From: a virus
DNA: 64,000 nucleotides
Direction: 5' to 3' (one strand)
IMG/VR virus record: IMGVR_UViG_3300032223_002232
Coordinates: 105,764 to 169,763 of that record
Shown: positions 1 to 64,000 of the stretch, piece by piece
Numbering within the stretch: the first letter of the stretch is position 1
Layout: the number at the start of each line of letters is the position of its first letter
Translations under genes and position numbers: made by a program
The notes under the pieces: model-generated
What the model was told of the DNA's origin: nothing
What the model saw: only the letters and a program-made list of their open reading frames with translations
The model's database searches: none

Positions 1-111
1 TTCTTACACAAGTATAGCTATATACCAACACAAAATGATCCTAAACCAGTATCTAATGATGATTTAATGAAAACTTTGGAGGAATTACAAACAAATTATG
101 GATCAAAGTAG
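1..111 (+). CDS. C-terminal end of an unidentified protein (5' partial)
   Basis: The first reading frame is open from the window edge and stops with TAG, giving 36 residues ending in an acidic helix-like stretch (NDDLMKTLEELQ). It overlaps the start of the next gene by 14 nt in another frame, as do other genes in this island, so it is probably the tail of another sugar-modification gene. No domain can be recognised in so short a piece. Confidence 0.55.
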   Translation, partial: FLHKYSYIPTQNDPKPVSNDDLMKTLEELQTNYGSK

Positions 112-883
112 AATTGGCATAGGTATAATCACATGTAATAGACCTGATTTCTTTTTTAAGTGCTACGAGTCTATTCCTAGCAAATATGCTGATGATATTG
201 TCATTGTTAATGATGGTAAACCATTTGATTTTATTGGCAAAGGTCATTTTATTCAACATGAATCTAATAAAAACGTAGGTTATAGTAAAAATGAAGCTAT
301 GGCATATCTTTTAGATGTAGGATATGATTATATTTTTACATTAGAAGATGATATTATTATAAAAGATAGAGATATCTTTGAGAAATACATTGATGCATCA
401 AATAAAACAGGAATTCAACATTTTAATTTTGGTTTTTCACAAAGAGAGAACCTTGATCATAATTTAAAACCAGTTTATCGTAAAACTATTGATTACGGTG
501 ATGTAAAAATTGTTTTAGCTCCCAATATCCTTGGTGCTTTTACATTTTATACAAGACATGCTCTTCAAACTGTTGGATTACATCATAAAGACTTTAATAA
601 AGGTCATGGTGATCATTTAGAACTCACATACAGGGCAGCTAAACATGGATTTACCACACCATTCTGGTGGTTTGCTGATCTTTATGGTAGTTGGGACATG
701 ATTGAGAATCAAAGTAACTTCACAACAGACTCTGTTGTTAGAAGTAAGAATTTTGAACAGAACTTTAATGAAGCTAGATCTATATTTAAACGTCTTCATG
801 GATGCGATATATTTGAAATACCACAATCATCAGAACAAGAAGTTATAAACATTTTAAAGAAAATTAAAAATGAGAGAAATTAA
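98..883 (+). CDS. Glycosyltransferase family 2-like protein
   Basis: 261 residues with a GT-A nucleotide-sugar fold. The N-terminal strand GIGIITCNRP is the usual GT2 opening, NVGYSKNEAM fits the helix after the second strand, and LEDDIIIKD around residue 83 carries the acidic DxD-type motif that binds the metal and nucleotide sugar. A later HGDHLEL may supply the catalytic acidic residue. It is the first complete member of a seven-gene sugar-modification island and overlaps the next gene by 14 nt, so the two are probably translationally coupled. The acceptor cannot be told from sequence; virion or tail-fibre glycosylation, or host-surface modification, are the plausible uses. Confidence 0.8.
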   Translation: MDQSRIGIGIITCNRPDFFFKCYESIPSKYADDIVIVNDGKPFDFIGKGHFIQHESNKNVGYSKNEAMAYLLDVGYDYIFTLEDDIIIKDRDIFEKYIDASNKTGIQHFNFGFSQRENLDHNLKPVYRKTIDYGDVKIVLAPNILGAFTFYTRHALQTVGLHHKDFNKGHGDHLELTYRAAKHGFTTPFWWFADLYGSWDMIENQSNFTTDSVVRSKNFEQNFNEARSIFKRLHGCDIFEIPQSSEQEVINILKKIKNERN

Positions 884-1589
884 CTTTATAAGTGAAACAC
901 ATTTAGGGGATTGTATTTTTACCACTGATTTTTTAAATAAAATGATTAAACTTGATGATAACATCAAAGTTAATTTTTATATTTTTGAAAAACACAAACA
1001 TCAAGTCACAGAACTGATTGAAGATCATGATAGAATACATGTTTTAAACTATTCAGATGCACCTGTAACTGCTAATAGAGCTTGGATGGCACAATATGGT
1101 CAAATTACGCAAATCCCTTTTGATTTTACCAAATTAAAAATGGATTTTTATGACATTCTTTGCAAAGAACTTAAATTGCCAAATCCATATAAAGATAAAA
1201 TAGATTTATTATTTGATCATAAAGATTTAATTGGTAAGGATTATACTGCGGATATACTTTTACTCAATTCAGATCCACTTAGCAATCAATTAGGTGGTGG
1301 AAATTTAGATTGTAGTTCCTTTTTAGAGAAATTCAAAGATAAAAAGATTATAACAACTAAAAAAGTTGATGGATTCCCATGCACATTGGATTATAATTAT
1401 TCAATCTTTGATATTGCAAATATTTCACTTGGTATAAGTAAAATCATTGGTGTTCATACTGGACCTTGGCACGTTATTATGAATAGAAAGAACTATAATA
1501 TGGGTAAAAAGTTCTACTATATAGATAATAACTGCTGGTATACATATGATAACTGCATAAAAATAAAAGATTTAACCGTATTTAACTAA
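870..1589 (+). CDS. GT-B glycosyltransferase-like protein (GT9/heptosyltransferase type)
   Basis: 239 residues. The opening ISETHLGDCIFTTDFLNKM resembles the GT9 N-terminus (a G-D pair at the start of the first helix), and ISLGISKIIGVHTGPWHVIMN near residue 190 matches the C-terminal GT9 nucleotide-sugar region, where an S/T-G-P-x-H-like loop contacts the donor. It is shorter than bacterial heptosyltransferases (about 320-350 residues). It overlaps the preceding GT2 gene by 14 nt and sits 2 nt before the next methyltransferase. The GT-B assignment is fairly good; the donor and acceptor are unknown. Confidence 0.55.
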   Translation: MREINFISETHLGDCIFTTDFLNKMIKLDDNIKVNFYIFEKHKHQVTELIEDHDRIHVLNYSDAPVTANRAWMAQYGQITQIPFDFTKLKMDFYDILCKELKLPNPYKDKIDLLFDHKDLIGKDYTADILLLNSDPLSNQLGGGNLDCSSFLEKFKDKKIITTKKVDGFPCTLDYNYSIFDIANISLGISKIIGVHTGPWHVIMNRKNYNMGKKFYYIDNNCWYTYDNCIKIKDLTVFN

Positions 1590-1591
1590 TT

Positions 1592-2263
1592 ATGATCACA
1601 TACTTCAACAAAAACTACTTGGATTATATCCTCTTACAAAGAACAAGACTCACAACAGAGTATAAAGTTACAGCAGAAAGCAATGAAAGAGATATTTCAT
1701 ATGCATTATCAGTAATGGGTTATAGAGATCTTGAATTAATAAGTCCATTTCTTCCAAACAATAAAAATATTGATTACAATGTTTTAGATATTGGTTGTGG
1801 TCTTGGTGTTATAGATGTACTTCTAAGCAAACATTATCCAAATGCAAATTTTTATTTGCAAGATAAGAGCGAAGAAATTGATTCTACAAAAAAATACAAT
1901 GGTTTTAATGAAACATATCAATATTATAATAATATAGATTTATTAAAAGAGTTTGTAACTAATAATGGTATTAAAAATTTTGAAATTATTGATGGTGCTA
2001 ATTTATATGATACAAATTTAAAATTTGATGTAATAATGTCATTACTTTCTTGTGGGTGGCACTATTCACTTTTAACTTATTTAGAATTTATTAAAACACA
2101 TCTATCGGATGAAGGAATTTTAATTATTGATGTTAGAAATGAAACCGAAGAGGGATTACTTTATGAATATTTCCATAATGTTAATAGGATTTTCAATCCA
2201 TACGAGAAAAGACATGATGGTGGCATAGTAGGTTATCGTTATGTTTGCACATTATTAAAGTAA
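1592..2263 (+). CDS. Class I SAM-dependent methyltransferase
   Basis: 223 residues. NVLDIGCGLGVIDVLL around residue 67 is a textbook SAM-binding motif I (D-x-G-C-G-x-G), followed by NANFYLQDKSEE where the acidic residue of motif II binds the ribose, and KFDVIMSLLSCGWHY as motif IV. Methyltransferases of this type often cap or decorate sugars in glycan clusters; here it lies between glycosyltransferases with gaps of 2 nt on both sides, so a sugar or sugar-nucleotide substrate is likely but not shown. Confidence 0.8.
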   Translation: MITYFNKNYLDYILLQRTRLTTEYKVTAESNERDISYALSVMGYRDLELISPFLPNNKNIDYNVLDIGCGLGVIDVLLSKHYPNANFYLQDKSEEIDSTKKYNGFNETYQYYNNIDLLKEFVTNNGIKNFEIIDGANLYDTNLKFDVIMSLLSCGWHYSLLTYLEFIKTHLSDEGILIIDVRNETEEGLLYEYFHNVNRIFNPYEKRHDGGIVGYRYVCTLLK

Positions 2264-2265
2264 AC

Positions 2266-3219
2266 ATGAAATATTTCATAGCTGGTAATGAAATACATTC
2301 AGATAAGAATCTTCAATCTGGACCATTAGAAAATTATTATGAATTAGGGTTTGAATGTGTTTATACACATTTATTAGCCAAAAGATTCATAAATGATGGT
2401 ACGTTAAATGTAAATGAAGATGTTGTTGTTACATGTGAAGGTAGAGAATTCTTTTATAACAACTATATTAAAACGATAACATGGAAAGAATTTGAAGAAA
2501 TCAAATTAACTCAATTAACGACAACAATTAATGGTACAGAATATCTTTTAAATAACATATTTAAAGAAACAGAGGTTTTCCATGATCTTTATATGGAAGG
2601 TAGTGCACCATTTGGTAAATTATTTAATCCAACTTTACCTGAATCAGAAAATTACAACAATTATGTTAAAACTGGTACACCAAAGTACAAATACTTCCAA
2701 GAAGATTATGATTTAATTACAAATTTAAATTTTAATAAAGAATTAATTATACCTGATCAGAAATATATATGTTTTAATCGTAGATTTAGGAAACATAGAG
2801 AAGAATTTAATATGTCAAAAGACTATGCAGTTAAATTAATGCAAAATTTAATTGAAAAGTTCAATGTTAAAATTTATATCACAGGTTATCATAATGAAAA
2901 ATTTGAAACTGTCATGGATAACGTTAAATGGGTAAATCTTAGAGATTGGTGTACATTAATGAATCATGATAATTGTTTTGCAGCTGTACAAAACCAAACA
3001 GGCACAACTAACCTATCTCAGATAGCTGGAAAAGAAAGACTTTTAAATATTGTAATCAATAATGATGAAACAATGTTTACAAATCCGTTATATTTTAATG
3101 GAAGAAGACCAGATGTTCTTGGTAAAGCTGTTAATTTTAAAAAACTAAGAAATATTCTTTATAGAGGTGCTCAACCATCTATTGATGATATAGTTAAAAA
3201 CATAGAACAATATGCTTGA
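2266..3219 (+). CDS. Unidentified protein of the glycan island, possible glycosyltransferase
   Basis: The start was placed at the ATG 2 nt after the upstream stop (MKYFIAGNEIHSD); an ATG 21 nt earlier would lie inside the upstream gene. 317 residues. The C-terminal half has features of a GT-B fold: LIIPDQKYICFNRRFRKHREE, then a strand KIYITGYHNE and the run WCTLMNHDNCFAAVQNQTGTTNLSQIAG, which resembles the donor-site loop of glycosyl- and fucosyltransferases. The last 8 nt overlap the next gene. No family can be named with certainty. Confidence 0.5.
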   Translation: MKYFIAGNEIHSDKNLQSGPLENYYELGFECVYTHLLAKRFINDGTLNVNEDVVVTCEGREFFYNNYIKTITWKEFEEIKLTQLTTTINGTEYLLNNIFKETEVFHDLYMEGSAPFGKLFNPTLPESENYNNYVKTGTPKYKYFQEDYDLITNLNFNKELIIPDQKYICFNRRFRKHREEFNMSKDYAVKLMQNLIEKFNVKIYITGYHNEKFETVMDNVKWVNLRDWCTLMNHDNCFAAVQNQTGTTNLSQIAGKERLLNIVINNDETMFTNPLYFNGRRPDVLGKAVNFKKLRNILYRGAQPSIDDIVKNIEQYA

Positions 3220-3946
3220 TTTAAAAAACGTTACTATTGTATCTATTAATACTAGAGATCCTGAATTAAGCATTAAAGCTATTGAAAGATCATGCAAATA
3301 TATTAATTTTGGAGAAAATTTATTGCTAACTGATAAAGATCTTAAACATGAGAATATAAAAATTGTAAAAATACCAACAATAAAGTCTTTAAAAGAGTAT
3401 AGTTTATTTTGTATTAAAAATTTACATAATTATATTGATACGGAACATTGTTTATTAGTGCAACCAGATGGATTTGTTACAAATCCTTTCATGTGGTCTG
3501 ATGAATTCTTACATTATGATTATGTAGCTGCTCCTTGGGATAAACTTTTATCACAAAGAGGTCTTTGGATGTGTGGCATGTTAAATATGGATCTAGAAGC
3601 CGTTCCAATTATTATTGGTAATGGTGGATTTTCTTTAAGAAGTAAAAAATTCTTAAAAGAATCATCAAAATTAAATTTTAATATTGATTTACCAGAAGAT
3701 GCATTTTTATGTATTAAAAGTAGAAAAACATTATTAGATAGAGGTATAAAATTTGCACCACTTAGTGTTGCAAAAAGATTTTCACTTGAAAGTCCTATTG
3801 ATTTAAATGAAAAAAATGTAACTCTTGATGCGCATTTTGGATTTCATGGTACACATGAATTCAAAAAACCACTTATGGATCTTTTAGATAACATTGAAAA
3901 TGATGTTGAATCTGTTAAGTTAATCAAAAAGTTCTATGAGTCTTGA
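3212..3946 (+). CDS. DUF5672-type glycosyltransferase
   Basis: 244 residues. The motif order fits DUF5672, a GT-A-like family common in phages and glycan clusters: VTIVSINTRDPELSIKAIERS at the N-terminus, HCLLVQPDGFV as the acidic donor-site strand, HYDYVAAPWD, then IGNGGFSLRSKKFL around residue 135 and an acidic LPEDAFLC. It overlaps its neighbours by 8 and 11 nt and has no Shine-Dalgarno sequence, which points to coupled translation along the island. The fold is supported by the G-N-G-G-F-S-L-R-S signature; substrates are unknown. Confidence 0.75.
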   Translation: MLDLKNVTIVSINTRDPELSIKAIERSCKYINFGENLLLTDKDLKHENIKIVKIPTIKSLKEYSLFCIKNLHNYIDTEHCLLVQPDGFVTNPFMWSDEFLHYDYVAAPWDKLLSQRGLWMCGMLNMDLEAVPIIIGNGGFSLRSKKFLKESSKLNFNIDLPEDAFLCIKSRKTLLDRGIKFAPLSVAKRFSLESPIDLNEKNVTLDAHFGFHGTHEFKKPLMDLLDNIENDVESVKLIKKFYES

Positions 3947-4631
3947 TATAATATACAGATGTTGCAATGCAGAGATAAATCCACCATTTAAGTGGGTTAG
4001 ACCACCTTGGTTTAATAAATTAGCATGTCTTAAATCATTTTTAAAATCAGTAGACTCTAATAAATTTTATATAGGTAAAGTTATTTTTGTTCATGATGGT
4101 CCAAAAGGAGAACTTTATGATAATATTCCAAAAGAATTTGAAATTATTTCAGTTGATTACAAAGATAATGAACTTAGTTTATTAGAAACATTCAAAGTTG
4201 CTGATAAATTAAAAAATAATGTTTATTTTGTGGAAGATGATTATCTACATTTAAAACATTCTATTCAATATATTGCTCAAGGCGTCGAAAACTTTAAACT
4301 TGTCACTGGATATGATCATTTAGATCGTTATAAGCGAGACGATGATATAACTTTTGGTAAAGAACATATAGCTTTTTCTAAAAAAACTAATTGTCATTGG
4401 AGAACAGCAGAATCAACGTGCTGTACATGGGCAACTACAAGAGAATTATGGCGTGGTGCGGTTGGAGATTTTGCAAAAACTTATAGATTACAAGATCGTC
4501 AATTATTTAGAGGTCTTTATAATCAACATAACATAAGACTTTGGAATCCAATACCAGCAGTTACAACACAAGTTGATATAAATTTATCACCCGGTATTGA
4601 TTGGGAAGCTTTTCAATCTAAATTAATTTAA
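3936..4631 (+). CDS. GT-A glycosyltransferase-like protein
   Basis: 231 residues. IIYRCCNAEINPPFKWVRPPWF and KVIFVHDGPKGELYDNI look like the first two strands of a GT-A domain; VYFVEDDYLHLKHS near residue 95 supplies the acidic D-D motif and the helix after it. A CHWRTAESTCCTWATTREL stretch follows, where acceptor-site residues would lie. Near the C-terminus its Pro-Gly pair is coded CCC-GGT, part of a window-wide pattern. It ends 1 nt before the next ATG. The family is uncertain, the glycosyltransferase role likely from motif and context. Confidence 0.6.
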   Translation: MSLDIIYRCCNAEINPPFKWVRPPWFNKLACLKSFLKSVDSNKFYIGKVIFVHDGPKGELYDNIPKEFEIISVDYKDNELSLLETFKVADKLKNNVYFVEDDYLHLKHSIQYIAQGVENFKLVTGYDHLDRYKRDDDITFGKEHIAFSKKTNCHWRTAESTCCTWATTRELWRGAVGDFAKTYRLQDRQLFRGLYNQHNIRLWNPIPAVTTQVDINLSPGIDWEAFQSKLI

Positions 4632-4632
4632 T

Positions 4633-5352
4633 ATGGATAATATTACTCATTCAGTTTGGGTAGGTTTAAATGATCTTTCTTTGATGGAAAGATTAACTTT
4701 ATCTTTATTGGTAAAAAATGGTTACAATCCAATTCTTTGGTGCAACAATGAATTAAAAAATGTACCAAAAGGTGTAACTTTAAAACAAATACCTAAAGAT
4801 ATTATTCAACCAATAGGATATAGGGGGAAACCAAATAATACTTTTAATGGTGGTATTGGTTCTTATGCTCTTTGGGCTGATTATTTTTCATTTTATACAT
4901 TATACATGGAAGGTGGGTTATGGGTTCAAATGGATGTTGCAATAACAAAACCAATTGTAAATGAAAAAGAATATTGGTTTAATCCTTGGGCAAATGGTGT
5001 TGGTGTTATGGTATTAAAAATGCCAAAAGGTAATATTATCTGTAAAGATATATTAAATAGAATACATCCTCATGTTTTAAATGGGTTTGAAAGTTCATAT
5101 TGGGAAGTAACAATGGAATTATTATCATTTTTGATTAAAAAATATGATATTCTAGATCAATCATATATATTTGGTGACGAATATATTGATTGTGGTGGGA
5201 ATCCCAATTCAATTTTTAGAAATCCCTCTGATAAGAACTATCAAATAATACATTGGTCGAATGCATCACATATTACAGAAAAAAATAATCCAATAGTTAG
5301 TAGTGAATATCATAGATTATGTCTTGAATGTGGTTTATTAGATAATAAATAA
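4633..5352 (+). CDS. GT32-type glycosyltransferase (DXD sugar-binding region)
   Basis: 239 residues. It opens ITHSVWVGLNDL, the usual start of GT32 enzymes (I-x-H-x-x-W), and SYALWADYFSFYTLYMEGGLWVQMDVAITKPI around residue 76 is the family core: an acidic residue in a helix, then Gly-Gly and the DXD loop. The first Asp of DXD is replaced here by Gln (Q-M-D), which may alter metal binding. GT32 proteins add sugars in capsule and LPS synthesis. It closes the run of glycosyltransferases and stops 4 nt before the next gene. Confidence 0.75.
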   Translation: MDNITHSVWVGLNDLSLMERLTLSLLVKNGYNPILWCNNELKNVPKGVTLKQIPKDIIQPIGYRGKPNNTFNGGIGSYALWADYFSFYTLYMEGGLWVQMDVAITKPIVNEKEYWFNPWANGVGVMVLKMPKGNIICKDILNRIHPHVLNGFESSYWEVTMELLSFLIKKYDILDQSYIFGDEYIDCGGNPNSIFRNPSDKNYQIIHWSNASHITEKNNPIVSSEYHRLCLECGLLDNK

Positions 5353-5356
5353 GAAA

Positions 5357-5902
5357 ATGAGCATAGAAGAACTATATATTCAGAATAAAGAAAACCCTTC
5401 CGATATAAATGAGCATCTAGAGACTCTTTATAAGTACGCTAAAGAGTGTAATACCATTGCAGAATTTGGTCTTAGATGGGTTTGTAGTTCATACGCTCTA
5501 GCTCATGCTAGACCACAAAAATTAATTTGTGTTGATATCAATAATCATGGAAACGTTGACAGTTTTATTGAATTATGTAAGATGGAAAATATAAATGCAG
5601 TATTTCATCAAGCAGATACAAGAAATTATGAATTGGAAGAGGTTGATATGCTTTTTATAGACACTCTTCATACATTTGATCAGTTAACAAAAGAATTAGA
5701 AATACATCCACCAAAGGTAAAAAAATACATGATGTTTCACGATACTGTTTCATATGGTAATGTCGATGAAATGACAGGTCAAACTGGTGAAAATCATGGT
5801 TTAATACCAGCAATTAAAAACTTTTTAAAGAATAATCCACATTGGCAAGAGCTTGAAACTCATACAAACAACAACGGTTTAACCATTCTTAAAAGAGTAT
5901 AA
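5357..5902 (+). CDS. Class I methyltransferase (Methyltransf_24-like)
   Basis: 181 residues. IAEFGLRWVCSSYALAHA replaces the classical glycine-rich motif I, KLICVDINNHGNVDSF gives the acidic residue after strand 2, and VDMLFIDTLHTFDQLTKEL, followed by KKYMMFHDTVSYGN, is the D-x-x-H-x-(Y/F) and H-D-T pattern of the Methyltransf_24 and cephalosporin-hydroxylase-like group. Such enzymes often accompany glycosyltransferases. It is the last gene of the island; the next gene has its own promoter in the 41-nt gap. Confidence 0.7.
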   Translation: MSIEELYIQNKENPSDINEHLETLYKYAKECNTIAEFGLRWVCSSYALAHARPQKLICVDINNHGNVDSFIELCKMENINAVFHQADTRNYELEEVDMLFIDTLHTFDQLTKELEIHPPKVKKYMMFHDTVSYGNVDEMTGQTGENHGLIPAIKNFLKNNPHWQELETHTNNNGLTILKRV

Positions 5903-5909
5903 AAAAGAA

Positions 5910-5937
5910 TTGCAAGTTTCAATATTCTGTATACAAT
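5910..5937 (+). promoter_or_regulatory. Sigma-70-type promoter before gp46
   Basis: TTGCAA, a 16-nt spacer and TACAAT. The -10 box ends 6 nt before the GTG start at 5944, so transcription should begin at or within a base or two of the start codon. Confidence 0.6.
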
Positions 5938-5943
5938 ATAGGC

Positions 5944-7740
5944 GTGAAGAATATTGTTTTTAGTAAAATAAAGATTCAAAACTTTCTATCTATTGGTGAA
6001 AATCCAATTGAAATTGATTTTATCAAAGGTGTAACCATTATTACTGGTGAAAATAAAGATAAGGGTGGTAAAAATGGAATTGGTAAAAGTACTATAGCAG
6101 ATGCATTATATTGGTGTCTGTTTGGTAATACTATTAGAGAGTTAAAGAAGGATAAGATTCAACATAATAAAAATAAAAAGGAATGTGAAGTAATATTACA
6201 ATTTTCCGTATCAGATGGAAAGAATGTTACATCATATACAATTAAAAGAATTCTTGATCCAGCAAAAATAGAAATTTCATCTGGTGATAATGATTTAACT
6301 CTATCCACAATTCCCAAGAATGATGAATTTATTAAAGAATTAATTGGTGCTAATGAAGAAGTGTTTAATAATGCAGTTGTAATGTCATCAAACAATACAA
6401 TCCCATTCATGGCTCAGAAAAAGACGGATAAAAGAAAATTCATTGAAGGTATTCTTCAATTAAATATTTTTAGTGAGATGCTTCTTAAAACAAGAGCAGA
6501 ATATAATGACATAAAAAAAGAAAATGATCTATTGAGTAACAATTTTGTCAATGAACAACGCATGTTATCAACATTAAATGATAATAAATCAAACTTTGAT
6601 GATAGTAAATCATCACGCATTAGTATATTCTTAGAAAAAATTAAAAATACATCAGAACAGATAGATTTTTTAAATAAACAAAACATACCTGATGTTAAAA
6701 CTATAAAAGATAATATTAAAAAGTTAGAAGATAAGAAAACTGAACTAGGCGAATCATTAAAAGAAACAAATAAGAAGATTATTGACATTGGTAAACAATA
6801 TACGTCTATATATGACAAGCTAAGAGATGCAAAAAATGATAAGAAAAAGATTTTAGATAAAGGTAATACTTGTCCAACTTGTAATAGGTTATATTGTGAA
6901 GACGATTTAGATCATGTTGCAAAAGAAATTGAAAAATTAGATAAAATTATTAATGATAATCAACCTATTTATGATGATTTAATTGAAACTAAGAAAGAAA
7001 ATGAAACTCTTGGTAGTAAGATCGTTGATAAAATTGAAAAAGTAAAGGATATGATAAAGGATCTAAATGATGATATAACCAAAGCATCACTTCATGATCA
7101 AAAAATTAAAACTTTAACTGAAAAGATTACTGAATATAGAGAAAATATTCGTGAAATTGAAACAGAAACGTTTAAAGATGATAGTAAGATTACGGAATGT
7201 GAAGATAACATTAAAAAGATAGAGAAAAATCTTAAAAAGATTAAAAAAGACATGGCAGTTTTAGATTCCGTTAAGTTTATTGTATCGGAAGAAGGTGTTA
7301 AGACTTATATTGTTAAAAAAATCATTAATGTTCTTAATACTCGTCTTAACTATTATCTTAAAACTCTTGATGCTCCATGTAAATGTGAGTTTGATGAGAT
7401 GTTTGAAGAGATTATCTACAATGATCAAGGTAAAGAGTGTTCATATTTTAATTTTAGCGGTGGAGAACGTAAAAGAATTGATACAGCAATACTTTTTACA
7501 TTCCAAGATATCATGAGATGTCATTCTGGAACATCATATTCACTTAACATTTACGATGAATTATTTGATTGTGCATTAGATACAAAGGGAACTGATAAAA
7601 TACTTCAGATTTTAAAAGAAAAGGTTGAAAAATACAATGAATCAGTGTATATTATAAGTCACAAATCAAACGATTTAAGTAACATTGATAATGTAATCTT
7701 TTTAGAAAAAGAAAATGGTGTTACAAAAATTAAAACTTGA
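5944..7740 (+). CDS. 46: Recombination endonuclease subunit, SbcC/Rad50-like gp46
   Basis: 598 residues with the layout of the Rad50/SbcC ATPase that works with nuclease gp47 in end resection during phage recombination. Walker A G-K-N-G-I-G-K-S-T is at about residues 42-50; charged coiled-coil segments follow on both sides of a zinc hook CPTC near residue 310; the ABC signature FSGGE lies near 504 and Walker B NIYDELFD near 535. The start is GTG, directly after a promoter and without a Shine-Dalgarno sequence. gp47 is usually a neighbour in T4-like phages but is not recognisable next to this gene, so it must lie elsewhere. Confidence 0.92.
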   Translation: MKNIVFSKIKIQNFLSIGENPIEIDFIKGVTIITGENKDKGGKNGIGKSTIADALYWCLFGNTIRELKKDKIQHNKNKKECEVILQFSVSDGKNVTSYTIKRILDPAKIEISSGDNDLTLSTIPKNDEFIKELIGANEEVFNNAVVMSSNNTIPFMAQKKTDKRKFIEGILQLNIFSEMLLKTRAEYNDIKKENDLLSNNFVNEQRMLSTLNDNKSNFDDSKSSRISIFLEKIKNTSEQIDFLNKQNIPDVKTIKDNIKKLEDKKTELGESLKETNKKIIDIGKQYTSIYDKLRDAKNDKKKILDKGNTCPTCNRLYCEDDLDHVAKEIEKLDKIINDNQPIYDDLIETKKENETLGSKIVDKIEKVKDMIKDLNDDITKASLHDQKIKTLTEKITEYRENIREIETETFKDDSKITECEDNIKKIEKNLKKIKKDMAVLDSVKFIVSEEGVKTYIVKKIINVLNTRLNYYLKTLDAPCKCEFDEMFEEIIYNDQGKECSYFNFSGGERKRIDTAILFTFQDIMRCHSGTSYSLNIYDELFDCALDTKGTDKILQILKEKVEKYNESVYIISHKSNDLSNIDNVIFLEKENGVTKIKT

Positions 7741-7769
7741 ATTGTTAAACAATTTTTCTAAATTTACAT

Positions 7770-9071
7770 ATGGCATTAAAAATAAAAGACAACAAAAAAG
7801 ATAATAATTTTGTATTTGCATACAATCCAATTGCCACAACAATTCCAAACCCCCCACCAGCACTTCCTGTTGGAATGCCGACATATAGTTACGCTGGTTT
7901 AAACCCAATTTCTGCACCAAAAACACCAGATCTAGTAATGCCAGAACAAGGATTACCTAGAGCAATTAATTATTATGCCGATTATGGTGGTTGTGGATAT
8001 TGGAGAATGATTTGGCCTGAGTTTGCGCTCAACCAATACAATAAAGCTTGTATTTCTGGTTTAACTCAAATGATTTTAGACATTAGATTCTATCAAGGTA
8101 TTAAAACCATTAGATTCCAGAGGCAAGCTACACCTATTCAGAGAGATTTTGTAAAGGAATTAAGAAAAGCAAGTGAACAAATGGGCTTTAAATTAATGTA
8201 TGAAGTCGATGATATCGTCTTCAAAGAAGATATTCCTGACTATAATCGTTGTAAGGATGCATTTGTTGATGATACTATTATTAATAGCATTCTTGAGATC
8301 ATGGGGATGATGGATGAGATTACAGTCACATGTAAATACATGAAAGACTATTATATTGAAAAGACAGGTAATAAAAATATTACAGTTATTCCAAATTATC
8401 CACCTAAATTCTGGTTAGATCGTTTTTATAACAAAGAACGTGTTGCCAAACTATATGATCAATATAAGAAACGTCCAAGAATTCTTTATTCTGGATCTGG
8501 AACACATATAGACGTTCTTAATAGAACAGGAATGAATGATGATTTCAAACATGTTACCGATGCAATCATCAAAGCTCGTAAGAAATTCAAGTTTGTTTGG
8601 AAGGGATGCTTCCCGATGGCATTGAAACCATATATTGATAATGGCGAAATGGAGTTTATTGATTGGTCACCTCTTCCAGATTATCCACAAGGTCTTGTTG
8701 ACACAAATTGTAACGCTTCATTTGCACCATTGATTGATAATGTGTTCAATAGATCAAAGAGTAACATTAAAATTGTTGAAGCTGGTGCTTTAGGTATGCC
8801 CGGAGTGTATCAAGACATGTGTACATATGAAGATGCTGATTTAAAATTCAAATCAGGTGATGATTTAATTCAACAACTTGAGCATTTAACATCTGATTTT
8901 GATAGGTACATGGATTTTTCAAGTAAAGCTAGAACATTTACAGAGGGATTATGGTTAGAGGATCATTTAGATGAATATCAAGCACTTTACTTTACGGATT
9001 TTGGATCAAAAGAAAGAAAAGAGATGGCTCCTAATCTTATAAAGAACAATCCTGATCAAGATATTGCTTGA
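7770..9071 (+). CDS. GT-B (GT4-like) glycosyltransferase in the replication module
   Basis: 433 residues. A Pro-rich N-terminal arm (about 40 residues) precedes a GT-B domain: YADYGGCGYWRMIWP is the glycine-rich entry loop, LMYEVDDIVF the end of the first domain, RPRILYSGSGTHID opens the C-terminal domain, and KIVEAGALGMPGV near residue 335 is the donor-binding E-x7-E-like region of GT4 and related families. It sits between gp46 and the DNA polymerase, not in the glycan island, which makes a DNA-modifying role (as with T4 glucosyltransferases) possible but unproven. The sequence does not resemble T4 alpha- or beta-gt in any way I can see. Confidence 0.8.
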   Translation: MALKIKDNKKDNNFVFAYNPIATTIPNPPPALPVGMPTYSYAGLNPISAPKTPDLVMPEQGLPRAINYYADYGGCGYWRMIWPEFALNQYNKACISGLTQMILDIRFYQGIKTIRFQRQATPIQRDFVKELRKASEQMGFKLMYEVDDIVFKEDIPDYNRCKDAFVDDTIINSILEIMGMMDEITVTCKYMKDYYIEKTGNKNITVIPNYPPKFWLDRFYNKERVAKLYDQYKKRPRILYSGSGTHIDVLNRTGMNDDFKHVTDAIIKARKKFKFVWKGCFPMALKPYIDNGEMEFIDWSPLPDYPQGLVDTNCNASFAPLIDNVFNRSKSNIKIVEAGALGMPGVYQDMCTYEDADLKFKSGDDLIQQLEHLTSDFDRYMDFSSKARTFTEGLWLEDHLDEYQALYFTDFGSKERKEMAPNLIKNNPDQDIA

Positions 9072-9102
9072 TTAGTACACCATATTGGTACATAATTGGG
9101 TA

Positions 9103-11673
9103 ATGGCTTATAGAAATGTATATTATGACCCAAAGAATTCCAATATTCATCTTTGGGCATGGGATGAGAGTGGTGAAAGAACAAAGTTCATAACGAGTTA
9201 TGAGCCATATCTATATATTGAATCCGAAAATGGTACTGATGGTAGATCAATCTTTAATACACCTCTTAAAAAATTAAGTTTTAAGAATAGAAAAGCTCGT
9301 CAGACGTATGTTGATGAAACTCCAATTAAAAGATTGTTCTATAATATTGCGGTAGACCAGCAATTTCTTCTTTCAACGTATAAAGATGAGATTGATAAAC
9401 CAGAATTTGGGTCTCATCCGTTAAAAATATTTTATATTGATATTGAAACTTATGCTACAACGCATTTTTCAACACCAGAAGCTGCTACAGATCCAATTAA
9501 TCTTATAACAGTATACGATTCTTTATCGGAAAGATACTATACATGGGGGTGTAAGAATTACTCCACGATGGAAGAAGATGTAACTTACTTTAAATGTAAA
9601 GATGAAAGAGATTTATTAAAAAGTTTTGTTAAATTTTGGAAGAATGATCCACCAGATATAGTTACTGGATGGAATATTCATGGTTATGACATTCCATATA
9701 TCATGAATCGTCTTCCACAGATATTTGCAGATGACTATAATAAGAAATTATCACCAATTGAAAGTATTTATTTAAGAGAAAAAGCTGCTGTTAATAAACT
9801 AGGTCGTGCAATTGATCGTTGGTCTATTGCTGGCGTTAGTATTATTGACTACATGGAGCTTTATGAGTCTCTTTGTGGTGGTAAGAGGGAGTCTATGTCA
9901 CTTAATTACATATCAGAGTATGAATTAGGTGATTCTAAGATTGCAATTGGTAGCACATCACTATCAACTCTTGCTGATAGAGATTGGACTAAATTTGTTG
10001 ACTATAACATTCAGGACGTAAGACTTCTTATCAAGCTTGAACACAAATTAAAATACTTAAAACTTGTAAGAAACCTTGCATATCGTGGATTTATTCCTTT
10101 TGAAAAGTCTATGGGTAAAGTTGCGATGATTACTGGTGCTGTTGCACACGAAGCATTGAAACAAGATATGATAATTCCAACATTTAACATTCAAAATGTT
10201 AAACAGGAATTTAAAGGCGGCTTTGTTTATGAACCAATTAAAGGTTTATATGAAAATGTCGTAACTTATGATGCAAATAGTTTGTATCCTAATACGATTA
10301 TTACGTTAAATATTTCATCAGAGACTAAAATAGGTAAAGTTATAAATAAAGATGAAGAGTTTACCACTTTAAGATTAACAAATGGTCAGGAAAGAAAATT
10401 AAAGCATAGTGATTTTGATAAAATTATTCAAAGTGAAAAGCTTGCGATAACAAAATCTAATGTTTTATATACACAAAAGTTTAAAGGTATATTTCCAACA
10501 CTAATTGATAGACTTTACAACGAAAGAGTCAAAGCTAAGAATACAATGTTGGATGCAAAGAAGAAGTTAAAGAAAGCAAAAACTCCAGAAGAAATTGAAA
10601 CACTTGAAGAAATTGCAAATGATAACGATACATTATCAAATGTGTATAAAGTTTTCTTGAATTCAGTTTACGGTGCATTCTCTAACATTTATTTTCCATT
10701 GTTTGATATGGATCATGCTGAAAGCGTTACTTTAAGTGGGCAAGCTATTGTTAAAAGAGGACCAGAGATTATTTATGAGTACGCAAAGTCTCAAGGTTTC
10801 AATGGTAAGCTTGAAGATATTTTAATTTATCAAGATACGGATAGTGAATTCTTTTCATTTACTGAAATAATGAAGTTAAGAAATGTTTCTTTTTTAGAAA
10901 ATGGTGAAATTTCCAAAGAAGCATATGATATTATTTCTGAATACGGTGATATTCTCAATAAAGGTATTAATGATTGGGCAAAACAGGAATTTAAATCCAT
11001 AGACCCTAGATATGTCTTTAAACGAGAGAAGATTTGTGATGTTGCTTTATTACAAGCAAAGAAATTCTACATTCTACATATTTTAGATAAAGAAGGTGTT
11101 AAAACTGAAGAGTTTGAGTATAAAGGTATTGCTATTGCACAAGCAACATTCTCAAAAGAAGTTAAAGAACTACTTAAAGACATTGTACATTCATCACTCT
11201 TAGCGAAAAACAGAAGGACAGCTACTCATATCTTCCAAGAAGGTTATGAAAAGTTTTTAAAAATGTCGCCAGAAGAAATTGCTACTAGAAAAAAGATCAA
11301 TAATTATGAGAAGTGGGATAATATGATCGGTGATGATAGTGAATTTGGTAAAGGTACACCAATTCAGGTCAAAAGTGCAATGAATTTTAATGAAGCACTT
11401 GAAAAGTTAAACATTACTGACAAATATCCTGCTCTTAAAAGTGGAACAAAGATGAAATTCTTTTATTGTAAGAAAAACATATATGATTATGAAACTATTG
11501 GGTTTATAGATTACTATCCAAAGGAATTATTAGAAGTAGTTAAGCCAGATTACAGGTTTATGTTTGATAAAAACGTTGTTCCAGTTATTTCAAGAATATT
11601 TCAAGTTATTGGATGGCCTTTACCAGCTGTTGGTTGCGAAGAAGTCACTGATCTGATACAATTATTGTCATGA
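9103..11673 (+). CDS. 43: DNA polymerase, family B (gp43)
   Basis: 856 residues from the ATG chosen here (MAYRNVYYD); a TTG 18 nt upstream is a weaker option. Exonuclease motif I FYIDIETYA lies near residue 113 and a second exonuclease region (TGWNIHGYDIPYI) near 190. Polymerase motif A TYDANSLYPN is near 390, motif B KVFLNSVYGAFSN near 520, and motif C YQDTDSEFF near 576. It replicates the phage genome with the gp45 clamp and gp32. It is slightly shorter than T4 gp43 (898). The stop overlaps the thyX start as ATGA, so the two are coupled. A family B enzyme argues against the PolA-type DpoZ system of aminoadenine phages. Confidence 0.95.
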   Translation: MAYRNVYYDPKNSNIHLWAWDESGERTKFITSYEPYLYIESENGTDGRSIFNTPLKKLSFKNRKARQTYVDETPIKRLFYNIAVDQQFLLSTYKDEIDKPEFGSHPLKIFYIDIETYATTHFSTPEAATDPINLITVYDSLSERYYTWGCKNYSTMEEDVTYFKCKDERDLLKSFVKFWKNDPPDIVTGWNIHGYDIPYIMNRLPQIFADDYNKKLSPIESIYLREKAAVNKLGRAIDRWSIAGVSIIDYMELYESLCGGKRESMSLNYISEYELGDSKIAIGSTSLSTLADRDWTKFVDYNIQDVRLLIKLEHKLKYLKLVRNLAYRGFIPFEKSMGKVAMITGAVAHEALKQDMIIPTFNIQNVKQEFKGGFVYEPIKGLYENVVTYDANSLYPNTIITLNISSETKIGKVINKDEEFTTLRLTNGQERKLKHSDFDKIIQSEKLAITKSNVLYTQKFKGIFPTLIDRLYNERVKAKNTMLDAKKKLKKAKTPEEIETLEEIANDNDTLSNVYKVFLNSVYGAFSNIYFPLFDMDHAESVTLSGQAIVKRGPEIIYEYAKSQGFNGKLEDILIYQDTDSEFFSFTEIMKLRNVSFLENGEISKEAYDIISEYGDILNKGINDWAKQEFKSIDPRYVFKREKICDVALLQAKKFYILHILDKEGVKTEEFEYKGIAIAQATFSKEVKELLKDIVHSSLLAKNRRTATHIFQEGYEKFLKMSPEEIATRKKINNYEKWDNMIGDDSEFGKGTPIQVKSAMNFNEALEKLNITDKYPALKSGTKMKFFYCKKNIYDYETIGFIDYYPKELLEVVKPDYRFMFDKNVVPVISRIFQVIGWPLPAVGCEEVTDLIQLLS

Positions 11674-12176
11674 GTGTAAAATTAATATCAATAACAAAGC
11701 CAGAAATCGAAGGTGTTGATACAGCTGAAGATTTAATATCATATTGTGCAAGGGTTAGCAACCCTTGTCATCGTAGTTTTAGCTTTCAAGAGTTTAGTCA
11801 GAGATATTCAACAGCCACAGAACTTGAAGATATTGAATGGAGAATGCAAGGTAAAACCAATAGACAAGTTGGCGATGAAGTAATTGAATTATCATTAGAA
11901 TTACAAGACAAGATGTTTCAAGCACAACACCTTTCTTTAAAAATATACGATGAATTAATAGGTTTTGGTATTGCTAAAGAGTGTGCGAGAATGGTGCTTC
12001 CTCTTAACACAACGACAACGATTTACATGAATGGAACAATCCGTTCTTGGATACACTATCTTGAAATAAGATGTAAAGATGATACGCAGAAGAAACATAG
12101 GGAGATTGCAAACATGATTCGATCAATATTTACAAAACATTTTCCTACAATTGCAAAAGCGTTACAAGAAAATTAA
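11670..12176 (+). CDS. thyX: Flavin-dependent thymidylate synthase ThyX with an internal deletion
   Basis: ThyX makes dTMP from dUMP using FAD and methylene-tetrahydrofolate. The N-terminus (AEDLISYCARVSNP) and the C-terminal part (HRSFSFQEFSQRYS, GIAKECARMVLPLNTTTTIYMNGTIRSWIHYLEIRC) are clearly ThyX. But the two join directly: in family members such as Thermotoga ThyX about 48 residues separate the A-R-V-S motif from the R-H-R motif, and here only three do. The missing segment includes the helix, the strand and the first Arg of the RHR motif that help bind FAD and dUMP. The protein is 168 residues against the usual 210-250. The join coincides with a perfect DNA hairpin at 11749-11767. Activity is doubtful unless this is an assembly error or another copy exists. 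Confidence 0.85.
   Translation: MSVKLISITKPEIEGVDTAEDLISYCARVSNPCHRSFSFQEFSQRYSTATELEDIEWRMQGKTNRQVGDEVIELSLELQDKMFQAQHLSLKIYDELIGFGIAKECARMVLPLNTTTTIYMNGTIRSWIHYLEIRCKDDTQKKHREIANMIRSIFTKHFPTIAKALQEN
11749..11767 (+). repeat. Perfect hairpin at the thyX deletion point
   Basis: CAAGGGTT, loop AGC, AACCCTTG: an 8-bp perfect stem with a 3-nt loop inside the coding sequence, lying exactly where about 45 ThyX residues are missing. Confidence 0.8.
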
Positions 12177-12200
12177 TATTTTTTAAATTAATACTTGATA

Positions 12201-12230
12201 TTACATTAAATTCTGTTAAATTTATATAGT
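12201..12230 (+). promoter_or_regulatory. Possible sigma-70-type promoter abutting a start codon
   Basis: TTACAT, 18 nt, TATAGT, with the -10 box directly against the ATG at 12231. An overlapping TTGATA at 12195-12200 could serve as an alternative -35. The spacing is not ideal in either case. Confidence 0.35.
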
Positions 12231-12623
12231 ATGACAACTGAAAACACAACAAAAACCCTCGTAGTAATCTTAGACACCATTGGTAGGACTGTACTCGGTG
12301 AGGCAGTAGATTCCCCAAAAGGAAACTTCTCCATCAAGAACCCTGTCATCCTTCATATTGTTCCAGCAGACAATAATGGAAAGATGTCAGTCCAACTTCT
12401 TCCTCTCTTTTTCAGAGAGTTCTTAGCAGACAAATCTGGTGATGTCACATTTACATATGATGCATCTCGTGTAACCAAGACTGATATCGACGCTCTTGAT
12501 TTCCGTCTCCAAGCACAATATGCTCAGATGTTCAATCCACAGAATAGCTTTGTTGCTGATCCATCACAGGCAGCACCAGCAAGTGATTCTGTAGTTAAGC
12601 TTTTTGACGAGGAAGCAAAGTAA
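12231..12623 (+). CDS. Conserved phage protein of unknown function, likely highly expressed
   Basis: 130 residues; I do not recognise a characterised family. The sequence (TLVVILDTIGRTVLGEAV, LHIVPADNNGKMSVQLLPLFFREFL) suggests a small beta-rich domain followed by a Pro/Ala-rich tail ending in acidic residues. It uses more C-ending codons than its neighbours, as does gp32, which suggests strong expression. A TATAGT hexamer abuts the ATG, and the gene is followed by the best terminator in the + strand replication region, so it is probably transcribed on its own. The site between gp43/thyX and uvsX suggests a DNA-metabolism or regulatory role, but that is only context. Confidence 0.7.
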   Translation: MTTENTTKTLVVILDTIGRTVLGEAVDSPKGNFSIKNPVILHIVPADNNGKMSVQLLPLFFREFLADKSGDVTFTYDASRVTKTDIDALDFRLQAQYAQMFNPQNSFVADPSQAAPASDSVVKLFDEEAK

Positions 12624-12653
12624 AAAGTACAGATCGGAACTGTATTCATTAAG

Positions 12654-12684
12654 AAACCCCAGAGGGCTTGACTCTCTGGGGTTT
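12654..12684 (+). terminator. Rho-independent terminator before uvsX
   Basis: An 11-bp stem (AAACCCCAGAG / CTCTGGGGTTT) with a 9-nt loop and a following T run. The stem is G+C-rich in an AT-rich genome. The loop and right arm overlap the -35 box of the uvsX promoter. Confidence 0.85.
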
Positions 12685-12695
12685 TCTGTTATTAT
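12668..12695 (+). promoter_or_regulatory. Sigma-70-type promoter for uvsX, overlapping the terminator
   Basis: TTGACT (in the terminator loop), a 16-nt spacer made of the terminator's right arm, and TATTAT. The -10 box ends 7 nt before the ATG at 12703, giving a predicted leaderless uvsX mRNA. Confidence 0.6.
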
Positions 12696-12702
12696 ATTAT
12701 AT

Positions 12703-13806
12703 ATGGCTAAAAAGAAAAACGAAGAAATAGAAGAACCAAAGGTTGGAAACATCAAAGATGCATTTGATATTTTATCAGACTTAAATCCAGAAGCTGCATT
12801 TCTTGATGATGGTAGCTTATCAAGTGTAAATGAGTGGATTGATACAGGATCTCTTGCATTAAATGCAATTATTTCAGGATCTTTATATGGTGGAGTTCCA
12901 ATGGGTAGACTTACAGGTTTTATTGGACCTGAATCTTGTGGAAAAACCTTAATGTGTAACAAAGTTATGGCTAATGCACAAAAGAAAAATATGCATATTG
13001 CATATTTTGATACCGAAGGTGCATTAGATGAAAATACAGCTAAAAGACTTGGCTGTGATACATCAAAAATTAAACATGTACCAAGTGAAGTTACAGAAAA
13101 TTGCAGAAATCAAATTGTAAAGTTTCTTGATACGGTTATTGAGAAAGGTTTACAAGGTAAAGTTCTTCTTGTAATTGATTCTCTTGGTAATTTAATCACC
13201 GCACAGGAAAAAAGGAAGATTGAAGAAGGTTCTGATACACCAGATATGGGTAATCGTGCAAAAGCACTTAAATCTATGATGAGAGCAATCACACATTCAG
13301 CCGCAAAAGCTAATTGTCCTGTTGTTTTTACAAATCATATCTATGATGATCCATCACAACTTCATCCAAGTGCCATTAAAAAGCAAGCTGGTGGATCTGG
13401 ACCTCTTTATATGGCATCTGTTATTGTTCAGATGGCAAAGAAAGCCGAAAGATCAGAGGATAGTAAGAACAAAGACTCAAATACTGAGACAACTCTATTA
13501 TCAAAGGGTATTAATGGGTTAACATTAAGAGCCTTGACAACTAAAAATCGTTTTGTTACTCCATTTTTAGAGATAGAGATGTACTTGAATTTTAGAACAG
13601 GTCTTAATAAGTACTCAGGACTACTTGAAATGGCAGAAGGATACGGTGTCATTGAAAAGCAAGGTCATAGATATGCATTTAATGGTGAAACTCTTGGATT
13701 CTTTAAAGATTGGAAAGATGATGAAGCAGTTTGGGAAAGAATTCTTCCAGTTCTTGAGCAAAAACTTCAAGAAGGACTCTCATTTAAAAACGAAGGACAA
13801 CAATAA
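12703..13806 (+). CDS. uvsX: RecA-like recombinase UvsX
   Basis: 367 residues. UvsX forms filaments on single-stranded DNA and drives strand exchange and recombination-dependent replication. Walker A GPESCGKT is at about residues 75-82, the Walker B strand KVLLVIDSLGNL near 155, and the DNA-binding loop region QAGGSGPLYMASVIVQM near 228. The ATG at 12703 (MAKKKNEE) was chosen because it follows the promoter and terminator; in-frame ATG or other starts further upstream would sit in the terminator. It precedes a short unknown gene and helicase gp41, a normal grouping for T4-like replication genes. Confidence 0.93.
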   Translation: MAKKKNEEIEEPKVGNIKDAFDILSDLNPEAAFLDDGSLSSVNEWIDTGSLALNAIISGSLYGGVPMGRLTGFIGPESCGKTLMCNKVMANAQKKNMHIAYFDTEGALDENTAKRLGCDTSKIKHVPSEVTENCRNQIVKFLDTVIEKGLQGKVLLVIDSLGNLITAQEKRKIEEGSDTPDMGNRAKALKSMMRAITHSAAKANCPVVFTNHIYDDPSQLHPSAIKKQAGGSGPLYMASVIVQMAKKAERSEDSKNKDSNTETTLLSKGINGLTLRALTTKNRFVTPFLEIEMYLNFRTGLNKYSGLLEMAEGYGVIEKQGHRYAFNGETLGFFKDWKDDEAVWERILPVLEQKLQEGLSFKNEGQQ

Positions 13807-13813
13807 TAATAAT

Positions 13814-14068
13814 ATGATAACAACAAAAGAAATAATAAGTGGAACAGAAGAAGAATTACTTGCACATTTCAAGAAAAAGTATAATTTAGTTGAATCTACA
13901 AGTAATACATTACCAGCATTATCAACAATATTACCTGATAATGGTATAAAAGCTGAATTACCAACCGTTACTACTCCGCAACCAGCAGTTCAACCTGCTG
14001 TAGTTGGTAATAAAGTTACAAAAGGATTTTCTGGACTGTTTGATGGTACAAGTTGGGGTAACAAATGA
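13814..14068 (+). CDS. Small unidentified protein between uvsX and helicase
   Basis: 84 residues starting MITTKEIISGTEEELLAHFKKKYNLVE, a short helical N-terminal domain, then a Thr/Pro-rich linker and a conserved-looking tail KGFSGLFDGTSWGNK that could be a partner-binding peptide. It starts 8 nt after the uvsX stop and is probably co-transcribed with it. No function can be assigned; a recombination or helicase accessory role would fit the position only. Confidence 0.6.
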   Translation: MITTKEIISGTEEELLAHFKKKYNLVESTSNTLPALSTILPDNGIKAELPTVTTPQPAVQPAVVGNKVTKGFSGLFDGTSWGNK

Positions 14069-14076
14069 TTATTAGA

Positions 14077-14105
14077 TTGCATTCTCATAGGATGCAGTCT
14101 ATAAT
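14077..14105 (+). promoter_or_regulatory. Sigma-70-type promoter for the helicase gene
   Basis: TTGCAT, a 17-nt spacer and a consensus TATAAT; the -10 box ends 6 nt before the ATG at 14112. A dyad (AGATTGCAT at 14074-14082 and ATGCAGTCT at 14092-14100, one G-T pair) overlaps the -35 and spacer and might be an operator. Confidence 0.75.
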
Positions 14106-14111
14106 TTTTAT

Positions 14112-15506
14112 ATGGTAGATAAAACTTTGCACCTAGACTTTGATTATTTTGAGAAAATCATTATATTCAATGCTCTAATGGATCAACTGTATCTTGAAAC
14201 GATATTGGAACATACAAATCCAATGTTTTTTCGTGATAAGAACATTCAAACAGTATTTAAAGTCCTAAAAGACTTTTATATTGAGAATAAAATTGTTCCA
14301 AACATAACAGAGCTTAAAGCACATCTTAATGATGAGCAAAAAACAGCTTTAAAGGAAGTTTTTATTGGTTTCAATAATATTGATAAGAATTATAATAAAG
14401 AACTACTTATAAAAAATACAGAAAGGTTCCTCAGAGAGAAATCTGTGTTATTAACTGTTGTAGATACATCAATTGATGTTAATTCTGGTAAGATTGATAG
14501 TCAAAAGATCCTTAAAACCTTTGAAAAGGCTTGCGGTATATCATTAACTGATAATATTGGGTTAGATTACCTTGAAGATATTGATAAACATTGTGCGGAT
14601 CTTAGTGAAGTATTCAAAACCATATCAACTGGATGGAAATGGTTGGATAACCATCTTGGTGGTGGCTTTATGGCTGAAGGAAGAGCATTATATGTATTCT
14701 TTGGACAAACAAATGTAGGTAAATCAATCTTTCTTGGTAACATAGCAACTAATATTCTTAATCAAGATAAGACCGTGGTACTAATTTCACTTGAAATGCC
14801 CGAACAAGTATATGCAAAACGTATTTCAGCACAACTTTCTCGCATTCCAATCAATGATTTGAAGCTTCAAGTTGATCCTTTGCGTAATTTTGTTAATCAA
14901 TACAAGATTAGGAATAGTAAATCAAAGTTAATTATTAAAGAGTTTCCACCAAAGGGTGTTAGTGTTCTTAATATTAAGAGCTATATTAACAAATTGATAA
15001 GCAAAGGCATTAAACCAGATACAATTATCATTGATTATATCAACTTGATTGCTCCAGCCGTTGCAAATCAGGGTTCATATGAGTCAATTAAGGGCATTAC
15101 TGAAGGTATTAGAGCATTATCTTATGAATTTAGCTGTCCTGTGATATCCGCAACACAAGCAAATAGGGCTGCTGTTAATGAACCACAACCAGACATGGGT
15201 AAAACCAGCGAATCTCTTGGTCTTTCAATGACAGTTGATGCTCAATTCTCAATTTGGACTCAAGAAGGTGATTCTGATCTCGGAATTATTCATATGGGTA
15301 TCGTAAAGAATCGTTTTGGTGGAAGAGAGGTTTATACTCATCTTAATATTGATTATGAGACCCTTTCGCTTACTGAACCAAGTGATGTTGTAGCTGAATT
15401 CTCAGTAAAGGGTAATGTACCCAAGCTTTCAGCTGATATTGAAGCAACTACAATGGAATCAAGTATACTTGATACATTGAATATGATTGATAACATTGCA
15501 TCATAA
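14112..15506 (+). CDS. 41: Replicative DNA helicase, DnaB-like gp41
   Basis: 464 residues. It is the hexameric 5'-3' helicase that unwinds DNA at the fork and works with the primase. An N-terminal helical domain (to about residue 170) leads to the RecA-like core: ISTGWKWLDNHLGGGF, Walker A FGQTNVGKS near residue 196, the strand VVLISLEMPEQVYAKR, Walker B DTIIIDYINLI near 303, and ISATQANRAA (motif H3). The length fits gp41 (475). The predicted mRNA starts at or near the ATG, with no Shine-Dalgarno sequence. The stop codon overlaps the start of the next gene (TAATG). Confidence 0.93.
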   Translation: MVDKTLHLDFDYFEKIIIFNALMDQLYLETILEHTNPMFFRDKNIQTVFKVLKDFYIENKIVPNITELKAHLNDEQKTALKEVFIGFNNIDKNYNKELLIKNTERFLREKSVLLTVVDTSIDVNSGKIDSQKILKTFEKACGISLTDNIGLDYLEDIDKHCADLSEVFKTISTGWKWLDNHLGGGFMAEGRALYVFFGQTNVGKSIFLGNIATNILNQDKTVVLISLEMPEQVYAKRISAQLSRIPINDLKLQVDPLRNFVNQYKIRNSKSKLIIKEFPPKGVSVLNIKSYINKLISKGIKPDTIIIDYINLIAPAVANQGSYESIKGITEGIRALSYEFSCPVISATQANRAAVNEPQPDMGKTSESLGLSMTVDAQFSIWTQEGDSDLGIIHMGIVKNRFGGREVYTHLNIDYETLSLTEPSDVVAEFSVKGNVPKLSADIEATTMESSILDTLNMIDNIAS

Positions 15507-16426
15507 TGAATATTCAACAAATCGCTCATCATTTGACTTCAAATAAGTCATTTCAAGTCTTTACACATAAAGATTTGGATGGTGCTGTTAGTTTTCTTAC
15601 ATTATTGTGGTCAAACCCTACAGCAACTATTACATATCGTGAAATTACCAACATGCAAATGGGTGTTATGGATGAATATGTCAAAAAAACATGTAATCCA
15701 CCATCAATTGTTGTTATGGATATGTCTTTAAGGAAACAATTTATTGAAATGCTTGATTATGATTATGTTTATTTTATAGATCATCATAAAGGATCTGAAA
15801 ATTATGTAAAATCGTTCAAACAAGCTAATATTGTATACAAAGAAACTACATCTAATGCATTATTAACAAGAAAGCTGTTAAAAGAATTCTCGCCAGACTT
15901 AACAGATGCTCAAAAAAAGTTAATTCTTCTTGCTGATGATTTTGATTCTAATAAACTTCAACATAAAGAGTCTTATGATTTAAATATTTTATTCTGGACT
16001 CAATTTAAAAATGATTTTTGTTATTTTATTAATTATTATAAAGATGGATTTAAGCCTTTTAGTGAAAAACAAAAAGAAATCATCACTCATGCTAAACAAG
16101 ATGCAAAAGAATTGTTTAAAAATACAAAATGTTTTACTGGTGAGATGATAATTGAAGGATTTCCTCAAAAAGTAATTGCAGCTACAACAGATACATATAA
16201 TAATATTGTAATTGATATGTTAATGAGTAAATATCAGCCAGATATACTCCTGTATATTAATACAAAAAGTGAAAAGGTTAGTATGAGGCAAAAAGAAAGA
16301 CCAAACCCAATTAATCTTTCGGCTTTTGCTGAAAAATATTGCGATGGTAGTGGTCATATGAACGCTGCTGGCGGTAGAATCACGCTTCTTTTCATGGAGT
16401 TAACTAAAAAACTACAACCTCTATGA
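15506..16426 (+). CDS. DHH/DHHA1-family phosphoesterase (RecJ/NrnA-like nuclease)
   Basis: 306 residues. The motifs of DHH phosphoesterases occur in order: FTHKDLDGAVSF (D-x-D motif I) near residue 20, VVMDMSL (motif II), FIDHHKGS (motif III, the DHH signature) near 91, LADDFD (motif IV), and the DHHA1 substrate motif DGSGHMNAAGGRI near the C-terminus. Such enzymes are metal-dependent 5'-3' exonucleases or nanoRNases. In T4 the corresponding place, upstream of genes 33-59-32, holds RNase H, so this protein may remove primers or degrade short RNA; that is an inference from position. It overlaps its neighbours by 1 and 4 nt. Confidence 0.85.
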   Translation: MNIQQIAHHLTSNKSFQVFTHKDLDGAVSFLTLLWSNPTATITYREITNMQMGVMDEYVKKTCNPPSIVVMDMSLRKQFIEMLDYDYVYFIDHHKGSENYVKSFKQANIVYKETTSNALLTRKLLKEFSPDLTDAQKKLILLADDFDSNKLQHKESYDLNILFWTQFKNDFCYFINYYKDGFKPFSEKQKEIITHAKQDAKELFKNTKCFTGEMIIEGFPQKVIAATTDTYNNIVIDMLMSKYQPDILLYINTKSEKVSMRQKERPNPINLSAFAEKYCDGSGHMNAAGGRITLLFMELTKKLQPL

Positions 16427-16716
16427 TTATTACATCCTCACAGCAATTAGAAGACGTTTCAAACCCATCAAATGCTTTAAATATTGAAGAATTTGAGCAA
16501 ATTACAATGAAATTTGGTGCTTTTGTTTGTATTTGCAAAGGTAAAAAAATGAATTACCTTAATTTTCTTAAATTTTTAGTTGATGATAAGCGTACACAAA
16601 AAATTTATTTTACACTTTTAGGTGAATTTGATTTACAAAGCATAATAAAAGCGTATCTTGGTTCTACGCCAAATGTCTATAAGAAGATATTTCGTTCAAA
16701 AAATAAAACCAAATAA
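16423..16716 (+). CDS. Small protein in the gp33 position (late-transcription factor candidate)
   Basis: 97 residues; no family is recognised from the sequence. It begins MIITSSQQLEDVSNPSNALNIEEFEQITMKFG, has a central hydrophobic strand GAFVCICKGKKM and a very basic C-terminus. It overlaps the genes before and after by 4 and 1 nt. In T4 gene 33, encoding the 112-residue coactivator linking RNA polymerase to the clamp, lies just before 59 and 32, so the site and size suggest a gp33 counterpart. The link rests on gene order alone. Confidence 0.55.
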   Translation: MIITSSQQLEDVSNPSNALNIEEFEQITMKFGAFVCICKGKKMNYLNFLKFLVDDKRTQKIYFTLLGEFDLQSIIKAYLGSTPNVYKKIFRSKNKTK

Positions 16717-17366
16717 TGAACATTACCAATTTTGAGAAAAGAATTTATAATTGTTATCTCAAAAATTTTAGAAAAGGTCAGCCATACAAAGCAAGACAAG
16801 ATTTTTCTAATTTAGAAGCAAATGTTGCCGCATATTTGCAGAAAATTTCTTATTTCTTAAGCAAATATAATCATATTGATTGTGAAGAATACTTTGATGC
16901 ATTTAATTCGTTGCATCCAGATGATAAATACCCACCATTGAATTACTTTTTCTCAAGAGCAGCTTTAAAAACTTATTCTTTATATAAAAAGCAACAAGAA
17001 GATCGTAATCCCGAAAAGCAATTTGATAAAATTAAAGATGGATTAAGGTTTATTGGTATATATTGCATCAATAACAATATACCATTGAACAAATATTTAT
17101 ATTTTAAAGTGGGATATAGTTATGCTTGGCTAAATCACTATAGAGAACATCGGATAAACCCATATTGTTTATTTGAATTGGGTGACATCTTTGGTATTCT
17201 AAGTGAAATTCCAAAGGATGAACTATATCTTTTTGCAACAAACTTGTATGAAAACCTTATAGCCTTTAAAGATAGGTATGAAAAATCTAAAAACACCAAA
17301 GAATTTGTCAAAACAGTTACACAAAAAGTAAAATTTTTTGTTGAAAAAGAGTTGACGAAACATTAA
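16716..17366 (+). CDS. Candidate helicase loader (gp59 position and size)
   Basis: 216 residues, mainly helical, with many aromatic and basic residues (ISYFLSKYNHIDCEEYFDAF, YFFSRAALKTYSLYKK, LYFKVGYSYAWLNHYREHR). T4 gp59, which loads gp41 onto gp32-coated DNA, has 217 residues, a two-domain helical fold, and is encoded directly before gene 32 as here. I cannot see residue-level similarity strong enough to prove homology. It overlaps the preceding gene by 1 nt and precedes the gp32 promoter. Confidence 0.55.
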   Translation: MNITNFEKRIYNCYLKNFRKGQPYKARQDFSNLEANVAAYLQKISYFLSKYNHIDCEEYFDAFNSLHPDDKYPPLNYFFSRAALKTYSLYKKQQEDRNPEKQFDKIKDGLRFIGIYCINNNIPLNKYLYFKVGYSYAWLNHYREHRINPYCLFELGDIFGILSEIPKDELYLFATNLYENLIAFKDRYEKSKNTKEFVKTVTQKVKFFVEKELTKH

Positions 17367-17379
17367 AACATGATAATAT
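17352..17379 (+). promoter_or_regulatory. Sigma-70-type promoter for gp32
   Basis: TTGACG, 16 nt, TAATAT, located across the end of the upstream gene. TATTAT at 17377-17382 (19-nt spacer) is an alternative -10 that would end 7 nt before the ATG at 17390. Confidence 0.55.
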
Positions 17380-17389
17380 TATTAGCATT

Positions 17390-18253
17390 ATGAGTACAAA
17401 ATACAACGCAAGTCTCTTTGAATCACTTCAAGAGATCATTAACAACAAGAGTGCAAACTACGAGTCTGGTTTTAAGGATTTCCTTAAACTTGAGACAGAC
17501 AAGACGTATGTTGTTCGTCTTATTCCCAATGTTGAGGATATTTCCAAGACTTGGTATCACTATGCCCAGCACATTTGGGATAGTGTAGTCACAGGCAAGA
17601 AGGTTTCTACCCTTTGCCCTAACACCTACAAGGAGAAGTGTCCTATCTGTGAGTATCGTTCTAAGATCTGGGCTACAAAGAATCAAGATCTCATTGATGG
17701 TATCAATCCTACTAGGAAGAACAAGAGATGGCTCTACAATGTCTTTGTTATCAAAGATCCCACTAACCCTGAGAATGAGGGTAAGATCAAGCTTCTTAAT
17801 GCTGGTGAACAGCTTGAGAAGGTTATTGAGGAAGCTCGTAGTGGTGAGTTTAAGGATGAGTTTGGTTATAAGATCTTTGATCTTTCCGCTAATGGGTGCA
17901 ACCTTAACATTAAGGTTGAGAAAAACAAGGGTGGTTATCCAACATATGTAAGCTCACGCTTCACATCACCATCAAAGATTGACGCTCTTTCTACTGATGC
18001 CGCAATTGACGAGATTCATGCAAATATCAAGCCACTTGATACGATCTTCAAGGTTCGTACATACAACGAGGTCAAGGATCTTCTTGATGTTCACTTCTTG
18101 GGTAAGGATAAGTCAACCGTAACTGACGATAGTATTGATGAGGTTAAAGTTGAGTCGGTTACTGACGATGATGATTTTAGTGTTGTAACAAACACATCAA
18201 GTACATTATCCGATCAAGAGAAGAGAATGAAGGAAATTTTGGAGGATCTCTAA
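17390..18253 (+). CDS. 32: Single-stranded DNA-binding protein gp32
   Basis: 287 residues (T4: 301). It covers single-stranded DNA in replication, recombination and repair. The OB-fold core contains a zinc site of the gp32 type, with His in HYAQHIWD and Cys residues in STLCPNTYKEKCPICEY around residues 56-87. The C-terminal tail is acidic (TDDSIDEVKVESVTDDDD) and ends in a helix EKRMKEILEDL, the usual interaction tail for helicase loader and polymerase. Codons are richer in C-ending forms than in the neighbours, fitting very high expression. No Shine-Dalgarno is present. Confidence 0.93.
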   Translation: MSTKYNASLFESLQEIINNKSANYESGFKDFLKLETDKTYVVRLIPNVEDISKTWYHYAQHIWDSVVTGKKVSTLCPNTYKEKCPICEYRSKIWATKNQDLIDGINPTRKNKRWLYNVFVIKDPTNPENEGKIKLLNAGEQLEKVIEEARSGEFKDEFGYKIFDLSANGCNLNIKVEKNKGGYPTYVSSRFTSPSKIDALSTDAAIDEIHANIKPLDTIFKVRTYNEVKDLLDVHFLGKDKSTVTDDSIDEVKVESVTDDDDFSVVTNTSSTLSDQEKRMKEILEDL

Positions 18254-18256
18254 AAG

Positions 18257-18781
18257 ATGAACGAGCGAGAGGAAGCATTTGAAGTTGCAAAACTTGCAGC
18301 TATGGTTGGTGGACAGATGAATTTAGTTGATCGAATGACAACTGAAAGAATGTCAACCCCTGCTAATAAAATTAATATTCATGATTTTATTAATAAGGTA
18401 AAAAACCCAAATGCTTCCTTTCCTGTTTATGCTCCCCCAACTCCATCAGGATTTGCACCACCTGTTGATGAAAGAATGGTTCAATCAATGGTTCCAGATG
18501 CAGTTCCAACATACATACCACCATCAGAACAAGGTGCTGTTCAACCTCCAACTATACCAGAAACTAAACCACCAGCGGAATCTGTTAACCTTCCTCATAT
18601 TGTAAAACCATCATCAACACCAATGCCACAGCTAGATCCAATTGTTGATGGACCATTTAAACCTGTTTTAACTCGTAGTGATGTTGATAGTATTAGGAAT
18701 TCGTTAAAAAATATTGACAAGACACTTGCTGGTATGCTAAAGTTCTTACAAGAAAGTGGCAAACCAAAAGCAAATGAATGA
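18257..18781 (+). CDS. Proline-rich protein between gp32 and the clamp, function unknown
   Basis: 174 residues. The N-terminal 50 residues look helical (REEAFEVAKLAAMVGGQMNLVDRM), the middle is a long Pro-rich linker (PVYAPPTPSGFAPP, TYIPPSEQGAVQPPTIPETKPP), and the C-terminus is a predicted helix or coiled coil (SDVDSIRNSLKNIDKTLAGMLKFLQES). This linker-with-two-ends design suggests a tethering or adaptor protein. It starts 3 nt after gp32 and its stop overlaps the clamp start by 8 nt, so it is co-expressed with core replication proteins. I do not recognise it. Confidence 0.65.
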   Translation: MNEREEAFEVAKLAAMVGGQMNLVDRMTTERMSTPANKINIHDFINKVKNPNASFPVYAPPTPSGFAPPVDERMVQSMVPDAVPTYIPPSEQGAVQPPTIPETKPPAESVNLPHIVKPSSTPMPQLDPIVDGPFKPVLTRSDVDSIRNSLKNIDKTLAGMLKFLQESGKPKANE

Positions 18782-19529
18782 CTCCTTAATCCCAATTCCA
18801 AAAACTTCTTTGGAAAAATTATTAAAGCCTGTAAACAGGCTTACAGAATCTTGCGTAATTAGAATTGAATCTAAGAAGTTATTTACTATCTGTACATCAA
18901 CAGACAATAGTGTTATTCTTTATGCTAAAACAGAACTTCCTATGGAAGTTGACCCTATAAAACTTAACTTAATTAATATTAAGAAGTTTATGACAGGTTT
19001 AGATTGCTTGGGTGATGATGGTGATTTTAAACTTTTATATAATGATAACAACATTATATGTAAGTCTATTAACGAAGCAACTGGTGAAAATACACATTTT
19101 AAATATCATCTTGTTGATGATAATATTATTAAAGAATCAACAGTTAATCAGGAAAGTATTGCTAAATTAAATTTTGATACAGTTTTTGAATTATCTTTAA
19201 GTAAGATTAAACAAATCATGTCTGCTTATTCTTTTAGTACAGACGTTAATAAGATTTATTTTTATACAAAAGATAATTCTGTATGTGCTGATATTGATGA
19301 TAAAACCTTACAGAACATTGATAATGTTTCTTTGCAGGTATCTAACGAATTTCAAGGAGAACCCATTTTAACGCCATTGTCGCTTAAAATTGAGGTCTTT
19401 AAGAACTTGGCTACAAGCAAGAATCCTATTAAGGTAAAGATTAATAATCAATTTAAGGTATTTATTTTCCAAACACAGGAAGACCAAAACACTGAGTTAA
19501 AATATATAATTTCTGCACTTGTTAAATAA
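18774..19529 (+). CDS. 45: Sliding clamp, gp45-like
   Basis: 251 residues from the ATG that overlaps the upstream stop; a GTG 18 nt earlier is possible. It has the alternating helix-strand pattern of a two-domain clamp: an N-terminal LEKLLKPVNRLTESCVIRIESKKLFTICTSTDN followed by KLNLINIKKFMTGLDCLGDDGDFKLLY, and the second half FELSLSKIKQIMSAYSFSTDVNKIYFYTKDN repeating the fold. T4 gp45 (228 residues) shows the same order. It would tether gp43 and couple replication to late transcription. The clamp-loader genes 44 and 62, next to 45 in T4, are not in this window. Confidence 0.75.
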   Translation: MNDSLIPIPKTSLEKLLKPVNRLTESCVIRIESKKLFTICTSTDNSVILYAKTELPMEVDPIKLNLINIKKFMTGLDCLGDDGDFKLLYNDNNIICKSINEATGENTHFKYHLVDDNIIKESTVNQESIAKLNFDTVFELSLSKIKQIMSAYSFSTDVNKIYFYTKDNSVCADIDDKTLQNIDNVSLQVSNEFQGEPILTPLSLKIEVFKNLATSKNPIKVKINNQFKVFIFQTQEDQNTELKYIISALVK

Positions 19530-19546
19530 CAAATAAGTGGTAAGAT
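19519..19546 (+). promoter_or_regulatory. Sigma-70-type promoter after the clamp gene
   Basis: TTGTTA, 16 nt, TAAGAT; the -10 box ends 5 nt before the ATG at 19552. Confidence 0.45.
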
Positions 19547-19551
19547 ATTGT

Positions 19552-19890
19552 ATGTCAAAAAATAAATTAACTACTGTAGGGTATTTTATTAAGCGTCTCC
19601 GTGATTGTGGATATGTAACTGATAAAGTTTTTAATGATTTTGCAACATCTGATGCCAGATCTTGGTGTGTTGTTGTAGATCCTAGAAATACTTCAGTATT
19701 TATTACTTGTTATAATAATCATAATTATTTAGGAGAAGAATACTTTGAATTACATGACGGAGGTCAATTTATCCCTTCTCGTTTTAAATTAAAAACTAGT
19801 TCAATTGAAACTGTTATCGAATACTTGGTTAAGTATAACATAAACAACAAATCTTCTTCATATGGTAAGGAAAAAGAAATTAACCAGTAG
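19552..19890 (+). CDS. Unidentified small protein
   Basis: 112 residues from ATG 19552 (MSKNKLTTVGYFIKRLRDCGY), chosen because the GTG 15 nt earlier lies in the promoter. The N-terminal part resembles a short helix-turn-helix or helical domain (VGYFIKRLRDCGYVTDKVFNDF), followed by beta strands SWCVVVDPRNTSVFITCYNN. The last 29 nt overlap the next gene. It has its own promoter downstream of the clamp, so it might be a regulator, but there is no family match I can support. Confidence 0.6.
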   Translation: MSKNKLTTVGYFIKRLRDCGYVTDKVFNDFATSDARSWCVVVDPRNTSVFITCYNNHNYLGEEYFELHDGGQFIPSRFKLKTSSIETVIEYLVKYNINNKSSSYGKEKEINQ

Positions 19891-20257
19891 TAACCCATCT
19901 CTTTCCTCCCAAAATTTAACTAAAGAAGAAAAATCTTCTTCAGTTATGGATGAAAAACAGATAGAAGATTTGCAGAAAAAAGTATTTGCAGCTATTAACA
20001 ATCTAGAGCTTCAAAAAAGTTTAGATAGATGGTTAAAAGAAAATGAAAGTAATACTGCTGTATCTAGAAGAGATTTTAATTTATTAAAAAATAGCATATC
20101 CGAATATATGGATTGCTATTTATTATTTGGATATAATATTAATGGTGATAGAGTAATTATTCAAAAATTTAATAAACCAAGAGACCGTGATGCTATCATG
20201 GAATTCTTAAAAACAATATTTTTAAAACAACAACACGAGAATTTTTTAGATGAGTAA
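19862..20257 (+). CDS. Unidentified protein
   Basis: 131 residues. A basic and Ser-rich start (MVRKKKLTSSNPSLSSQN) is followed by a helical stretch (EKQIEDLQKKVFAAINNLELQKSLDRWLKEN) and a small strand-turn region (YLLFGYNINGDRVIIQKFNKPRDRDAIMEFL). It overlaps the upstream gene by 29 nt and the downstream gene by 8 nt in other frames, so translation is probably coupled. No function can be assigned. Confidence 0.6.
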   Translation: MVRKKKLTSSNPSLSSQNLTKEEKSSSVMDEKQIEDLQKKVFAAINNLELQKSLDRWLKENESNTAVSRRDFNLLKNSISEYMDCYLLFGYNINGDRVIIQKFNKPRDRDAIMEFLKTIFLKQQHENFLDE

Positions 20258-21263
20258 TATAGACGAAGACATTTATTGTAGTAAACAGCCATTCGATTCG
20301 ACATTGTTTCCAATCGGTTCTGCGAATTTTATGGCTAGAAATAAAAATATATTGCCATTCCTTTGTAATCTATTGCAGTATGCTAATGATGAAACCGTTA
20401 GTCCAGTTATAGTAGAAGCTCCAGAATTCGATATAACGCCTTTTACAGACTTTACAGGATTAACTGCCGTTGGTGATCCAAGAGTTTCTTTAGGTGAAAC
20501 TATGTCAGCCACATTTATAAATTTCTTACCAAGAATGATTGCACAGACTGAAGTTATGCAATCTGGTGGAACTCAAGTTATTGAAAATATTATTTGTAAT
20601 GCTGATGGTATACCTATTAAAGAATCAAGAACAATTCCAGTATTATTATCTTTAGATTTAACTGGTCAAAAACCATATCAATATGGTGCATTAACAATTC
20701 CACCATTATCAGCAACAATTGAAGATTTAATGAAACCAATTAATCCTACTGAAGTTACGGATTATGTTAATAATTATGTATATTCTCTTAAAAAGGATCA
20801 TATAACATATTTTAGTCAATTCTTACAAACATACTTTTTAAACAATGGTTGGGAAGCGTCATTAATTTCATATAATATGCCATCAGTATTTTTAGTTAAA
20901 TTAGATAAAGATACACAAACAATTTATATAAAATATTATACTGATGTTCAAAATGAAGTTGCTTGTACAATAGGTGCAACATCAATATTAACACATTTTG
21001 GAACATCAAATGTTGAAAATAGAGCAATGATTATTGCTATTGGTAATCAAATACCAGATTACAAATATTTAATTGAAAATCCAGATAAAGGTGAACAGTG
21101 GTATCAATATTTAATTGATAATACAATGGCATCTGTTGATCAAAACTTTTCTAATTTGTTTACAAATACTAATGCTGCAACAGCATATATTGCTAAGATG
21201 GATGCATTAAATGTACCAGTTGTAAGTGCAGTTGATGTAAATTGCAACATCAGCACATATTAA
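20250..21263 (+). CDS. Unidentified protein at the end of the replication strand
   Basis: 337 residues, no Walker, zinc or membrane motif seen. The N-terminal half is rich in Thr/Ser/Pro strands (ITPFTDFTGLTAVGDPRVSLGETMSATFINFLP), and the C-terminal half alternates strands and helices (YIKYYTDVQNEVACTIGATSILTHFG). The composition looks like a virion or baseplate-associated protein and not an enzyme, and it lies next to the baseplate block. Its last 14 nt overlap the 3' end of the convergent spike gene, leaving no room for a terminator between the two transcription units. Confidence 0.55.
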   Translation: MSNIDEDIYCSKQPFDSTLFPIGSANFMARNKNILPFLCNLLQYANDETVSPVIVEAPEFDITPFTDFTGLTAVGDPRVSLGETMSATFINFLPRMIAQTEVMQSGGTQVIENIICNADGIPIKESRTIPVLLSLDLTGQKPYQYGALTIPPLSATIEDLMKPINPTEVTDYVNNYVYSLKKDHITYFSQFLQTYFLNNGWEASLISYNMPSVFLVKLDKDTQTIYIKYYTDVQNEVACTIGATSILTHFGTSNVENRAMIIAIGNQIPDYKYLIENPDKGEQWYQYLIDNTMASVDQNFSNLFTNTNAATAYIAKMDALNVPVVSAVDVNCNISTY

Positions 21264-23286
21264 ACTGTGGTGCAACTTTAAGTGTTCCATCTGGATTAAA
21301 TTCAGCATTTACTTGTACATAATTTGTACCATCATAAGGATCACCAGCAATACCATAATTAGAATTTCTATTAGCAGCTGCTTGTGATGGTGTTTTACTA
21401 CCAAAAGCTCCACCACCGCCACCACAAGAAGATGTATCACCTAAAGATTTAACACCCGGAGGTGTTCCCATACCATGAGGTTTAGCTGGTGTTGGTACAT
21501 GACTAGGATTAGGTCTTGCGGCTCTTGATGCGGCAGCATTATCATGTCCATCAAATGCAGGAACAGTTGTATCATGTGAATGATTACCACCCGGTGCATT
21601 ATGATTATGATTATAATTATAAATTGGTATCATTGCAGGAATAACATATCCCTTCATAGCACCAGTTGGTCCTGCAACAATAACATCTAAAGGCATATAT
21701 GTTGTGTAATTCATAACCCAACTATAACCAGTTGGTAAACCATAGTTATCAACTGGTGCAGCTAATGCTATACTTGAATAAGCTTCTTCAACTAATGTTT
21801 TAATTTCAGCAGGACTTATTATATTAAAAGTTAAAAAATTATAAACATCTCTTGTAATTTTTTTTAAACTTTTATCAACTCTGTCATATATAGTTGCTTG
21901 TGGTTTGATTGGATTATTCCATGTAGCATTAGAATGAACTTGGTGAGCAGGACCAGCAGGAGCAGATGGCAATCTTTCTGATGGTATTGTTAAATGTGTA
22001 CAAAAAATCCCACCATCCATCATTAAAGAACCTTTAAGAGCCAAATCACCACTTACATTAAGTTTACCAGATACAATAGTATTATCAGATTCTATTCTAA
22101 CACCAGTGTCACCAGAACGATCTTTTGCATCTATTAAAATGTTTTTACCTTTAATAAATGTTCTATTAGCTGATGTTAAAGTTAATTCACCTTGATTTGC
22201 AACAATTGTTGTTGTAGCAGCATTTAAAGTTACCTTTCCGCTTGTATGAATATCAATTCCGGGCGATCCAGCAGCTAATGTTAATTTGTTTGCAACATCA
22301 ATAAAAAGACTTCCGGGGTTTATAAGAGGATCTGAGTGAACTGCTAACTTTGCACTACCTTTAGTATCAGCTGTAAACGGATCTCCGGGCTTTGCACCAT
22401 TGTTAAACCCAAAATGCGTTGTAGTATTTTGAGTTTCTACAACAGTTGGTGCATCATTTTTTGCCAAACCAACTCTCCAGTGAACATCACCAGAATCACT
22501 TTTAACCTTTGAACCACCAGAACCCATTTTCTTTTGAGCATCATTAATAGCTGTTTGTTTTGTTTTTAATTCATTAGCTGCTTCAGTATTAGCTTTTTGA
22601 ATACCTTTTTGTGCAGTCTTAACCATTCCGTTTTTACAACCGGGACTTCCGCAACCTTTACCACCATTTAATGAAAGATTAGAAGTAGTAGATAAAAATG
22701 GAACTACCAACATGTTTACATATTTTTGAACTACATCTAAAGAATATGGAAAATTTGGAAGATACTTTCTAATTATTTTAAATGCTTTATCCGTAAGAGC
22801 CTGTGCTCTTGCTGTTAATATTTTTTGCTGACAAACTGGACAAGGATATGGATCACCTTCTGTATTTTTAATAGTATCCATTTTCTTTTTGTCAATTTCA
22901 CCAGTGATTTTTTGTAAATCAGCAGCTGCTTTAGCGTGTTCAGTTGCTTGATCACCTGTTTGTTGTGTATGATTTCCTTGTGCAAAATGATGATCATCAC
23001 CACCAACAACATTTTGCCTATCACCTCTAATTGATTCAAAATAATTTTTACCAGCAAGGAAACCTATATCAGAATTAGTTTTAAAAGTAATACCCTCGGC
23101 ATTAGTTTGAATTATATTTTTGAATTTATCTTGTTGTAACCAATATGAACGATCCAATGGTATGTTTGAACCATTTGGATCTGGCGTAACTAAATTTACA
23201 GATTCTTGAATAGATGCTTCAGAAGCAATTAAATTTGATTGCTTTGAACCATTTTGTGAATCTAATGTTGGTGGTGGTTGTGCCAT
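21250..23286 (-). CDS. Baseplate spike protein (gp5 C-terminal/VgrG-type beta-helix)
   Basis: 678 residues. A central repetitive beta region (KLTLAAGSPGIDIHTSGKVTLNAATTTIVANQGELTLTSANRTFIKGKNILIDA) is typical of the triple-stranded beta-helix that forms gp5 and VgrG spikes. The N-terminal third contains CPVCQQK and CGSPGCKNG, probable metal-binding cysteine pairs, and a helical stretch. Towards the end NYNHNHNAPGGNHSHDTT is a His-rich loop likely to bind a metal ion at the spike tip, followed by a glycine-rich end. It lies directly downstream of the gp5-like hub/lysozyme gene, so the function of T4 gp5 seems split over two genes. A late-type AT box precedes the start. Confidence 0.75.
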   Translation of the reverse strand: MAQPPPTLDSQNGSKQSNLIASEASIQESVNLVTPDPNGSNIPLDRSYWLQQDKFKNIIQTNAEGITFKTNSDIGFLAGKNYFESIRGDRQNVVGGDDHHFAQGNHTQQTGDQATEHAKAAADLQKITGEIDKKKMDTIKNTEGDPYPCPVCQQKILTARAQALTDKAFKIIRKYLPNFPYSLDVVQKYVNMLVVPFLSTTSNLSLNGGKGCGSPGCKNGMVKTAQKGIQKANTEAANELKTKQTAINDAQKKMGSGGSKVKSDSGDVHWRVGLAKNDAPTVVETQNTTTHFGFNNGAKPGDPFTADTKGSAKLAVHSDPLINPGSLFIDVANKLTLAAGSPGIDIHTSGKVTLNAATTTIVANQGELTLTSANRTFIKGKNILIDAKDRSGDTGVRIESDNTIVSGKLNVSGDLALKGSLMMDGGIFCTHLTIPSERLPSAPAGPAHQVHSNATWNNPIKPQATIYDRVDKSLKKITRDVYNFLTFNIISPAEIKTLVEEAYSSIALAAPVDNYGLPTGYSWVMNYTTYMPLDVIVAGPTGAMKGYVIPAMIPIYNYNHNHNAPGGNHSHDTTVPAFDGHDNAAASRAARPNPSHVPTPAKPHGMGTPPGVKSLGDTSSCGGGGGAFGSKTPSQAAANRNSNYGIAGDPYDGTNYVQVNAEFNPDGTLKVAPQFNMC

Positions 23287-23305
23287 ATATTTCTTATTTA
23301 GTTAA

Positions 23306-24454
23306 TTAACTTGCTGATGCAACATTGTTATGTTCATATACATTTGCAAAATAAACTGGTCTTTGTATATTTTCACCTTGGAAGAATACCCAAACTTTTG
23401 CACCAACTTGAGGTGGTGAAAAAATACCCATTGGTCCACCGGGCCTTGAACCATTCACACTACCAACAGCATTAGCACCCATATTTGTAGTTCTAAATAC
23501 ATTTTGTGATGATTGGGCTGCTCCATCAACAACATCTGGTTTTGCGCCGTTTAAAGCTAATTCTCCACGCTGAACTGGACCAAAGTAACGAGCTTGTCCA
23601 AGCCATTTACCATCTGATGTTCTACCAGCAATAACACCATCACCTTTAATTAAATCTGCTGACATTCCAATTGCAGCATTAGCGTTTGCACATGGATCAT
23701 TAATTGATTCAGCTGTTAAACCCCTTTCACCAACAGTCATACTATAAAGTCCAGCTGAAATAGTTCCATCACTTTCAGTAAAACTTTCGTTTACAGTAAT
23801 ACCACCTTTACTAACAGTTGATTCGGACTGCATTTGTCTATCAAAATAAGAAGTCCATTCTGATTGTGAACCAGTTGTTATTCCATAATTTGCACCATCT
23901 TTTGGTACATAGCCAACAAGACCAGAATTAGTTACAGCATTAGCATTAATATCATGAGCCTCTTGTAATGAAATTTTATGAGCACCAGAACCACATGCTA
24001 AATTACCAGATGTACCAGAACCAATACCAGATGTTTGTCCATCAAATTTACCTTGAGTATTATTAGCACCAGCATTAGTTTCTACTGTTCTGTTATCTGC
24101 TGTTGTATTACCACCACTGTTATTAGTTGTAGATGTAGATCCATTGTTTAATTTTTGATCCGTTGGAATTGGTACAGCACTCCCAATATCAGCATATACA
24201 GGTGCACCTGTAGCACCACCCCAAATAGGAACAGCTGGTTCAGCCCAAGGTAATGTTGATAGAATTCTTTCTTTTAATTCTCCATGAAATACATCATCAC
24301 TAAAGGTTTTAAATGTTATATCTTTTAATTGTTCATTCCAATCTTTATATAAAGTATTAGATAGATGTGGAATAAAAATTTGAACTCTACTTCTAAGTTC
24401 TGGATCTAAAGTATTAACAACTAATCCAATATGATTACCTGAAACATTACTCAT
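23306..24454 (-). CDS. 5: gp5-like baseplate hub protein with OB fold and tail-lysozyme domain
   Basis: 382 residues. Residues 8-100 match the gp5 N-terminal OB fold (GLVVNTLDPELRSRVQIFIPHL and LPWAEPAVPIWGG). A Gly/Ser/Asn linker follows. Then comes a lysozyme-like domain of soluble lytic transglycosylase type: the catalytic Glu in FDRQMQSES, SAGLYSMTVGE for the family S-x-G-L motif, and DPCANANAAIGMSADLI for the N-P-x-x-N-helix. The C-terminus (FSPPQVGAKVWVFFQGENIQRPVYFANV) closes the OB domain. It would cut peptidoglycan as the tail penetrates. The start overlaps the upstream stop as ATGA. Confidence 0.82.
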   Translation of the reverse strand: MSNVSGNHIGLVVNTLDPELRSRVQIFIPHLSNTLYKDWNEQLKDITFKTFSDDVFHGELKERILSTLPWAEPAVPIWGGATGAPVYADIGSAVPIPTDQKLNNGSTSTTNNSGGNTTADNRTVETNAGANNTQGKFDGQTSGIGSGTSGNLACGSGAHKISLQEAHDINANAVTNSGLVGYVPKDGANYGITTGSQSEWTSYFDRQMQSESTVSKGGITVNESFTESDGTISAGLYSMTVGERGLTAESINDPCANANAAIGMSADLIKGDGVIAGRTSDGKWLGQARYFGPVQRGELALNGAKPDVVDGAAQSSQNVFRTTNMGANAVGSVNGSRPGGPMGIFSPPQVGAKVWVFFQGENIQRPVYFANVYEHNNVASAS

Positions 24455-26028
24455 TGTGTTATACTTTTAGCTGCTGCAACACCAGCATTAAAATCCTTTG
24501 CTACATTTGAAAAAATATTACCAGAATTAATAGGATGACCGTAAACATCTTCACTACCACCATTATAAAGATTTGGTCCCATAGATGCTGCAACTGAAGG
24601 GAACATTTGAGCACCTTGACCATATCTACTCAATATACCTGTTCCCGATTGTGCTAACATATTACCAATTGGATTGAATGCCGCATATTGTGGACCAAAT
24701 TTATTTGATAATGCACCAAGAATATTACCTTGAAAAGCTTGAGCAGCCCATGCATAACCATGATTTGAAAGTTGATCTGCAAGTAAACCACCCGGATCTG
24801 TACCTAATTGATTTATTTGTTGAATAATATTATTAACATTTGCTGGCAAATAAGCTGATAATGTTGAAAATGGATTACTAACAAGTGTCGATACTTGATT
24901 TACAACATTTTGAACAGAATTTAATGCACTTGTAAATGAATTAGACATATTAAATAATGAAGTAAAAAAGTTAACATCATCAAGTATTGTTTGAAATGTA
25001 TCTAATAATAAACATATTAAATCTAAAGGTATGATATCTTCAATTGCTTGCATTAACAACTTTTGCAATTGACCGATAATACCATTAATCCAAGCATAAA
25101 TTTGTTGTACATATAATATAATACCATTGTATATATCATTTATAATTGATTGAAATGCAGCTACAACACCGTTAATACCTGCAACAATTCTACCAATTGA
25201 ACCCAATGCACCTTTTGGCATTGCAAGATAAGAATGAGTCCTAATAGCATTACAGAATTTCTCTAAATCTGCTAATGCACCCGGATGAATTTTTTCCATT
25301 AAATTTGTAATTAAACTTGGGTGATTTCTTTTTGAACCAAGTGGACTATTAGCCATATTATCGGCGTTCATTTCAGTTGATCCTAGTTTGCCAATATCAT
25401 CAAAACATCCTTTTTGATATGCTGGTGTCTTTTTTAAAGCTTCTTGTAATTGTGGCGTTTTAGCCATTTTTAAAAAGTCATTAATAAACCCTTGATCAAT
25501 TACAAACTTATCACTACCTTGCATTGATGATGATAATATTTTATTATCAAATCCATAAACTAAAAAGTTTAAAAGTAAATAATATTTGTTTATATTGAGA
25601 TTACCAAATTGATGTTTAACTCTTGCTAATTCTCCACCAAAAACATAAGGATATAATGTTAAATTAGTTTGTTTTTCTAAATCAGATATTTCTTTTGCAG
25701 TAACATTGTGACCATTTAAAACATCTTCATAACCTTTAGTTTTTTCTTTATTTGGATTTACTGTAGAATTTGAATTTATAGCAGCTTTGTTTGCTTCAGT
25801 TGGATTAGTTGCATAAGCAGCTGCCGCAGTTGCGTTTGCAGCATTTGGATTGTTATTAGCTGCTGAAATAGGATCAAATGTAAATGCATTTGTCGCTGGA
25901 GAATCCCATATAAGGGGATTAGTGCCACCAATTGTTTCTGTTTGAATTGGTGGTGGTACTGAAACTTCAGTTGGTGTTGTTCCAATAGCAGTTCCATTAG
26001 CTATTACTGATGTAAATGTAAGATCCAT
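24451..26028 (-). CDS. Baseplate-associated structural protein, family not identified
   Basis: 525 residues. The N-terminus is low-complexity, rich in Thr, Ala and Asn (NANATAAAAYATNPTEANKAAINSN). The middle holds long hydrophobic and helical segments (GRIVAGINGVVAAFQSIINDIYNGIILYVQQIYAWINGIIGQLQKLL and LDLICLLLDTFQTILDDVNFFTSLF) and the end is Gly/Asn/Gln-rich. The helices could insert into a membrane or pack in the hub. It is first in a three-gene block with gp5 and the spike, starts 41 nt from the divergent dNMP kinase gene, and is coupled to gp5 by an ATGA overlap. Confidence 0.6.
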   Translation of the reverse strand: MDLTFTSVIANGTAIGTTPTEVSVPPPIQTETIGGTNPLIWDSPATNAFTFDPISAANNNPNAANATAAAAYATNPTEANKAAINSNSTVNPNKEKTKGYEDVLNGHNVTAKEISDLEKQTNLTLYPYVFGGELARVKHQFGNLNINKYYLLLNFLVYGFDNKILSSSMQGSDKFVIDQGFINDFLKMAKTPQLQEALKKTPAYQKGCFDDIGKLGSTEMNADNMANSPLGSKRNHPSLITNLMEKIHPGALADLEKFCNAIRTHSYLAMPKGALGSIGRIVAGINGVVAAFQSIINDIYNGIILYVQQIYAWINGIIGQLQKLLMQAIEDIIPLDLICLLLDTFQTILDDVNFFTSLFNMSNSFTSALNSVQNVVNQVSTLVSNPFSTLSAYLPANVNNIIQQINQLGTDPGGLLADQLSNHGYAWAAQAFQGNILGALSNKFGPQYAAFNPIGNMLAQSGTGILSRYGQGAQMFPSVAASMGPNLYNGGSEDVYGHPINSGNIFSNVAKDFNAGVAAAKSITQ

Positions 26029-26035
26029 ATTTTAT

Positions 26036-26063
26036 TTGCAATTATAGAATTATTGTCTATACT
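26036..26063 (+). promoter_or_regulatory. Sigma-70-type promoter for the dNMP kinase gene
   Basis: TTGCAA, 16 nt, TATACT; the -10 box ends 6 nt before the ATG at 26070, so the transcript should start at or next to the start codon. Confidence 0.65.
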
Positions 26064-26069
26064 ATATTT

Positions 26070-26681
26070 ATGTCAAAAACCGATTTTTTATACCCCCCAA
26101 TAGGCATAGCTGGAGCAGCAAGGGCTGGAAAAGATACTCTTTGTAGAGCACTTATAAGACAATTAAAGGAACATAAAATGGATGCTGTTCGCAAATCTAT
26201 TGCTGGTGATGCTGTTAAAACAGATTTAAAAGATCTTTTATTAGAGAAATTTAATCTTAATTCTTTTACGGAAAATTCTGAACAAAAAGAATTTATGCGC
26301 CCTCTTCTTGTAGAGTATGGTAAAATGCAAAGAAATAAAACACAAGGTAGGTATTTTGTTGATGGATTTGTACCTGAACCTAATGTTGTAAATATTTTAC
26401 CAGATATTCGTTATGTGGAATATCCTGAAGATGAGGTTTATTGGCTTAAAAATGAAGTAAAAGGACTTTTAATTTTTATTAAAAGGAAGGGTGTTCAAGA
26501 TGCTAATGATACAGAAAAGGTTAATAATAAAATCATTAGTAACATGGCTGATTATATTTTAGAATGGGATTCATTAAATGAGAATGACTCAAAAGATTTA
26601 TTTCATATTGATAACTATGCTAAATGGGTTATTGATCAGTATTATATACCAATGGTATACTCAGCTACCACTTACCAATAG
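26070..26681 (+). CDS. 1: Deoxynucleoside monophosphate kinase (gp1-like)
   Basis: 203 residues. The P-loop GAARAGKDT at residues 14-22, followed by LCRALIRQLK, is typical of the dNMP/AAA-NTPase kinases such as T4 gp1, which phosphorylates dNMPs for DNA synthesis. GRYFVDGFVPEP and NVVNILPDIRYVEYPEDEVYWLKNEVKG correspond to the substrate-binding and Asp-x-Arg-x-x-x-E regions. An early gene island inside the late minus-strand tail block, it has its own promoter. Its last 17 nt overlap the convergent zinc-ribbon gene. Confidence 0.82.
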   Translation: MSKTDFLYPPIGIAGAARAGKDTLCRALIRQLKEHKMDAVRKSIAGDAVKTDLKDLLLEKFNLNSFTENSEQKEFMRPLLVEYGKMQRNKTQGRYFVDGFVPEPNVVNILPDIRYVEYPEDEVYWLKNEVKGLLIFIKRKGVQDANDTEKVNNKIISNMADYILEWDSLNENDSKDLFHIDNYAKWVIDQYYIPMVYSATTYQ

Positions 26682-26973
26682 GACAACTTGAAGCTTTTAA
26701 GTAAACTTTAACAGCCATAAAACATCCACACTTAGTGCAACGTTCTTGTGATTTATTAAAAAACTCACAAGAGTTACAAACTTCTTTTCTTTTATTTGCT
26801 TGTTCATCATCAGTTTTAAAAGATTCACCAATAGCAACATTTTTAACAGTTTTTACAACATCTTTACCTAAATTTACTGCCATTTGAGGAATAGATGGAA
26901 ATGTTTTATTAGAAGTTTCTAAATTTCTAATTTTAGTTTGTTGTATTGCTTGTTTTAAAAAATTCTTATCCAT
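26665..26973 (-). CDS. Small zinc-ribbon protein of T4-like phages
   Basis: 102 residues from ATG 26973 (MDKNFLKQAIQQTK); a start 48 nt further upstream would run into the preceding gene. The C-terminal half contains C-x2-C (CNSC), then C-x2-C-x-C (CTKCGC) and a last Cys in SSCPIGKW, a pattern for one or two zinc sites, and the closing C-P-x-G-K-W is a recurring ending of such phage proteins. It follows the hub gene by 4 nt with a late-type ACTAAATAATTTT box before the start. The function is unknown. Confidence 0.65.
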   Translation of the reverse strand: MDKNFLKQAIQQTKIRNLETSNKTFPSIPQMAVNLGKDVVKTVKNVAIGESFKTDDEQANKRKEVCNSCEFFNKSQERCTKCGCFMAVKVYLKASSCPIGKW

Positions 26974-26977
26974 AAAA

Positions 26978-28600
26978 TTATTTAGTATCAATTTGTTCGA
27001 ATATTTTTGAAAAGCTATCAATTTTAACAGCTATGATTTCGGTTTTGTAATCTTCTTGGGTGAATAAATGATTGGTTTTTATAACTAACCATTGACCTAA
27101 AAATCTATCATCAAAGGGATTTGGTTCACCTGCATCAGATCTGTATATATTAATAAATACGCCGGGGGTTCTTATAGTCAAACCTATAGTTTGAAAGGAA
27201 AGTATTTGATTTAAGAATATAGCATCTAAAATCATTTGATTTAATGGTGCAGTTTCTGGTATAAATTGTCCACTAGAACTAAATTCATTTTTTAACATTT
27301 CACCTAATTGTTTTGTTTTATTTAAATTTAAAAGTATTTGTGGACTTAAATTGCTATTATTTTTATATGAATATAACCCCTTTTGAGCAAAAGTTTTTAA
27401 TGTATCAATTACTTTACTAGCAGTATTTTTTGCAAACTTAATTACAAACTCACCAGTAGAATGATTAAAATAATGTAGTGGTGAGTTTGTAATTCTATTA
27501 TCATCTATTGCAACCATTGGTGAAAAACGATATTTTGATATTTTTGATGCAACAGCAGAATAAAAATTTTGAGTATTAGTTGATTCAGTTTCTGGTCCTC
27601 TTGAAACTGGTGGGTTTTTTGCATTAGTACCAATATCTAATTCTAATTTTTCAACACAAATATCTATGGATTTTTCAAAATATTTAGATAATGGTTTTAA
27701 ATGCCAACCTTTATCATCTACAGATCTACCATAATCAAGTATTACTGGATAGCCTTCTTTATCAGTACAACGTGCCAAAACATAAAACATATCTTGTAAC
27801 CCATTTGTGTTAGCAGGTGAATAATAAAGCATTTTATTATCAGCTTTACCAACTTCCCAATTTTCTTCTATAATTTTATTAAATGGAATATTAGGTTTAT
27901 CTATAGTTCCCTTATCATCAAATCCAATTTTAATTTGTTCTGATGATTTTGCATCTTTACCAGCAATAGTTAAAAATTCTTTTAACACATCATTAGGTAT
28001 TAAAGCTGCTTCAGAATCTTTTAATTGATAAGGTTTTTTACCATTACCTAATTTAGTTGAAGCAATAATAGATGTTGACCATTCTAGATTTTTTTCTACT
28101 AATATTTGATACCTTTCATCTATTAATTTATACATTCTTTTTTTATTCTGAGTGTTATTAACATCAATATCAACAACATCAGTAACAATAAAATCGTAAT
28201 TTATTTCCCAATTTTTTCTTGGTTTATCTGATATATTATTGTCTTCTTCTTGAGGATAAAGTTTAATACTAACTTTATTTCTACCATCAGTTCTATCAAT
28301 ATATGGTGCTTTTATTATTTGTGTAACATTAGATTTATCTACACCAGCACTTGCATTATTAGGACTACCTCTTGATATACTTTCAAATTGTGTATTAAGA
28401 GTTAATTGTCCTTTTGTTACCCAATTATGAAGCGATTCATTTATCTCTAAAGAATCGATCATTAAGAATGGCACATAAAAAGGTTGTTCACCTTCAATTG
28501 AATTATACATTACAACTTCAATGTAATATTTTTGATGACCTATTTGTTGTATAGAACCTCTTTTGCTTAAATCTACACTAACATTTGATACATCACTCAT
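26978..28600 (-). CDS. Baseplate hub protein, gp27-like candidate
   Basis: 540 residues. The N-terminus (IEVVMYNSIEGEQPFYVPFLMIDSLEINESLHNW) and an early strand-rich region fit the first barrel of hub proteins. The C-terminal segment GVFINIYRSDAGEPNPFDDRFLGQWLVIKTNHLFTQEDYKTEIIAVKIDSF matches the closing barrel of gp27/VgrG-type hubs, where G-x-W/Y-x-V-x-x-x-x-H-x-F precedes a Y-x-T strand. It is longer than T4 gp27 (391). Its place between the tube-like gene and the baseplate block agrees with a hub joining tube and spike. Confidence 0.6.
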   Translation of the reverse strand: MSDVSNVSVDLSKRGSIQQIGHQKYYIEVVMYNSIEGEQPFYVPFLMIDSLEINESLHNWVTKGQLTLNTQFESISRGSPNNASAGVDKSNVTQIIKAPYIDRTDGRNKVSIKLYPQEEDNNISDKPRKNWEINYDFIVTDVVDIDVNNTQNKKRMYKLIDERYQILVEKNLEWSTSIIASTKLGNGKKPYQLKDSEAALIPNDVLKEFLTIAGKDAKSSEQIKIGFDDKGTIDKPNIPFNKIIEENWEVGKADNKMLYYSPANTNGLQDMFYVLARCTDKEGYPVILDYGRSVDDKGWHLKPLSKYFEKSIDICVEKLELDIGTNAKNPPVSRGPETESTNTQNFYSAVASKISKYRFSPMVAIDDNRITNSPLHYFNHSTGEFVIKFAKNTASKVIDTLKTFAQKGLYSYKNNSNLSPQILLNLNKTKQLGEMLKNEFSSSGQFIPETAPLNQMILDAIFLNQILSFQTIGLTIRTPGVFINIYRSDAGEPNPFDDRFLGQWLVIKTNHLFTQEDYKTEIIAVKIDSFSKIFEQIDTK

Positions 28601-28605
28601 AACAA

Positions 28606-29214
28606 TTAACAGGTAACTTGATTTACATCTTTAATTAAATTAACATTTAATTGATTAAAAACAAATGTAACAGTTGAATTAATTTCAGATGGGTCTTGAT
28701 TTGAAAATTGTATATCAGATAAAGATGTTGGAAATGCGTTAGTATGTTCAAATGATATAATTTTATTATTAAATTCATCTAATCCATAAATTGTAAAGGT
28801 TGAAGTATAATCCGACATTGGATTAGATAATCTGTTTATAACTTCATTTGTTTGTGTTCCATCTGGAACTGTTGTTATGTTTGATAATGATTTTTTTGCA
28901 TCATTAAATAAATTTATCCAATTCCATAATGCCCAATAATTTTTATAACCATTATCAATTAAAAATTTTATATTTAATGGATCATACGCTTGTCTTGTCA
29001 TTGATGATGCTTTATAAACCTGACCACCAAATGCTACATCTATTGCTGGAACATTAATTGGTGATATTGGTGCACCGTATACTGAAAATTGTATAGGATT
29101 TGCATCAAAGTTTGATCCAACAACTGAATCATATTTTGATTTTAAAGCTTTAGGTAAGTCTAAAACCATAATAAATTTATCATTACGAGATCTGTTTAGT
29201 GGTGCTTGTATCAT
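28606..29214 (-). CDS. Tail-tube-like baseplate protein (gp19/gp48/gp54 fold)
   Basis: 202 residues with the tube fold order: NDKFIMVLDLPKALK, IQFSVYGAPISPINVPAIDVAFGGQVYKASSMTRQAYDPLNIKFLIDNGYKNYWALWNWINLFNDA, and closing strands TFTIYGLDEFNNKIISFEHTNAFPTSLSDIQFS. The R-x-x-Y-x-x-L-x-I-x-F-x-I-D element is seen in gp19-type tube proteins. A separate gene encodes the main tube (37757-38299), so this is more likely a tube initiator or adaptor at the hub. It follows terminase by 6 nt, with TATAAAATAAT before its ATG. Confidence 0.6.
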   Translation of the reverse strand: MIQAPLNRSRNDKFIMVLDLPKALKSKYDSVVGSNFDANPIQFSVYGAPISPINVPAIDVAFGGQVYKASSMTRQAYDPLNIKFLIDNGYKNYWALWNWINLFNDAKKSLSNITTVPDGTQTNEVINRLSNPMSDYTSTFTIYGLDEFNNKIISFEHTNAFPTSLSDIQFSNQDPSEINSTVTFVFNQLNVNLIKDVNQVTC

Positions 29215-29220
29215 ATTATT

Positions 29221-31104
29221 TTATATTATAATGGATGGTTTCCATTCTTCTCCATTATATAATTTATCTTTATTATCCATATTATGCTTATCAATTGGTT
29301 CTATTGATGGTGGTTCAACACCAACATTACCCCAATTAGATAACCAATTCATAAGACTAGCAGCATCATCAAGATGCATTGCATCCCTATTATCATATTT
29401 TCCAACAAAAGAATATGTTTTATTAATTAAAATATTTTTCTTCAGACTTGAAACCTGCCCATAAAATAATGGACTTTTTTTAATTAAATCTGAATTATCA
29501 ACCAAAGGTTTTATTTTTAACGGTCTACCCTGATCATCATTTTCAATAATGTTATAATATTTTGAAGCAATAGCTGGATCTAAAATAAATAAACCCCATA
29601 TTAAAGATAAAACTCTATCGTCTAAATCTTCATCTTTTCTTTTACTAAATGTAAAATTTGCATGTCTAACGAAATTACTGAGTTCTAAAAGGGTATCCAT
29701 ATCATATAATTCTAATGCCTTTAAACTATTAGCCCAATATCTAAAATTCGTAACACCCCTGTATCTTGTATTCGTGTGGTTATGTATACCAAAACGATTT
29801 TCTCTATTATAATGTTTACTCATACCATCAAACTGATATGATACAACTGATTCATAATTATGAGTCTGGCATAAAACGTCTAAAACTTGCTGACCATTAT
29901 TATTATTTTCAACAAGGATTGGTGGTCTTCCCCAATCATCAAGAATACCCATAAGTCTTGTTCCAAAATGAAAAGGGCTTATTTGATTTGAAGCATAAAT
30001 TGCAACTTGTTTTATTCTTGTTAAATCTGAAAAATCTAAAACCTGTGCTACTGTATTACTTCTGCCAATACCTTCACTAACGTCAACACCAATAGCATAA
30101 AAACTTTCAGGATTTGGTTCATTAAAAATTTTATAATCACCATTATCCATTACAAGAATTGGCTCTTTACACTGTGCTTTTAATTGCTCAAGCAATTCAG
30201 GATCAATTGCAGTTTTACCTTTTTCATGGAAAACGTTTCCATACTCCTGATCAAAATCTTCTTTAGAACCAATTGCATCTGTAGCATCTTTTTTCCATTG
30301 TTCATCTCTTCCCGGTACTTCCCACCAATCAACTCGTTCTAAGTGCCATTCACTGTTAGGTTCTTGTGATTGTTTATATAAATCATAAAATTTATTATCA
30401 ACACCATTAGGTGTACTAATAATAACTAACTGTGATTTCTTAGAAGATGAAATAATTGGAATAGCTGACTTCCATAATTCTCTCATCAAATCAGGTTGAC
30501 AGTGAGCCATTTCATCAATAATAAGAAGATTACTTGAACTACCACGAGGACCAGCACTTGATGTAGAACTTACTGTAATGGCAGAATCGTTTTCAAGTTG
30601 AAATCCATCTTTTCTCCAAGACTTAACTGATGGTTTCATCCAAAGTGGAAGTTGTTCAAACGCCATTTTAATACGAGCAAAAACTTCCTTTGCAGTGTCT
30701 TCTTTATTTGCAACAATAGTAATTCTCTTATCATTTTGGAAACAAACCATCCAAAGAGCATAGATAGTGATTGTAGTAGTTTTTCCACTCTGACGGCTTG
30801 ATAGCACTACATTAAATCTATTATTAGCAAAAGCTTTTAAAAGACGTTTCTGGTATTTTCTAAGTTCAATTTTTTGTTTACCTTCATCAAGTGTTGTAAT
30901 AAAGAAATAATTTTCAGCAAAATGTAATATTTTTTTGTTACAAGTTTTAATCTCCTCAATCATCTGAGGAGTCCATTTTATTTGAGCATTACCCCTTAAA
31001 AGGTTTTCATTACCTTTAAAGAAATTACCATCGACTAATACATCTTCATTTGATATATTAGCTAGATCAACCTCTTCTACTTCTGTTTTTTTCTTTCGTC
31101 CCAT
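29221..31104 (-). CDS. 17: Terminase large subunit gp17
   Basis: 627 residues (T4: 610). It is the motor that packages DNA into proheads and cuts concatemers. ATPase domain: Q-motif-like region, Walker A SSRQSGKTT at 102-110, Walker B LLIIDEMAH at 193-201, and the coupling motif VIISTPNG near 225. Nuclease domain: YAIGVDVSEGIGRSN (first Asp) near 342, PILVENNNNGQQVLDVL (Glu) near 398, and DLDDRVLSLIWGLF (Asp) near 510, so all three RNase H-fold acidic residues are present. It is preceded by a TAAGTATT late box 5 nt before the ATG that overlaps a divergent late box. Confidence 0.95.
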   Translation of the reverse strand: MGRKKKTEVEEVDLANISNEDVLVDGNFFKGNENLLRGNAQIKWTPQMIEEIKTCNKKILHFAENYFFITTLDEGKQKIELRKYQKRLLKAFANNRFNVVLSSRQSGKTTTITIYALWMVCFQNDKRITIVANKEDTAKEVFARIKMAFEQLPLWMKPSVKSWRKDGFQLENDSAITVSSTSSAGPRGSSSNLLIIDEMAHCQPDLMRELWKSAIPIISSSKKSQLVIISTPNGVDNKFYDLYKQSQEPNSEWHLERVDWWEVPGRDEQWKKDATDAIGSKEDFDQEYGNVFHEKGKTAIDPELLEQLKAQCKEPILVMDNGDYKIFNEPNPESFYAIGVDVSEGIGRSNTVAQVLDFSDLTRIKQVAIYASNQISPFHFGTRLMGILDDWGRPPILVENNNNGQQVLDVLCQTHNYESVVSYQFDGMSKHYNRENRFGIHNHTNTRYRGVTNFRYWANSLKALELYDMDTLLELSNFVRHANFTFSKRKDEDLDDRVLSLIWGLFILDPAIASKYYNIIENDDQGRPLKIKPLVDNSDLIKKSPLFYGQVSSLKKNILINKTYSFVGKYDNRDAMHLDDAASLMNWLSNWGNVGVEPPSIEPIDKHNMDNKDKLYNGEEWKPSIII

Positions 31105-31105
31105 C

Positions 31106-31117
31106 TATAAATACTTA
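31106..31117. promoter_or_regulatory. Overlapping divergent late promoters (terminase / 31125 gene)
   Basis: The 12 bases TATAAATACTTA read TATAAATA on the + strand (31106-31113, 11 nt before the ATG at 31125) and TAAGTATT on the - strand (31110-31117, 5 nt before the terminase ATG at 31104). TATAAATA is the T4 late promoter core. Confidence 0.6.
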
Positions 31118-31124
31118 CTGACAT

Positions 31125-31514
31125 ATGGATATTTTACCTTTAATAGATAACATGTTGTTAAAATTATCTGGTAAAAAAGATAAGATCATACCAATTTTTA
31201 TTAAATGGCCTCTGTATGAATTGGACATTTATGATCAAAAAGGTCTTTGGTTAAATTTTAAAAGAAAATTGAATGAATTAGATCAAAGGAAATTATTATC
31301 ATCACCAACTTTAGAAGAAATTGAAAATTTTTATTATATAAATGCTGATATAGAATTTGAATTAAATTACAGTGATGATTTAGCAAAAAGAAATTTTTTA
31401 TTTAAAGTTAATGATAAAATATATTCTTATGTTATTGGTAAGAAAAATAAAAGATCAAAAAAACTTTTTTATACAAGATTCTTTTTTGATTTAAAAGAAT
31501 TTTTTAATTATTAA
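31125..31514 (+). CDS. Unidentified small late protein opposite the tail genes
   Basis: 129 residues, rich in Lys, Phe, Tyr and Leu, with many aromatic residues (PIFIKWPLYELDIYDQKGLWLNFKRKL, KLFYTRFFFDLKEFFNY). It reads against the surrounding tail operon, from a perfect TATAAATA box, and its last 11 nt overlap the convergent gp53-like gene. No domain is recognised. A late-expressed small basic protein inserted in the terminase/baseplate block could be a morphogenesis or takeover factor; this is a guess from position. Confidence 0.6.
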   Translation: MDILPLIDNMLLKLSGKKDKIIPIFIKWPLYELDIYDQKGLWLNFKRKLNELDQRKLLSSPTLEEIENFYYINADIEFELNYSDDLAKRNFLFKVNDKIYSYVIGKKNKRSKKLFYTRFFFDLKEFFNY

Positions 31515-31860
31515 TTTGTTTATTTAATTCGGTTATAATAGGCCATACATATTGACTCTTTAAAAGTTTCAATTTTGTCCCTAGTTCTGGCATTTCTAAT
31601 GGGTTTGTAATTCTATTATATTCACAAACTAACCACCAAAGATATACTGTATTATAATATTTATAAGATATATTAATCCAAGTATCATTTGGTTCAACGT
31701 AATATATATCCTCAACTGAACTGTCTTGTGCAGGGAAAATATTTATTGATCTTAATAGATTATAAAATTTTGTTTGATCTTTATCTTGATAGATATTGAA
31801 AAAGTTTTCATATCTATATAAAGATAAATTTGGTAATTCTGTAAAGTCTGCTTGTTTCAT
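31504..31860 (-). CDS. 53: Baseplate wedge protein gp53-like
   Basis: 118 residues (T4 gp53: 196). The sequence SSVEDIYYVEPNDTWINISYKYYNTVYLWWLVCEYNRITNP near residues 50-90 fits gp53 and its LysM-like fold: D-T-W-x-x-I-S-x-x-Y-Y, then a Trp-rich helix and N-x-I-x-N-P. The N-terminus NLSLYRYENFFNIYQDKDQTKFYNLLRSI is also typical. gp53 joins baseplate wedges around the hub. It sits 3 nt after the gp48/gp54-like gene. The assignment is by motif pattern and gene context. Confidence 0.72.
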   Translation of the reverse strand: MKQADFTELPNLSLYRYENFFNIYQDKDQTKFYNLLRSINIFPAQDSSVEDIYYVEPNDTWINISYKYYNTVYLWWLVCEYNRITNPLEMPELGTKLKLLKSQYVWPIITELNKQINN

Positions 31861-31863
31861 AAA

Positions 31864-32946
31864 TTATGGTCCTGTTACAACTTGTACACCTTTTGCGATT
31901 GCAGTTTTAGTTTTATCGACACCTTTATTAAAACCTTCAACAGCTGCTCCTTTAGCAAGATTAAAACCTTCCGATAATGATGTTGGTGCATTCGTAATTT
32001 CAATTTTTGAACCGCCCATTGTAGCTCCAAATACATTTGAACTTGGTGAAAGAAGATCTACAAAAGTAATTGTAACTTTATATGCTTCTGGTATTAATAT
32101 TTCTTTAGGACCAAATTGTGCATAATCCCAAAGTTTTCTTGTTGTGCCAATACTATCAACTTTAAATTCACTTACATAGGCTGCTGCCATATATTTTCCA
32201 CCAATTGAACCAGCATCAACTACATATATTTTTGGAGGTAAAAAGGTTAATAATGAAGTTCTTGTCTTCATATTTTGAAATGCAAATAAATTTACAAAAC
32301 TAAAATGATTAAATGCATCTTCTTGTGAAATTGTATTATATAAAGGAAATGATAAAGTTAATGACAATGGTGAACTTCCACCATATTGCATTGTTTGTTC
32401 AAAACCAACTCCGGGCAAAATACCATTAAGAGCACCACCAACAGAAGCACCTATTTTTGCAGCTGTACCTTTTCCACCACTAGATGTAGAATTAAATATA
32501 TCACCAATTGTTGATGCAGGGTTCCATGTATTTCCTACAGCATTTAAATTATCACCATTTTTTAAAAGATATGGCATATTATACCAAAATCCAGTATTAC
32601 TTGCAGCATATAATGAAACATAACTATCTAAACCTTTACCTGATGTTACATTTTTAGCTTGTTTTACAATCTCAAGAAAATTTGCTGCCCATGTACCCAT
32701 TTCAATTTGTTTTTCAGTTATAAAAACACTAGGAACTTCATCAGTACTAGTATAGTTAGACCAACGCATAGTATTAGTAACATCAACTAATCCAGAACCT
32801 TTTGGTTTTAAAATAGTATATGGTTGAGCTAAATTAGAAGCTCCATATGACAATGCTGGGCTTTCTTCAGCAGTAAAATAGTTATTTGATGCAAACGCAC
32901 TCTGTATACCTTGTGCGCCAGATCCAGATTGATTACTAGTATCCAT
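31864..32946 (-). CDS. Baseplate tube-cap protein, gp48/gp54-like candidate
   Basis: 360 residues; T4 gp48 has 364. A Gly/Ser/Ala-rich N-terminal half (TSSGGKGTAAKIGASVGGALNGILPG) precedes a strand-rich domain: SPLSLTLSFPLYNTISQEDAFNHFSFVNLFAFQNM, LTFLPPKIYVVDAG, AYVSEFKVDSIGTTRKLWD and LIPEAYKVTITFVDLLSPSSNVF. The ending (P-E-A-Y-x-V-T-I-T-F-x-D-L) resembles the tube-like C-terminal domain of gp48 and gp54, which start tube polymerisation on the hub. It lies between the tape measure and gp53 genes. Direct homology could not be checked. Confidence 0.55.
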   Translation of the reverse strand: MDTSNQSGSGAQGIQSAFASNNYFTAEESPALSYGASNLAQPYTILKPKGSGLVDVTNTMRWSNYTSTDEVPSVFITEKQIEMGTWAANFLEIVKQAKNVTSGKGLDSYVSLYAASNTGFWYNMPYLLKNGDNLNAVGNTWNPASTIGDIFNSTSSGGKGTAAKIGASVGGALNGILPGVGFEQTMQYGGSSPLSLTLSFPLYNTISQEDAFNHFSFVNLFAFQNMKTRTSLLTFLPPKIYVVDAGSIGGKYMAAAYVSEFKVDSIGTTRKLWDYAQFGPKEILIPEAYKVTITFVDLLSPSSNVFGATMGGSKIEITNAPTSLSEGFNLAKGAAVEGFNKGVDKTKTAIAKGVQVVTGP

Positions 32947-32955
32947 ATATAATAT

Positions 32956-35193
32956 TTAGATAGTAGCCCTTATTCTTTCAGAATTACCCCACCAAGCACT
33001 TCTAGCTGAAGCATTAGGATCTATTTGTGGTGTAAATAAATAATCTTTACTTGAATGAGAACTACCACCGCCACCACCAGAAACCGTAATTGGTATTGGA
33101 TTTTCTTGTGCTTCTTTTAAAACTTCAATTAAAGAATTTACAGCTTTCACTAAGATATTTGTAGATTCTTGCGTTTTTTGCATTATAACATCAGGATCTG
33201 TTGTTTTTGGTGGTCCTTCATCTTTAACTGGTTCATATTTTACATCAGTTTTATCTTCTAATATTTTTGGAGTCTCTTTTGTTGATGGTTCATAATTAAG
33301 ATTTTGTGTTTTATTCTCACCACCAATATCTATTTTACTAAATTTTTCCATTAAACCACTAATACCAGCCATTGGATTTAACATGGAACTTAAATCTAAA
33401 TCATCAGCTTCTGGTGTTTTTTGTTTTATTGGTTCAACTTTTTGTGTTTTTGATGTTTCTTCTGTTTTTTGTGAAGATGTTTGTTGCTGTGTATTTTCAG
33501 TTTGAGATGAATCTGTAACTGGTTGTTGACCAGTAGCTTTAGAAGCTTCTAATGATTTCTTCCTTTTTTCTATTTCATCTTGAGCTAATTGTTGTGGTGT
33601 AACTGCTGGTGGTGTTGCAGGTGTTTCTATAATTTCACCCTTTGAATCCAAAGGTATACCCATGAAATTAGCAATATCTGTTTTTAACCAAGATGGTAAC
33701 CAACTAAACCAACCAAGAATTGCTTTACCAACTTTCTTTTTAATACTATCCATCAATGATGATGCACTAAATTTTGCACCAGCACCAGCATTTGCTGGAG
33801 TTCCAGCTGATAATATATTTTCAAAGAAAGAAGCAATTGGAGCAAATATAGGTATATTTTTCATACCATTTAATCCAATTTGCATACCACCAATATCACC
33901 AGAAATTATGCTTGTTATAAAATCCCATGTTCCAGTAATACCACCAACAAGACTTGCTACGAATGGAACTTTCATTAACATATTACCTAAACCAGTAAAG
34001 ATTCCTGTTAACGCACCTAACTTAGATTTTTGCCCTTCCTCACCTTTAGCACCATCAGATTTATAATCTAAAAAGGCATTTAAAGCAGAAGCACCTAAAG
34101 ATAAAGCAATACCAACGCCCGGTATAAGATCTCCAATACCACCAGCAAAATCTATAACAGAACCAATATAATCACCTTTATTAAATCTATCATATGCAAA
34201 GTAAAAACTAATTAAACTGCCAATTACTGGTATTGCTTTTAATGCAGCAAAACCAACACCTTTAAATAAGCCGCCAGCAATTTTTGGTAATAACTTTTTG
34301 AAAATACCACCACCCTTGGCTGCTGCTGCTGCACCTTCACCAATACCTTCAGCGGCTGGTAAAATCATTTTTATAGCACTTTTAAGGACACTCTCTATCA
34401 AATCACCAAAAGACGTAAAAGCTTTACCTACGAGGCTTGTAATGCCACCAAAGGCTACCTTAAGACCACCCACAGTAAACCATTTACCAATACCTTCTGC
34501 AATTCCTTGAAATTTATCAAGAAAGTCTAATTTAGTTCCTATTGCATTTTCAAGCCAAGGTTTAATTTTATCCCAGAATGCAGTAACAAGTAGTGTAGCA
34601 ATCCCACCGAGAGCTAAAAGCTTACCTATCATACCCAAGAAACCTTCTTGCTTTGTATTTGCAAGAATTTGATCTTGTTTCTCTAATGAATCTTTAAAAT
34701 ACTTTTTAAATTCACCCTGCATCTTTTCGTCAAAACCAACATTCTTCATTATACCTTTAAAGAAAGATTGGGTTTTATCTGAAAATTCTACTTGTTCTAC
34801 TTTAGGACCAAGTGTTTTTTGTTCACCATCTTCCTGTTGAGGTTTTTGTGCATTTTCTAATGACTGAGGTAAAACTGATGCAGCTGGTGTATCTTTGATT
34901 TTATCAATTGGGTTATCTTTTTTAGCCTTATCATCCTTTTTTTGTTGAGGATTATCAGGTAAATCTTTCATATTCAAAGACTCTTTTACCTTTTTTCTAT
35001 ACTGTTCTACATCATTTTTAAATTCTTTTGCTGTCTTATTAAGACCAAGTGGATCAGAAATTGTCTTATCAATATTTTTTATAACACTTGAAAGTTTCTT
35101 AAAAACTTCTTGTTTCAAAGCATCAAACTGCTCACCACCTAATATTTCTAATAGTGACTTTGAATCTAAACCTTGTGTTTCACCTTCTGGCAT
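32956..35193 (-). CDS. 29: Tail length tape measure protein
   Basis: 745 residues (T4 gp29: 590). Charged, helical N-terminal third with Lys/Glu/Gln-rich stretches, a central hydrophobic region with several helices that could cross a membrane (IGKLLALGGIATLLVTAFW, VGFAALKAIPVIGSLISFYFAY, IGDLIPGVGIALSLGASALNAF, MLMKVPFVASLVGGITG) and a long low-complexity, Gln/Thr/Lys-rich C-terminal linker. This layout and the place downstream of two chaperone-like genes and the tube genes are what is expected of a tape measure. The late box TAAGTATA lies 4 nt from the ATG. Confidence 0.75.
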   Translation of the reverse strand: MPEGETQGLDSKSLLEILGGEQFDALKQEVFKKLSSVIKNIDKTISDPLGLNKTAKEFKNDVEQYRKKVKESLNMKDLPDNPQQKKDDKAKKDNPIDKIKDTPAASVLPQSLENAQKPQQEDGEQKTLGPKVEQVEFSDKTQSFFKGIMKNVGFDEKMQGEFKKYFKDSLEKQDQILANTKQEGFLGMIGKLLALGGIATLLVTAFWDKIKPWLENAIGTKLDFLDKFQGIAEGIGKWFTVGGLKVAFGGITSLVGKAFTSFGDLIESVLKSAIKMILPAAEGIGEGAAAAAKGGGIFKKLLPKIAGGLFKGVGFAALKAIPVIGSLISFYFAYDRFNKGDYIGSVIDFAGGIGDLIPGVGIALSLGASALNAFLDYKSDGAKGEEGQKSKLGALTGIFTGLGNMLMKVPFVASLVGGITGTWDFITSIISGDIGGMQIGLNGMKNIPIFAPIASFFENILSAGTPANAGAGAKFSASSLMDSIKKKVGKAILGWFSWLPSWLKTDIANFMGIPLDSKGEIIETPATPPAVTPQQLAQDEIEKRKKSLEASKATGQQPVTDSSQTENTQQQTSSQKTEETSKTQKVEPIKQKTPEADDLDLSSMLNPMAGISGLMEKFSKIDIGGENKTQNLNYEPSTKETPKILEDKTDVKYEPVKDEGPPKTTDPDVIMQKTQESTNILVKAVNSLIEVLKEAQENPIPITVSGGGGGSSHSSKDYLFTPQIDPNASARSAWWGNSERIRATI

Positions 35194-35197
35194 ATAG

Positions 35198-35205
35198 TAT
35201 ACTTA
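35198..35205 (-). promoter_or_regulatory. Late promoter box for the tape measure gene
   Basis: On the - strand TAAGTATA ends 4 nt before the ATG at 35193, in the short gap after the upstream stop. Confidence 0.5.
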
Positions 35206-35227
35206 TTATACTATATTAAAATTTAAC

Positions 35228-36043
35228 TTAATTTAAAAAGAGTAAACTATCAATAGAAATAGTCTTTTTATAATCATCTTGGGTTACAGTAAGAACTTCA
35301 TCCAACTCTTTCTTCCAAGATGATATCTTTTCCAAGATTTTCTGTAATAAACCACTTGGTAACTTTTCAACAACACCAACTCTTTGTTTGAAAGACATAC
35401 TATCAAAATCAACTTCACTATCATTAATCCAGATTTTACTGATATACTTTGAAGTTTCGCCTATAAATGCGGCAGTAATTATATTCTGAACATCTTGATT
35501 TGTTTTAATATCTTCTGTCTTTTTATTCTTTTTAAATTCAGTATCATAATCTAATTCTATTTTTAAATTAGGATATCTAACTTCAGCTTTTAATGTAACT
35601 TTATCATTAATAAGATCTAAAATCACATTTTGTGGTGTTTGATATGTGCGAAATTTATTTATAACATCTTCAACATTAATAATACCAATAACTTCAGATT
35701 TCTCATCAAATACTATTTTTAATTCATTTGATATTTGACCTTTAAGTTGCAAAGCAATACAAGCTTTATCGCTTATCGTAAGAGTATCAATTACATCATT
35801 ACCTTCATCATGAATTAAATTATCTTTTAAAATATTATAAAATGCATTAGAAAAACCTAAATTATAAACAGATGTATCCATAGCAGCACCCAATAGTTCT
35901 TTCTGTTGTTTGGCATTTATCTCTTTAAAAGTAAGAGTATTATTCTTGGATGGAACATATGCATCAACTGTAAATGCATTAGATACATCGTTTAATGTAT
36001 TAATAGCTTGATTAAAATCCAAAATGTTAATTTCTTCTGTCAT
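35228..36043 (-). CDS. Baseplate hub assembly/tail chaperone-type protein (gp26-like candidate)
   Basis: 271 residues. TVDAYVPSKNNTLTFKEINAKQQKELLGAAMDTSVYNLGFSNAFYNIL followed by TLTISDKACIALQLKGQISNELK matches the pattern of the T4 baseplate (gp26) family: basic beta strands, a K-Q-Q-K-x-L-L helix, then an acidic D-K/R-x-x-I-x-L-x-L-R strand. The C-terminal part is helical and acidic. With the next gene upstream it occupies the place, before the tape measure, where tail assembly chaperones are encoded in other phages. A CATAAATAATCAC box precedes the ATG. Confidence 0.55.
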   Translation of the reverse strand: MTEEINILDFNQAINTLNDVSNAFTVDAYVPSKNNTLTFKEINAKQQKELLGAAMDTSVYNLGFSNAFYNILKDNLIHDEGNDVIDTLTISDKACIALQLKGQISNELKIVFDEKSEVIGIINVEDVINKFRTYQTPQNVILDLINDKVTLKAEVRYPNLKIELDYDTEFKKNKKTEDIKTNQDVQNIITAAFIGETSKYISKIWINDSEVDFDSMSFKQRVGVVEKLPSGLLQKILEKISSWKKELDEVLTVTQDDYKKTISIDSLLFLN

Positions 36044-36051
36044 GTGATTAT

Positions 36052-37002
36052 TTATGGTACTTGCTCACCAAATTCAAGGGCTAAATCTTTAAGGGCATTA
36101 CTATTTTGACTATTATTACCATCTCTTTTACTTCTTTGTTCTTGTATTATTGATATATAAATCTTTCTTTCAGATGGTGATAAATTTAAAGTATATTCTG
36201 GGTTTATATTAGAGTTTGCTAAAAAATGGATTTCAGAATAAATTGATTTTACATCATAAGAAAATATCATTTTTATATGTTCTATAAAACTTAAATTATA
36301 GATATTAAATCTTTGTTCTTTAAATATCGAAACGTTAAAAATTTCAGATGTTATTAGTTCTTTCAATGCATTAAAAATTTTATTTTGAGAAATTAACTTT
36401 AAATGCATTGGCAATGAATCCAACAAATCATTTTTTTGTTTTGAACTAAATGAATTAAATTGTATTTTCTTATTATCTATTTTTATATACTCTATAAATT
36501 CTTGTATGGAATCATTTATAGATTCATATATATTTTTATCATTTATAAGAAATTCATTAAAAACATTAATGCTTTTTACTATAGGCCAATTTATCTTTAT
36601 AGTTATATTGTTTTCAATTACCGTATTGTTTTCTTCATTTTCAAAAAAACTTGAAGCTCTGTATAAATTTGCAAGATAAGATTTTAAATCAAGTTGTATT
36701 TTGGTTTTTCTCTCAGAGTCTTTCATTAAAAACTCTATAACATTACCAACACTTAAAATTCTTAATTTAACCAAAAATAAAACATATTCAATGATTGTTA
36801 TATTTTGAATATCGTTAAAATTTTCAACACAATTTTCCAATACGTTTAAAATAAAATTATGATAGTCGATTAAAGATTCCTTTGTATTTGCAATGGTTAA
36901 ATTAGCCTTTGCAAGTGCAATTTGCTCTTTTGTATTTAATTCTCTATGATGTAATTTTATTTTAGTATGGGGTAAATCCAAACTATAATTGTAATATTCC
37001 AC
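36052..37002 (-). CDS. Baseplate hub/tail chaperone-type protein, paralogous position to 35228-36043
   Basis: 316 residues, GTG start (MEYYNYSLDLPHTKIKLHHRELNTKEQIALAKANLTIANT). The opening strands plus the T-K-E-Q helix, and later NITIIEYVLFLVKLRILSVGN (acidic strand followed by K-L-R and a small-residue turn), follow the same plan as the downstream gene and T4 gp26-type proteins. The rest is helical and very rich in Asn, Ile and Lys. There is no clear slippery heptamer at the 8-nt gap between the two genes, so a G/GT-like frameshift is not supported. Confidence 0.5.
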   Translation of the reverse strand: MEYYNYSLDLPHTKIKLHHRELNTKEQIALAKANLTIANTKESLIDYHNFILNVLENCVENFNDIQNITIIEYVLFLVKLRILSVGNVIEFLMKDSERKTKIQLDLKSYLANLYRASSFFENEENNTVIENNITIKINWPIVKSINVFNEFLINDKNIYESINDSIQEFIEYIKIDNKKIQFNSFSSKQKNDLLDSLPMHLKLISQNKIFNALKELITSEIFNVSIFKEQRFNIYNLSFIEHIKMIFSYDVKSIYSEIHFLANSNINPEYTLNLSPSERKIYISIIQEQRSKRDGNNSQNSNALKDLALEFGEQVP

Positions 37003-37010
37003 AATTAAAT

Positions 37011-37730
37011 TTATGGCAATGACAGTAAATTTCCAGTATTACCATCCATTACAGCATATCTATCATATATGAATTTAACATCACCATATTTTAAACCTTC
37101 TTCTTGATATGAATAAGTTTCACCGGGTAATGCGATAGGAGCAACATTATAAAATCTATATACCTTTCTAACTTGCATCGGATTATATGCACCAGTTTTA
37201 GCGTACATAACAACATCAGCAAAATTACATTTTACATTTTTAGGTGAATTTGGATTTCTTGCAATAAGACCATTATAACCAACAGAAATAACCCAAGGTC
37301 TTATTATAAAATCTAAAAATGATGCATTAGTTTCAAGTAATGTAACGCTAAATGGTTCATACTTGCCTCTTGTAGAGGCTGTAGCTGGTGCTTGAAAACC
37401 ACCATAATCAAGTCCTTGATTGCTTGCTTCTATTGTTTCTCCGGGTAATTGAACTTGTCTTGCAAAAGCACAACCCATCATATTATCAACAGATGTTTGT
37501 AATTTACCATCTAACAAATAATTTGTTACATCAGTATTATAAGTCCACTCCGCACCAGCTTCTCTTGATCTTAAACTATTTTGAATTGAACCCATCAATC
37601 CATTATTTCCAGTAATATTACTGAAATCAAAATACATTAACCATTGACTTGCAAGAGCAATGCCAGTAGGCCAACTACCTAGTAAGTCTAGATAAAAAGA
37701 AAATGGACTTTTATCACTATAGATTGACAC
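37011..37730 (-). CDS. Tube-fold tail protein (gp54/gp19-like)
   Basis: 239 residues, GTG start after a TAAGTATT late box. CAFARQVQLPGETIEA and KYEPFSVTLLETNASFLDFIIRPWVISVGYNGLIARN followed by VRKVYRFYNVAPIALPGETYSYQEEGLKYGDVKFIYDRYAVM have the strand order of the gp19/gp54 tube fold, with the R/Y-x-F-x-x-x-x-P-I step typical of these proteins. Next to the main tube and sheath genes, it may be a tube initiator or terminator. Both Pro-Gly pairs are coded CCC-GGN. Confidence 0.55.
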   Translation of the reverse strand: MSIYSDKSPFSFYLDLLGSWPTGIALASQWLMYFDFSNITGNNGLMGSIQNSLRSREAGAEWTYNTDVTNYLLDGKLQTSVDNMMGCAFARQVQLPGETIEASNQGLDYGGFQAPATASTRGKYEPFSVTLLETNASFLDFIIRPWVISVGYNGLIARNPNSPKNVKCNFADVVMYAKTGAYNPMQVRKVYRFYNVAPIALPGETYSYQEEGLKYGDVKFIYDRYAVMDGNTGNLLSLP

Positions 37731-37756
37731 AAGAATACTTATGTCTGATTACCAAA

Positions 37757-38299
37757 TTATCTTGATAATCTCCAATACTGGTAAGCAAGTGTTACTTGTT
37801 GTTCTAACACTTCACCAGCACTTGTGACATTAACTGTTAAGTCGCCAATTGCTTGTGGATAAACACCAAATAATGTATATGTTCTAAGTGGGTTACCACT
37901 CTTATCAATGAGTGATAAAACAACTTGATTTGAAGCATCTTTACTTGGGATATTATATGCACCAGTACTATTGGAATCATTGAATACAGTATTAGTCCAA
38001 TCCTCAAACTTTCTACGAATAGAAAGATTTGCTGGTACACGGAATGTCATTTGCCAACCACCACTATTAGGATAGTTTGCTGTACCGGGAACGTTAAACT
38101 TGAGACCCATAAATGGAACCTCAACATTTGTTATTGCTCTTCCGGGGAGCGTGGTTGAAGTTACATAAAGCAACTCTTGTGTTGTGAAGCGAACTCCTCC
38201 GAGTGATACTACTCTGAAAAGATTTTGACGAGCAAAATCATTTGATATAGCTGCATCGTAGAAGTTCTCTATGCCTTGGGTGTCGAATAATCCTGCCAT
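37757..38299 (-). CDS. 19: Tail tube protein gp19
   Basis: 180 residues (T4: 163). ENFYDAAISNDFARQNLFRVVSLGG is the gp19/gp54 N-terminus (compare T4 F-x-S-G-D-F-A-R-P-N-L-F), LLYVTSTTLPGRAITNVEVPFMGLKFNVPGTANY gives the L-P loop region, and YTLFGVYPQAIGDLTVNVTSAGEVLEQQVTLAYQYWRL is the family ending (G-x-x-P-x-x-I/V-G-x-L). It forms the inner tube of the contractile tail. It lies 20 nt after the sheath gene with its own GATAAATA late box. Confidence 0.9.
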   Translation of the reverse strand: MAGLFDTQGIENFYDAAISNDFARQNLFRVVSLGGVRFTTQELLYVTSTTLPGRAITNVEVPFMGLKFNVPGTANYPNSGGWQMTFRVPANLSIRRKFEDWTNTVFNDSNSTGAYNIPSKDASNQVVLSLIDKSGNPLRTYTLFGVYPQAIGDLTVNVTSAGEVLEQQVTLAYQYWRLSR

Positions 38300-38304
38300 A
38301 TTAA

Positions 38305-38312
38305 TATTTATC
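38305..38312 (-). promoter_or_regulatory. Late promoter box for the tube gene
   Basis: GATAAATA on the - strand, ending 5 nt before the ATG at 38299, within a 20-nt gap after the sheath stop. Confidence 0.55.
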
Positions 38313-38319
38313 CTTTAGG

Positions 38320-40890
38320 TTAACCAATTAATTCAGAAAAATCAACGCCTGTTCTTGTTGCAATAAAGTCAGCTAAGATAAACTCAGCGGCTCTTACTGG
38401 CTTGATATAAATTGAGATTCTCAATTCATTATTATCAATCACATCAGGTGTGTTGTTTGTTTCGTCGCAAACCAAGAGATAATCATAAAGACCATCATTT
38501 AACTTAGCCTGATCGAAGATTGGTACTAATGCACCCTTCAAACGATTTCTTGTTGCGAATGAATTTGGTTCAAACACAAAGTACTTGAGGAGTGCTTGTG
38601 CTTCTTTTTCTAAGGTTAAGAATAATCTACGAACATTAACTCTATCAAATGCTGATGGCTTGCGGAATAATGTCTTCTGACCGTATATTACGAATCCATC
38701 GTTATTGAAGTATGCAATTGGGTTGATGTTAATCTTGTAAAGCAAGTCTCTTTGCTTCTGTGTTGGATTGATTGCAAGATCGGTTACATTTGTTAATGAA
38801 CCTCTATTGAAACCTGCTGGGGCAATCCAAGGGAATGATGATTGTGCAGTTGAAGCGTAGATAGCAGATGCATAACCTGATGATGGAAGCCAAACTTGCT
38901 TATTTATGAAAGCATCATTTGTTTTAATCCAGTTACCATATGTAGCAACATAACTACTTTGAACACTTCCAAAGAGATTCTTTAAAGGCCAGTAGATATC
39001 ATTTGAGAATACATAACTCTTCTTAGCAGAAGTCTTTAAGTTTTCACCTTGTACAAAGATATGTCTAAGTGGATCTGCAATAAAGATATGATCTTTTCTT
39101 GTTTGATCTGCAAAAGAAACAAACTGATCTAAGATGTCTTTATAACCTTCATAAACATAACCATCTGGTGTATCACCAGTGTTTACCTTTAAGCCAACAC
39201 CACCATTTGCAGTTGAACCTAATGTGAAATCTACATTATAATTTTCATCATAAAGGTTATATGCTGATATATTTGCATAGTTTGGATCATATGATTTTGT
39301 ATATGCACTTGCCCAAATTGTACCTAAACCAGCTTCAGCTATAATGTCTACATTTACAGAGTCATTGTCTTCAAGTTTATTGAGAATCTTTTGAAGTTTT
39401 AATGGAACTTCACCAAGATCTTTGATATTTGCATCTGTATCAGATACATAAACACCAGTTGAAATTAATGCTTTAGCTGAATCAGCTACTAAAACTGATT
39501 TAGCTGGTAATGAACCATATTTTGCATCATTAACAATCCAATTACCAGTTTGTGATATATTTGGATTTGTGAGTACTTTAATATTCTTTGATGAATTGTT
39601 TACAACAGTATCAATAAAGAATGACGCTGGCGCACCACCAAGAGGATTATTTTGTGTTCTGTTGGCATATAAGGAACCAGCATAACCTTCAGCAATACTA
39701 TAGGTAAGAGTTACTGTATCTTGATTATATTGTGTTGTTTTAAGTTTTACGAGTAAAACAACCAAACTATCTTTGAATGTTGGTTCAAAGAAATCATAAC
39801 CAGTTGGATAAAGTTCAACAATTTTTGATATGCTATTGGCAGCATTTGATGATGCAGATTGAGTAAGAGTGAAACTTAATCTTGATTCAGGAACCTTTGT
39901 AAATCTTTGAACATTACCATCATAACCTGTTACAGCTGAAATTGCTTTTATGCATGTGTAAGGTTGTGATGGGTTAAATGCTTGCTTAAGATCATCTTGA
40001 CTAGCAATCGCAACATAATAACCTTCATAAAGATTATTTACAGATGTCTTGGAATCGTTGATTACAACTAAACCAGCATTACCAATATCAGCGAATGATG
40101 ATATTGCACCATTTGGTGATGCTTCCCAATTAACAGCATTTGATGTTAATTGCTGATATTCATCTTCAGTAAGAAGTAATGATGTAGGTGCACCTAATGT
40201 GTATTCTGTACTTGATTCAAATGAACCACCAGCAACACCTGCAACACCAATTGCAGCTGATACTTGAGCTTGTGAATCATAATTACCACCTGTCAATAAG
40301 ATTAATGGCTCTGTTACATAACCACTACCAGCATGATGAATTATGACTTCTTTAACCTTACCAACGTTTGCACTTAAAGATGGGTTTGTTAAATATGAAG
40401 AATCATAAATTACAGCATGTAATTTAGCTGGATCTTGTGGATCAAGACCATTTACACCACCACCAATAACTTCAACCATAGGTGCTACATCATAACCAAA
40501 ACCAGAGTCAAATAAGTTAATTGATGTTACACCAATTATATTTGTACCTATTGTGTTTACAGCAACTGGATAAGCAAGAACACTGTAAGAATTAGCATAT
40601 CCATCACCTAAATTTGAACCATATGGTAATCTTGCAACTGTGAGGTTTGCTGGTGAATTCAATAAAACTTGTCTTGCTGTATGATATAAATATCTTTCAG
40701 CTGCGTTTGTTGGTGTACCAAAGATTTGCTCATATTCAGATACACTACTGACACTTACAAACTCATCAGTTGGTCCTTGGTCTGAAAATCCAGTTATAAG
40801 GATATCTGTTGAGCCGATTGGTCTAGAAATTGTACTAAGATCAATTTCGTTAAATTGTACGCCCGGTGATGCTATAGTTCTTGATGACAT
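38320..40890 (-). CDS. 18: Contractile tail sheath protein gp18
   Basis: 856 residues, longer than T4 gp18 (659). N-terminus RTIASPGVQFNEIDLSTISRPIGSTDILITGFSDQGPTDEFVSVSS and C-terminus NLRGAL-like segment FATRNRLKGALVPIFDQAKLNDGLYDYLLVCDETNN, then NNELRISIYIKPVRAAEFILADFIATRTG, are the conserved sheath core. An inserted surface region near residues 115-220 contains glycine-rich strands (SGFGYDVAPMVEVIGGGVNG and AGSGYVTEPLILLTGGN) of a repeat type often seen in exposed phage domains. Late gene, codons biased to C-ending forms. No Shine-Dalgarno sequence. Confidence 0.92.
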   Translation of the reverse strand: MSSRTIASPGVQFNEIDLSTISRPIGSTDILITGFSDQGPTDEFVSVSSVSEYEQIFGTPTNAAERYLYHTARQVLLNSPANLTVARLPYGSNLGDGYANSYSVLAYPVAVNTIGTNIIGVTSINLFDSGFGYDVAPMVEVIGGGVNGLDPQDPAKLHAVIYDSSYLTNPSLSANVGKVKEVIIHHAGSGYVTEPLILLTGGNYDSQAQVSAAIGVAGVAGGSFESSTEYTLGAPTSLLLTEDEYQQLTSNAVNWEASPNGAISSFADIGNAGLVVINDSKTSVNNLYEGYYVAIASQDDLKQAFNPSQPYTCIKAISAVTGYDGNVQRFTKVPESRLSFTLTQSASSNAANSISKIVELYPTGYDFFEPTFKDSLVVLLVKLKTTQYNQDTVTLTYSIAEGYAGSLYANRTQNNPLGGAPASFFIDTVVNNSSKNIKVLTNPNISQTGNWIVNDAKYGSLPAKSVLVADSAKALISTGVYVSDTDANIKDLGEVPLKLQKILNKLEDNDSVNVDIIAEAGLGTIWASAYTKSYDPNYANISAYNLYDENYNVDFTLGSTANGGVGLKVNTGDTPDGYVYEGYKDILDQFVSFADQTRKDHIFIADPLRHIFVQGENLKTSAKKSYVFSNDIYWPLKNLFGSVQSSYVATYGNWIKTNDAFINKQVWLPSSGYASAIYASTAQSSFPWIAPAGFNRGSLTNVTDLAINPTQKQRDLLYKININPIAYFNNDGFVIYGQKTLFRKPSAFDRVNVRRLFLTLEKEAQALLKYFVFEPNSFATRNRLKGALVPIFDQAKLNDGLYDYLLVCDETNNTPDVIDNNELRISIYIKPVRAAEFILADFIATRTGVDFSELIG

Positions 40891-40902
40891 AATTTATAAT
40901 AC

Positions 40903-40910
40903 TATTTATC
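40903..40910 (-). promoter_or_regulatory. Late promoter box for the sheath gene
   Basis: GATAAATA on the - strand 12 nt before the ATG at 40890; a second AT box (TATAAATT) directly abuts the start. Confidence 0.5.
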
Positions 40911-40959
40911 TTTAATTTTACCCATTTTTACAAATTGTTTTTATATCTCTCATAATAAG

Positions 40960-40967
40960 TAAATATA
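40960..40967 (+). promoter_or_regulatory. Late promoter box
   Basis: TAAATATA (preceded by TAAG) on the + strand, 3 nt before the ATG at 40971. The 80-nt gap 40891-40970 holds this and the divergent sheath promoter. Confidence 0.5.
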
Positions 40968-40970
40968 ATC

Positions 40971-41240
40971 ATGAATAAATTTGATTTATTAGTATCAAGA
41001 ATACTTACAGAAGCTAATTGCACAAAAGTCACACAAAAAACACATTCTACCAGAAAAGGTAAAAAGTGGATGAAATGTGTTAAGAACCCAAAAGGTGGAT
41101 ATAAAAGAATTCATTGGGGTCAAGCTGGTGTAAGGGTTGGAAAAAATAATCCAAAAAGAAGAAAATCATTTCGTGCTAGACATAAATGTTCTGGCGCAAA
41201 ACCCGGAACTCCAAAATATCAGGCTTGTAAAGATTGGTAA
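40971..41240 (+). CDS. Basic putative capsid-targeted protein with Cys/Trp-rich domain
   Basis: 89 residues, very basic. The N-terminus MNKFDLLVSRILTEANC matches the plan of capsid-targeting peptides of T4 internal proteins (about 10-14 residues ending at an (I/L)xE cleavage site); cleavage after L-T-E would release a 75-residue basic domain. That domain, WMKCVKNPKGGYKRIHWGQAGVRVGKNNPKRRKSFRARHKCSGAKPGTPKYQACKDW, has the R-K-S-F-x-A-R-H-x-C pattern of a small family widespread in phages, of unknown function and probably metal-binding. Likely packaged with or bound to DNA; inferred. Confidence 0.65.
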   Translation: MNKFDLLVSRILTEANCTKVTQKTHSTRKGKKWMKCVKNPKGGYKRIHWGQAGVRVGKNNPKRRKSFRARHKCSGAKPGTPKYQACKDW

Positions 41241-41246
41241 AAAGTG

Positions 41247-41254
41247 TAAGTATA
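41247..41254 (+). promoter_or_regulatory. Late promoter box
   Basis: TAAGTATA on the + strand, 6 nt before the ATG at 41261. Confidence 0.5.
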
Positions 41255-41260
41255 TTTGTT

Positions 41261-41674
41261 ATGAGTAAATTCGATTCTATTTTAGAAACATACATTAAGG
41301 AAGGCACTGTTACAATTAATACTGACACTGCCGCCGCTGATGCAACTAAACTAAAAGGAACGCAATTAGGAAATGCTTTAGGACAGATTGCAGGTGCTGA
41401 ACAACAAGGTGTGACTGATCCAAATTCAATAAAACAACCAGCTGATATTATGCATGGTGTTTTAAGTGATGATAAAGTAAATCCATTAACTTGGGATAAA
41501 GTTAATGAACAAGACAAAGCAAAAGTTTTAGCTGCTTTAGTTGATAAAAAAATAATCCCACCATTACAAGCACAACAAGAAGCTGGTAAGGATAACAAAA
41601 AAGAAACACCATCAATAAGTGCAAGTACAACACCTCAATCTTCACAGCAAGGTGGTACATTACAAGGTGTTTAA
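41261..41674 (+). CDS. Putative capsid-targeted small protein
   Basis: 137 residues from ATG 41261; the start 27 nt upstream would precede the late box. MSKFDSILETYIKEGTV is the same type of leader as in the gene before it, ending in I-K-E followed by Gly, a prohead-protease-like site. The rest is soluble, Ala/Gln/Asp-rich and helical (ATKLKGTQLGNALGQIAGAEQQGV, DKVNEQDKAKVLAALVDKKIIPPLQAQQE) with a Ser/Thr/Gln-rich tail. The middle resembles small helical head proteins; the function is unknown. Confidence 0.65.
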   Translation: MSKFDSILETYIKEGTVTINTDTAAADATKLKGTQLGNALGQIAGAEQQGVTDPNSIKQPADIMHGVLSDDKVNPLTWDKVNEQDKAKVLAALVDKKIIPPLQAQQEAGKDNKKETPSISASTTPQSSQQGGTLQGV

Positions 41675-41675
41675 T

Positions 41676-41692
41676 TAATCCACAATGGATTA
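41676..41692 (+). repeat. Hairpin between capsid-targeted gene and phoH
   Basis: TAATCCA, loop CAA, TGGATTA: 7-bp perfect stem starting 2 nt after the upstream stop and ending 6 nt before the phoH ATG. Too short and lacking a T run to be a confident terminator; it may stabilise an mRNA end or mask the start. Confidence 0.5.
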
Positions 41693-41698
41693 TAATTT

Positions 41699-42580
41699 AT
41701 GAGCAAAAAAATGCGCCCTAAAAAGGGTTCTGACAGAAAACAATCTGGCAGAATCAATCACGAAACAACTAACCCACAGGTTGGTAAACAAGAGGATAAT
41801 TCTCCTTATGTATTTCAAAGAGACAAAATATCTTTTGATTTAACAATCAAAAATTTACCTTGGACAAATAAACAAAAAGAAATTATAGCAAGATTTCTTG
41901 ATAAAGGTACAAAGGTATTGATGCTTAAAGGTCCAGCAGGAACAAGTAAAACAACTCTTGCTATGTATTGTGGATTAATGCTTCTCAACATGAGAAGAAT
42001 TTCAGATATGGTTCTTGTGAGATCAGCAGTTGAATCTTCTGATTCTAAATTAGGGTTTTTACCCGGAACTCTTGATGAAAAGATTGCAGTTTATCTTACA
42101 CCATTCCATGACAAATTTGAAGAACTCCTCTGCAAAGCCCAATTAGACAGGCTCCAGAAGGACAATCGTTTAACAATTTGCCCAATCAACTTTGCAAGAG
42201 GTCTTCACTTTTCTGCAAAATTTGTTTGTGCTGATGAAGTACAGAATTTTTCTAAAAAAGAAATTCATACTCTCATGAGTCGTATTGGTGAATTCTCAAA
42301 GGTATTTCTTTGTGGTGATCCAGAACAGAGTGATCTTCCTTATGGTAAATCAGGCTTTGATAAAGTTTACAATCTTTTTGATAATGATGAAGCAAAAGCT
42401 CAAGGTATATTCTGTATGGAATTAACTGAAGATGATATTGTTCGTTCTGAACTTTGCAAATTCATTACACATAAGTTTAAAGAACTTTATATTGCCGATC
42501 AACATAAAGATGCTCAACATCAACAGCATATTAAAGAGAATCAACATAAAGATGCTTGGAAACCATCAGAAGGTAAGTAA
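41699..42580 (+). CDS. phoH: PhoH-like P-loop ATPase
   Basis: 293 residues. Walker A KGPAGTSKTTLA near residue 78, VLVRSAVESSDSKLGFLPGTLDEKIAVYLTPFHDKF, Walker B FVCADEVQNFSKKEIHTLMSRIG and VFLCGDPEQSDLP are the PhoH signature blocks. PhoH-like proteins are common in phages; they are ATPases with helicase or RNase links and a role in phage biology that is unsettled. The N-terminus is basic; the C-terminus has an unusual His/Lys/Gln stretch with a repeated Q-H-K-D-A motif. A small zinc-ribbon gene follows 9 nt later. Confidence 0.88.
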   Translation: MSKKMRPKKGSDRKQSGRINHETTNPQVGKQEDNSPYVFQRDKISFDLTIKNLPWTNKQKEIIARFLDKGTKVLMLKGPAGTSKTTLAMYCGLMLLNMRRISDMVLVRSAVESSDSKLGFLPGTLDEKIAVYLTPFHDKFEELLCKAQLDRLQKDNRLTICPINFARGLHFSAKFVCADEVQNFSKKEIHTLMSRIGEFSKVFLCGDPEQSDLPYGKSGFDKVYNLFDNDEAKAQGIFCMELTEDDIVRSELCKFITHKFKELYIADQHKDAQHQQHIKENQHKDAWKPSEGK

Positions 42581-42585
42581 GTATA
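42578..42585 (+). promoter_or_regulatory. Late promoter box overlapping the phoH stop codon
   Basis: TAAGTATA, whose TAA is the phoH stop codon, ends 4 nt before the ATG at 42590. Confidence 0.5.
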
Positions 42586-42589
42586 TATT

Positions 42590-42772
42590 ATGAATAATAA
42601 TCCCCAATATCAGAATGTAGAAAACAGACCAATCGGTTGTACTTTTTGTGGCGCACATGTCCAAGGAAGAGTTAATGAAAAACTCAATCCTAAAACAAAA
42701 CAAGTTATAAAAGAATGCCGTTGGGTTTGTTCTCGTTGCGGTAACGTTGTTAAAATCGGAAACGTTAACTAA
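42590..42772 (+). CDS. Small zinc-ribbon protein
   Basis: 60 residues with two knuckles, C-T-F-C (CTFCGAH) and C-S-R-C (CSRCGNVVKIG), about 30 residues apart: a four-cysteine zinc ribbon. Such small proteins can bind RNA polymerase or nucleic acid. It sits between phoH and the next gene, whose ATG overlaps its stop (TAATG). No closer function can be given. Confidence 0.65.
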   Translation: MNNNPQYQNVENRPIGCTFCGAHVQGRVNEKLNPKTKQVIKECRWVCSRCGNVVKIGNVN

Positions 42773-43266
42773 TGGATCTAAACCAGATACTTGAAGAAAT
42801 CTATGATAGGGGTGGTGGTAGCTATCCAGCTTACAGCCAAGCTCCTCGTAAAGATTTTGCTCCAATATCTACAAAGGGAGGATATGATTATCCTTATCAA
42901 CAAACAGGTGTAGCTGGTGCTTTTACCGAGCCACCACCAGATGCACCTATAATTTTACCTTGGCCTATGCAAACCGTTACTGATGATTTAGCTGATGGAT
43001 TTGTATTGATAATGTCAGCAGCAAATAAAATTGTGCAATGTGTTAATTCAAATCCAGCTTTAACTGAAACACAAAAAGAAGAATTAATAGAAATTTATAA
43101 GAAAACAAAACAGGCTTTAGATTTAATTAAAACAGTTGGAATTAATATTGGTAAATCAAATATAGCTGGTCCTCAACCATCACAGAATCCAGTTCCAGCA
43201 CCAGCAAACCCAGCACCAGATTCTCTTCCAAGTACAGGTAATACAGTAGTAATTAAATTACCTTGA
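42772..43266 (+). CDS. Unidentified late protein with proline-rich ends
   Basis: 164 residues. It starts MDLNQILEEIYDRGGGSYPAY, loosely like the capsid-targeting leaders of its neighbours (I-L-E and E-I-Y-D) but without a clear cleavage site. The N-terminal third is Tyr/Pro-rich, the centre is a helical domain (DDLADGFVLIMSAANKIVQCVNSNPALTETQKEELIEIYKKTKQALDLIK) and the C-terminus is a Pro/Ala linker. Translation is probably coupled to the zinc-ribbon gene. Likely virion-associated, by context. Confidence 0.6.
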   Translation: MDLNQILEEIYDRGGGSYPAYSQAPRKDFAPISTKGGYDYPYQQTGVAGAFTEPPPDAPIILPWPMQTVTDDLADGFVLIMSAANKIVQCVNSNPALTETQKEELIEIYKKTKQALDLIKTVGINIGKSNIAGPQPSQNPVPAPANPAPDSLPSTGNTVVIKLP

Positions 43267-43291
43267 CAATAATATTCTAACACTATAGTAT
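43263..43291 (+). promoter_or_regulatory. Consensus sigma-70-type promoter
   Basis: TTGACA, a 17-nt spacer and TAGTAT, ending 6 nt before the ATG at 43298; predicted leaderless transcript. The -35 begins within the stop region of the preceding gene. Confidence 0.75.
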
Positions 43292-43297
43292 AGTGCT

Positions 43298-43732
43298 ATG
43301 GATAAAAACAAAATTCGTTGGGATATAATACAGTCAACATTAACTGTTATTTTTACATCATCTCTTATTGCGGTATCAGCACTCCTTTTTGGTATTAATT
43401 GGATTGCAACATTTATATTAGCATTTGTTTTACAATATATTTTATTTTCATTTTTTGGAAATATTATTAACAATTATTTTGCAGAGAAAACAAGACAAAA
43501 ACAATTAGATACATTAGAACCACTTTCAACTATTTTAGAATGTGCATATTGTAATGCAAAAAACATAATGACATTTCTTCCAGATGAAACTGAAAGAATT
43601 GAATTTGAATGTGATTCTTGTAAGAAGAAAAATCTTGTTAGTATTCAGTTTGTTGTTGCAAGAATTACAGATGCTGTTACTATTAATACAACAACCAACA
43701 TTCCTTTAATCGATGAAAAAAATGAAATCTAA
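43298..43732 (+). CDS. Membrane protein with C-terminal zinc ribbon
   Basis: 144 residues. Two hydrophobic segments (LTVIFTSSLIAVSALLFGI and ATFILAFVLQYILFSFFG) span about residues 14-55 and probably form a hairpin in the host inner membrane. The soluble C-terminal part has CAYC and CDSC knuckles about 30 residues apart, a zinc-ribbon pattern, then a beta-rich end. It is driven by a consensus early promoter, so it may act on the host envelope early in infection; inference. The last 20 nt overlap the next gene. Confidence 0.7.
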   Translation: MDKNKIRWDIIQSTLTVIFTSSLIAVSALLFGINWIATFILAFVLQYILFSFFGNIINNYFAEKTRQKQLDTLEPLSTILECAYCNAKNIMTFLPDETERIEFECDSCKKKNLVSIQFVVARITDAVTINTTTNIPLIDEKNEI

Positions 43733-44015
43733 AAATTGGGAAAACATTCACGATGAAGCATCCAAGTGGGCTAGATGGATTGCATTATATGAAGCTGTAA
43801 ATTATCTTGCAGATAAAGCACAAGAGAAAGGTTTAAAGTTTGAAAAGTTAGATTTAAAGCCTCTTAAAATATTAGAGTATATTGAATCAACACAAGATAT
43901 TATTTTAAGAAAATTATTGAAACAAGAATATAATATTGATGTATGTTATTCAGATGTTCAATATGATTCAGAATTAAATCCTATTCCACAAAAAGAATAT
44001 CAATATTCACCGTAA
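43713..44015 (+). CDS. Unidentified small helical protein
   Basis: 100 residues; MKKMKSKNWENIHDEASKWARWIALYEAVNYLADKAQEKGLKFEKLDLKPLKILEYIESTQD is mainly amphipathic helix with charged residues. An ATG 9 nt later is an alternative start. It is in the same early operon as the membrane protein and overlaps it by 20 nt. Its 3' end overlaps the convergent neck gene by 16 nt. No family recognised. Confidence 0.55.
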   Translation: MKKMKSKNWENIHDEASKWARWIALYEAVNYLADKAQEKGLKFEKLDLKPLKILEYIESTQDIILRKLLKQEYNIDVCYSDVQYDSELNPIPQKEYQYSP

Positions 44016-44629
44016 ACACTATCATTACTACAAGGATTTTCTTCTTCGTAGTTAAAGTTAGAATCAGCAAGTTGTTCTAATATGTCATTATCATTATTAG
44101 CAACATTTCCGATACCAGAACCCGGTGATCCATTTTCGAATGAGTAGTCGTATCTCTTGGCTTTCCAGAACCAAACATAGTGACCACCTAAAGCATTTAA
44201 TTGAAATTCATCAATAACTTCAGTTAATTCATATACAGATGGTCCTCTTTTTGGAAAATTAATACGATCACTACCAAATTCTTCCATGAATAAAAGATCA
44301 CCATTTTTAGGTTCAGCAGATACACCAAATGCAGTTGTAAAATGTTTGGGATGAATAACACCTGTCATATCACTATCAGCTACAATACCAAATTTTGACA
44401 ATAGATAAGAATCATTCGTAAGGTTTAATAATACAATTAAAGGTTTTGATGCTGCAAATCCAGCATCAGGTTCTTCACCATAAAGAACATTCATTCCTGT
44501 CAACGATGATTGATTTGAATAGTATTGTATTTGTTGTCCGTAAATTCCTATTTGCTCATACCACCAATTAGAAAAGTTTTGCCTTTCTTGTGTATTAACA
44601 CCTTTATTTAAATAACGTAATGTTTCCAT
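44000..44629 (-). CDS. 14: Neck/head-completion protein, gp14-like
   Basis: 209 residues (T4 gp14: 256). NFSNWWYEQIGIYGQQIQYYSNQ, VLYGEEPDAGFAASKPLIVLLNLTNDSYLLSKFGIVADSDMTGVIHPKHFTTAFG, PKNGDLLFMEEFGSDRINF and YELTEVIDEFQLNALGGHYVWFWKAKRYDYSFENG follow the family order of T4-like neck proteins (G-E-x-P, S-K-F-G-I, G-D-L, K-R-Y-D-Y-S-x-E). It closes the head and joins it to the tail. A rare good Shine-Dalgarno, AGGAG, 6 nt before the ATG lies in the stop region of the preceding gene. Confidence 0.7.
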   Translation of the reverse strand: METLRYLNKGVNTQERQNFSNWWYEQIGIYGQQIQYYSNQSSLTGMNVLYGEEPDAGFAASKPLIVLLNLTNDSYLLSKFGIVADSDMTGVIHPKHFTTAFGVSAEPKNGDLLFMEEFGSDRINFPKRGPSVYELTEVIDEFQLNALGGHYVWFWKAKRYDYSFENGSPGSGIGNVANNDNDILEQLADSNFNYEEENPCSNDSVYGEY

Positions 44630-45016
44630 TTATTCTCCTTTATATTTCAATATATAAACTTTAGGTGATATTAAAACTAAATGAACACCAGTTTGTTTTA
44701 TTGCCTTTGATGTTTCTTGTGGTGTTGGACAAACATTATATTTTTGTATAATATCAAGTGCTTCTGGATGAGATAAAGCAACGCCTTGATTTGGATCTTT
44801 TCTATTTAAACATAAAGTAATTTTAGGATGTTCATGTTTTTTTTCTGTATGAGTCTTTGCAACGAAATATGGATTTTTTCTATTAAGACCTGAACCCATT
44901 AATCTACCAACAGTTTTATGATGTTCACTTCCAGTATTAATACCCATCTTTGATGCTTTCTTTTCATCAGCACTTAAAGATAAGGCATTTCCATTATAAA
45001 AATCTTTAAAATTCAC
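44630..45016 (-). CDS. Unidentified late protein upstream of the neck gene
   Basis: 128 residues, GTG start directly after a TAAGTATA box. MNFKDFYNGNALSLSADEKKASKMG is again a short F-x-D/N leader but lacks an (I/L)xE site. The rest is basic (KKHEHPKITLCLNRKDPNQGV) with an alpha/beta end (ALDIIQKYNVCPTPQETSKAIKQTGVHLVLISPKVYILKYKGE). Its last codons contain the ribosome-binding site of the neck gene, so the two are translated together. Probably a head or neck morphogenesis protein, by context. Confidence 0.6.
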   Translation of the reverse strand: MNFKDFYNGNALSLSADEKKASKMGINTGSEHHKTVGRLMGSGLNRKNPYFVAKTHTEKKHEHPKITLCLNRKDPNQGVALSHPEALDIIQKYNVCPTPQETSKAIKQTGVHLVLISPKVYILKYKGE

Positions 45017-45033
45017 AAGTATACTTACACAAA

Positions 45034-45057
45034 AAAACCCCGCCGTAGCGGGGTTTT
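45034..45057. terminator. Bidirectional-type rho-independent terminator
   Basis: CCCCGC, loop CGTA, GCGGGG, flanked by an A run on one side and T run on the other. It lies 19 nt beyond the stop of the - strand gene ending at 45076, so it should terminate that transcript before the next late promoter. Confidence 0.88.
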
Positions 45058-45075
45058 CTTTTATATTAATTTATT

Positions 45076-45942
45076 TTATTCTTGATCAAATAAAGTCTTA
45101 CCAACTTTATCTACAGAACCAACTTTGTTACTACCTTTACCAGTGTGCTTTGAAACACCAGCTTCTGTGGAGTGAGCTTTTGCTACACCATCATGGCCTT
45201 TACCTGTTGATGGTGTTTGTGCTGACTTCTTTGTTACTGGAACTGCACCTTTAACTTCTTTCTTTGACTTATCTGCTAAAGATAAACCTTCAGCACCAGC
45301 GAGTTCTTGCATATCAACTGCTTCCTTGAATGGATTCTCGCCTTCTTCAGACTCTTCACCCTCTTCGGAACCACCAAATGCATGTTCAGCTTCTTCTTCA
45401 CCTTCAGACTCTTCACCTTCATGTTCTTCATCACCAACGAGAACGTTTTGAAGAAGTTCAAGTAATTTGTGTGCTGTTTCTTTATCAAGTTCAAGAGTTA
45501 CTGTTTCATCTTCACCCTCTTCACCTTCACCGAACTCGTCGGATTCTTCATCAGATGATTCGCCACCAAATGGTTCAGCTACTCCAAAAGATGAATCTTC
45601 TGGTGTCTTGCCTGTTGAGAAGGACATTTCTTCGCCTTCTTCACTTAAAATTTTGCTATATAATGCATCAAATGGATTCTTTGCTTCATAAGAAACTGAA
45701 TTCTTTTTAGCTTCACCATCTGTTTCTGCACTCTGTGTTAAGTGTGCAGGTGCTTCTTCTGGTGATTCAACATCATCAGCTGATTCAGGTCCAGTTTTCT
45801 TTTGCGGTGCTTTATTTTTTTCACTTTCAGCGTTGCCGAAAACTTTACCAGTTTGTGAGGTTTCACCTTCAACCTTCTGACCTTTTTGGAGATCTTCAGA
45901 TTCTGTGATGATTTTGAGATATGCTTTTGTTAATGGGTCCAT
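45076..45942 (-). CDS. Very acidic head-type protein with two prohead-protease-like sites
   Basis: 288 residues, extremely rich in Glu, Ser and Gly (stretches such as SSDEESDEFGEGEEGEDE). The N-terminus MDPLTKAYLKIITESED ends in I-T-E followed by Ser, and a second copy of the same leader type, NPFDALYSKILSEEGEE, lies near residue 90. Both fit (I/L)xE cleavage sites of T4 prohead protease gp21. The C-terminal 80 residues are basic and Ser/Gly/His-rich. This suggests a prohead core or internal protein that is cut during maturation. Preceded by a perfect TATAAATA box and followed by a strong terminator, so it is expressed alone and late. Confidence 0.65.
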   Translation of the reverse strand: MDPLTKAYLKIITESEDLQKGQKVEGETSQTGKVFGNAESEKNKAPQKKTGPESADDVESPEEAPAHLTQSAETDGEAKKNSVSYEAKNPFDALYSKILSEEGEEMSFSTGKTPEDSSFGVAEPFGGESSDEESDEFGEGEEGEDETVTLELDKETAHKLLELLQNVLVGDEEHEGEESEGEEEAEHAFGGSEEGEESEEGENPFKEAVDMQELAGAEGLSLADKSKKEVKGAVPVTKKSAQTPSTGKGHDGVAKAHSTEAGVSKHTGKGSNKVGSVDKVGKTLFDQE

Positions 45943-45949
45943 ATGTTGT

Positions 45950-45957
45950 TATTTATA
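45950..45957 (-). promoter_or_regulatory. Late promoter TATAAATA
   Basis: Exact T4-type late core TATAAATA on the - strand, 7 nt before the ATG at 45942. Confidence 0.7.
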
Positions 45958-45992
45958 TTTACCCTACACTTATTCCATTTCCATATTTTTTT

Positions 45993-46796
45993 TTACAAAT
46001 TATTTAATATGGTTTCTGCTTCGTCTTTTAAATTAAGTGTTGGATATAATATATAATTATCCTTTCCACATACCCAAACGATATTTCCATCACCAACTTC
46101 AAATGGTGTATTCCTTTCTATAATCAGCTTATAGAGCCATATTTGTAAACTATATTTTACAAGCTCACAATTTTGTAAATGTGTAAATGGTGCAAGTAAT
46201 CTTTCACCTCTTGGATTTTCAATTTTAATTTCTTTATTAGTCTTATAATCAAATATAGATAACTTCTTTGTTTTTTTGTTATATGACAAATTATCAAGAG
46301 TTCCACATAATTTGGATTTATCATCACCAATTACAAATTCAGATTTTATTAAAACGTGATCTTGCTTCCACCATTCATAAAAATTTAAAAAGTTATTAAT
46401 AAGATGTGCCATTTCACCATAATATTGATCAACATCAGATTGATCAAATTTACTTTTATTTTGTGCAAGGAACACCATAAAAGCTTCCTTATCCAAAGCA
46501 ATCTTTCTACGTTCTAAGAAATTCTCTACAAATAAATGAAACTCAGATCCTTTATGACAAGAATAATCTCTTTTATAAGCCCATTCAGCTAATACATCAT
46601 CAACATCCTTACCATCACGTTTCGCTACATTCCTAGCAACACGATCAGTTTCAAATTCCTTTTCATATTTCTTTAATGCACCAGAGACTGAAGTCTTTGC
46701 TGGTGTATCACCTATAGTGTATTTGTGATTTTTATCAAAGAATTTTACATGTGAAAATGCTTCAGTTAATGTTACGAGAGAGTCAAAATTAAGCAT
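45993..46796 (-). CDS. PD-(D/E)XK family nuclease
   Basis: 267 residues from ATG 46796 (MLNFDSLVTL), which overlaps the upstream stop by 8 nt; an ATG 51 nt earlier would give a 59-nt overlap. HKGSEFHLFVENFLERR is the N-terminal helix with the conserved His-Glu of RecB/Cas4-like nucleases, VIGDDKSKLCGTLDNLSYNKKTKKLSIFDYKTNKEI supplies the catalytic G-T-L-D and D-Y-K-T core, and LQNCELVKYSLQIWLYKLIIE is the Q-x-x-x-Y-like motif. It is probably a DNA exonuclease. It forms an operon with the AAA ATPase upstream. Confidence 0.8.
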   Translation of the reverse strand: MLNFDSLVTLTEAFSHVKFFDKNHKYTIGDTPAKTSVSGALKKYEKEFETDRVARNVAKRDGKDVDDVLAEWAYKRDYSCHKGSEFHLFVENFLERRKIALDKEAFMVFLAQNKSKFDQSDVDQYYGEMAHLINNFLNFYEWWKQDHVLIKSEFVIGDDKSKLCGTLDNLSYNKKTKKLSIFDYKTNKEIKIENPRGERLLAPFTHLQNCELVKYSLQIWLYKLIIERNTPFEVGDGNIVWVCGKDNYILYPTLNLKDEAETILNNL

Positions 46797-48006
46797 TGCC
46801 GAATCCGATAACTCTGTTTGATTCTGATTTTTTGGGTTTGTTTCCATATAGTTCTACTTCTTTTTCTAAATTATAAATGTCACTTATTGATAAAGGTTCA
46901 GTAATTTTTTCTTCAATAAATTTCTTTGGGTACTTCAAATGTTTTGCAAGTTTTTTAGCATCCTCAATTGATAACGCACCAAACTCATATTCAGCTTGAA
47001 GTCTACCCTTTCTCTTTAGAGCATCATCAATATCTTGTTTAGGGCAATTGTAAGTTACAATTACTGAAGTCTTTAATATATCACTAAGGATACCATCTGA
47101 CAAGTTTAATAATGATGATACAGCAGATGAATCCATTCCATCACCCTGTCTTTTCATAATTGCCTTTTCAGCATCTTCAAGAATGATGACAGAGTTTGGT
47201 TTTGAAATTAAAGTATGTAAACAGTTTGGATCAGAAGTAAAATTCTCAATCATTGTTGTTGGGATGTAAATGAAATCCCTATTAACTTTATCTGCTAAAT
47301 ACTTGATATAGGTAGTTTTACCAGTTCCGGGCATTCCATGAAACATGAATAAACCATTGGGTTTCTCCATAAGTCTCTCTTTAATAAGTTTATCAATTGG
47401 TAAAAAGTCTTTACCATAATTTAATTCCAAATTTAAATCCTTTGGAAGATTAACTGAAATTGGTTCAAACGTATATTCACCAAATTGGTTTTTAATAAAT
47501 AAGTGAACTTTTGTTTTATTGTCATCAGCAACAATAAACTGATCAAAATCAGATATATCAATTTTTTCTAAGTTTGATGGATATGTTATATGTAAGTTAT
47601 ATATTTTCTTTTCAGTTATTTTTTTCTTATCATCTTCTGAAACAATACCAACATCTCTTAATCTGTAGCTTAAACCAAACTCATCATCTGATGATTCATT
47701 TTTAACTGAAATCTTTAAGTAATAATTTTTATACTTGAACCAGAAAAATCCATTTTTAAAGTTCTTGTAATCAGATTGACATGGTTTTAATTCACCGTTA
47801 ATTGATGAATTAAGGTATATCGCATTTTTAAGTAAAAATGGTAAAATCCCCTCACTAAAGGTATCATCCAAATAAAGATATGATGGAGCAAACCCATAAG
47901 TCGTTGTAATGTAATTCCTTATAGGGAAATCATTGCTCATTTCTACTTTAAAGTGTGTATCTTCAGTGTTAATAGACACTACGTTGTTTTTTCTTATTGG
48001 AAGCAT
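46789..48006 (-). CDS. AAA ATPase, BCS1-like
   Basis: 405 residues. The N-terminal 210 residues are not recognised. The AAA core has Walker A GMPGTGKTTYIKYLADKV near residue 232, Walker B NSVIILEDAEKAI near 275, a sensor-1-like SVIVTYNC and the arginine-finger region ALKRKGRLQAEYEFGALSIEDA, an order typical of BCS1/FtsH-like AAA proteins. It is translated just before a PD-(D/E)XK nuclease, so it may load or remodel DNA or protein for it. A sigma-70-type promoter precedes it. Confidence 0.78.
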   Translation of the reverse strand: MLPIRKNNVVSINTEDTHFKVEMSNDFPIRNYITTTYGFAPSYLYLDDTFSEGILPFLLKNAIYLNSSINGELKPCQSDYKNFKNGFFWFKYKNYYLKISVKNESSDDEFGLSYRLRDVGIVSEDDKKKITEKKIYNLHITYPSNLEKIDISDFDQFIVADDNKTKVHLFIKNQFGEYTFEPISVNLPKDLNLELNYGKDFLPIDKLIKERLMEKPNGLFMFHGMPGTGKTTYIKYLADKVNRDFIYIPTTMIENFTSDPNCLHTLISKPNSVIILEDAEKAIMKRQGDGMDSSAVSSLLNLSDGILSDILKTSVIVTYNCPKQDIDDALKRKGRLQAEYEFGALSIEDAKKLAKHLKYPKKFIEEKITEPLSISDIYNLEKEVELYGNKPKKSESNRVIGFGNA

Positions 48007-48012
48007 TCTTAT

Positions 48013-48040
48013 ACTTTAACTGAAACCTCAGAAAAAGCAA
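48013..48040 (-). promoter_or_regulatory. Sigma-70-type promoter for the AAA ATPase gene
   Basis: TTGCTT, 16 nt, TAAAGT on the - strand; the -10 ends 6 nt before the ATG at 48006. Confidence 0.5.
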
Positions 48041-48084
48041 TAAAATATTGACATTCCATTAATTTTATTAGATCATGCTTTTCT

Positions 48085-48092
48085 TATAAATA
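48085..48092 (+). promoter_or_regulatory. Late promoter TATAAATA
   Basis: Exact T4-type late core on the + strand, 5 nt before the ATG at 48098. Confidence 0.6.
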
Positions 48093-48097
48093 TTAAT

Positions 48098-48481
48098 ATG
48101 CAACGTTTATCTAAAAAGGAAATGAGCTTGATTCACAAGCGTTGCGTGAATTTGATAAGACGTAAACCACCAGAGTTTTTGGTTTTCAAAAAACTTGGTA
48201 TTTATGGTTGGTGTTTATATGACGAGGATGTACTATTAGTCGATCATAGAAAATCACCAATAAGAACAGCATATCATGAATGCATACATTACTTGTATCC
48301 AGATTGGAGTGAAACAAAGGTTCTTAGAGCAGAATCTCAAATGATAAACAAATTGTCAATGTTGGAAATTGCACAATTCATGAAATATGTTTCCATTAAA
48401 CTTTACAAAAGCGAACTTTCTAAAAAGATTTTCAAAACACGAAAAGCTAATAAGCGAAAAAAAATTAAAAAGAAAAAATAA
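48098..48481 (+). CDS. Small HExxH metallopeptidase-like protein
   Basis: 127 residues. YHECIHYLYPDWSETKVLRAESQMI contains the zinc motif H60-E61-x-x-H64 and a downstream Glu (RAE) in the position of a third ligand, a pattern of gluzincin or SprT/ImmA-like peptidases. The C-terminus is extremely basic (KTRKANKRKKIKKKK) and could bind nucleic acid. It is read from a perfect TATAAATA late box and lies before nrdB. The host or phage target is unknown; without a wider domain match a purely structural zinc site remains possible. Confidence 0.65.
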   Translation: MQRLSKKEMSLIHKRCVNLIRRKPPEFLVFKKLGIYGWCLYDEDVLLVDHRKSPIRTAYHECIHYLYPDWSETKVLRAESQMINKLSMLEIAQFMKYVSIKLYKSELSKKIFKTRKANKRKKIKKKK

Positions 48482-48486
48482 AAGAG

Positions 48487-48515
48487 TTGTGTGATATTAC
48501 ACAAGATGATATAAT
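48487..48515 (+). promoter_or_regulatory. nrdB promoter with overlapping palindromes
   Basis: TTGTGT, 17 nt, TATAAT. The 16-base near-palindrome TGTGTGATATTACACA (48488-48503) overlaps the -35, and perfect 8-bp inverted repeats AGTTGTGT (48485-48492) and ACACAACT (48528-48535) flank the whole promoter, a probable operator or RNA-structure element. Confidence 0.7.
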
Positions 48516-48537
48516 TTAATAAGTAGTACACAACTTT

Positions 48538-49509
48538 ATGATATTCGAAGAACAAATAAGCCGTAAACCTAATCATTATCCTTGGACAGAAGAATTCATT
48601 GAAGCCATGCATAATGGTTTTTGGACAGACAAAGAATTTAATTTTAAATCTGATGTTCAACAATTCAAAGTAAATTTGAATGATCAAGAAAGAGAAATTA
48701 TTATTCGTACTCTTTCTGCTATTGGTCAGATTGAAATTGCAGTTAAAACTTTCTGGGCAAAGCTTGGAGAAAATCTTCCACACCCATCACTTTCGGATCT
48801 TGGATATGTAATGGCAAATGTTGAAGTTATTCACAATAATGCATATGAAAGATTAATTTCTGCTCTTGGATTGGAAGATATTTTTGAAGAGAATTTAAAG
48901 CTAGATTGGATCGAAGGAAGAGTAAAATATCTTAGAAAATATACTCACAGATTTTATAAGGATTCCAAGAAACAATATCTTTATGCTCTCATCTTATTCA
49001 CATTATTTGTTGAGAATGTTTCTTTATTCTCACAATTCTATGTAATCAATTGGTTTGCTCGTTTTAAGAACGTTCTTAAAGATACAGATCAACAAGTAAA
49101 GTACACTCGCAACGAAGAACAGATTCATGGTCTTGTTGGTACTAGAATCATTAATACAATTAGAGAAGAGTATCCAGAATTATTTGATGAGGAACTTGAA
49201 GCTAAGATTGCTCATGAAGCAAGAGAAGCATTTAAGTCTGAATCGGAAATTGTAGATTGGATGGTTAATGGAATTAAGGAAGAAAATCTTACTGCTCCTA
49301 TTCTCAAAGAGTTTATTAAGAATCGTATCAATGATTCTCTCATTCAAATTAAATTCAAGCCTGTGTTTGAAATTGATAAGGAACTATTAGGTAAAACCAA
49401 ATGGTTTGAAGAAGAACTTATTGGAAATAATATGACAGACTTTTTCCATTCTCGTCCGGTTGAATATTCTAAGAAAGGTCAATCTTTTGATGAGAATGAT
49501 CTTTTCTAA
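48538..49509 (+). CDS. nrdB: Ribonucleotide reductase class I small subunit NrdB
   Basis: 323 residues. It houses the metal-radical cofactor that starts NDP reduction. Ligands fit class Ia: Glu66 (QIEIAVKTFW), VEVIHNNAY with Glu96, His99 and the radical Tyr103, LFVENVSLF with Glu159, and NEEQIHGLV with Glu194 and His197. The C-terminus FDENDLF is the peptide that docks in NrdA. Here nrdB precedes nrdA with a Cys-rich peptide gene between them. The promoter shows palindromic elements; the upstream leader of 20 nt has no Shine-Dalgarno. Confidence 0.92.
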   Translation: MIFEEQISRKPNHYPWTEEFIEAMHNGFWTDKEFNFKSDVQQFKVNLNDQEREIIIRTLSAIGQIEIAVKTFWAKLGENLPHPSLSDLGYVMANVEVIHNNAYERLISALGLEDIFEENLKLDWIEGRVKYLRKYTHRFYKDSKKQYLYALILFTLFVENVSLFSQFYVINWFARFKNVLKDTDQQVKYTRNEEQIHGLVGTRIINTIREEYPELFDEELEAKIAHEAREAFKSESEIVDWMVNGIKEENLTAPILKEFIKNRINDSLIQIKFKPVFEIDKELLGKTKWFEEELIGNNMTDFFHSRPVEYSKKGQSFDENDLF

Positions 49510-49512
49510 AGG

Positions 49513-49520
49513 TAAATATT
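49513..49520 (+). promoter_or_regulatory. Late promoter box
   Basis: TAAATATT on the + strand, 4 nt before the ATG at 49525, inside the nrdB-nrdA cluster. Confidence 0.45.
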
Positions 49521-49524
49521 GAAT

Positions 49525-49701
49525 ATGAGAAATAAAGATACAATTTTATTAGAGAATGCTTATAATTCTATTTTAGAAGCTAAAATGTGTAAATGTAAAT
49601 GTGATTGTGAAGCATGTAAAGAAAAAAAGTGCAAGGATTGCAAACATAAAAATTGCGATTGCGATTGTGAAGGTTGCGAATGTAAAAAGAAAAAAGATTA
49701 A
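49525..49701 (+). CDS. Metallothionein-like 12-Cys peptide with capsid-targeting-like leader
   Basis: 58 residues from ATG 49525; a TTG 6 nt upstream is an alternative. The C-terminal 37 residues hold 12 cysteines in C-x-C and C-x2-C patterns with Lys, Asp and Glu between them (CKCKCDCEACKEKKCKDC), the plan of metallothioneins and Cys-rich metal carriers. The N-terminus MRNKDTILLENAYNSILEAK resembles the capsid leaders elsewhere in the window, with I-L-E followed by Ala as a cleavage site. It lies between nrdB and nrdA but has a late-type box. Either a packaged metal/redox peptide or a partner for the reductase. Confidence 0.65.
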   Translation: MRNKDTILLENAYNSILEAKMCKCKCDCEACKEKKCKDCKHKNCDCDCEGCECKKKKD

Positions 49702-49741
49702 TTCATAAAATAAAACTATAATTTGATTGCTATCTAGCATC

Positions 49742-49768
49742 AATTTGATAAGATAGATATATCAAATT
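49742..49768 (+). promoter_or_regulatory. Inverted repeat directly before nrdA
   Basis: AATTTGATA (49742-49750) and TATCAAATT (49760-49768) form perfect 9-bp arms around 9 nt, ending 1 nt before the nrdA ATG. A possible operator or RNA hairpin controlling the start; no consensus promoter was found here. Confidence 0.6.
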
Positions 49769-49769
49769 T

Positions 49770-51446
49770 ATGAGTACCGAAACGCAGCAAACAGAGATTT
49801 ATTGGCTTAACAAAGATTCTAGAAAGTTCCTCCAAAGAGGATATTTGTTAGAAGGAGAAACACCAGAGCAAAGAATTTCTGACATTGCAAAAACAGCACA
49901 GAAACTTTTAGTAGAGTTTACAGGTGATACAAAGTTTGCAAAAAAGTTTGAAGATTATATGCACAGAGGATTTTATTCTCTTGCTTCTCCCATTTGGTCT
50001 AACTTTGGTCGTAAGAGAGGTCTTCCTATTTCTTGTTTTGGTTCTCATATTCCTGACACAATGGCAGGAATTCTTGAGAAGGTTGCTGAAGTTGGAATCA
50101 TGACAAAGAATGGTGGAGGTACTTCTGCTTATTTTGGTGATCTCAGAGCAAGAGGAACGGAGATTTCATCTGGTGGTGAATCTACTGGTTCAATTCACTT
50201 TATGGAGCTTTATAATAAGCTTATGAGCGTTGTATCGCAAGGTAATGTTCGTCGTGGATCATTTGCAGCTTATCTTCCAATTGATCATGGTGATATTGAA
50301 GAGTTTTTAAAGATTCGTGGTGAAGGTAACGAGATCCAAGATCTTTCAATTGGTGTCACTATTACTGATGCTTGGATGAAGTCCATGCTTGATGGTGACA
50401 AAGAGAAGAGAAGAATTTGGGGATTGGTACTCAAGAAGAGATTTGAGTCTGGTTATCCATATATTTTCTTTACTGATAATGTAAACAAACAAGCACCAAA
50501 AGTTTATAAGGATTTGAAGATGAAGATTACCCAATCTAATCTTTGCACAGAAATTATGCTTCCAAATAATGAAGATGAATCATTTGTTTGTGATCTTTCT
50601 TCAATGAATTTGGAGAAGTGGGAAGAGTGGAAAGATACTGATGCAGTAGAGACTATGATTTATTTCTTAGATGCTGTTATGTCAGAATTCATTGGAAAAA
50701 CATATGGTATGAAATTCATGGATGCTCCTCGCAATTTCGCAATTCGTCATCGTGCATTAGGTCTTGGTGTTCTTGGTTGGCATTCTCTCTTGCAGTCAAA
50801 AATGATTGCATTTGAGTCAATGGAAGCAAAACTTCTTAATTCAACTATTTGGAAAACAATTCGTGAAAGAGCAGATAAGGCTAGTATTGAACTTGCTCAA
50901 TTAATTGGTGAACCATTACTCCTCAAGGGATATGGTCGTAGAAACACCACAACGCTTGCTGTAGCCCCTACAACTTCTTCCTCATTTATCTTAGGTCAGG
51001 TTAGTCCGTCTATTGAACCAAATAATAGTAACTATTATGTTAAGGATCTTGCCAAAGGAAAGTTCTCATATAAGAATCCCTATCTCAAGAAGCTCTTAAA
51101 AGAAAAAGGTAAGAATGATGATGACACTTGGATGGACATTCTCAAGCATAGTGGATCGGTTCAGCATGTTGATTTCCTCACCCAAGAAGAGAAAGATGTA
51201 TTCAAGACATTTGAAGAAACATCACAAAAAGAAATCATTATTCAAGCTGCTGGTCGCCAAAAATACATTGATCAGGGTCAGAGTTTAAATATGCTTATCC
51301 CTGCTGGAACACCACCAAAAGCTGTTAATGAACTTATTATCTTTGCTTGGGAACAGGGTATTAAGAGTCTTTACTATCAGAGATCAACCAACCCAGCAAA
51401 AGAACTTGCTCGTTCAATCATGACATGCAAATCTTGTGAGGCATAA
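49770..51446 (+). CDS. nrdA: Ribonucleotide reductase class I large subunit NrdA, short form
   Basis: 558 residues, against about 750 in T4 and E. coli. Active-site residues are present: Cys89 (ISCFGSH) and Cys274 (FVCDLSSMNLE) as the redox pair, Asn257, Cys259 and Glu261 in NLCTEI for radical chemistry, Tyr535-Tyr536 for radical transfer, and CKSC (Cys553, Cys556) at the C-terminus for re-reduction. There is no room for an N-terminal ATP cone, so it should not be shut off by dATP. The cluster supplies dNTPs together with dCMP deaminase and dNMP kinase. Confidence 0.92.
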   Translation: MSTETQQTEIYWLNKDSRKFLQRGYLLEGETPEQRISDIAKTAQKLLVEFTGDTKFAKKFEDYMHRGFYSLASPIWSNFGRKRGLPISCFGSHIPDTMAGILEKVAEVGIMTKNGGGTSAYFGDLRARGTEISSGGESTGSIHFMELYNKLMSVVSQGNVRRGSFAAYLPIDHGDIEEFLKIRGEGNEIQDLSIGVTITDAWMKSMLDGDKEKRRIWGLVLKKRFESGYPYIFFTDNVNKQAPKVYKDLKMKITQSNLCTEIMLPNNEDESFVCDLSSMNLEKWEEWKDTDAVETMIYFLDAVMSEFIGKTYGMKFMDAPRNFAIRHRALGLGVLGWHSLLQSKMIAFESMEAKLLNSTIWKTIRERADKASIELAQLIGEPLLLKGYGRRNTTTLAVAPTTSSSFILGQVSPSIEPNNSNYYVKDLAKGKFSYKNPYLKKLLKEKGKNDDDTWMDILKHSGSVQHVDFLTQEEKDVFKTFEETSQKEIIIQAAGRQKYIDQGQSLNMLIPAGTPPKAVNELIIFAWEQGIKSLYYQRSTNPAKELARSIMTCKSCEA

Positions 51447-51447
51447 T

Positions 51448-51840
51448 ATGAAAATTGCACCAGACATAATAACTGAATTAAAAGATAATGAAATCTTTGT
51501 ATTTGGATCAAATGAAGCAGGTATACATGGAGCAGGAGCAGCCAAGTTAGCTAGAGAAAAATTCGGAGCTATTGGTGGTGAAGGTTTTGGTTTACAAGGT
51601 AAATCATATGCAATTCCAACAAAAGATTATGATATTATCACTTTAAATCTTAATATAATTAATCGTTATGTAAAAGCATTTTTAGTAGAAGCATATAGAT
51701 ATTCTGATTTAAATTTTCTTGTAACAGAGATTGGTTGTGGGCTTGCTGGTTATAAACCAGAAGATATTGCACCATTATTTAAAAGTTCATCAGAAAATGT
51801 TTTTTTACCAAAAAGATTTGTTGATATTTTAACAAAGTAA
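51448..51840 (+). CDS. Macro-domain-like phage protein
   Basis: 130 residues from ATG 51448, 1 nt after the nrdA stop. EIFVFGSNEAGIHGAGAAKLAREKFGAIGGEGFGLQGKSYAIPTKDYDI and FLVTEIGCGLAGYKPEDIAPLFKSSSENVFLP match the macro-domain-like family (F-G-S-N-x-A-G-x-H-G-A-G-A-A, and T-x-I-G-C-G-x-A-G-Y) found in many phages and bacteria. Macro domains bind or cleave ADP-ribose. In a phage that could serve NAD+ metabolism or undo host ADP-ribosylation defences; inference from the family. Confidence 0.8.
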   Translation: MKIAPDIITELKDNEIFVFGSNEAGIHGAGAAKLAREKFGAIGGEGFGLQGKSYAIPTKDYDIITLNLNIINRYVKAFLVEAYRYSDLNFLVTEIGCGLAGYKPEDIAPLFKSSSENVFLPKRFVDILTK

Positions 51841-51855
51841 TATAAAATATTACAT

Positions 51856-52155
51856 ATGATAAAAACAATTCAAACAAGAGAAGAAGCTTATATTCAATTC
51901 ACAGATGAAGAAATTGCAGAGCTTGGCTTAAAGCAAGGCGATGAGTTTGAAGTATCACCAACAGAAGATGGTGGATACATCTTTAAAAAGATGGAAGAGA
52001 TTGAACTTGATCTCAATGAATTCCCAAGAGAGCTTCTTGAATTGTTAATCAAGAAATCTTGTGAAAAGAATGTATCAATTAATACAATCATTAGAGATGC
52101 ATTAAAGGTTTTTGTTGATAGAGATCCAGTATTTGATAATATCAATGCAGAATAA
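51856..52155 (+). CDS. AbrB/MazE-like DNA-binding protein with helical C-terminus
   Basis: 99 residues. YIQFTDEEIAELGLKQGDEFEVSPTEDGGYIFKK is a swapped-hairpin AbrB/MazE domain (L-x-L-K-x-G-D-x-x-x-V). The second half (FPRELLELLIKKSCEKNVSINTIIRDALKVFVD) resembles a ribbon-helix-helix dimerisation segment. Such proteins are repressors or antitoxins; no toxin gene is apparent next to it, since the YopX-like neighbour is not a known toxin. It could regulate the nrd cluster. The last 11 nt overlap the next gene. Confidence 0.7.
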   Translation: MIKTIQTREEAYIQFTDEEIAELGLKQGDEFEVSPTEDGGYIFKKMEEIELDLNEFPRELLELLIKKSCEKNVSINTIIRDALKVFVDRDPVFDNINAE

Positions 52156-52489
52156 TTTCAGATTTAGATCTTGGAATATCTTAAATAAAGATTTTATATA
52201 TTGGGGTTTGTTTGATCAAGACCCAAGAGGTGAGATAACTTTTGGTACAAGTGATCCACAACAGTCCACAGGTCTATTTGATAAAGAAGAAAAGGAAATT
52301 TACGTTGGTGATTATATCTTTTGTATAGATGATATGGAATTTTATGAAGTCTTATTTTATAAGGGCATGTATGTAATTAAGATTGTAGATGGTGATTACT
52401 CACCACTGTATGATTATACATTTGATAGTATTGTAGTTGGTAATGTGTTTAGCACAACGATTGACATACTAAAGAAAAGTTTAGGGTAG
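52145..52489 (+). CDS. YopX-like phage protein
   Basis: 114 residues from ATG 52145 (MQNNFRFRSWN). FRFRSWNILNKDFIYWGLF, QQSTGLFDKEEKEIYVGDYIFCIDDMEFYEVLFY correspond to YopX features: an aromatic N-terminus, T-G-L-x-D-x-x-x-x-x-I-Y-x-G-D and the following SH3-like strands. YopX proteins are common in phages and of unknown function. The stop codon TAG lies inside the acceptor stem of the tRNA-Tyr that begins at 52484, so gene and tRNA overlap by 6 nt on the same strand. Confidence 0.72.
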   Translation: MQNNFRFRSWNILNKDFIYWGLFDQDPRGEITFGTSDPQQSTGLFDKEEKEIYVGDYIFCIDDMEFYEVLFYKGMYVIKIVDGDYSPLYDYTFDSIVVGNVFSTTIDILKKSLG

Positions 52490-52567
52490 GTATACCGCTA
52501 AGGAGGCGGCTTGGTCTGTAAAACCAATGTTGTAATGACTCGTCGGGATCGTTACCCGAACTACCCA
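52484..52567 (+). tRNA. tRNA-Tyr (anticodon GUA)
   Basis: 84 nt, class II with a long variable arm. Acceptor GGGTAG pairs with CTACCC, the anticodon stem-loop is TTGGT-CTGTAAA-ACCAA (GTA), and the T arm is TCGGG-ATCGTTA-CCCGA with a slightly unusual loop. CCA is not encoded. The 5' end contains the stop codon of the YopX-like gene. A mismatch at the seventh acceptor pair is possible. Confidence 0.82.
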
Positions 52568-52572
52568 TACTT

Positions 52573-53223
52573 TTAATTCTTTGGCTTGAATACAGCCTTC
52601 TTGAATTTAGGTCTACGATCATCTGGTCGCCTGTTAATGTCTTTAATAGGACAAGCACAATGCTTTTGTAAGATGCATTCAGAGCAACCATAATCAAGAA
52701 AGATATCTGGACGATGGCAAGCAAAGTTTGTAAACGCCTTACAAGCGTCTTTGTCTTTGACTAAGCTGATTGGCTCACGAGCCTTATAAAAATCGATTTT
52801 AGGCAGCGTCTCGCTAATTGCATCACGCCTTGCTTGCATCTCTTCTCTCGTTAAGACCTGCACAACCTTATCTTTCTTTTCAACTTCTGGTTTTGGTTTG
52901 CAATTTTTACAAACAGATTCAGTTAAAACACGTTTCATGTCACCATCAAACTTCTTCATGGCATGAGCCATACCAATTCCTTTAAGACCAATAAAGTCCG
53001 TATGGCAGACAGAACACACAACTCTATTGTGTGGTAATTTCTTTGTTTCGTTCCAAATCTTGAGCCATTGATCAAGATTTTCTAATTGATTTATAGGAAT
53101 ACTCACAATTTTTCTGTCCTTTTTAGAAGGACGGATTTTCTGTTTCTTGACCTTTTTAGAAGGCTTGATTTTTAAAGCTTTTACTTTCTTTGTGGGTTTC
53201 TTGGTAGGCTTTTTCTTTTTCAT
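52573..53223 (-). CDS. Lys-rich protein with several cysteine pairs
   Basis: 216 residues. The first 40 are a repetitive basic tract (K-P-T-K-K and K-P-S-K-K units, R-P-S-K-K) that could bind nucleic acid. Then come CSVCHTD, CKNC, and CSECILQKHCAC with further Cys and His, suggesting two or three zinc sites (a treble-clef or HNH-like finger is possible). It is coupled to the small membrane protein upstream by an ATGA overlap and ends 5 nt from the tRNA-Tyr on the other strand. Function unknown. Confidence 0.6.
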   Translation of the reverse strand: MKKKKPTKKPTKKVKALKIKPSKKVKKQKIRPSKKDRKIVSIPINQLENLDQWLKIWNETKKLPHNRVVCSVCHTDFIGLKGIGMAHAMKKFDGDMKRVLTESVCKNCKPKPEVEKKDKVVQVLTREEMQARRDAISETLPKIDFYKAREPISLVKDKDACKAFTNFACHRPDIFLDYGCSECILQKHCACPIKDINRRPDDRRPKFKKAVFKPKN

Positions 53224-53357
53224 AGGACACTATTTAACAATAAGAGTGAAAAGATTACAAGAAAAAAAAGTGGGAAAGTTTTGATTAAAATATAAATGCA
53301 AACAATTGCACCAAATATTAAAATCAAATATCTTATTTCTTTAAACAAGTTTTTCAT
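53220..53357 (-). CDS. 45-residue membrane peptide
   Basis: A short gene starting ATG-AAA-AAC at 53357: after MKNLFKEIRY, two hydrophobic stretches (LILIFGAIVCIYILI and PLFFLVIFSLLL) separated by K-T-F. Its TGA stop overlaps the ATG of the next gene (ATGA). It is preceded by a perfect TTGACA-17-TAATAT promoter. Coding status is supported by the promoter, the coupling and the two-helix composition. It may act on the host membrane or be an auxiliary lysis or superinfection peptide; the role is unknown. Confidence 0.65.
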   Translation of the reverse strand: MKNLFKEIRYLILIFGAIVCIYILIKTFPLFFLVIFSLLLLNSVL

Positions 53358-53365
53358 TGCGTTTT

Positions 53366-53394
53366 ATATTAGGGTATGCTATATTTAATGTCAA
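53366..53394 (-). promoter_or_regulatory. Consensus sigma-70-type promoter
   Basis: TTGACA, 17-nt spacer, TAATAT on the - strand; the -10 ends 8 nt before the ATG at 53357. It drives the membrane peptide and the Lys-rich gene. Confidence 0.78.
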
Positions 53395-53396
53395 GG

Positions 53397-53404
53397 TAAA
53401 TATA
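53397..53404 (+). promoter_or_regulatory. Late promoter box
   Basis: TAAATATA on the + strand, only 2 nt before the ATG at 53407. It lies 2 nt from the divergent -35 box. Confidence 0.45.
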
Positions 53405-53406
53405 TC

Positions 53407-53778
53407 ATGAATAATTTTAATATGTATGTCGAAAAGGTTGAAGAAGATTTAAAAGATAAAGAGTTTCAAATGTTTCTAGCAAAAAGAAAAGCTGGAGCAA
53501 GTAAACTTGCAATCCAAACAAAAAACAAAGGTGGTTATTCCAAATTAACAGCAATTCATTATGAAGCCAAAGCAAAACCTTATGCTGAATCATTAAAACA
53601 TGCTGATGATAAAAATAGAGAATCATTTTTTAAAATGAAAGCAAAAGAAGTTTATAGTAAATTGAGCAATCTTGATTCTTTATCGCAAAGAGATTTTCAA
53701 TCATTGATGGGTCAATTAGAAGTTTGGGGTGAGGTTTATATCAGATCAAAGAAACCATCAAGCATCAAGTTGGATTAA
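53407..53778 (+). CDS. Unidentified late helical protein
   Basis: 123 residues, basic and helical throughout (MNNFNMYVEKVEEDLKDKEFQMFLAKRKAG, AIHYEAKAKPYAESLKHADDKNRESFFKMKAKEVYSKL, DSLSQRDFQSLMGQLEVWGEVYIRSKKP). The leader looks distantly like the capsid-targeting peptides but has no clear (I/L)xE site at the right distance. A late box is 2 nt from the ATG. The 3' end overlaps the convergent dCMP deaminase gene by 21 nt. Probably virion-associated. Confidence 0.6.
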   Translation: MNNFNMYVEKVEEDLKDKEFQMFLAKRKAGASKLAIQTKNKGGYSKLTAIHYEAKAKPYAESLKHADDKNRESFFKMKAKEVYSKLSNLDSLSQRDFQSLMGQLEVWGEVYIRSKKPSSIKLD

Positions 53779-54153
53779 TTCTATTCCAAATTTCTTTGCA
53801 AGTTCAAGTGTTGATGGATCAAATTTATAAACTTCTTTGTAAATGATCTTTTTAATGCCATAAGCAGCTAATGACTTAAGACAGTCATTACAAGGTAATA
53901 ACGTTGTAGCAGCCATGTAACACTCATTAGGTTTAACGTAACGCAATGCATTAATTTCCGAATGAACAACATATTTCCTACGTTCACCACGATTACTCCA
54001 ATCCTCTTCCATACCAGCAGGAAATCCATTGTAGCCTAATGATGCAATACTATTATCATGCCTTAGAAGACAACATCCTACAGTTTGCCAAGGATCTTTA
54101 GATTTAAGTGCTGCTACTTCAGCTAATTTAAGAGCGTATTGATTCCAATCCAT
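53758..54153 (-). CDS. cd: dCMP deaminase
   Basis: 131 residues. The zinc-deaminase motifs are intact: VVHSEINAL with His64 and the proton-shuttling Glu66 (usually H-A-E, here H-S-E), and LLPCNDCLKSLAAYGI with Cys88 and Cys91. SKDPWQTVGCCLLRHDNSIASLGYNGFPAG is the family N-terminus. It turns dCMP into dUMP for thymidylate synthesis, which matters here because the ThyX in this window is truncated. It is 1 nt from the HNH gene's stop and is probably co-transcribed with it. Confidence 0.88.
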   Translation of the reverse strand: MDWNQYALKLAEVAALKSKDPWQTVGCCLLRHDNSIASLGYNGFPAGMEEDWSNRGERRKYVVHSEINALRYVKPNECYMAATTLLPCNDCLKSLAAYGIKKIIYKEVYKFDPSTLELAKKFGIELIQLDA

Positions 54154-54154
54154 A

Positions 54155-54739
54155 TTATGCAGTTTTTAAAAACATATTCCATTCGGCTATATTATGTTTA
54201 TTTTTAATGTAAAACGTTGAAGGTAAATGTCTTGGAATAACTGGTTGTTTAATTAATTTCAAACCAGCTTCCTCTGGAGTTCTATTTGCCTTCTTAGCAT
54301 TAATTTCTTTATGGGAGAGAACACAATTATCCCAATTAGATCTACCACCTCTACTTCTTGGAATGACATGATCTACGTTACCTTCATTTTTAGAAAGCTT
54401 TTTACCAGTATATTGACATATACCACCATCACGATTCCAAACTCCACTCAAGGAAAATTTAGGACGTTTAAGTGGTACTTTATCAAAATGACAAAGAACT
54501 ATAACTTTTGGAATTTTAATTTCACCATTAATTGTTTTTACATAATCTGATTCTGGATCGTTTGGTAAATTAATCCAATCATTCCATTTATATGGAATCA
54601 TTTGATCTTCACCCAAAATATCTAATCCAGTTGCATTATCTGTATACATCATCGACAAAGCTTCTGCTGGTGATTTTACATGAATTGCTTGCCAATTCCG
54701 ATTAAGGACAAGTACAGTAGTTCTATTGAGATTACTCAT
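54155..54739 (-). CDS. HNH endonuclease
   Basis: 194 residues. VLVLNRNWQAIHVKSPAEALSMMYTDNA is the N-terminus of a widespread free-standing HNH family, and CQYTGKKLSKNEGNVDHVIPRSRGGRSNWDNCVLSHKEINAKKANR gives the H-V-I-P-R-S-R-G-G-x-x-x-W-x-N-C core with the catalytic D-H, Asn and a closing helix. It may act as a homing-type or host-DNA nuclease. It lies next to the tRNA array, a common site for mobile genes, and has a consensus promoter. Confidence 0.85.
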   Translation of the reverse strand: MSNLNRTTVLVLNRNWQAIHVKSPAEALSMMYTDNATGLDILGEDQMIPYKWNDWINLPNDPESDYVKTINGEIKIPKVIVLCHFDKVPLKRPKFSLSGVWNRDGGICQYTGKKLSKNEGNVDHVIPRSRGGRSNWDNCVLSHKEINAKKANRTPEEAGLKLIKQPVIPRHLPSTFYIKNKHNIAEWNMFLKTA

Positions 54740-54747
54740 ATTATTAT

Positions 54748-54776
54748 ATATTATTTATTATCTAGTGGTTTGTCAA
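54748..54776 (-). promoter_or_regulatory. Consensus sigma-70-type promoter for the HNH gene
   Basis: TTGACA, 17-nt spacer, TAATAT on the - strand; the -10 ends 8 nt before the ATG at 54739. It begins only 8 nt beyond the tRNA-Asp. Confidence 0.78.
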
Positions 54777-54783
54777 GAAAATG

Positions 54784-54857
54784 CGGAATTGACGAGGCTC
54801 GAACTCGCAACCCTCGCCGTGACAGGGCGATGCTCTGACCAATTGAGCTACAATTCC
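54784..54857 (-). tRNA. tRNA-Asp (anticodon GUC)
   Basis: 74 nt; acceptor GGAATTG/CAATTCC, anticodon stem-loop TCGCC-CTGTCAC-GGCGA (GTC), T loop TTCGAGC, discriminator G as normal for Asp. CCA is not encoded. Confidence 0.93.
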
Positions 54858-54863
54858 GTTTCA

Positions 54864-54936
54864 TAGGACTAGTAGGGATCGAACCTACGACAAACACGTT
54901 ATCAACATGCCACTCTACCAACTGAGTTATAGTCCT
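54864..54936 (-). tRNA. tRNA-Ile (anticodon GAU)
   Basis: 73 nt; acceptor AGGACTA/TAGTCCT, anticodon stem-loop GCATG-TTGATAA-CGTGT (GAT), T loop TTCGATC, discriminator A. CCA is not encoded. Confidence 0.92.
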
Positions 54937-54943
54937 GATAAAA

Positions 54944-55019
54944 TGGTACACGATGAGGGACTTGAACCCCCGACAAACAGAATGTAAATCTGCCACTCTA
55001 CCAACTGAGTTAATCGTGC
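54944..55019 (-). tRNA. tRNA-Val (anticodon UAC)
   Basis: 76 nt; acceptor GCACGAT/ATCGTGT (first pair G-T), anticodon stem-loop GCAGA-TTTACAT-TCTGT (TAC), T loop TTCAAGT. Unlike the other five tRNAs, its CCA end is encoded. Confidence 0.9.
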
Positions 55020-55029
55020 TTATTAATAT

Positions 55030-55058
55030 ATACTATAATAATAATTACATATTGTCAA
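55030..55058 (-). promoter_or_regulatory. Promoter for the tRNA-Val-Ile-Asp operon
   Basis: TTGACA, 17-nt spacer, TAGTAT on the - strand, with the first tRNA 10 nt downstream. It follows the upstream terminator immediately. Confidence 0.8.
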
Positions 55059-55063
55059 TAAAA

Positions 55064-55083
55064 AAGCCATCTCACGATGGCTT
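55064..55083 (-). terminator. Rho-independent terminator
   Basis: AAGCCATC, loop, GATGGCTT (8-bp stem, 4-nt loop) followed on the - strand by a run of T. It ends the transcript of the gene that stops at 55114; the tRNA promoter begins right after. Confidence 0.85.
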
Positions 55084-55113
55084 CTTTAAATTGGTATAAA
55101 CCAAGAAGTAAAT

Positions 55114-55488
55114 TTACTTACGATACATGATTGCATTAGCAACATGCACAATATAATCATTTGCAATAGCAATCTTCTCTTCCATCCAAGGGTCAATGTT
55201 AGCACCATTTTCTAAACATGTAGAAATTTCATGTGCATGTGATCTGATTGTATGAAGATGGGATGCAACCATTCTTTGTTTCTCTTCTTCATTATCTTCC
55301 ATATCTTTAACACTAATATCATGTGTTTCAATATTATCACCAACATTATCCTCACCCATTTCAGACTCATGACCAAGTGACATTTCTTCACCATTTCCCT
55401 GCTCTAAATCATCTTTTGGTGCAAATTCTTTATCAAGAACTACATCATCATAAGCTTCCATTAATGAAATATAATCTTTTCTATTCAT
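55114..55488 (-). CDS. Putative capsid-targeted protein with acidic linker and helical domain
   Basis: 124 residues. MNRKDYISLMEAYDDVV matches the capsid-leader plan with L-M-E followed by Ala as a possible cleavage site. A very acidic linker (residues 20-70) follows. The C-terminal domain KQRMVASHLHTIRSHAHEISTCLENGANIDPWMEEKIAIANDYIVHVANAIMYRK is of a type often seen in T4-like phages, where W-M/V-x-x-K-I-x-x-A-x-x-Y-I-x-x-V recurs in small proteins of unknown function. Late box before the ATG, terminator after the stop. Confidence 0.68.
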   Translation of the reverse strand: MNRKDYISLMEAYDDVVLDKEFAPKDDLEQGNGEEMSLGHESEMGEDNVGDNIETHDISVKDMEDNEEEKQRMVASHLHTIRSHAHEISTCLENGANIDPWMEEKIAIANDYIVHVANAIMYRK

Positions 55489-55492
55489 ATTT

Positions 55493-55500
55493 TATACTTA
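55493..55500 (-). promoter_or_regulatory. Late promoter box
   Basis: TAAGTATA on the - strand, 4 nt before the ATG at 55488. Confidence 0.5.
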
Positions 55501-55525
55501 CATTTAAAGTCTATCAATTCAAAAG

Positions 55526-57469
55526 TTATTTTGTATAAACTGTTATTGGTGAAGCAACTGAACCAGTTGTAACGCCGTTAATTAAACTTATTGTTTGTGC
55601 AATATTATATATTGTATATGTTGATGTATCTAATATTGCTAAATTAATAGGGGTTAATGATGATACAGGTGAAAACACAGTCATTTCATAACCTTTAGTG
55701 TAATTTGGATTATCAATAACTTTAGAGGAACCTAATATAGTTGATCCACTTAAAGCAATTAATGTTGATCCAGCGGTTTCTATATTTGATCCACTTAATG
55801 ATACTTTTAAATTTTGTATACAATAATAAGGATAAGCTACTGGTGTAGTGAAGAATGAACTCAATGCAGGTAACGGTGATTGTAAATTTGGAGTTACTGA
55901 TGGAGTTGGTGATGGCTGAATAACATTATTAACACTTGTTGATGTAACTGTTGGAGTTGGTGTTTTTGTTAATGTTGGTGTAACTGTTGGTGTAATAGCA
56001 ACACTACTACTTGTTGGAGTTGGTGTTGTTGTTTTGGTAACAGTTGGAGTTGGTGTAATTGTAGCTGTAGGTGTAACAGGTAATGCTGTTGTGATAACAG
56101 ATGTTTTTGTTGGTGTTACAGTTACTGTGGGTGTTACCGTCAATGTTGGTGTAGATGTTACAAATGGAGTTGTAGAAATAGCTCTAGTAACCGATGGTGT
56201 AACTGTTACACTTGGTGTAGGTGCTGGTACAACAACTGGATTAAAAATGTTTCCAATGATTGGACTACCTAACCCTGTTGCGTAATCATAACCAGTTGTA
56301 GATGTATATCTGGTATTATTACCTGTTGTAATATCATTAAAGAAATAATTATAATTTGATGAAGCTAAATTATAAAAAGTGTTTTGTGCTGATCTTGAAT
56401 TAACCTGTGGTAATAATCCAGAACTAGCCATTCTTGCAACAAGTGCAGCCATTTGTGGAGCCGCACAACTAGTTCCTATGAAATACCCCCAACCAGCAAC
56501 ACCGTTTGTTATTGGTTGTGTGACATAAACTGGTACTGGTGAACCAGAGTTGTAAGAGATATCAGGTGTATATCTTGCACTTGTTGTTTGGAAAATTGTT
56601 TGATAGTCGGGTTTTGCAAATGTTGTACTTGGACCACTACCTCCTGCTGACCAAGTTGTTTCAACAAGTGGTCCCGGTGCTATCCAATAATTTGATGCAG
56701 AACCACCATTTAATTGTGAACCACCAACACTTACAACATCAGGTGATGTAGCAGGGAATGATGTTATACCTCCAACATCACCACTTGATACACAGAAAAT
56801 AGCTTTTTGATTTTTAAATACAATATCATTTAATGATGACATTGATGATGGTAAATTAAGACTTTCAGTAGAACCAAAACTCAAAGAAAATATTGTTGCG
56901 CTTAATTGAGTCATAGCGGCATAAACGCCTGTATAGAGCCAACTTGGATCAAGACATGTAATTAAAACTTTCTTTGCGGATGGAGCCATTGCATGAGCAT
57001 ATTGCAAATCAAGATTTGTTTCATAAGCCCAATTCATCCAATCTGCTGATGTAGCGGATGTAACAGTATTCCAACTTGGGATACCACCAACATAATAGTT
57101 ATCTACTGTTGTTTTTGGTAAACCAAACTGTGCACAGAAATAATCTAAATCTGTTTGATAATTTGGATTACCATATGCATCAACTATATAAATTGTCTGA
57201 CCTTGACCTAAATTTCTTACTTTATTGAAACCATAAAAAGCTGATAACTGTGATGGTACTAAACTTTTAATTGATAAAACATCAGGTACGTTTGGTGAAG
57301 GATTTACTATTTGTAAATCAGGTAATTTATCACCACTTGAAACCCAACCTATGCTTTTATTGTTAGCAAGATCTGATTTTGAAGTGTAATGCCAGCCTAA
57401 AAAGGGTTTAGCTTCTATTTTTAGGTCTTTTAATTCTTGTGGTAGTGATACGTTTAATGTTTTATCCAT
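55526..57469 (-). CDS. Sedolisin (S53 family) serine-carboxyl peptidase with Thr-Pro linker
   Basis: 647 residues. The S53 catalytic set is complete: Glu150 and Asp154 in YETNLDLQYAHAMAP, the oxyanion Asp231 in CVSSGDVGG, and the nucleophile Ser334 in FIGTSCAAPQMAAL. The calcium site FNDITTGNN (residues 377-385) and GYDYATGLGSP follow as in kumamolisins. Only about 75 residues precede the catalytic domain, so a full pro-domain is absent. A linker of T-V-T-P/T-P-T repeats (about 415-545) leads to a C-terminal beta domain. No signal peptide is seen. The TAAGTATA late box suggests a virion or tail-surface protease, perhaps against host surface proteins. Confidence 0.88.
   Translation of the reverse strand: MDKTLNVSLPQELKDLKIEAKPFLGWHYTSKSDLANNKSIGWVSSGDKLPDLQIVNPSPNVPDVLSIKSLVPSQLSAFYGFNKVRNLGQGQTIYIVDAYGNPNYQTDLDYFCAQFGLPKTTVDNYYVGGIPSWNTVTSATSADWMNWAYETNLDLQYAHAMAPSAKKVLITCLDPSWLYTGVYAAMTQLSATIFSLSFGSTESLNLPSSMSSLNDIVFKNQKAIFCVSSGDVGGITSFPATSPDVVSVGGSQLNGGSASNYWIAPGPLVETTWSAGGSGPSTTFAKPDYQTIFQTTSARYTPDISYNSGSPVPVYVTQPITNGVAGWGYFIGTSCAAPQMAALVARMASSGLLPQVNSRSAQNTFYNLASSNYNYFFNDITTGNNTRYTSTTGYDYATGLGSPIIGNIFNPVVVPAPTPSVTVTPSVTRAISTTPFVTSTPTLTVTPTVTVTPTKTSVITTALPVTPTATITPTPTVTKTTTPTPTSSSVAITPTVTPTLTKTPTPTVTSTSVNNVIQPSPTPSVTPNLQSPLPALSSFFTTPVAYPYYCIQNLKVSLSGSNIETAGSTLIALSGSTILGSSKVIDNPNYTKGYEMTVFSPVSSLTPINLAILDTSTYTIYNIAQTISLINGVTTGSVASPITVYTK
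55900..56230 (-). repeat. Degenerate repeat encoding the Thr/Pro/Val linker
   Basis: On the + strand the sequence repeats GTTGGTGTwrywGTT-like units of 6-12 nt, the DNA behind the T-V-T-P linker of the S53 protease. The copies vary in their third bases, so selection appears to act on the protein sequence. Such repeats can expand or contract. Confidence 0.75.
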
Positions 57470-57474
57470 GACGA

Positions 57475-57482
57475 TATACTTA
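57475..57482 (-). promoter_or_regulatory. Late promoter box for the S53 protease gene
   Basis: TAAGTATA on the - strand, 5 nt before the ATG at 57469. Confidence 0.5.
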
Positions 57483-57516
57483 TCATAAAATATATCAAAT
57501 TTATATTATAAAAAAA

Positions 57517-57579
<63 letters not shown>

Positions 57580-57589
<10 letters not shown>

Positions 57590-58212
57590 TTATATTTCTG
57601 TAAATAAGATTCTACGACCTCATTGTAGGAAGACTTACTCCTTTTTAAAGCTTTTGCAATCTTTTCAAATTCTTTATCTAAAAATTTTAAGTTTGGATCT
57701 AAATGGTGTTCATCAGCTTGAAATTTTACAGCAAATCCACCAGCAGCAATCCATTCATCTACATTCTTCTGTCTATCATCAATTAATATATTAGGTGTAC
57801 CATCTTTCTCTACAGCAGGAGCATCTTTAGCTTTGTTAGGAGTAAAACATCTTTTTAATGGAGCAGGATGTAAATGTTCATCAATCCATTTATTCTTACC
57901 AAGAATACACTGTTGTATGAAATATCTATTTCTATCAGAATTAGAATCTTCTCTTTCATCACATAACGGTGTTGAACAAATATAATAGCCAACACCACCA
58001 GTAAACTTCATTATTTTATCCAAAAGTATACTATTTGATTTAAACTCTGGTAAATCCTTGAAAAAATCATAAACATCACTTTGTTGAGCCATTACTTTAA
58101 AGAAATCATCAACGGATACATCTTTATAGCTTTTTTTACCTGATAAGTTTGTTATGACCTTATAAAGATCAGCTAACACACCATCCATATCTAAAAATAC
58201 TTTATTTTTCAT
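57580..58212 (-). CDS. HAD-family 5'(3')-deoxyribonucleotidase-like protein
   Basis: 210 residues. FLDMDGVLADLYKVI at the N-terminus has the catalytic D8-x-D10 of HAD phosphatases, YYICSTPLCDE the Ser/Thr motif II, KWIDEHLHPAPLKRCFTPNKAKDA motif III, and NILIDDRQKNVDEWIAAGGFAVKFQ motif IV, an order typical of NT5C-type deoxyribonucleotidases. It would dephosphorylate dNMPs and so tune pools together with the other nucleotide genes. The last codons (GGG GTG TAG) form the acceptor stem of tRNA-Ala on the same strand, a 10-nt overlap. Confidence 0.78.
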
Positions 58213-58420
58213 TATTATCTATTGTTTTAACTGTAAATTTATAAATTAACATATCATGACATTTTTTGGGTAGCAATTCTTTTTTTGAACTTAATATTAA
58301 TTTATTTTCCATTTCAGATATTTTTTTTGTTTTTTCTTTTAAACTTTTTTCAGCTTCTTCTTCTGTTTTATGAAACCCTGTCCAATTAAATAAATTTTTA
58401 TTTATTTTAGGGGTTTCCAT
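58202..58420 (-). CDS. Small Lys/Glu-rich protein
   Basis: 72 residues, charged and helical (WTGFHKTEEEAEKSLKEKTKKISEMENKLILSSKKELLPKKCHDML). It is read from a TATAAATA box 6 nt before the ATG, and its stop overlaps the nucleotidase start by 11 nt, so the two are probably coupled. No function recognised. Confidence 0.5.
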   Translation of the reverse strand: METPKINKNLFNWTGFHKTEEEAEKSLKEKTKKISEMENKLILSSKKELLPKKCHDMLIYKFTVKTIDNNEK

Positions 58421-58434
58421 AATATATATTTATA

Positions 58435-59109
58435 TCATACAACACCCTTATATTGTTTATTAATTTCATTTATTTCTTTTGATAATTGATTAATGATTTT
58501 ACTTTCTTTCTTATTAAGACTTTTGTTTATGATTTCTAAATCAGTTAAGAGATAAGCTTGAATTTCATCCTTTAAAACTTTACTTGAATATCTTAATTCG
58601 TATAATGCATCCCTGAATTTATTAAAAATTTTAACAGGAATCTTGTTTATAACTTTATTAACATCTTTTTTATAAAATGGATAGAGATAATAAAATGCAT
58701 GAGCAACTTCATGATCAATCGTTGTTTTTGAAAGTGGATCTGAACCAATTACATAATATTTGTCATCCATTTCAACATAATCTCCAATCTCATTTAAAAT
58801 ATTATAAAAAACATTATCATATTGATTCTTATCTTCAATTTTATCTGAATAATAAAGTTGATGTATTACGTCACTTGGAACATTAAAACCAGCCCAATCA
58901 ATCGGATAAGTGAAACAACCATCTTCTCTACGCATTGAATATATTCTTTGAAACTCCATCATTGTAAAGGGTTTACCTTTTATTTCTTTATAAGGTGATT
59001 CATAAAACTCTTGAACTCTACAAAAAGTCATTGCAAGATCATAAGAGTTTTCAATACCAACAAGAAAAACCTTTGGGTGTATTTGTTCTATTGTATATTT
59101 TACTTTCAT
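58435..59109 (-). CDS. HExxH metallopeptidase-like protein
   Basis: 224 residues from ATG 59109, which overlaps the upstream stop as ATGA; an ATG 12 nt earlier is also possible. KTTIDHEVAHAFYYLYPFYKKDV contains His133-Glu134-x-x-His137, and SSKVLKDEIQAYLLTD offers a downstream Glu in a D-E-I-Q-A-Y motif, as in gluzincin-type peptidases. It is larger than the HExxH protein at 48098 and not obviously related apart from the motif. Coupled to the nuclease-like gene upstream. The substrate is unknown. Confidence 0.65.
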   Translation of the reverse strand: MKVKYTIEQIHPKVFLVGIENSYDLAMTFCRVQEFYESPYKEIKGKPFTMMEFQRIYSMRREDGCFTYPIDWAGFNVPSDVIHQLYYSDKIEDKNQYDNVFYNILNEIGDYVEMDDKYYVIGSDPLSKTTIDHEVAHAFYYLYPFYKKDVNKVINKIPVKIFNKFRDALYELRYSSKVLKDEIQAYLLTDLEIINKSLNKKESKIINQLSKEINEINKQYKGVV

Positions 59110-59540
59110 AGTTTTATCCATTTGAATTTTGATTTAGGGAGTTTATAAAACATTTCACCTTTGCTAACATATTTGTTAGCAGACTCTTTTAAATTATTAT
59201 CGGTTAAATGTTTTTTAATTTCATCACCCATAATAACACCAATATGAGAATAATCTCTGGATATGATTATATATGAAACATTATTCTCTAAAAAGAATTT
59301 AGCTTTTCTTTCGGGTAAATTAACATCACTAAAAGGAAACTCAGTTTTATTCCAAACTAATCTCCTCTCTAACTCAAACTTCATGGATTTATCTTCTGAT
59401 ACTAAATCAACACCATATTTGTCTTCGTTATCTTTAAGAATTACATTGTATTTTTTAAAAAAGTTTATAACAATTTCTCTTGATTTGGGATCATTCTCAT
59501 TGAATAATTTTTGATCAAACTTTTTATAAAAACCTTTCAT
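59106..59540 (-). CDS. Small PD-(D/E)XK nuclease-like protein
   Basis: 144 residues. NDPKSREIVINFFKKYNVILKDNEDKYGVDLVSEDKSMKFELERRLVWNKTEFPFSDVNLPERKAKFFLENN follows the restriction-endonuclease-like pattern: an N-terminal helix, G-V-D-L (acidic residue), then F-E-L-E-R-R (E-x-E) and conserved P-x-R-K. This set is seen in small phage and defence-associated nucleases. Late TATAAATA box abuts the start on the - strand. Catalytic Lys is replaced by Glu/Arg in the usual (D/E)xK place, so activity needs testing. Confidence 0.6.
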   Translation of the reverse strand: MKGFYKKFDQKLFNENDPKSREIVINFFKKYNVILKDNEDKYGVDLVSEDKSMKFELERRLVWNKTEFPFSDVNLPERKAKFFLENNVSYIIISRDYSHIGVIMGDEIKKHLTDNNLKESANKYVSKGEMFYKLPKSKFKWIKL

Positions 59541-59554
59541 TATTTATAAGTATA
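59541..59554. promoter_or_regulatory. Overlapping divergent late promoters
   Basis: TATAAATA on the - strand (59541-59548, abutting the ATG at 59540) overlaps TAAGTATA on the + strand (59547-59554, 6 nt before the ATG at 59561). Confidence 0.6.
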
Positions 59555-59560
59555 TGAATA

Positions 59561-59986
59561 ATGGTTATGAATGTCAATCTTAAAGAATTAAGTATAAAAT
59601 TAGCAGATCAGATTGCTTCATTTATAGGTTCTTGGACTTTTATTATAATTCAATCTACAATTCTAACCATTTGGATTTTAATAAATGTAATAGGATTAGT
59701 TAATTATGATCCATACCCATTTATTCTTTTAAATCTTTTTCTTTCATTTGAAGCTGCTTATGCCACACCTTTAATTCTAATGTCATCCACAAGACAAGCA
59801 GAACAAGACAGAATACATTTAATGAAAGATGTTGCATTGGATCAAGAATCAAATCTTGTTATTAAAAAATTAGCAGAAGATATAAGAATTGATAAAACAG
59901 CTTTAGAATATATTATAAAAGCTAAAGATGAAAGACATGAAATGAGACTTTTGCTAGAAGAAATTCGAGAAATTTTAAAGAAATAA
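59561..59986 (+). CDS. DUF1003-family membrane protein
   Basis: 141 residues. KLADQIASFIGSWTFIIIQSTILTIWILINVIGLVNYDPYPFILLNLFLSFEAAYATPLILMSSTRQAEQDR is the full DUF1003 core: an amphipathic start, two membrane helices, the D-P-Y-P-F turn and the L-M-S-x-x-R-Q-A-E-Q-D-R end. A helical cytoplasmic tail follows. DUF1003 proteins are bacterial membrane proteins of unknown function and are unusual in phages. Expressed from a late box, it might act on the envelope late in infection. Confidence 0.85.
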   Translation: MVMNVNLKELSIKLADQIASFIGSWTFIIIQSTILTIWILINVIGLVNYDPYPFILLNLFLSFEAAYATPLILMSSTRQAEQDRIHLMKDVALDQESNLVIKKLAEDIRIDKTALEYIIKAKDERHEMRLLLEEIREILKK

Positions 59987-59989
59987 AAG

Positions 59990-60060
59990 CTACCCCTCAT
60001 GGATTCGAACCATGACTCACAGTGCCAAAAACTGCGGTGCTACCGTTACACCAAAGGGTA
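59990..60060 (-). tRNA. tRNA-Gln (anticodon UUG)
   Basis: 71 nt; acceptor TACCCTT/AGGGGTA (5' U, usual for Gln), anticodon stem-loop GCAGT-TTTTGGC-ACTGT (TTG), T loop TTCGAAT, discriminator G. CCA is not encoded. It fills the gap between two CDS and is on the - strand, 5 nt after the gene that stops at 60066. Confidence 0.9.
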
Positions 60061-60065
60061 TTAAC

Positions 60066-60725
60066 TTATAAAAATGTTTGATCTTTATCTTTTGGAATTG
60101 GTTCGTAATAAACGTAATTAGGTTTTACCGTATATCCAAAATTTTGTAAAGTTATTTTTGCATCATTTGCAGCCTCGCCATCACCACAAAAATAATCTGT
60201 ATTGTGATCTTCAAAATAATCAACTCTTTCTTTATTTTTATTGTAATGTTTAATATGTTCTGGGGTATAATTCCATGCCCATTTAATTTCACGATATTGT
60301 GTTTTTAAAAATCTTTTAAATCTATCCCAAGGTGTTGAAACTTTACTGTAATTAAAATATTCCCAACGTCCAGCAACCGTATCATATGTTTTAAAATCAA
60401 ATAGATTATAAGAAGTATATCTTAAACTTTTTATTGCAATCCAAATTGATTTCAATCTATCCCAAAAAGTATAAGTCATTTTAGGATTGAGTAAAGAATC
60501 TTGTTGTATAGATCTTACGTTTCTGCATTTTGATGTTAAACTCGTATCAATAGTTTTTACAGTATGATTTGCAAGATATTGATCTACATCAACATTATCT
60601 TCTTTGCAAATTTCTTTAAGATAATCTGCTACAGTTGGTAAAGACATAGTTTCTCCTGTTTTTCCTGTTTCAATAGGAAACCCATGAGGAATGCCTTTAA
60701 AAGCTCTTGAAGTCGAATTGCTCAT
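60066..60725 (-). CDS. Unidentified protein downstream of purA
   Basis: 219 residues from ATG 60725, 1 nt after the purA stop; an earlier start would overlap purA. Rich in Trp, Tyr, Phe, Lys and Asp, with repeated W-D-R-x-K segments (TFWDRLKSIWIAIKSLRY and TPWDRFKRFLKTQYREIKWAW), which may be amphipathic membrane-surface helices. The C-terminal end FGYTVKPNYVYYEP is beta-like. No family is recognised; being translated with purA, it might be linked to purine metabolism, but nothing in the sequence shows this. Confidence 0.55.
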   Translation of the reverse strand: MSNSTSRAFKGIPHGFPIETGKTGETMSLPTVADYLKEICKEDNVDVDQYLANHTVKTIDTSLTSKCRNVRSIQQDSLLNPKMTYTFWDRLKSIWIAIKSLRYTSYNLFDFKTYDTVAGRWEYFNYSKVSTPWDRFKRFLKTQYREIKWAWNYTPEHIKHYNKNKERVDYFEDHNTDYFCGDGEAANDAKITLQNFGYTVKPNYVYYEPIPKDKDQTFL

Positions 60726-60726
60726 A

Positions 60727-61722
60727 TTATATATTAGTCTTATCTCCAGAAAATACAATATCTTCTTTTGTTAATTCTGTACTAGTTGTAATATCCTCTA
60801 ATAAAAGTTCTTTCATTTTATCAAGACTTCCAGCAATTCTACCAGATAATCCAAAGCTATATCTAAATTCCCCAACCTCTTCTAATACATCACACTTATT
60901 AATAATGAGTTTAGTTACACCAGAAAGATTAATTGCTTCTACTAGCTTTTTTAAATTCAACCAATTAACAAGTCTTTTTCTACCAGTGGTCGTTCCCATT
61001 TCACCACCAATTTCAATAATCTTATCAAGAATTGGATCATCCCAAAGAGATTCGGGAAACAATGGATCTACACCACTTTTGGTATCATATATCTTTGCTA
61101 CACCAATAATATCTCTAATCTTTTTAGGTGAAAAACCAAGAGAACATGCATTATGTGGAAAGGTTTCAGAACTTGTGACATAAGGATAATCTCCCCAATT
61201 TATATCAAGCCAAATACTCTGAGCACCTTCACAAAGAATTTTTCCATCTAAATTACAATCCCAAATAAAATTTTTATTAAGATAATTCTTAACTTGCAAA
61301 CCAGATCTAACTGCTTTATCAGCATAACAAGGAGCAATACCCTGTCCAGTTGTTCCAAGCTTTGGTTTAAGAACATTTACATCATATAATATATGATCCT
61401 GTGTAATGATATGAGCATTAGGATGAACTTTGACCAAAGATGTATCAAAGCCGTTTTTGTCAAGGTAAGATATTTCTTCATAAAATTTATCTACATTAAT
61501 TACACAGTTAGGTCCAATTATCGAAGGTTTATTATGAAATACACCTGATGGAATTAAATGAGTTTTGTATTTGTTATCATTAATATAAACAGTGTGACCA
61601 GCATTTGGTCCACCATTCCAACGACAAACCATGTCATAGTCTTTAGCTAATGCACTTGAGATTTTACCTTTACCTTCATCTCCCCATGCAAGCCCCACAA
61701 TTATGTCTACAAAAGAAATCAT
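60727..61722 (-). CDS. purA: Adenylosuccinate synthetase, short form
   Basis: 331 residues (E. coli PurA: 432). It joins IMP (or a related purine nucleotide) and aspartate using GTP. The loop LAWGDEGKGK at residues 11-20 keeps the catalytic Asp15; NAGHTVY near 40-46 keeps the catalytic His43; KLGTTGQGIAPCYADK, CEGAQSIWLDINWGDYPYVTSSETFP and EMGTTTGRKRLVNWLNL are further conserved blocks. The C-terminal region is shortened, as in archaeal PurA and phage PurZ. PurZ of aminoadenine phages lacks the Asp, so this one looks like a true PurA or an intermediate. A perfect promoter precedes it. Confidence 0.9.
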   Translation of the reverse strand: MISFVDIIVGLAWGDEGKGKISSALAKDYDMVCRWNGGPNAGHTVYINDNKYKTHLIPSGVFHNKPSIIGPNCVINVDKFYEEISYLDKNGFDTSLVKVHPNAHIITQDHILYDVNVLKPKLGTTGQGIAPCYADKAVRSGLQVKNYLNKNFIWDCNLDGKILCEGAQSIWLDINWGDYPYVTSSETFPHNACSLGFSPKKIRDIIGVAKIYDTKSGVDPLFPESLWDDPILDKIIEIGGEMGTTTGRKRLVNWLNLKKLVEAINLSGVTKLIINKCDVLEEVGEFRYSFGLSGRIAGSLDKMKELLLEDITTSTELTKEDIVFSGDKTNI

Positions 61723-61729
61723 CCCACCT

Positions 61730-61758
61730 ATAATAGATGGGATGTTTCATGAAGTCAA
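61730..61758 (-). promoter_or_regulatory. purA promoter with dyad across the -10 box
   Basis: TTGACT, 17-nt spacer, TATTAT on the - strand, the -10 ending 7 nt before the ATG at 61722. A 9-bp dyad (CATCCCATC and GGTGGGATG on the - strand, one G-T pair, 61720-61744) flanks the -10 and includes the start codon, a possible operator. Confidence 0.72.
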
Positions 61759-61779
61759 CTAATTTTGTTTAAAAATTAA

Positions 61780-62019
61780 TTATGCCCAAGGGATTGAGGA
61801 CAATGAAAGAACTGCTGTAGCTTTTGCTGTTGCAGATGCATTTGTCCAATCACCAGCGGCTGTGTAATCTGCTTCACCCTTCCAGAGAACGATTGGTCTT
61901 GGGAGACCTTTGACTCTGGCGATGATTGTCTTCTCTGCGAAAAGATCTCTTACAGCAAGTACTTCTACTGCTGAAAGGGATACAGTCTGGAGAGGTTGTG
62001 TTACGACATTAATGCTCAT
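61780..62019 (-). CDS. Small conserved-looking protein, probably abundant
   Basis: 79 residues (MSINVVTQPLQTVSLSAVEVLAVRDLF, then IIARVKGLPRPIVLWKGEADYTAAGDWTNASATAKATAVLSLSSIPWA). It has a beta-rich start and a Gly/Ala end with W-T-N; C-ending and G-ending codons are more frequent than in its neighbours, suggesting high expression. The late TAAATATT box is about 75 nt upstream, so it has the longest predicted leader in the window. A small virion decoration or DNA-associated protein is possible; no family is recognised. Confidence 0.6.
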   Translation of the reverse strand: MSINVVTQPLQTVSLSAVEVLAVRDLFAEKTIIARVKGLPRPIVLWKGEADYTAAGDWTNASATAKATAVLSLSSIPWA

Positions 62020-62071
62020 TGTGTATATTGGTTGATTGTTTATGGATTCGTTGTATTCCCCCTACACTCAT
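62009..62071 (-). promoter_or_regulatory. Leader region with overlapping 20-codon upstream ORF
   Basis: The leader of the 79-residue gene contains ATG (62071), opening a 20-codon frame that ends inside the start of the main gene, after an AAAGGA box. The late box TAAATATT is at 62093-62100. A translated leader or only an accidental frame; the 62020-62130 gap holds nothing else recognisable. Confidence 0.35.
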
Positions 62072-62130
62072 AGGCGGCGATTCCTTTCTGATAATATTTA
62101 TCTTTGAGTGATACTATTTCTAGTAATTTT

Positions 62131-63519
62131 TTAAATAACTTCTGAAATAAATTGACGCAGTTTACCAGCAGCATTTCTTGGAATACTATCTACAAATACA
62201 AGATCCCATTGAAGATCTTTTGCTACTGAAACATACTGTACTTTTTTGATTCTAGCTAATTCGCTTTCATCTAATTGTCTACTTGTTACTAGATGTAACT
62301 CTATTTTTTCTTCTGTTTTCTGTATTAATTGAAATTCTCTTACCGCTTCAATATCACAGATTTTATAGTGATCAATATCGACTCTTCTTTTTTCTCCATT
62401 TATTAAAAAATAATCTTCTGCTCTACCTACAATTCTCGTGAGAGAAGGAAGACCTCTACCGCAAGAACAAGATCCTCCGACTTCCGCTTCATCTCCAATT
62501 TCATATCTAATAAGAGGCATAGAGAAATTATGTAAAGAGGTTACAACAACTTTCCCAATTTCTCCTTTTTTACAAGAATTACCTTGTTCATCAATTACTT
62601 CCAAGTAAACAGCTTCAGACATAACATGATAGTTTATTCCTTCTGGACATTGAAGAGCCATATAACCTGTTTCATTAGATGTATAGTTATTGTATATAGG
62701 ACAATTTAATACTTCCCAGCACAAAGCTCTAAGAGTACTATCTACAACTTCACTAATCGTCCAAGCTGATTCTATAAAATCTATTTTAATATTATTCTCC
62801 TTAAAATAAGAAAGAAGCAATCTTAATCCAGCAGGACGCATAAGCAAATAAGATGGCTTTCTTTTTAAAACATATTCTGCTTGTTCTGAAAGAGGAAGAT
62901 CGGGTTGAACTAATCCCATACGTCCAGTTTTAGCTATAAAAGAAACAGGAGGATTCCAAGTATTCCATATAATACCCGATTTATCTATTATTGTATTTGG
63001 ATCATTTATTAGTTCTTCCCTAACTTCTTTTCTAAGACCTCTAAAATTTGCTACTTCTTTACTTTCATCTACTTTGTTCCATATTAACTCTCTTATATGA
63101 CAACTCTCCCAAATTAAAGAATCCATTTGACTCTTCTTTACTCCAACTGGTTGACCTGTAGATCCTCCAGAATATGCCATATTACTATTACCAAAAGACT
63201 TTGGATAAGATGGAGCTATAAGTTGATCTTTAAGATTTCTAACATCAGATCTCTTTAATGTTGGTAATCGATTCCATATATCTAATGTCATCGGTTGTCC
63301 TTTAACAAAGCCAGCTTCTTTTAAATTCTTTGCATGAAAAGGAATAGTTGCAGCATGATTAGCTAAAAGCGTAAGTTGTTTAAATTGATTTTCAAGAATT
63401 TGTTCGTTAGGCAACCATTGTGATTGTTCAAACTGATGCTGTAATGCCATTAATGTTGCAGCATGCCCTACATGAACACAAGGCCATGTAACTCCTTCTA
63501 TATTAGAACTTAACTTCAT
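62131..63519 (-). CDS. PaaK/CapK-type adenylate-forming ligase
   Basis: 462 residues. The AMP-binding core is intact: AYSGGSTGQPVGVKKSQ (P-loop-like A3 motif) near residue 115, IYNNYTSNETGYMALQCPEG (A5-like) near 278, MPLIRYEIGDEAE (A7-like) near 335, a Cys cluster CSCGRG, and a C-terminal domain ending in AGKLRQF. This is the phenylacetate-CoA ligase/CapK family; CapK-like members occur in capsule and glycan clusters and activate carboxylic acids as adenylates. It is next to a glycosyltransferase and overlaps it by 4 nt. Such a gene is very rare in phages and suggests host acquisition. Confidence 0.85.
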   Translation of the reverse strand: MKLSSNIEGVTWPCVHVGHAATLMALQHQFEQSQWLPNEQILENQFKQLTLLANHAATIPFHAKNLKEAGFVKGQPMTLDIWNRLPTLKRSDVRNLKDQLIAPSYPKSFGNSNMAYSGGSTGQPVGVKKSQMDSLIWESCHIRELIWNKVDESKEVANFRGLRKEVREELINDPNTIIDKSGIIWNTWNPPVSFIAKTGRMGLVQPDLPLSEQAEYVLKRKPSYLLMRPAGLRLLLSYFKENNIKIDFIESAWTISEVVDSTLRALCWEVLNCPIYNNYTSNETGYMALQCPEGINYHVMSEAVYLEVIDEQGNSCKKGEIGKVVVTSLHNFSMPLIRYEIGDEAEVGGSCSCGRGLPSLTRIVGRAEDYFLINGEKRRVDIDHYKICDIEAVREFQLIQKTEEKIELHLVTSRQLDESELARIKKVQYVSVAKDLQWDLVFVDSIPRNAAGKLRQFISEVI

Positions 63520-64000
63520 ATAGTGTGTTCTTTTCTAGAATAGAAATAATTTAATATGTTTTTTTCAATATCGATATTATTAATTTTTATTGTTCCGTTC
63601 TCTTGATACACAATATCGTTTTCTACATCTACTATGTTGTATAGTAATTTATATCTATTAAAATAATTTCTATTTTCAATATCTCCGTGAAAATAATGTG
63701 TTATAGTTCCTTCTATACAACCGACTTTTGTACCTCTTGCTATATTAACATATTTTGTGTAGAAACTTTTATAAAGAACATTTAGTCTTAAATCAGGTAA
63801 ATCAAATGTTCCATCCATTGTACATAAAAGAAAACTATCTCCTCCACCTACAATACATCTATCAAAAAGACCTCCTATCTTGTCATAAAACTTTTTATTA
63901 ATAGCCCAAGTATGACCGGGGTGTCCTACTCGACTTTCATATCCTAATTCTTTTACTTTTCCATATGATAAGAATCCTTTTTCTTTTTCTGGATCAGGAC
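63516..64000 (-). CDS. Glycosyltransferase, C-terminal part (5' partial at the window edge)
   Basis: The frame is open to the window edge on the - strand, giving the last 161 residues or so. YESRVGHPGHTWAINKKFYDKIGGLFDRCIVGGGDSFLL matches the conserved segment of a GT-A-like family (G-x-x-W-A-x-x-x-x-F-x-x-x-G-G-L/F-x-D-x-x-I-x-G-x-G-D), and GCIEGTITHYFHGDIENRNYFNRYKLL its C-terminal H-x-x-H-G-x-x-x-x-R-x-Y part. It is followed by the CapK-like ligase with a 4-nt overlap. Together they suggest a second glycan-modification unit continuing beyond the window. Confidence 0.75.
   Translation of the reverse strand, partial: PDPEKEKGFLSYGKVKELGYESRVGHPGHTWAINKKFYDKIGGLFDRCIVGGGDSFLLCTMDGTFDLPDLRLNVLYKSFYTKYVNIARGTKVGCIEGTITHYFHGDIENRNYFNRYKLLYNIVDVENDIVYQENGTIKINNIDIEKNILNYFYSRKEHTI

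Follow-up and report, generated by a model that had tools for sequence, protein, structure and literature searches.

In phage T4, the prohead protease gp21 cuts after L/I-x-E, and the capsid-targeting sequence (CTS) is a propeptide of 10-19 residues (PMC9026906). Hydrophobic positions 4 and 7 of this propeptide have been mapped by mutation in IPIII, and the core proteins of T4 are cut at many places. In IPI-IPIII, the short propeptide ends in L/I-x-E before a small residue, and the leader is common to small mature proteins that are unrelated to each other, with ipII and ipIII both starting as MKTYQEFIAE↓A (the arrow marks a known or predicted cut). A conserved leader on unrelated proteins also characterizes the polymorphic, variable internal-protein loci of the T-even phages, whose products are injected to counteract restriction (Repoila et al., 1994, cited in PMC12373910). 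The head ejection proteins of phiKZ and SPN3US, which we liken by description rather than by sequence, similarly have propeptides that are removed after Glu by a gp21-related protease, although the cut motif of phiKZ is S/A-x-E (PMC9026906). Moreover, virion enzymes of the cyanophages S-CREM2 and S-SCSM1 begin with T4-type leaders, such as MKNFSSFLTE↓A and MKSFLQFLKE↓A; their cargo proteins differ from those described here, and the leader is not named in the accessible parts of the reports.

The 64,000-nucleotide stretch analysed here (the window) corresponds to bases 105764-169763 of a 169,763-base record from a T4-like phage and includes T4-like tail genes. An earlier note on this DNA had proposed that five of its proteins share a capsid-targeting leader. 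A search of the complete genome for a gp21-like protease and more leaders, as the note had suggested, identified both, the protease gene lying close to those for gp22 and gp23:

record 71619-72287, minus strand: gp21-type prohead protease (PF03420, E=5.5e-29)
record 70401-71294, minus strand: gp22-like scaffold
record 68865-70346, minus strand: gp23

A gp21 gene (PF03420) is also found in seven large relatives. The terminase encoded in the window is only ~34% identical to its best matches from cultured phages, e.g. Sinorhizobium phage phiM9, indicating a clade without a close isolate, and a megablast search of the region against cultured phages gave no match. In each of six genomes compared, gp23 contains a putative cut site of the form WC(L/I)(T/E)E↓(T/A/G/S), equivalent to a region of T4 gp23 that reads FLTE↓A. 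Since this form is the same as that of the leader ends described below, the protease of the clade probably cuts the same type of site.

The five open reading frames and their N-termini proved to be exactly as the note had described them. Instead of one leader common to all five, however, two classes were recognized, with 40971 and 41261 belonging to class I and 49525 and 55488 to class II; a single-family reading was ruled out by the appearance of a second, distinct peptide among the hits. The genes and the promoter-like boxes preceding them are as follows:

40960..40966, plus strand: late-type box TAAATAT before 40971
40971..41240, plus strand: class I leader MNKFDLLVSRILTE↓A (40971-41012) followed by a basic Cys/Trp domain, weakly similar to DUF5754 / phrog_7595
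41247..41253, plus strand: late-type box TAAGTAT before 41261
41261..41674, plus strand: class I leader MSKFDSILETYIKE↓G (41261-41302) followed by a fast-diverging protein
45076..45942, minus strand: very acidic protein with leader MDPLTKAYLKIITE↓S (45901-45942)
45640-45678, minus strand: class-I-like internal site of the 45942 protein, NPFDALYSKILSE↓E
45955..45961, minus strand: late-type box TAAATAT before 45942
49513..49519, plus strand: late-type box TAAATAT before 49525
49525..49701, plus strand: class II leader MRNKDTILLENAYNSILE↓A (49525-49578) followed by a metallothionein-like Cys-rich peptide
55114..55488, minus strand: class II leader followed by an acidic linker and helix
55494..55500, minus strand: late-type box TAAGTAT before 55488

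Class I leaders comprise 13-17 residues with the consensus M..KFDxLVxS(I/L)LxE↓A/S, whereas class II leaders follow M(R/K)xKDQILLExxYxxIL.E↓ or the looser form M(R/K)x(K/R)DxxLLExxYxxIL.E and have two possible cut sites, the first of which in 55488 would follow MNRKDYISLME↓A (55456-55488). Relatives have, next to class II genes, a third leader of the T4 type (MKSFKQYIKE↓, MKTFKKYFLE↓A). The leader of 40971 is kept in most of the 80 loci retained from 332 relatives in viral_contigs. That of 41261 matches the class I regex but has a low PWM score, and its assignment is supported by syntenic relatives. The 45942 leader resembles the second half of class II; both it and the second, internal (I/L)xE copy pointed out in the earlier note are conserved in four orthologs, and a tblastn search with this protein gave no match. 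A propeptide of 10-19 residues ending in L/I-x-E fits all five window proteins and many relatives, the position of the cut being a prediction. Hydrophobic residues at positions 4 and 7 are found in the S-CREM2 leaders and in the T4-type leaders of the relatives. Unlike the leaders of IPI-IPIII, those of class I contain KFD..LV and are longer, and those of class II contain KDQILLExxY..IL.E, with Lys at position 4.

An (I/L)xE ending alone is weak evidence and would not justify the proposal, because the bare [IL]xE motif occurs within the first 20 residues in 25 of 167 proteins outside the reported virion set of the control phage S-CREM2; therefore, the whole leader was tested. A PWM built solely from 40971-family leaders (42 distinct sequences of the form M(N)xKFDxLVxS(I/L)LxE↓A/S) was used to score 1,544 ORFs called in six related genomes, with 3,392 internal-Met sequences as controls. 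The scores of 27 N-termini, 21 of them from other proteins, exceeded those of all 3,392 controls. Regex searches retrieved 27 class I proteins, compared to 4.0 in shuffles, and 29 class II proteins, compared to 2.3. As judged from these sequence comparisons, the full leaders are far above chance. The T4-type regex gave 33 hits in the clade versus 14 in shuffles and, because this excess is only about twofold, was used solely where hits adjoin class II genes. In the 57 unrelated class II proteins, conservation extends beyond the residues fixed by the search: Glu follows LL in 50, Ile or Val stands three residues past Tyr in 42, and the following stretch contains [ILV]xE in 72%, as opposed to 9.5% of control windows. 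Codons vary at the conserved class II positions, suggesting that the peptide, and not the DNA, is under selection. A perfect LxE is missing from some leader-like proteins. The loose class I regex also picked up gp32 and a sheath-like protein, which were regarded as false positives, and a PD-(D/E)XK-like gene (45993-46847, MLNFDSLVTLTE↓AF) was left uncounted despite its high PWM score, because the Glu is lost in an ortholog (LND↓A in G004) and no late box was seen.

The mature parts behind the leaders are indeed unrelated, as previously claimed for the five window proteins. Scanning viral_contigs with a DNA pattern for either leader, together with all collected loci, yielded 175 distinct leader proteins, which blastp comparison from residue 23 onward resolved into 81 cargo clusters (24 class I, 57 class II), with a few of the class I regex matches expected by chance. 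Acetyltransferase, NUDIX, tRNA-nucleotidyltransferase and ADP-ribosyltransferase-like domains are represented. Among class II cargos, GNAT, NUDIX, PolyA_pol+HD and GP88 domains were detected, an ADP-ribosyltransferase-like (ART-like) domain fell just under its cut-off, and most proteins had no family match. Directly downstream of the 40971 homolog, at the locus represented in the window by 41261, 20 distinct relatives, chosen for their KF/HF-type start, show a median identity of 46% in their leaders and 27% in their mature parts, compared to 24% for shuffled sequence. At this locus, the leader is thus kept on a mature part that, by its alignments, has diverged to near chance. Conversely, leaderless versions of the 40971 domain exist in non-T4 phages, namely Roseobacter phage CRP-738, Pelagibacter phage Kolga and Flavobacterium elemo phages. 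At three loci, a domain of this type forms the C-terminal end of a protein of ~600-740 aa (L060 8120-10276, L074 8441-10276, L078 8042-10264), and the long L060 and L078 proteins themselves begin with a MNFDDLYTLALE↓A-like leader.

The genomic context provides further links to the head. In the relative L021, the leader-bearing gene for the 40971-type cargo is flanked by a gp4-like gene (PF08722) and gp21 (PF03420), with a small core gene and gp22 coming next. A 45-kb contig (G011) contains 12 class II genes, ten of them within 34096-42899, that adjoin genes with the T4-type leaders MKSFKQYIKE↓M and MISFKDYFLE↓A; in another contig (G017), MKTFKKYFLE↓A and MKSFKQYIKE↓M are found beside class II genes. 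Several near-matches that the regex did not count are also present in G011 20777-42899 (L266-L268), among them MKKDDILLNEAYNKVIE at 23819 and MTNKDIMLLENAYKKVSE at 40536. Of 19 class II records, most of which are fragments, four encode a terminase, 67-76% identical to that of the window, and only one encodes gp23 or gp21. A tblastn search of cultured phages with the 23-aa class II consensus, a short and therefore weak query, found no homolog.

All five leader genes in the window have the motif TAA(A/G)TAT 4-12 bases upstream of their ATG. Its shorter form TAA(A/G)TA lies within 35 bases upstream of 7/9 leader genes, 11/25 virion genes and 1/17 replication or metabolism genes in the same genome; the gene groups were assigned manually, and two positions taken as replication starts are not start codons. 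In a set of ten genomes or contigs, the box was seen before 36 of 65 class I/II genes and before 287 of 1,851 other genes (Fisher 6e-13), at similar rates in class II (27/47) and class I (9/18). We infer from its sequence and the class of genes it precedes that it represents a late promoter. A different, TTGA...TATAAT-like class is seen before replication genes (gp44, uvsX, gp41), and TAA(A/G)TAT before virion and leader genes; both lie very near start codons (e.g. window 38299 and 31104, minus strand; G000 67730, 118466 and 119875), suggesting short or absent 5' leaders.

Cyanophages offer a comparison with virion data. In the published virion proteome of S-CREM2, which covers 52 of 219 ORFs (PMC10665884), a T4-type core, [FYL]..F[ILMF].E, is present in the first 32 residues of 6/52 virion proteins and 1/167 other proteins (p=8e-4), the pattern having been fixed after the N-termini were viewed, at the positions mapped by mutation in T4. 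The six virion matches are a SAM hydrolase, a kinase, a cytidylyltransferase, a Cas9-like nuclease, in which the core sits further in, and two unknowns. The virion NMNAT of S-SCSM1 begins with MKSFLQFLKE↓A, and another of its virion proteins, beginning MDSKTFNSLSE↓AYAAVY, resembles class II; the stretch test on S-SCSM1 alone (1/8 versus 1/40) was not significant. The leaders on these packaged enzymes lie at loci L147 and L150 (S-CREM2) and L281 (S-SCSM1). The same reading suggests a route into the virion for the cyanophage kinase, SAM hydrolase and NMNAT, whose presence is reported, in the accessible parts of the sources, without a targeting mechanism.

Collectively, we consider it probable that these leaders act as propeptides that target proteins to the capsid and are removed by gp21. 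This part of the earlier proposal fits every indirect test made; what did not stand is a single shared peptide. It draws on the presence of gp21, gp22 and gp23 in the same record and the gp23 site matching the leader ends, on the PWM and regex tests, the ~80 unrelated cargos and the leader outlasting a diverged mature part, on the late-type box in all five genes, the head-cluster position in L021 and the leaderless homologs in non-T4 phages, and on the class II arrays adjoining T4-type leader genes and the enrichment in S-CREM2 virions. Points that weigh against it are the negative tblastn search of cultured phages with the class II consensus, the single class II record encoding gp23 or gp21, the two possible cut sites of class II and the leader-like proteins with an imperfect LxE. 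Leader proteins would be made late in infection, as suggested by the promoter-like box, and, by analogy with T4, the leader would bind the assembling prohead core and thereby bring its attached protein into the prohead. The gp21-type protease would then cut after (I/L/V)xE and free the mature cargo; the step from leader to gp21 cut has good support in class I and is likely in class II. For head loading, support comes from analogy, gene class and the cyanophage proteomes; the mature cargo would remain there with the DNA and, to extrapolate from T4, may reach the next host by ejection. This one route would be served by two or more leader classes and the T4-type leader, joined to many unrelated proteins, and phages of the clade thus probably carry a large, exchangeable protein cargo.

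A shared CTS on unrelated proteins is known from the T-even phages; new are two further leader classes, the size of the cargo and its inclusion of enzymes, and its spread in an uncultured clade. The T-even loci comprise about 10 proteins and one leader, compared to ~80 clusters and two or three classes here, and, in contrast to IPI-IPIII, the far more numerous putative cargos of the clade include enzymes and partly lie in tandem arrays. On balance, we lean towards the view that class II is an undescribed capsid-delivery tag of a deep uncultured clade, in which the head would act as a loadable carrier of swappable effectors, with a cargo far exceeding the three proteins of T4. Because the mature parts of packaged phage proteins have no sequence in common, such proteins are difficult to recognize. 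With a leader that can be read, every genome of the clade yields its own candidates for head loading, which may include anti-defence or host-takeover factors, and the leaders offer testable delivery tags outside T4.

It is conceivable, albeit unlikely, that only class I and the T4-type leader target the capsid, with class II being a different tag (for example for another part of the virion, a chaperone or a host protein) that contains a fortuitous LxE. Its consensus has charged residues at positions that are aromatic in T4, its cut could fall at either of two sites, and its direct virion support is the one resembling protein in the S-SCSM1 data. However, the prevalence of [ILV]xE endings among unrelated class II proteins, their late-type box rate, equal to that of class I, and their position next to T4-type leader genes all argue for a shared route. 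Similarly improbable, in our view, is a scenario in which packaging and cutting do take place but every leader protein serves as a structural or scaffold component of a complex prohead core and none is delivered to the host. The acidic 45942 protein does look like such a part: it has a second conserved site inside, and T4 core proteins are cut at many places, so that it is more likely a core component, which would be cut into pieces like T4 gp22 and gp67, than an injected effector. Nevertheless, cargos include enzymes without an obvious structural role, the content of the arrays differs among relatives, and T4 internal proteins of this design are, in the literature cited above, injected anti-restriction proteins. 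Finally, chance or composition, in the form of hydrophobic N-termini with Glu, is a most implausible source of the resemblance and already disfavoured for classes I and II, because the frequency of bare [IL]xE, the stray gp32 and sheath-like matches and the modest T4-type excess are outweighed by the PWM and regex controls, the conserved residues beyond the search pattern with their varied codons, and the leader kept beside a diverged mature part.

Further leader-bearing members lie where the earlier note could not see them or were missed by it:

G000 5999-6718, minus strand: leader MNKFDSRVNCILNE↓F
G000 94479, minus strand: leader MTKFDITFNKILKE↓N
G000 90427, plus strand: leader MKDKDQILLEKTY
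window 42772..43266, plus strand: tentative short leader MDLNQILEE↓I, with similar leaders on the orthologs from six relatives and without a late box upstream

Several other genes drew attention. By eye, the product of window 55526-57469 (minus strand) resembles a sedolisin/subtilisin-type protease followed by Thr/Pro-rich repeats and adjoins a region of tail-fibre-like composition, and that of 60727-61722 (minus strand) appears adenylosuccinate-synthetase-like and could be a PurZ-type enzyme for modified adenine. Outside the window, a protein without a family or tblastn match (G000 66290-66820, plus strand; L006 7790-8317) starts with MSKFNKYETLLE↓TAFSHYSNGG, is conserved in four relatives and has a late-type box upstream of its gene.
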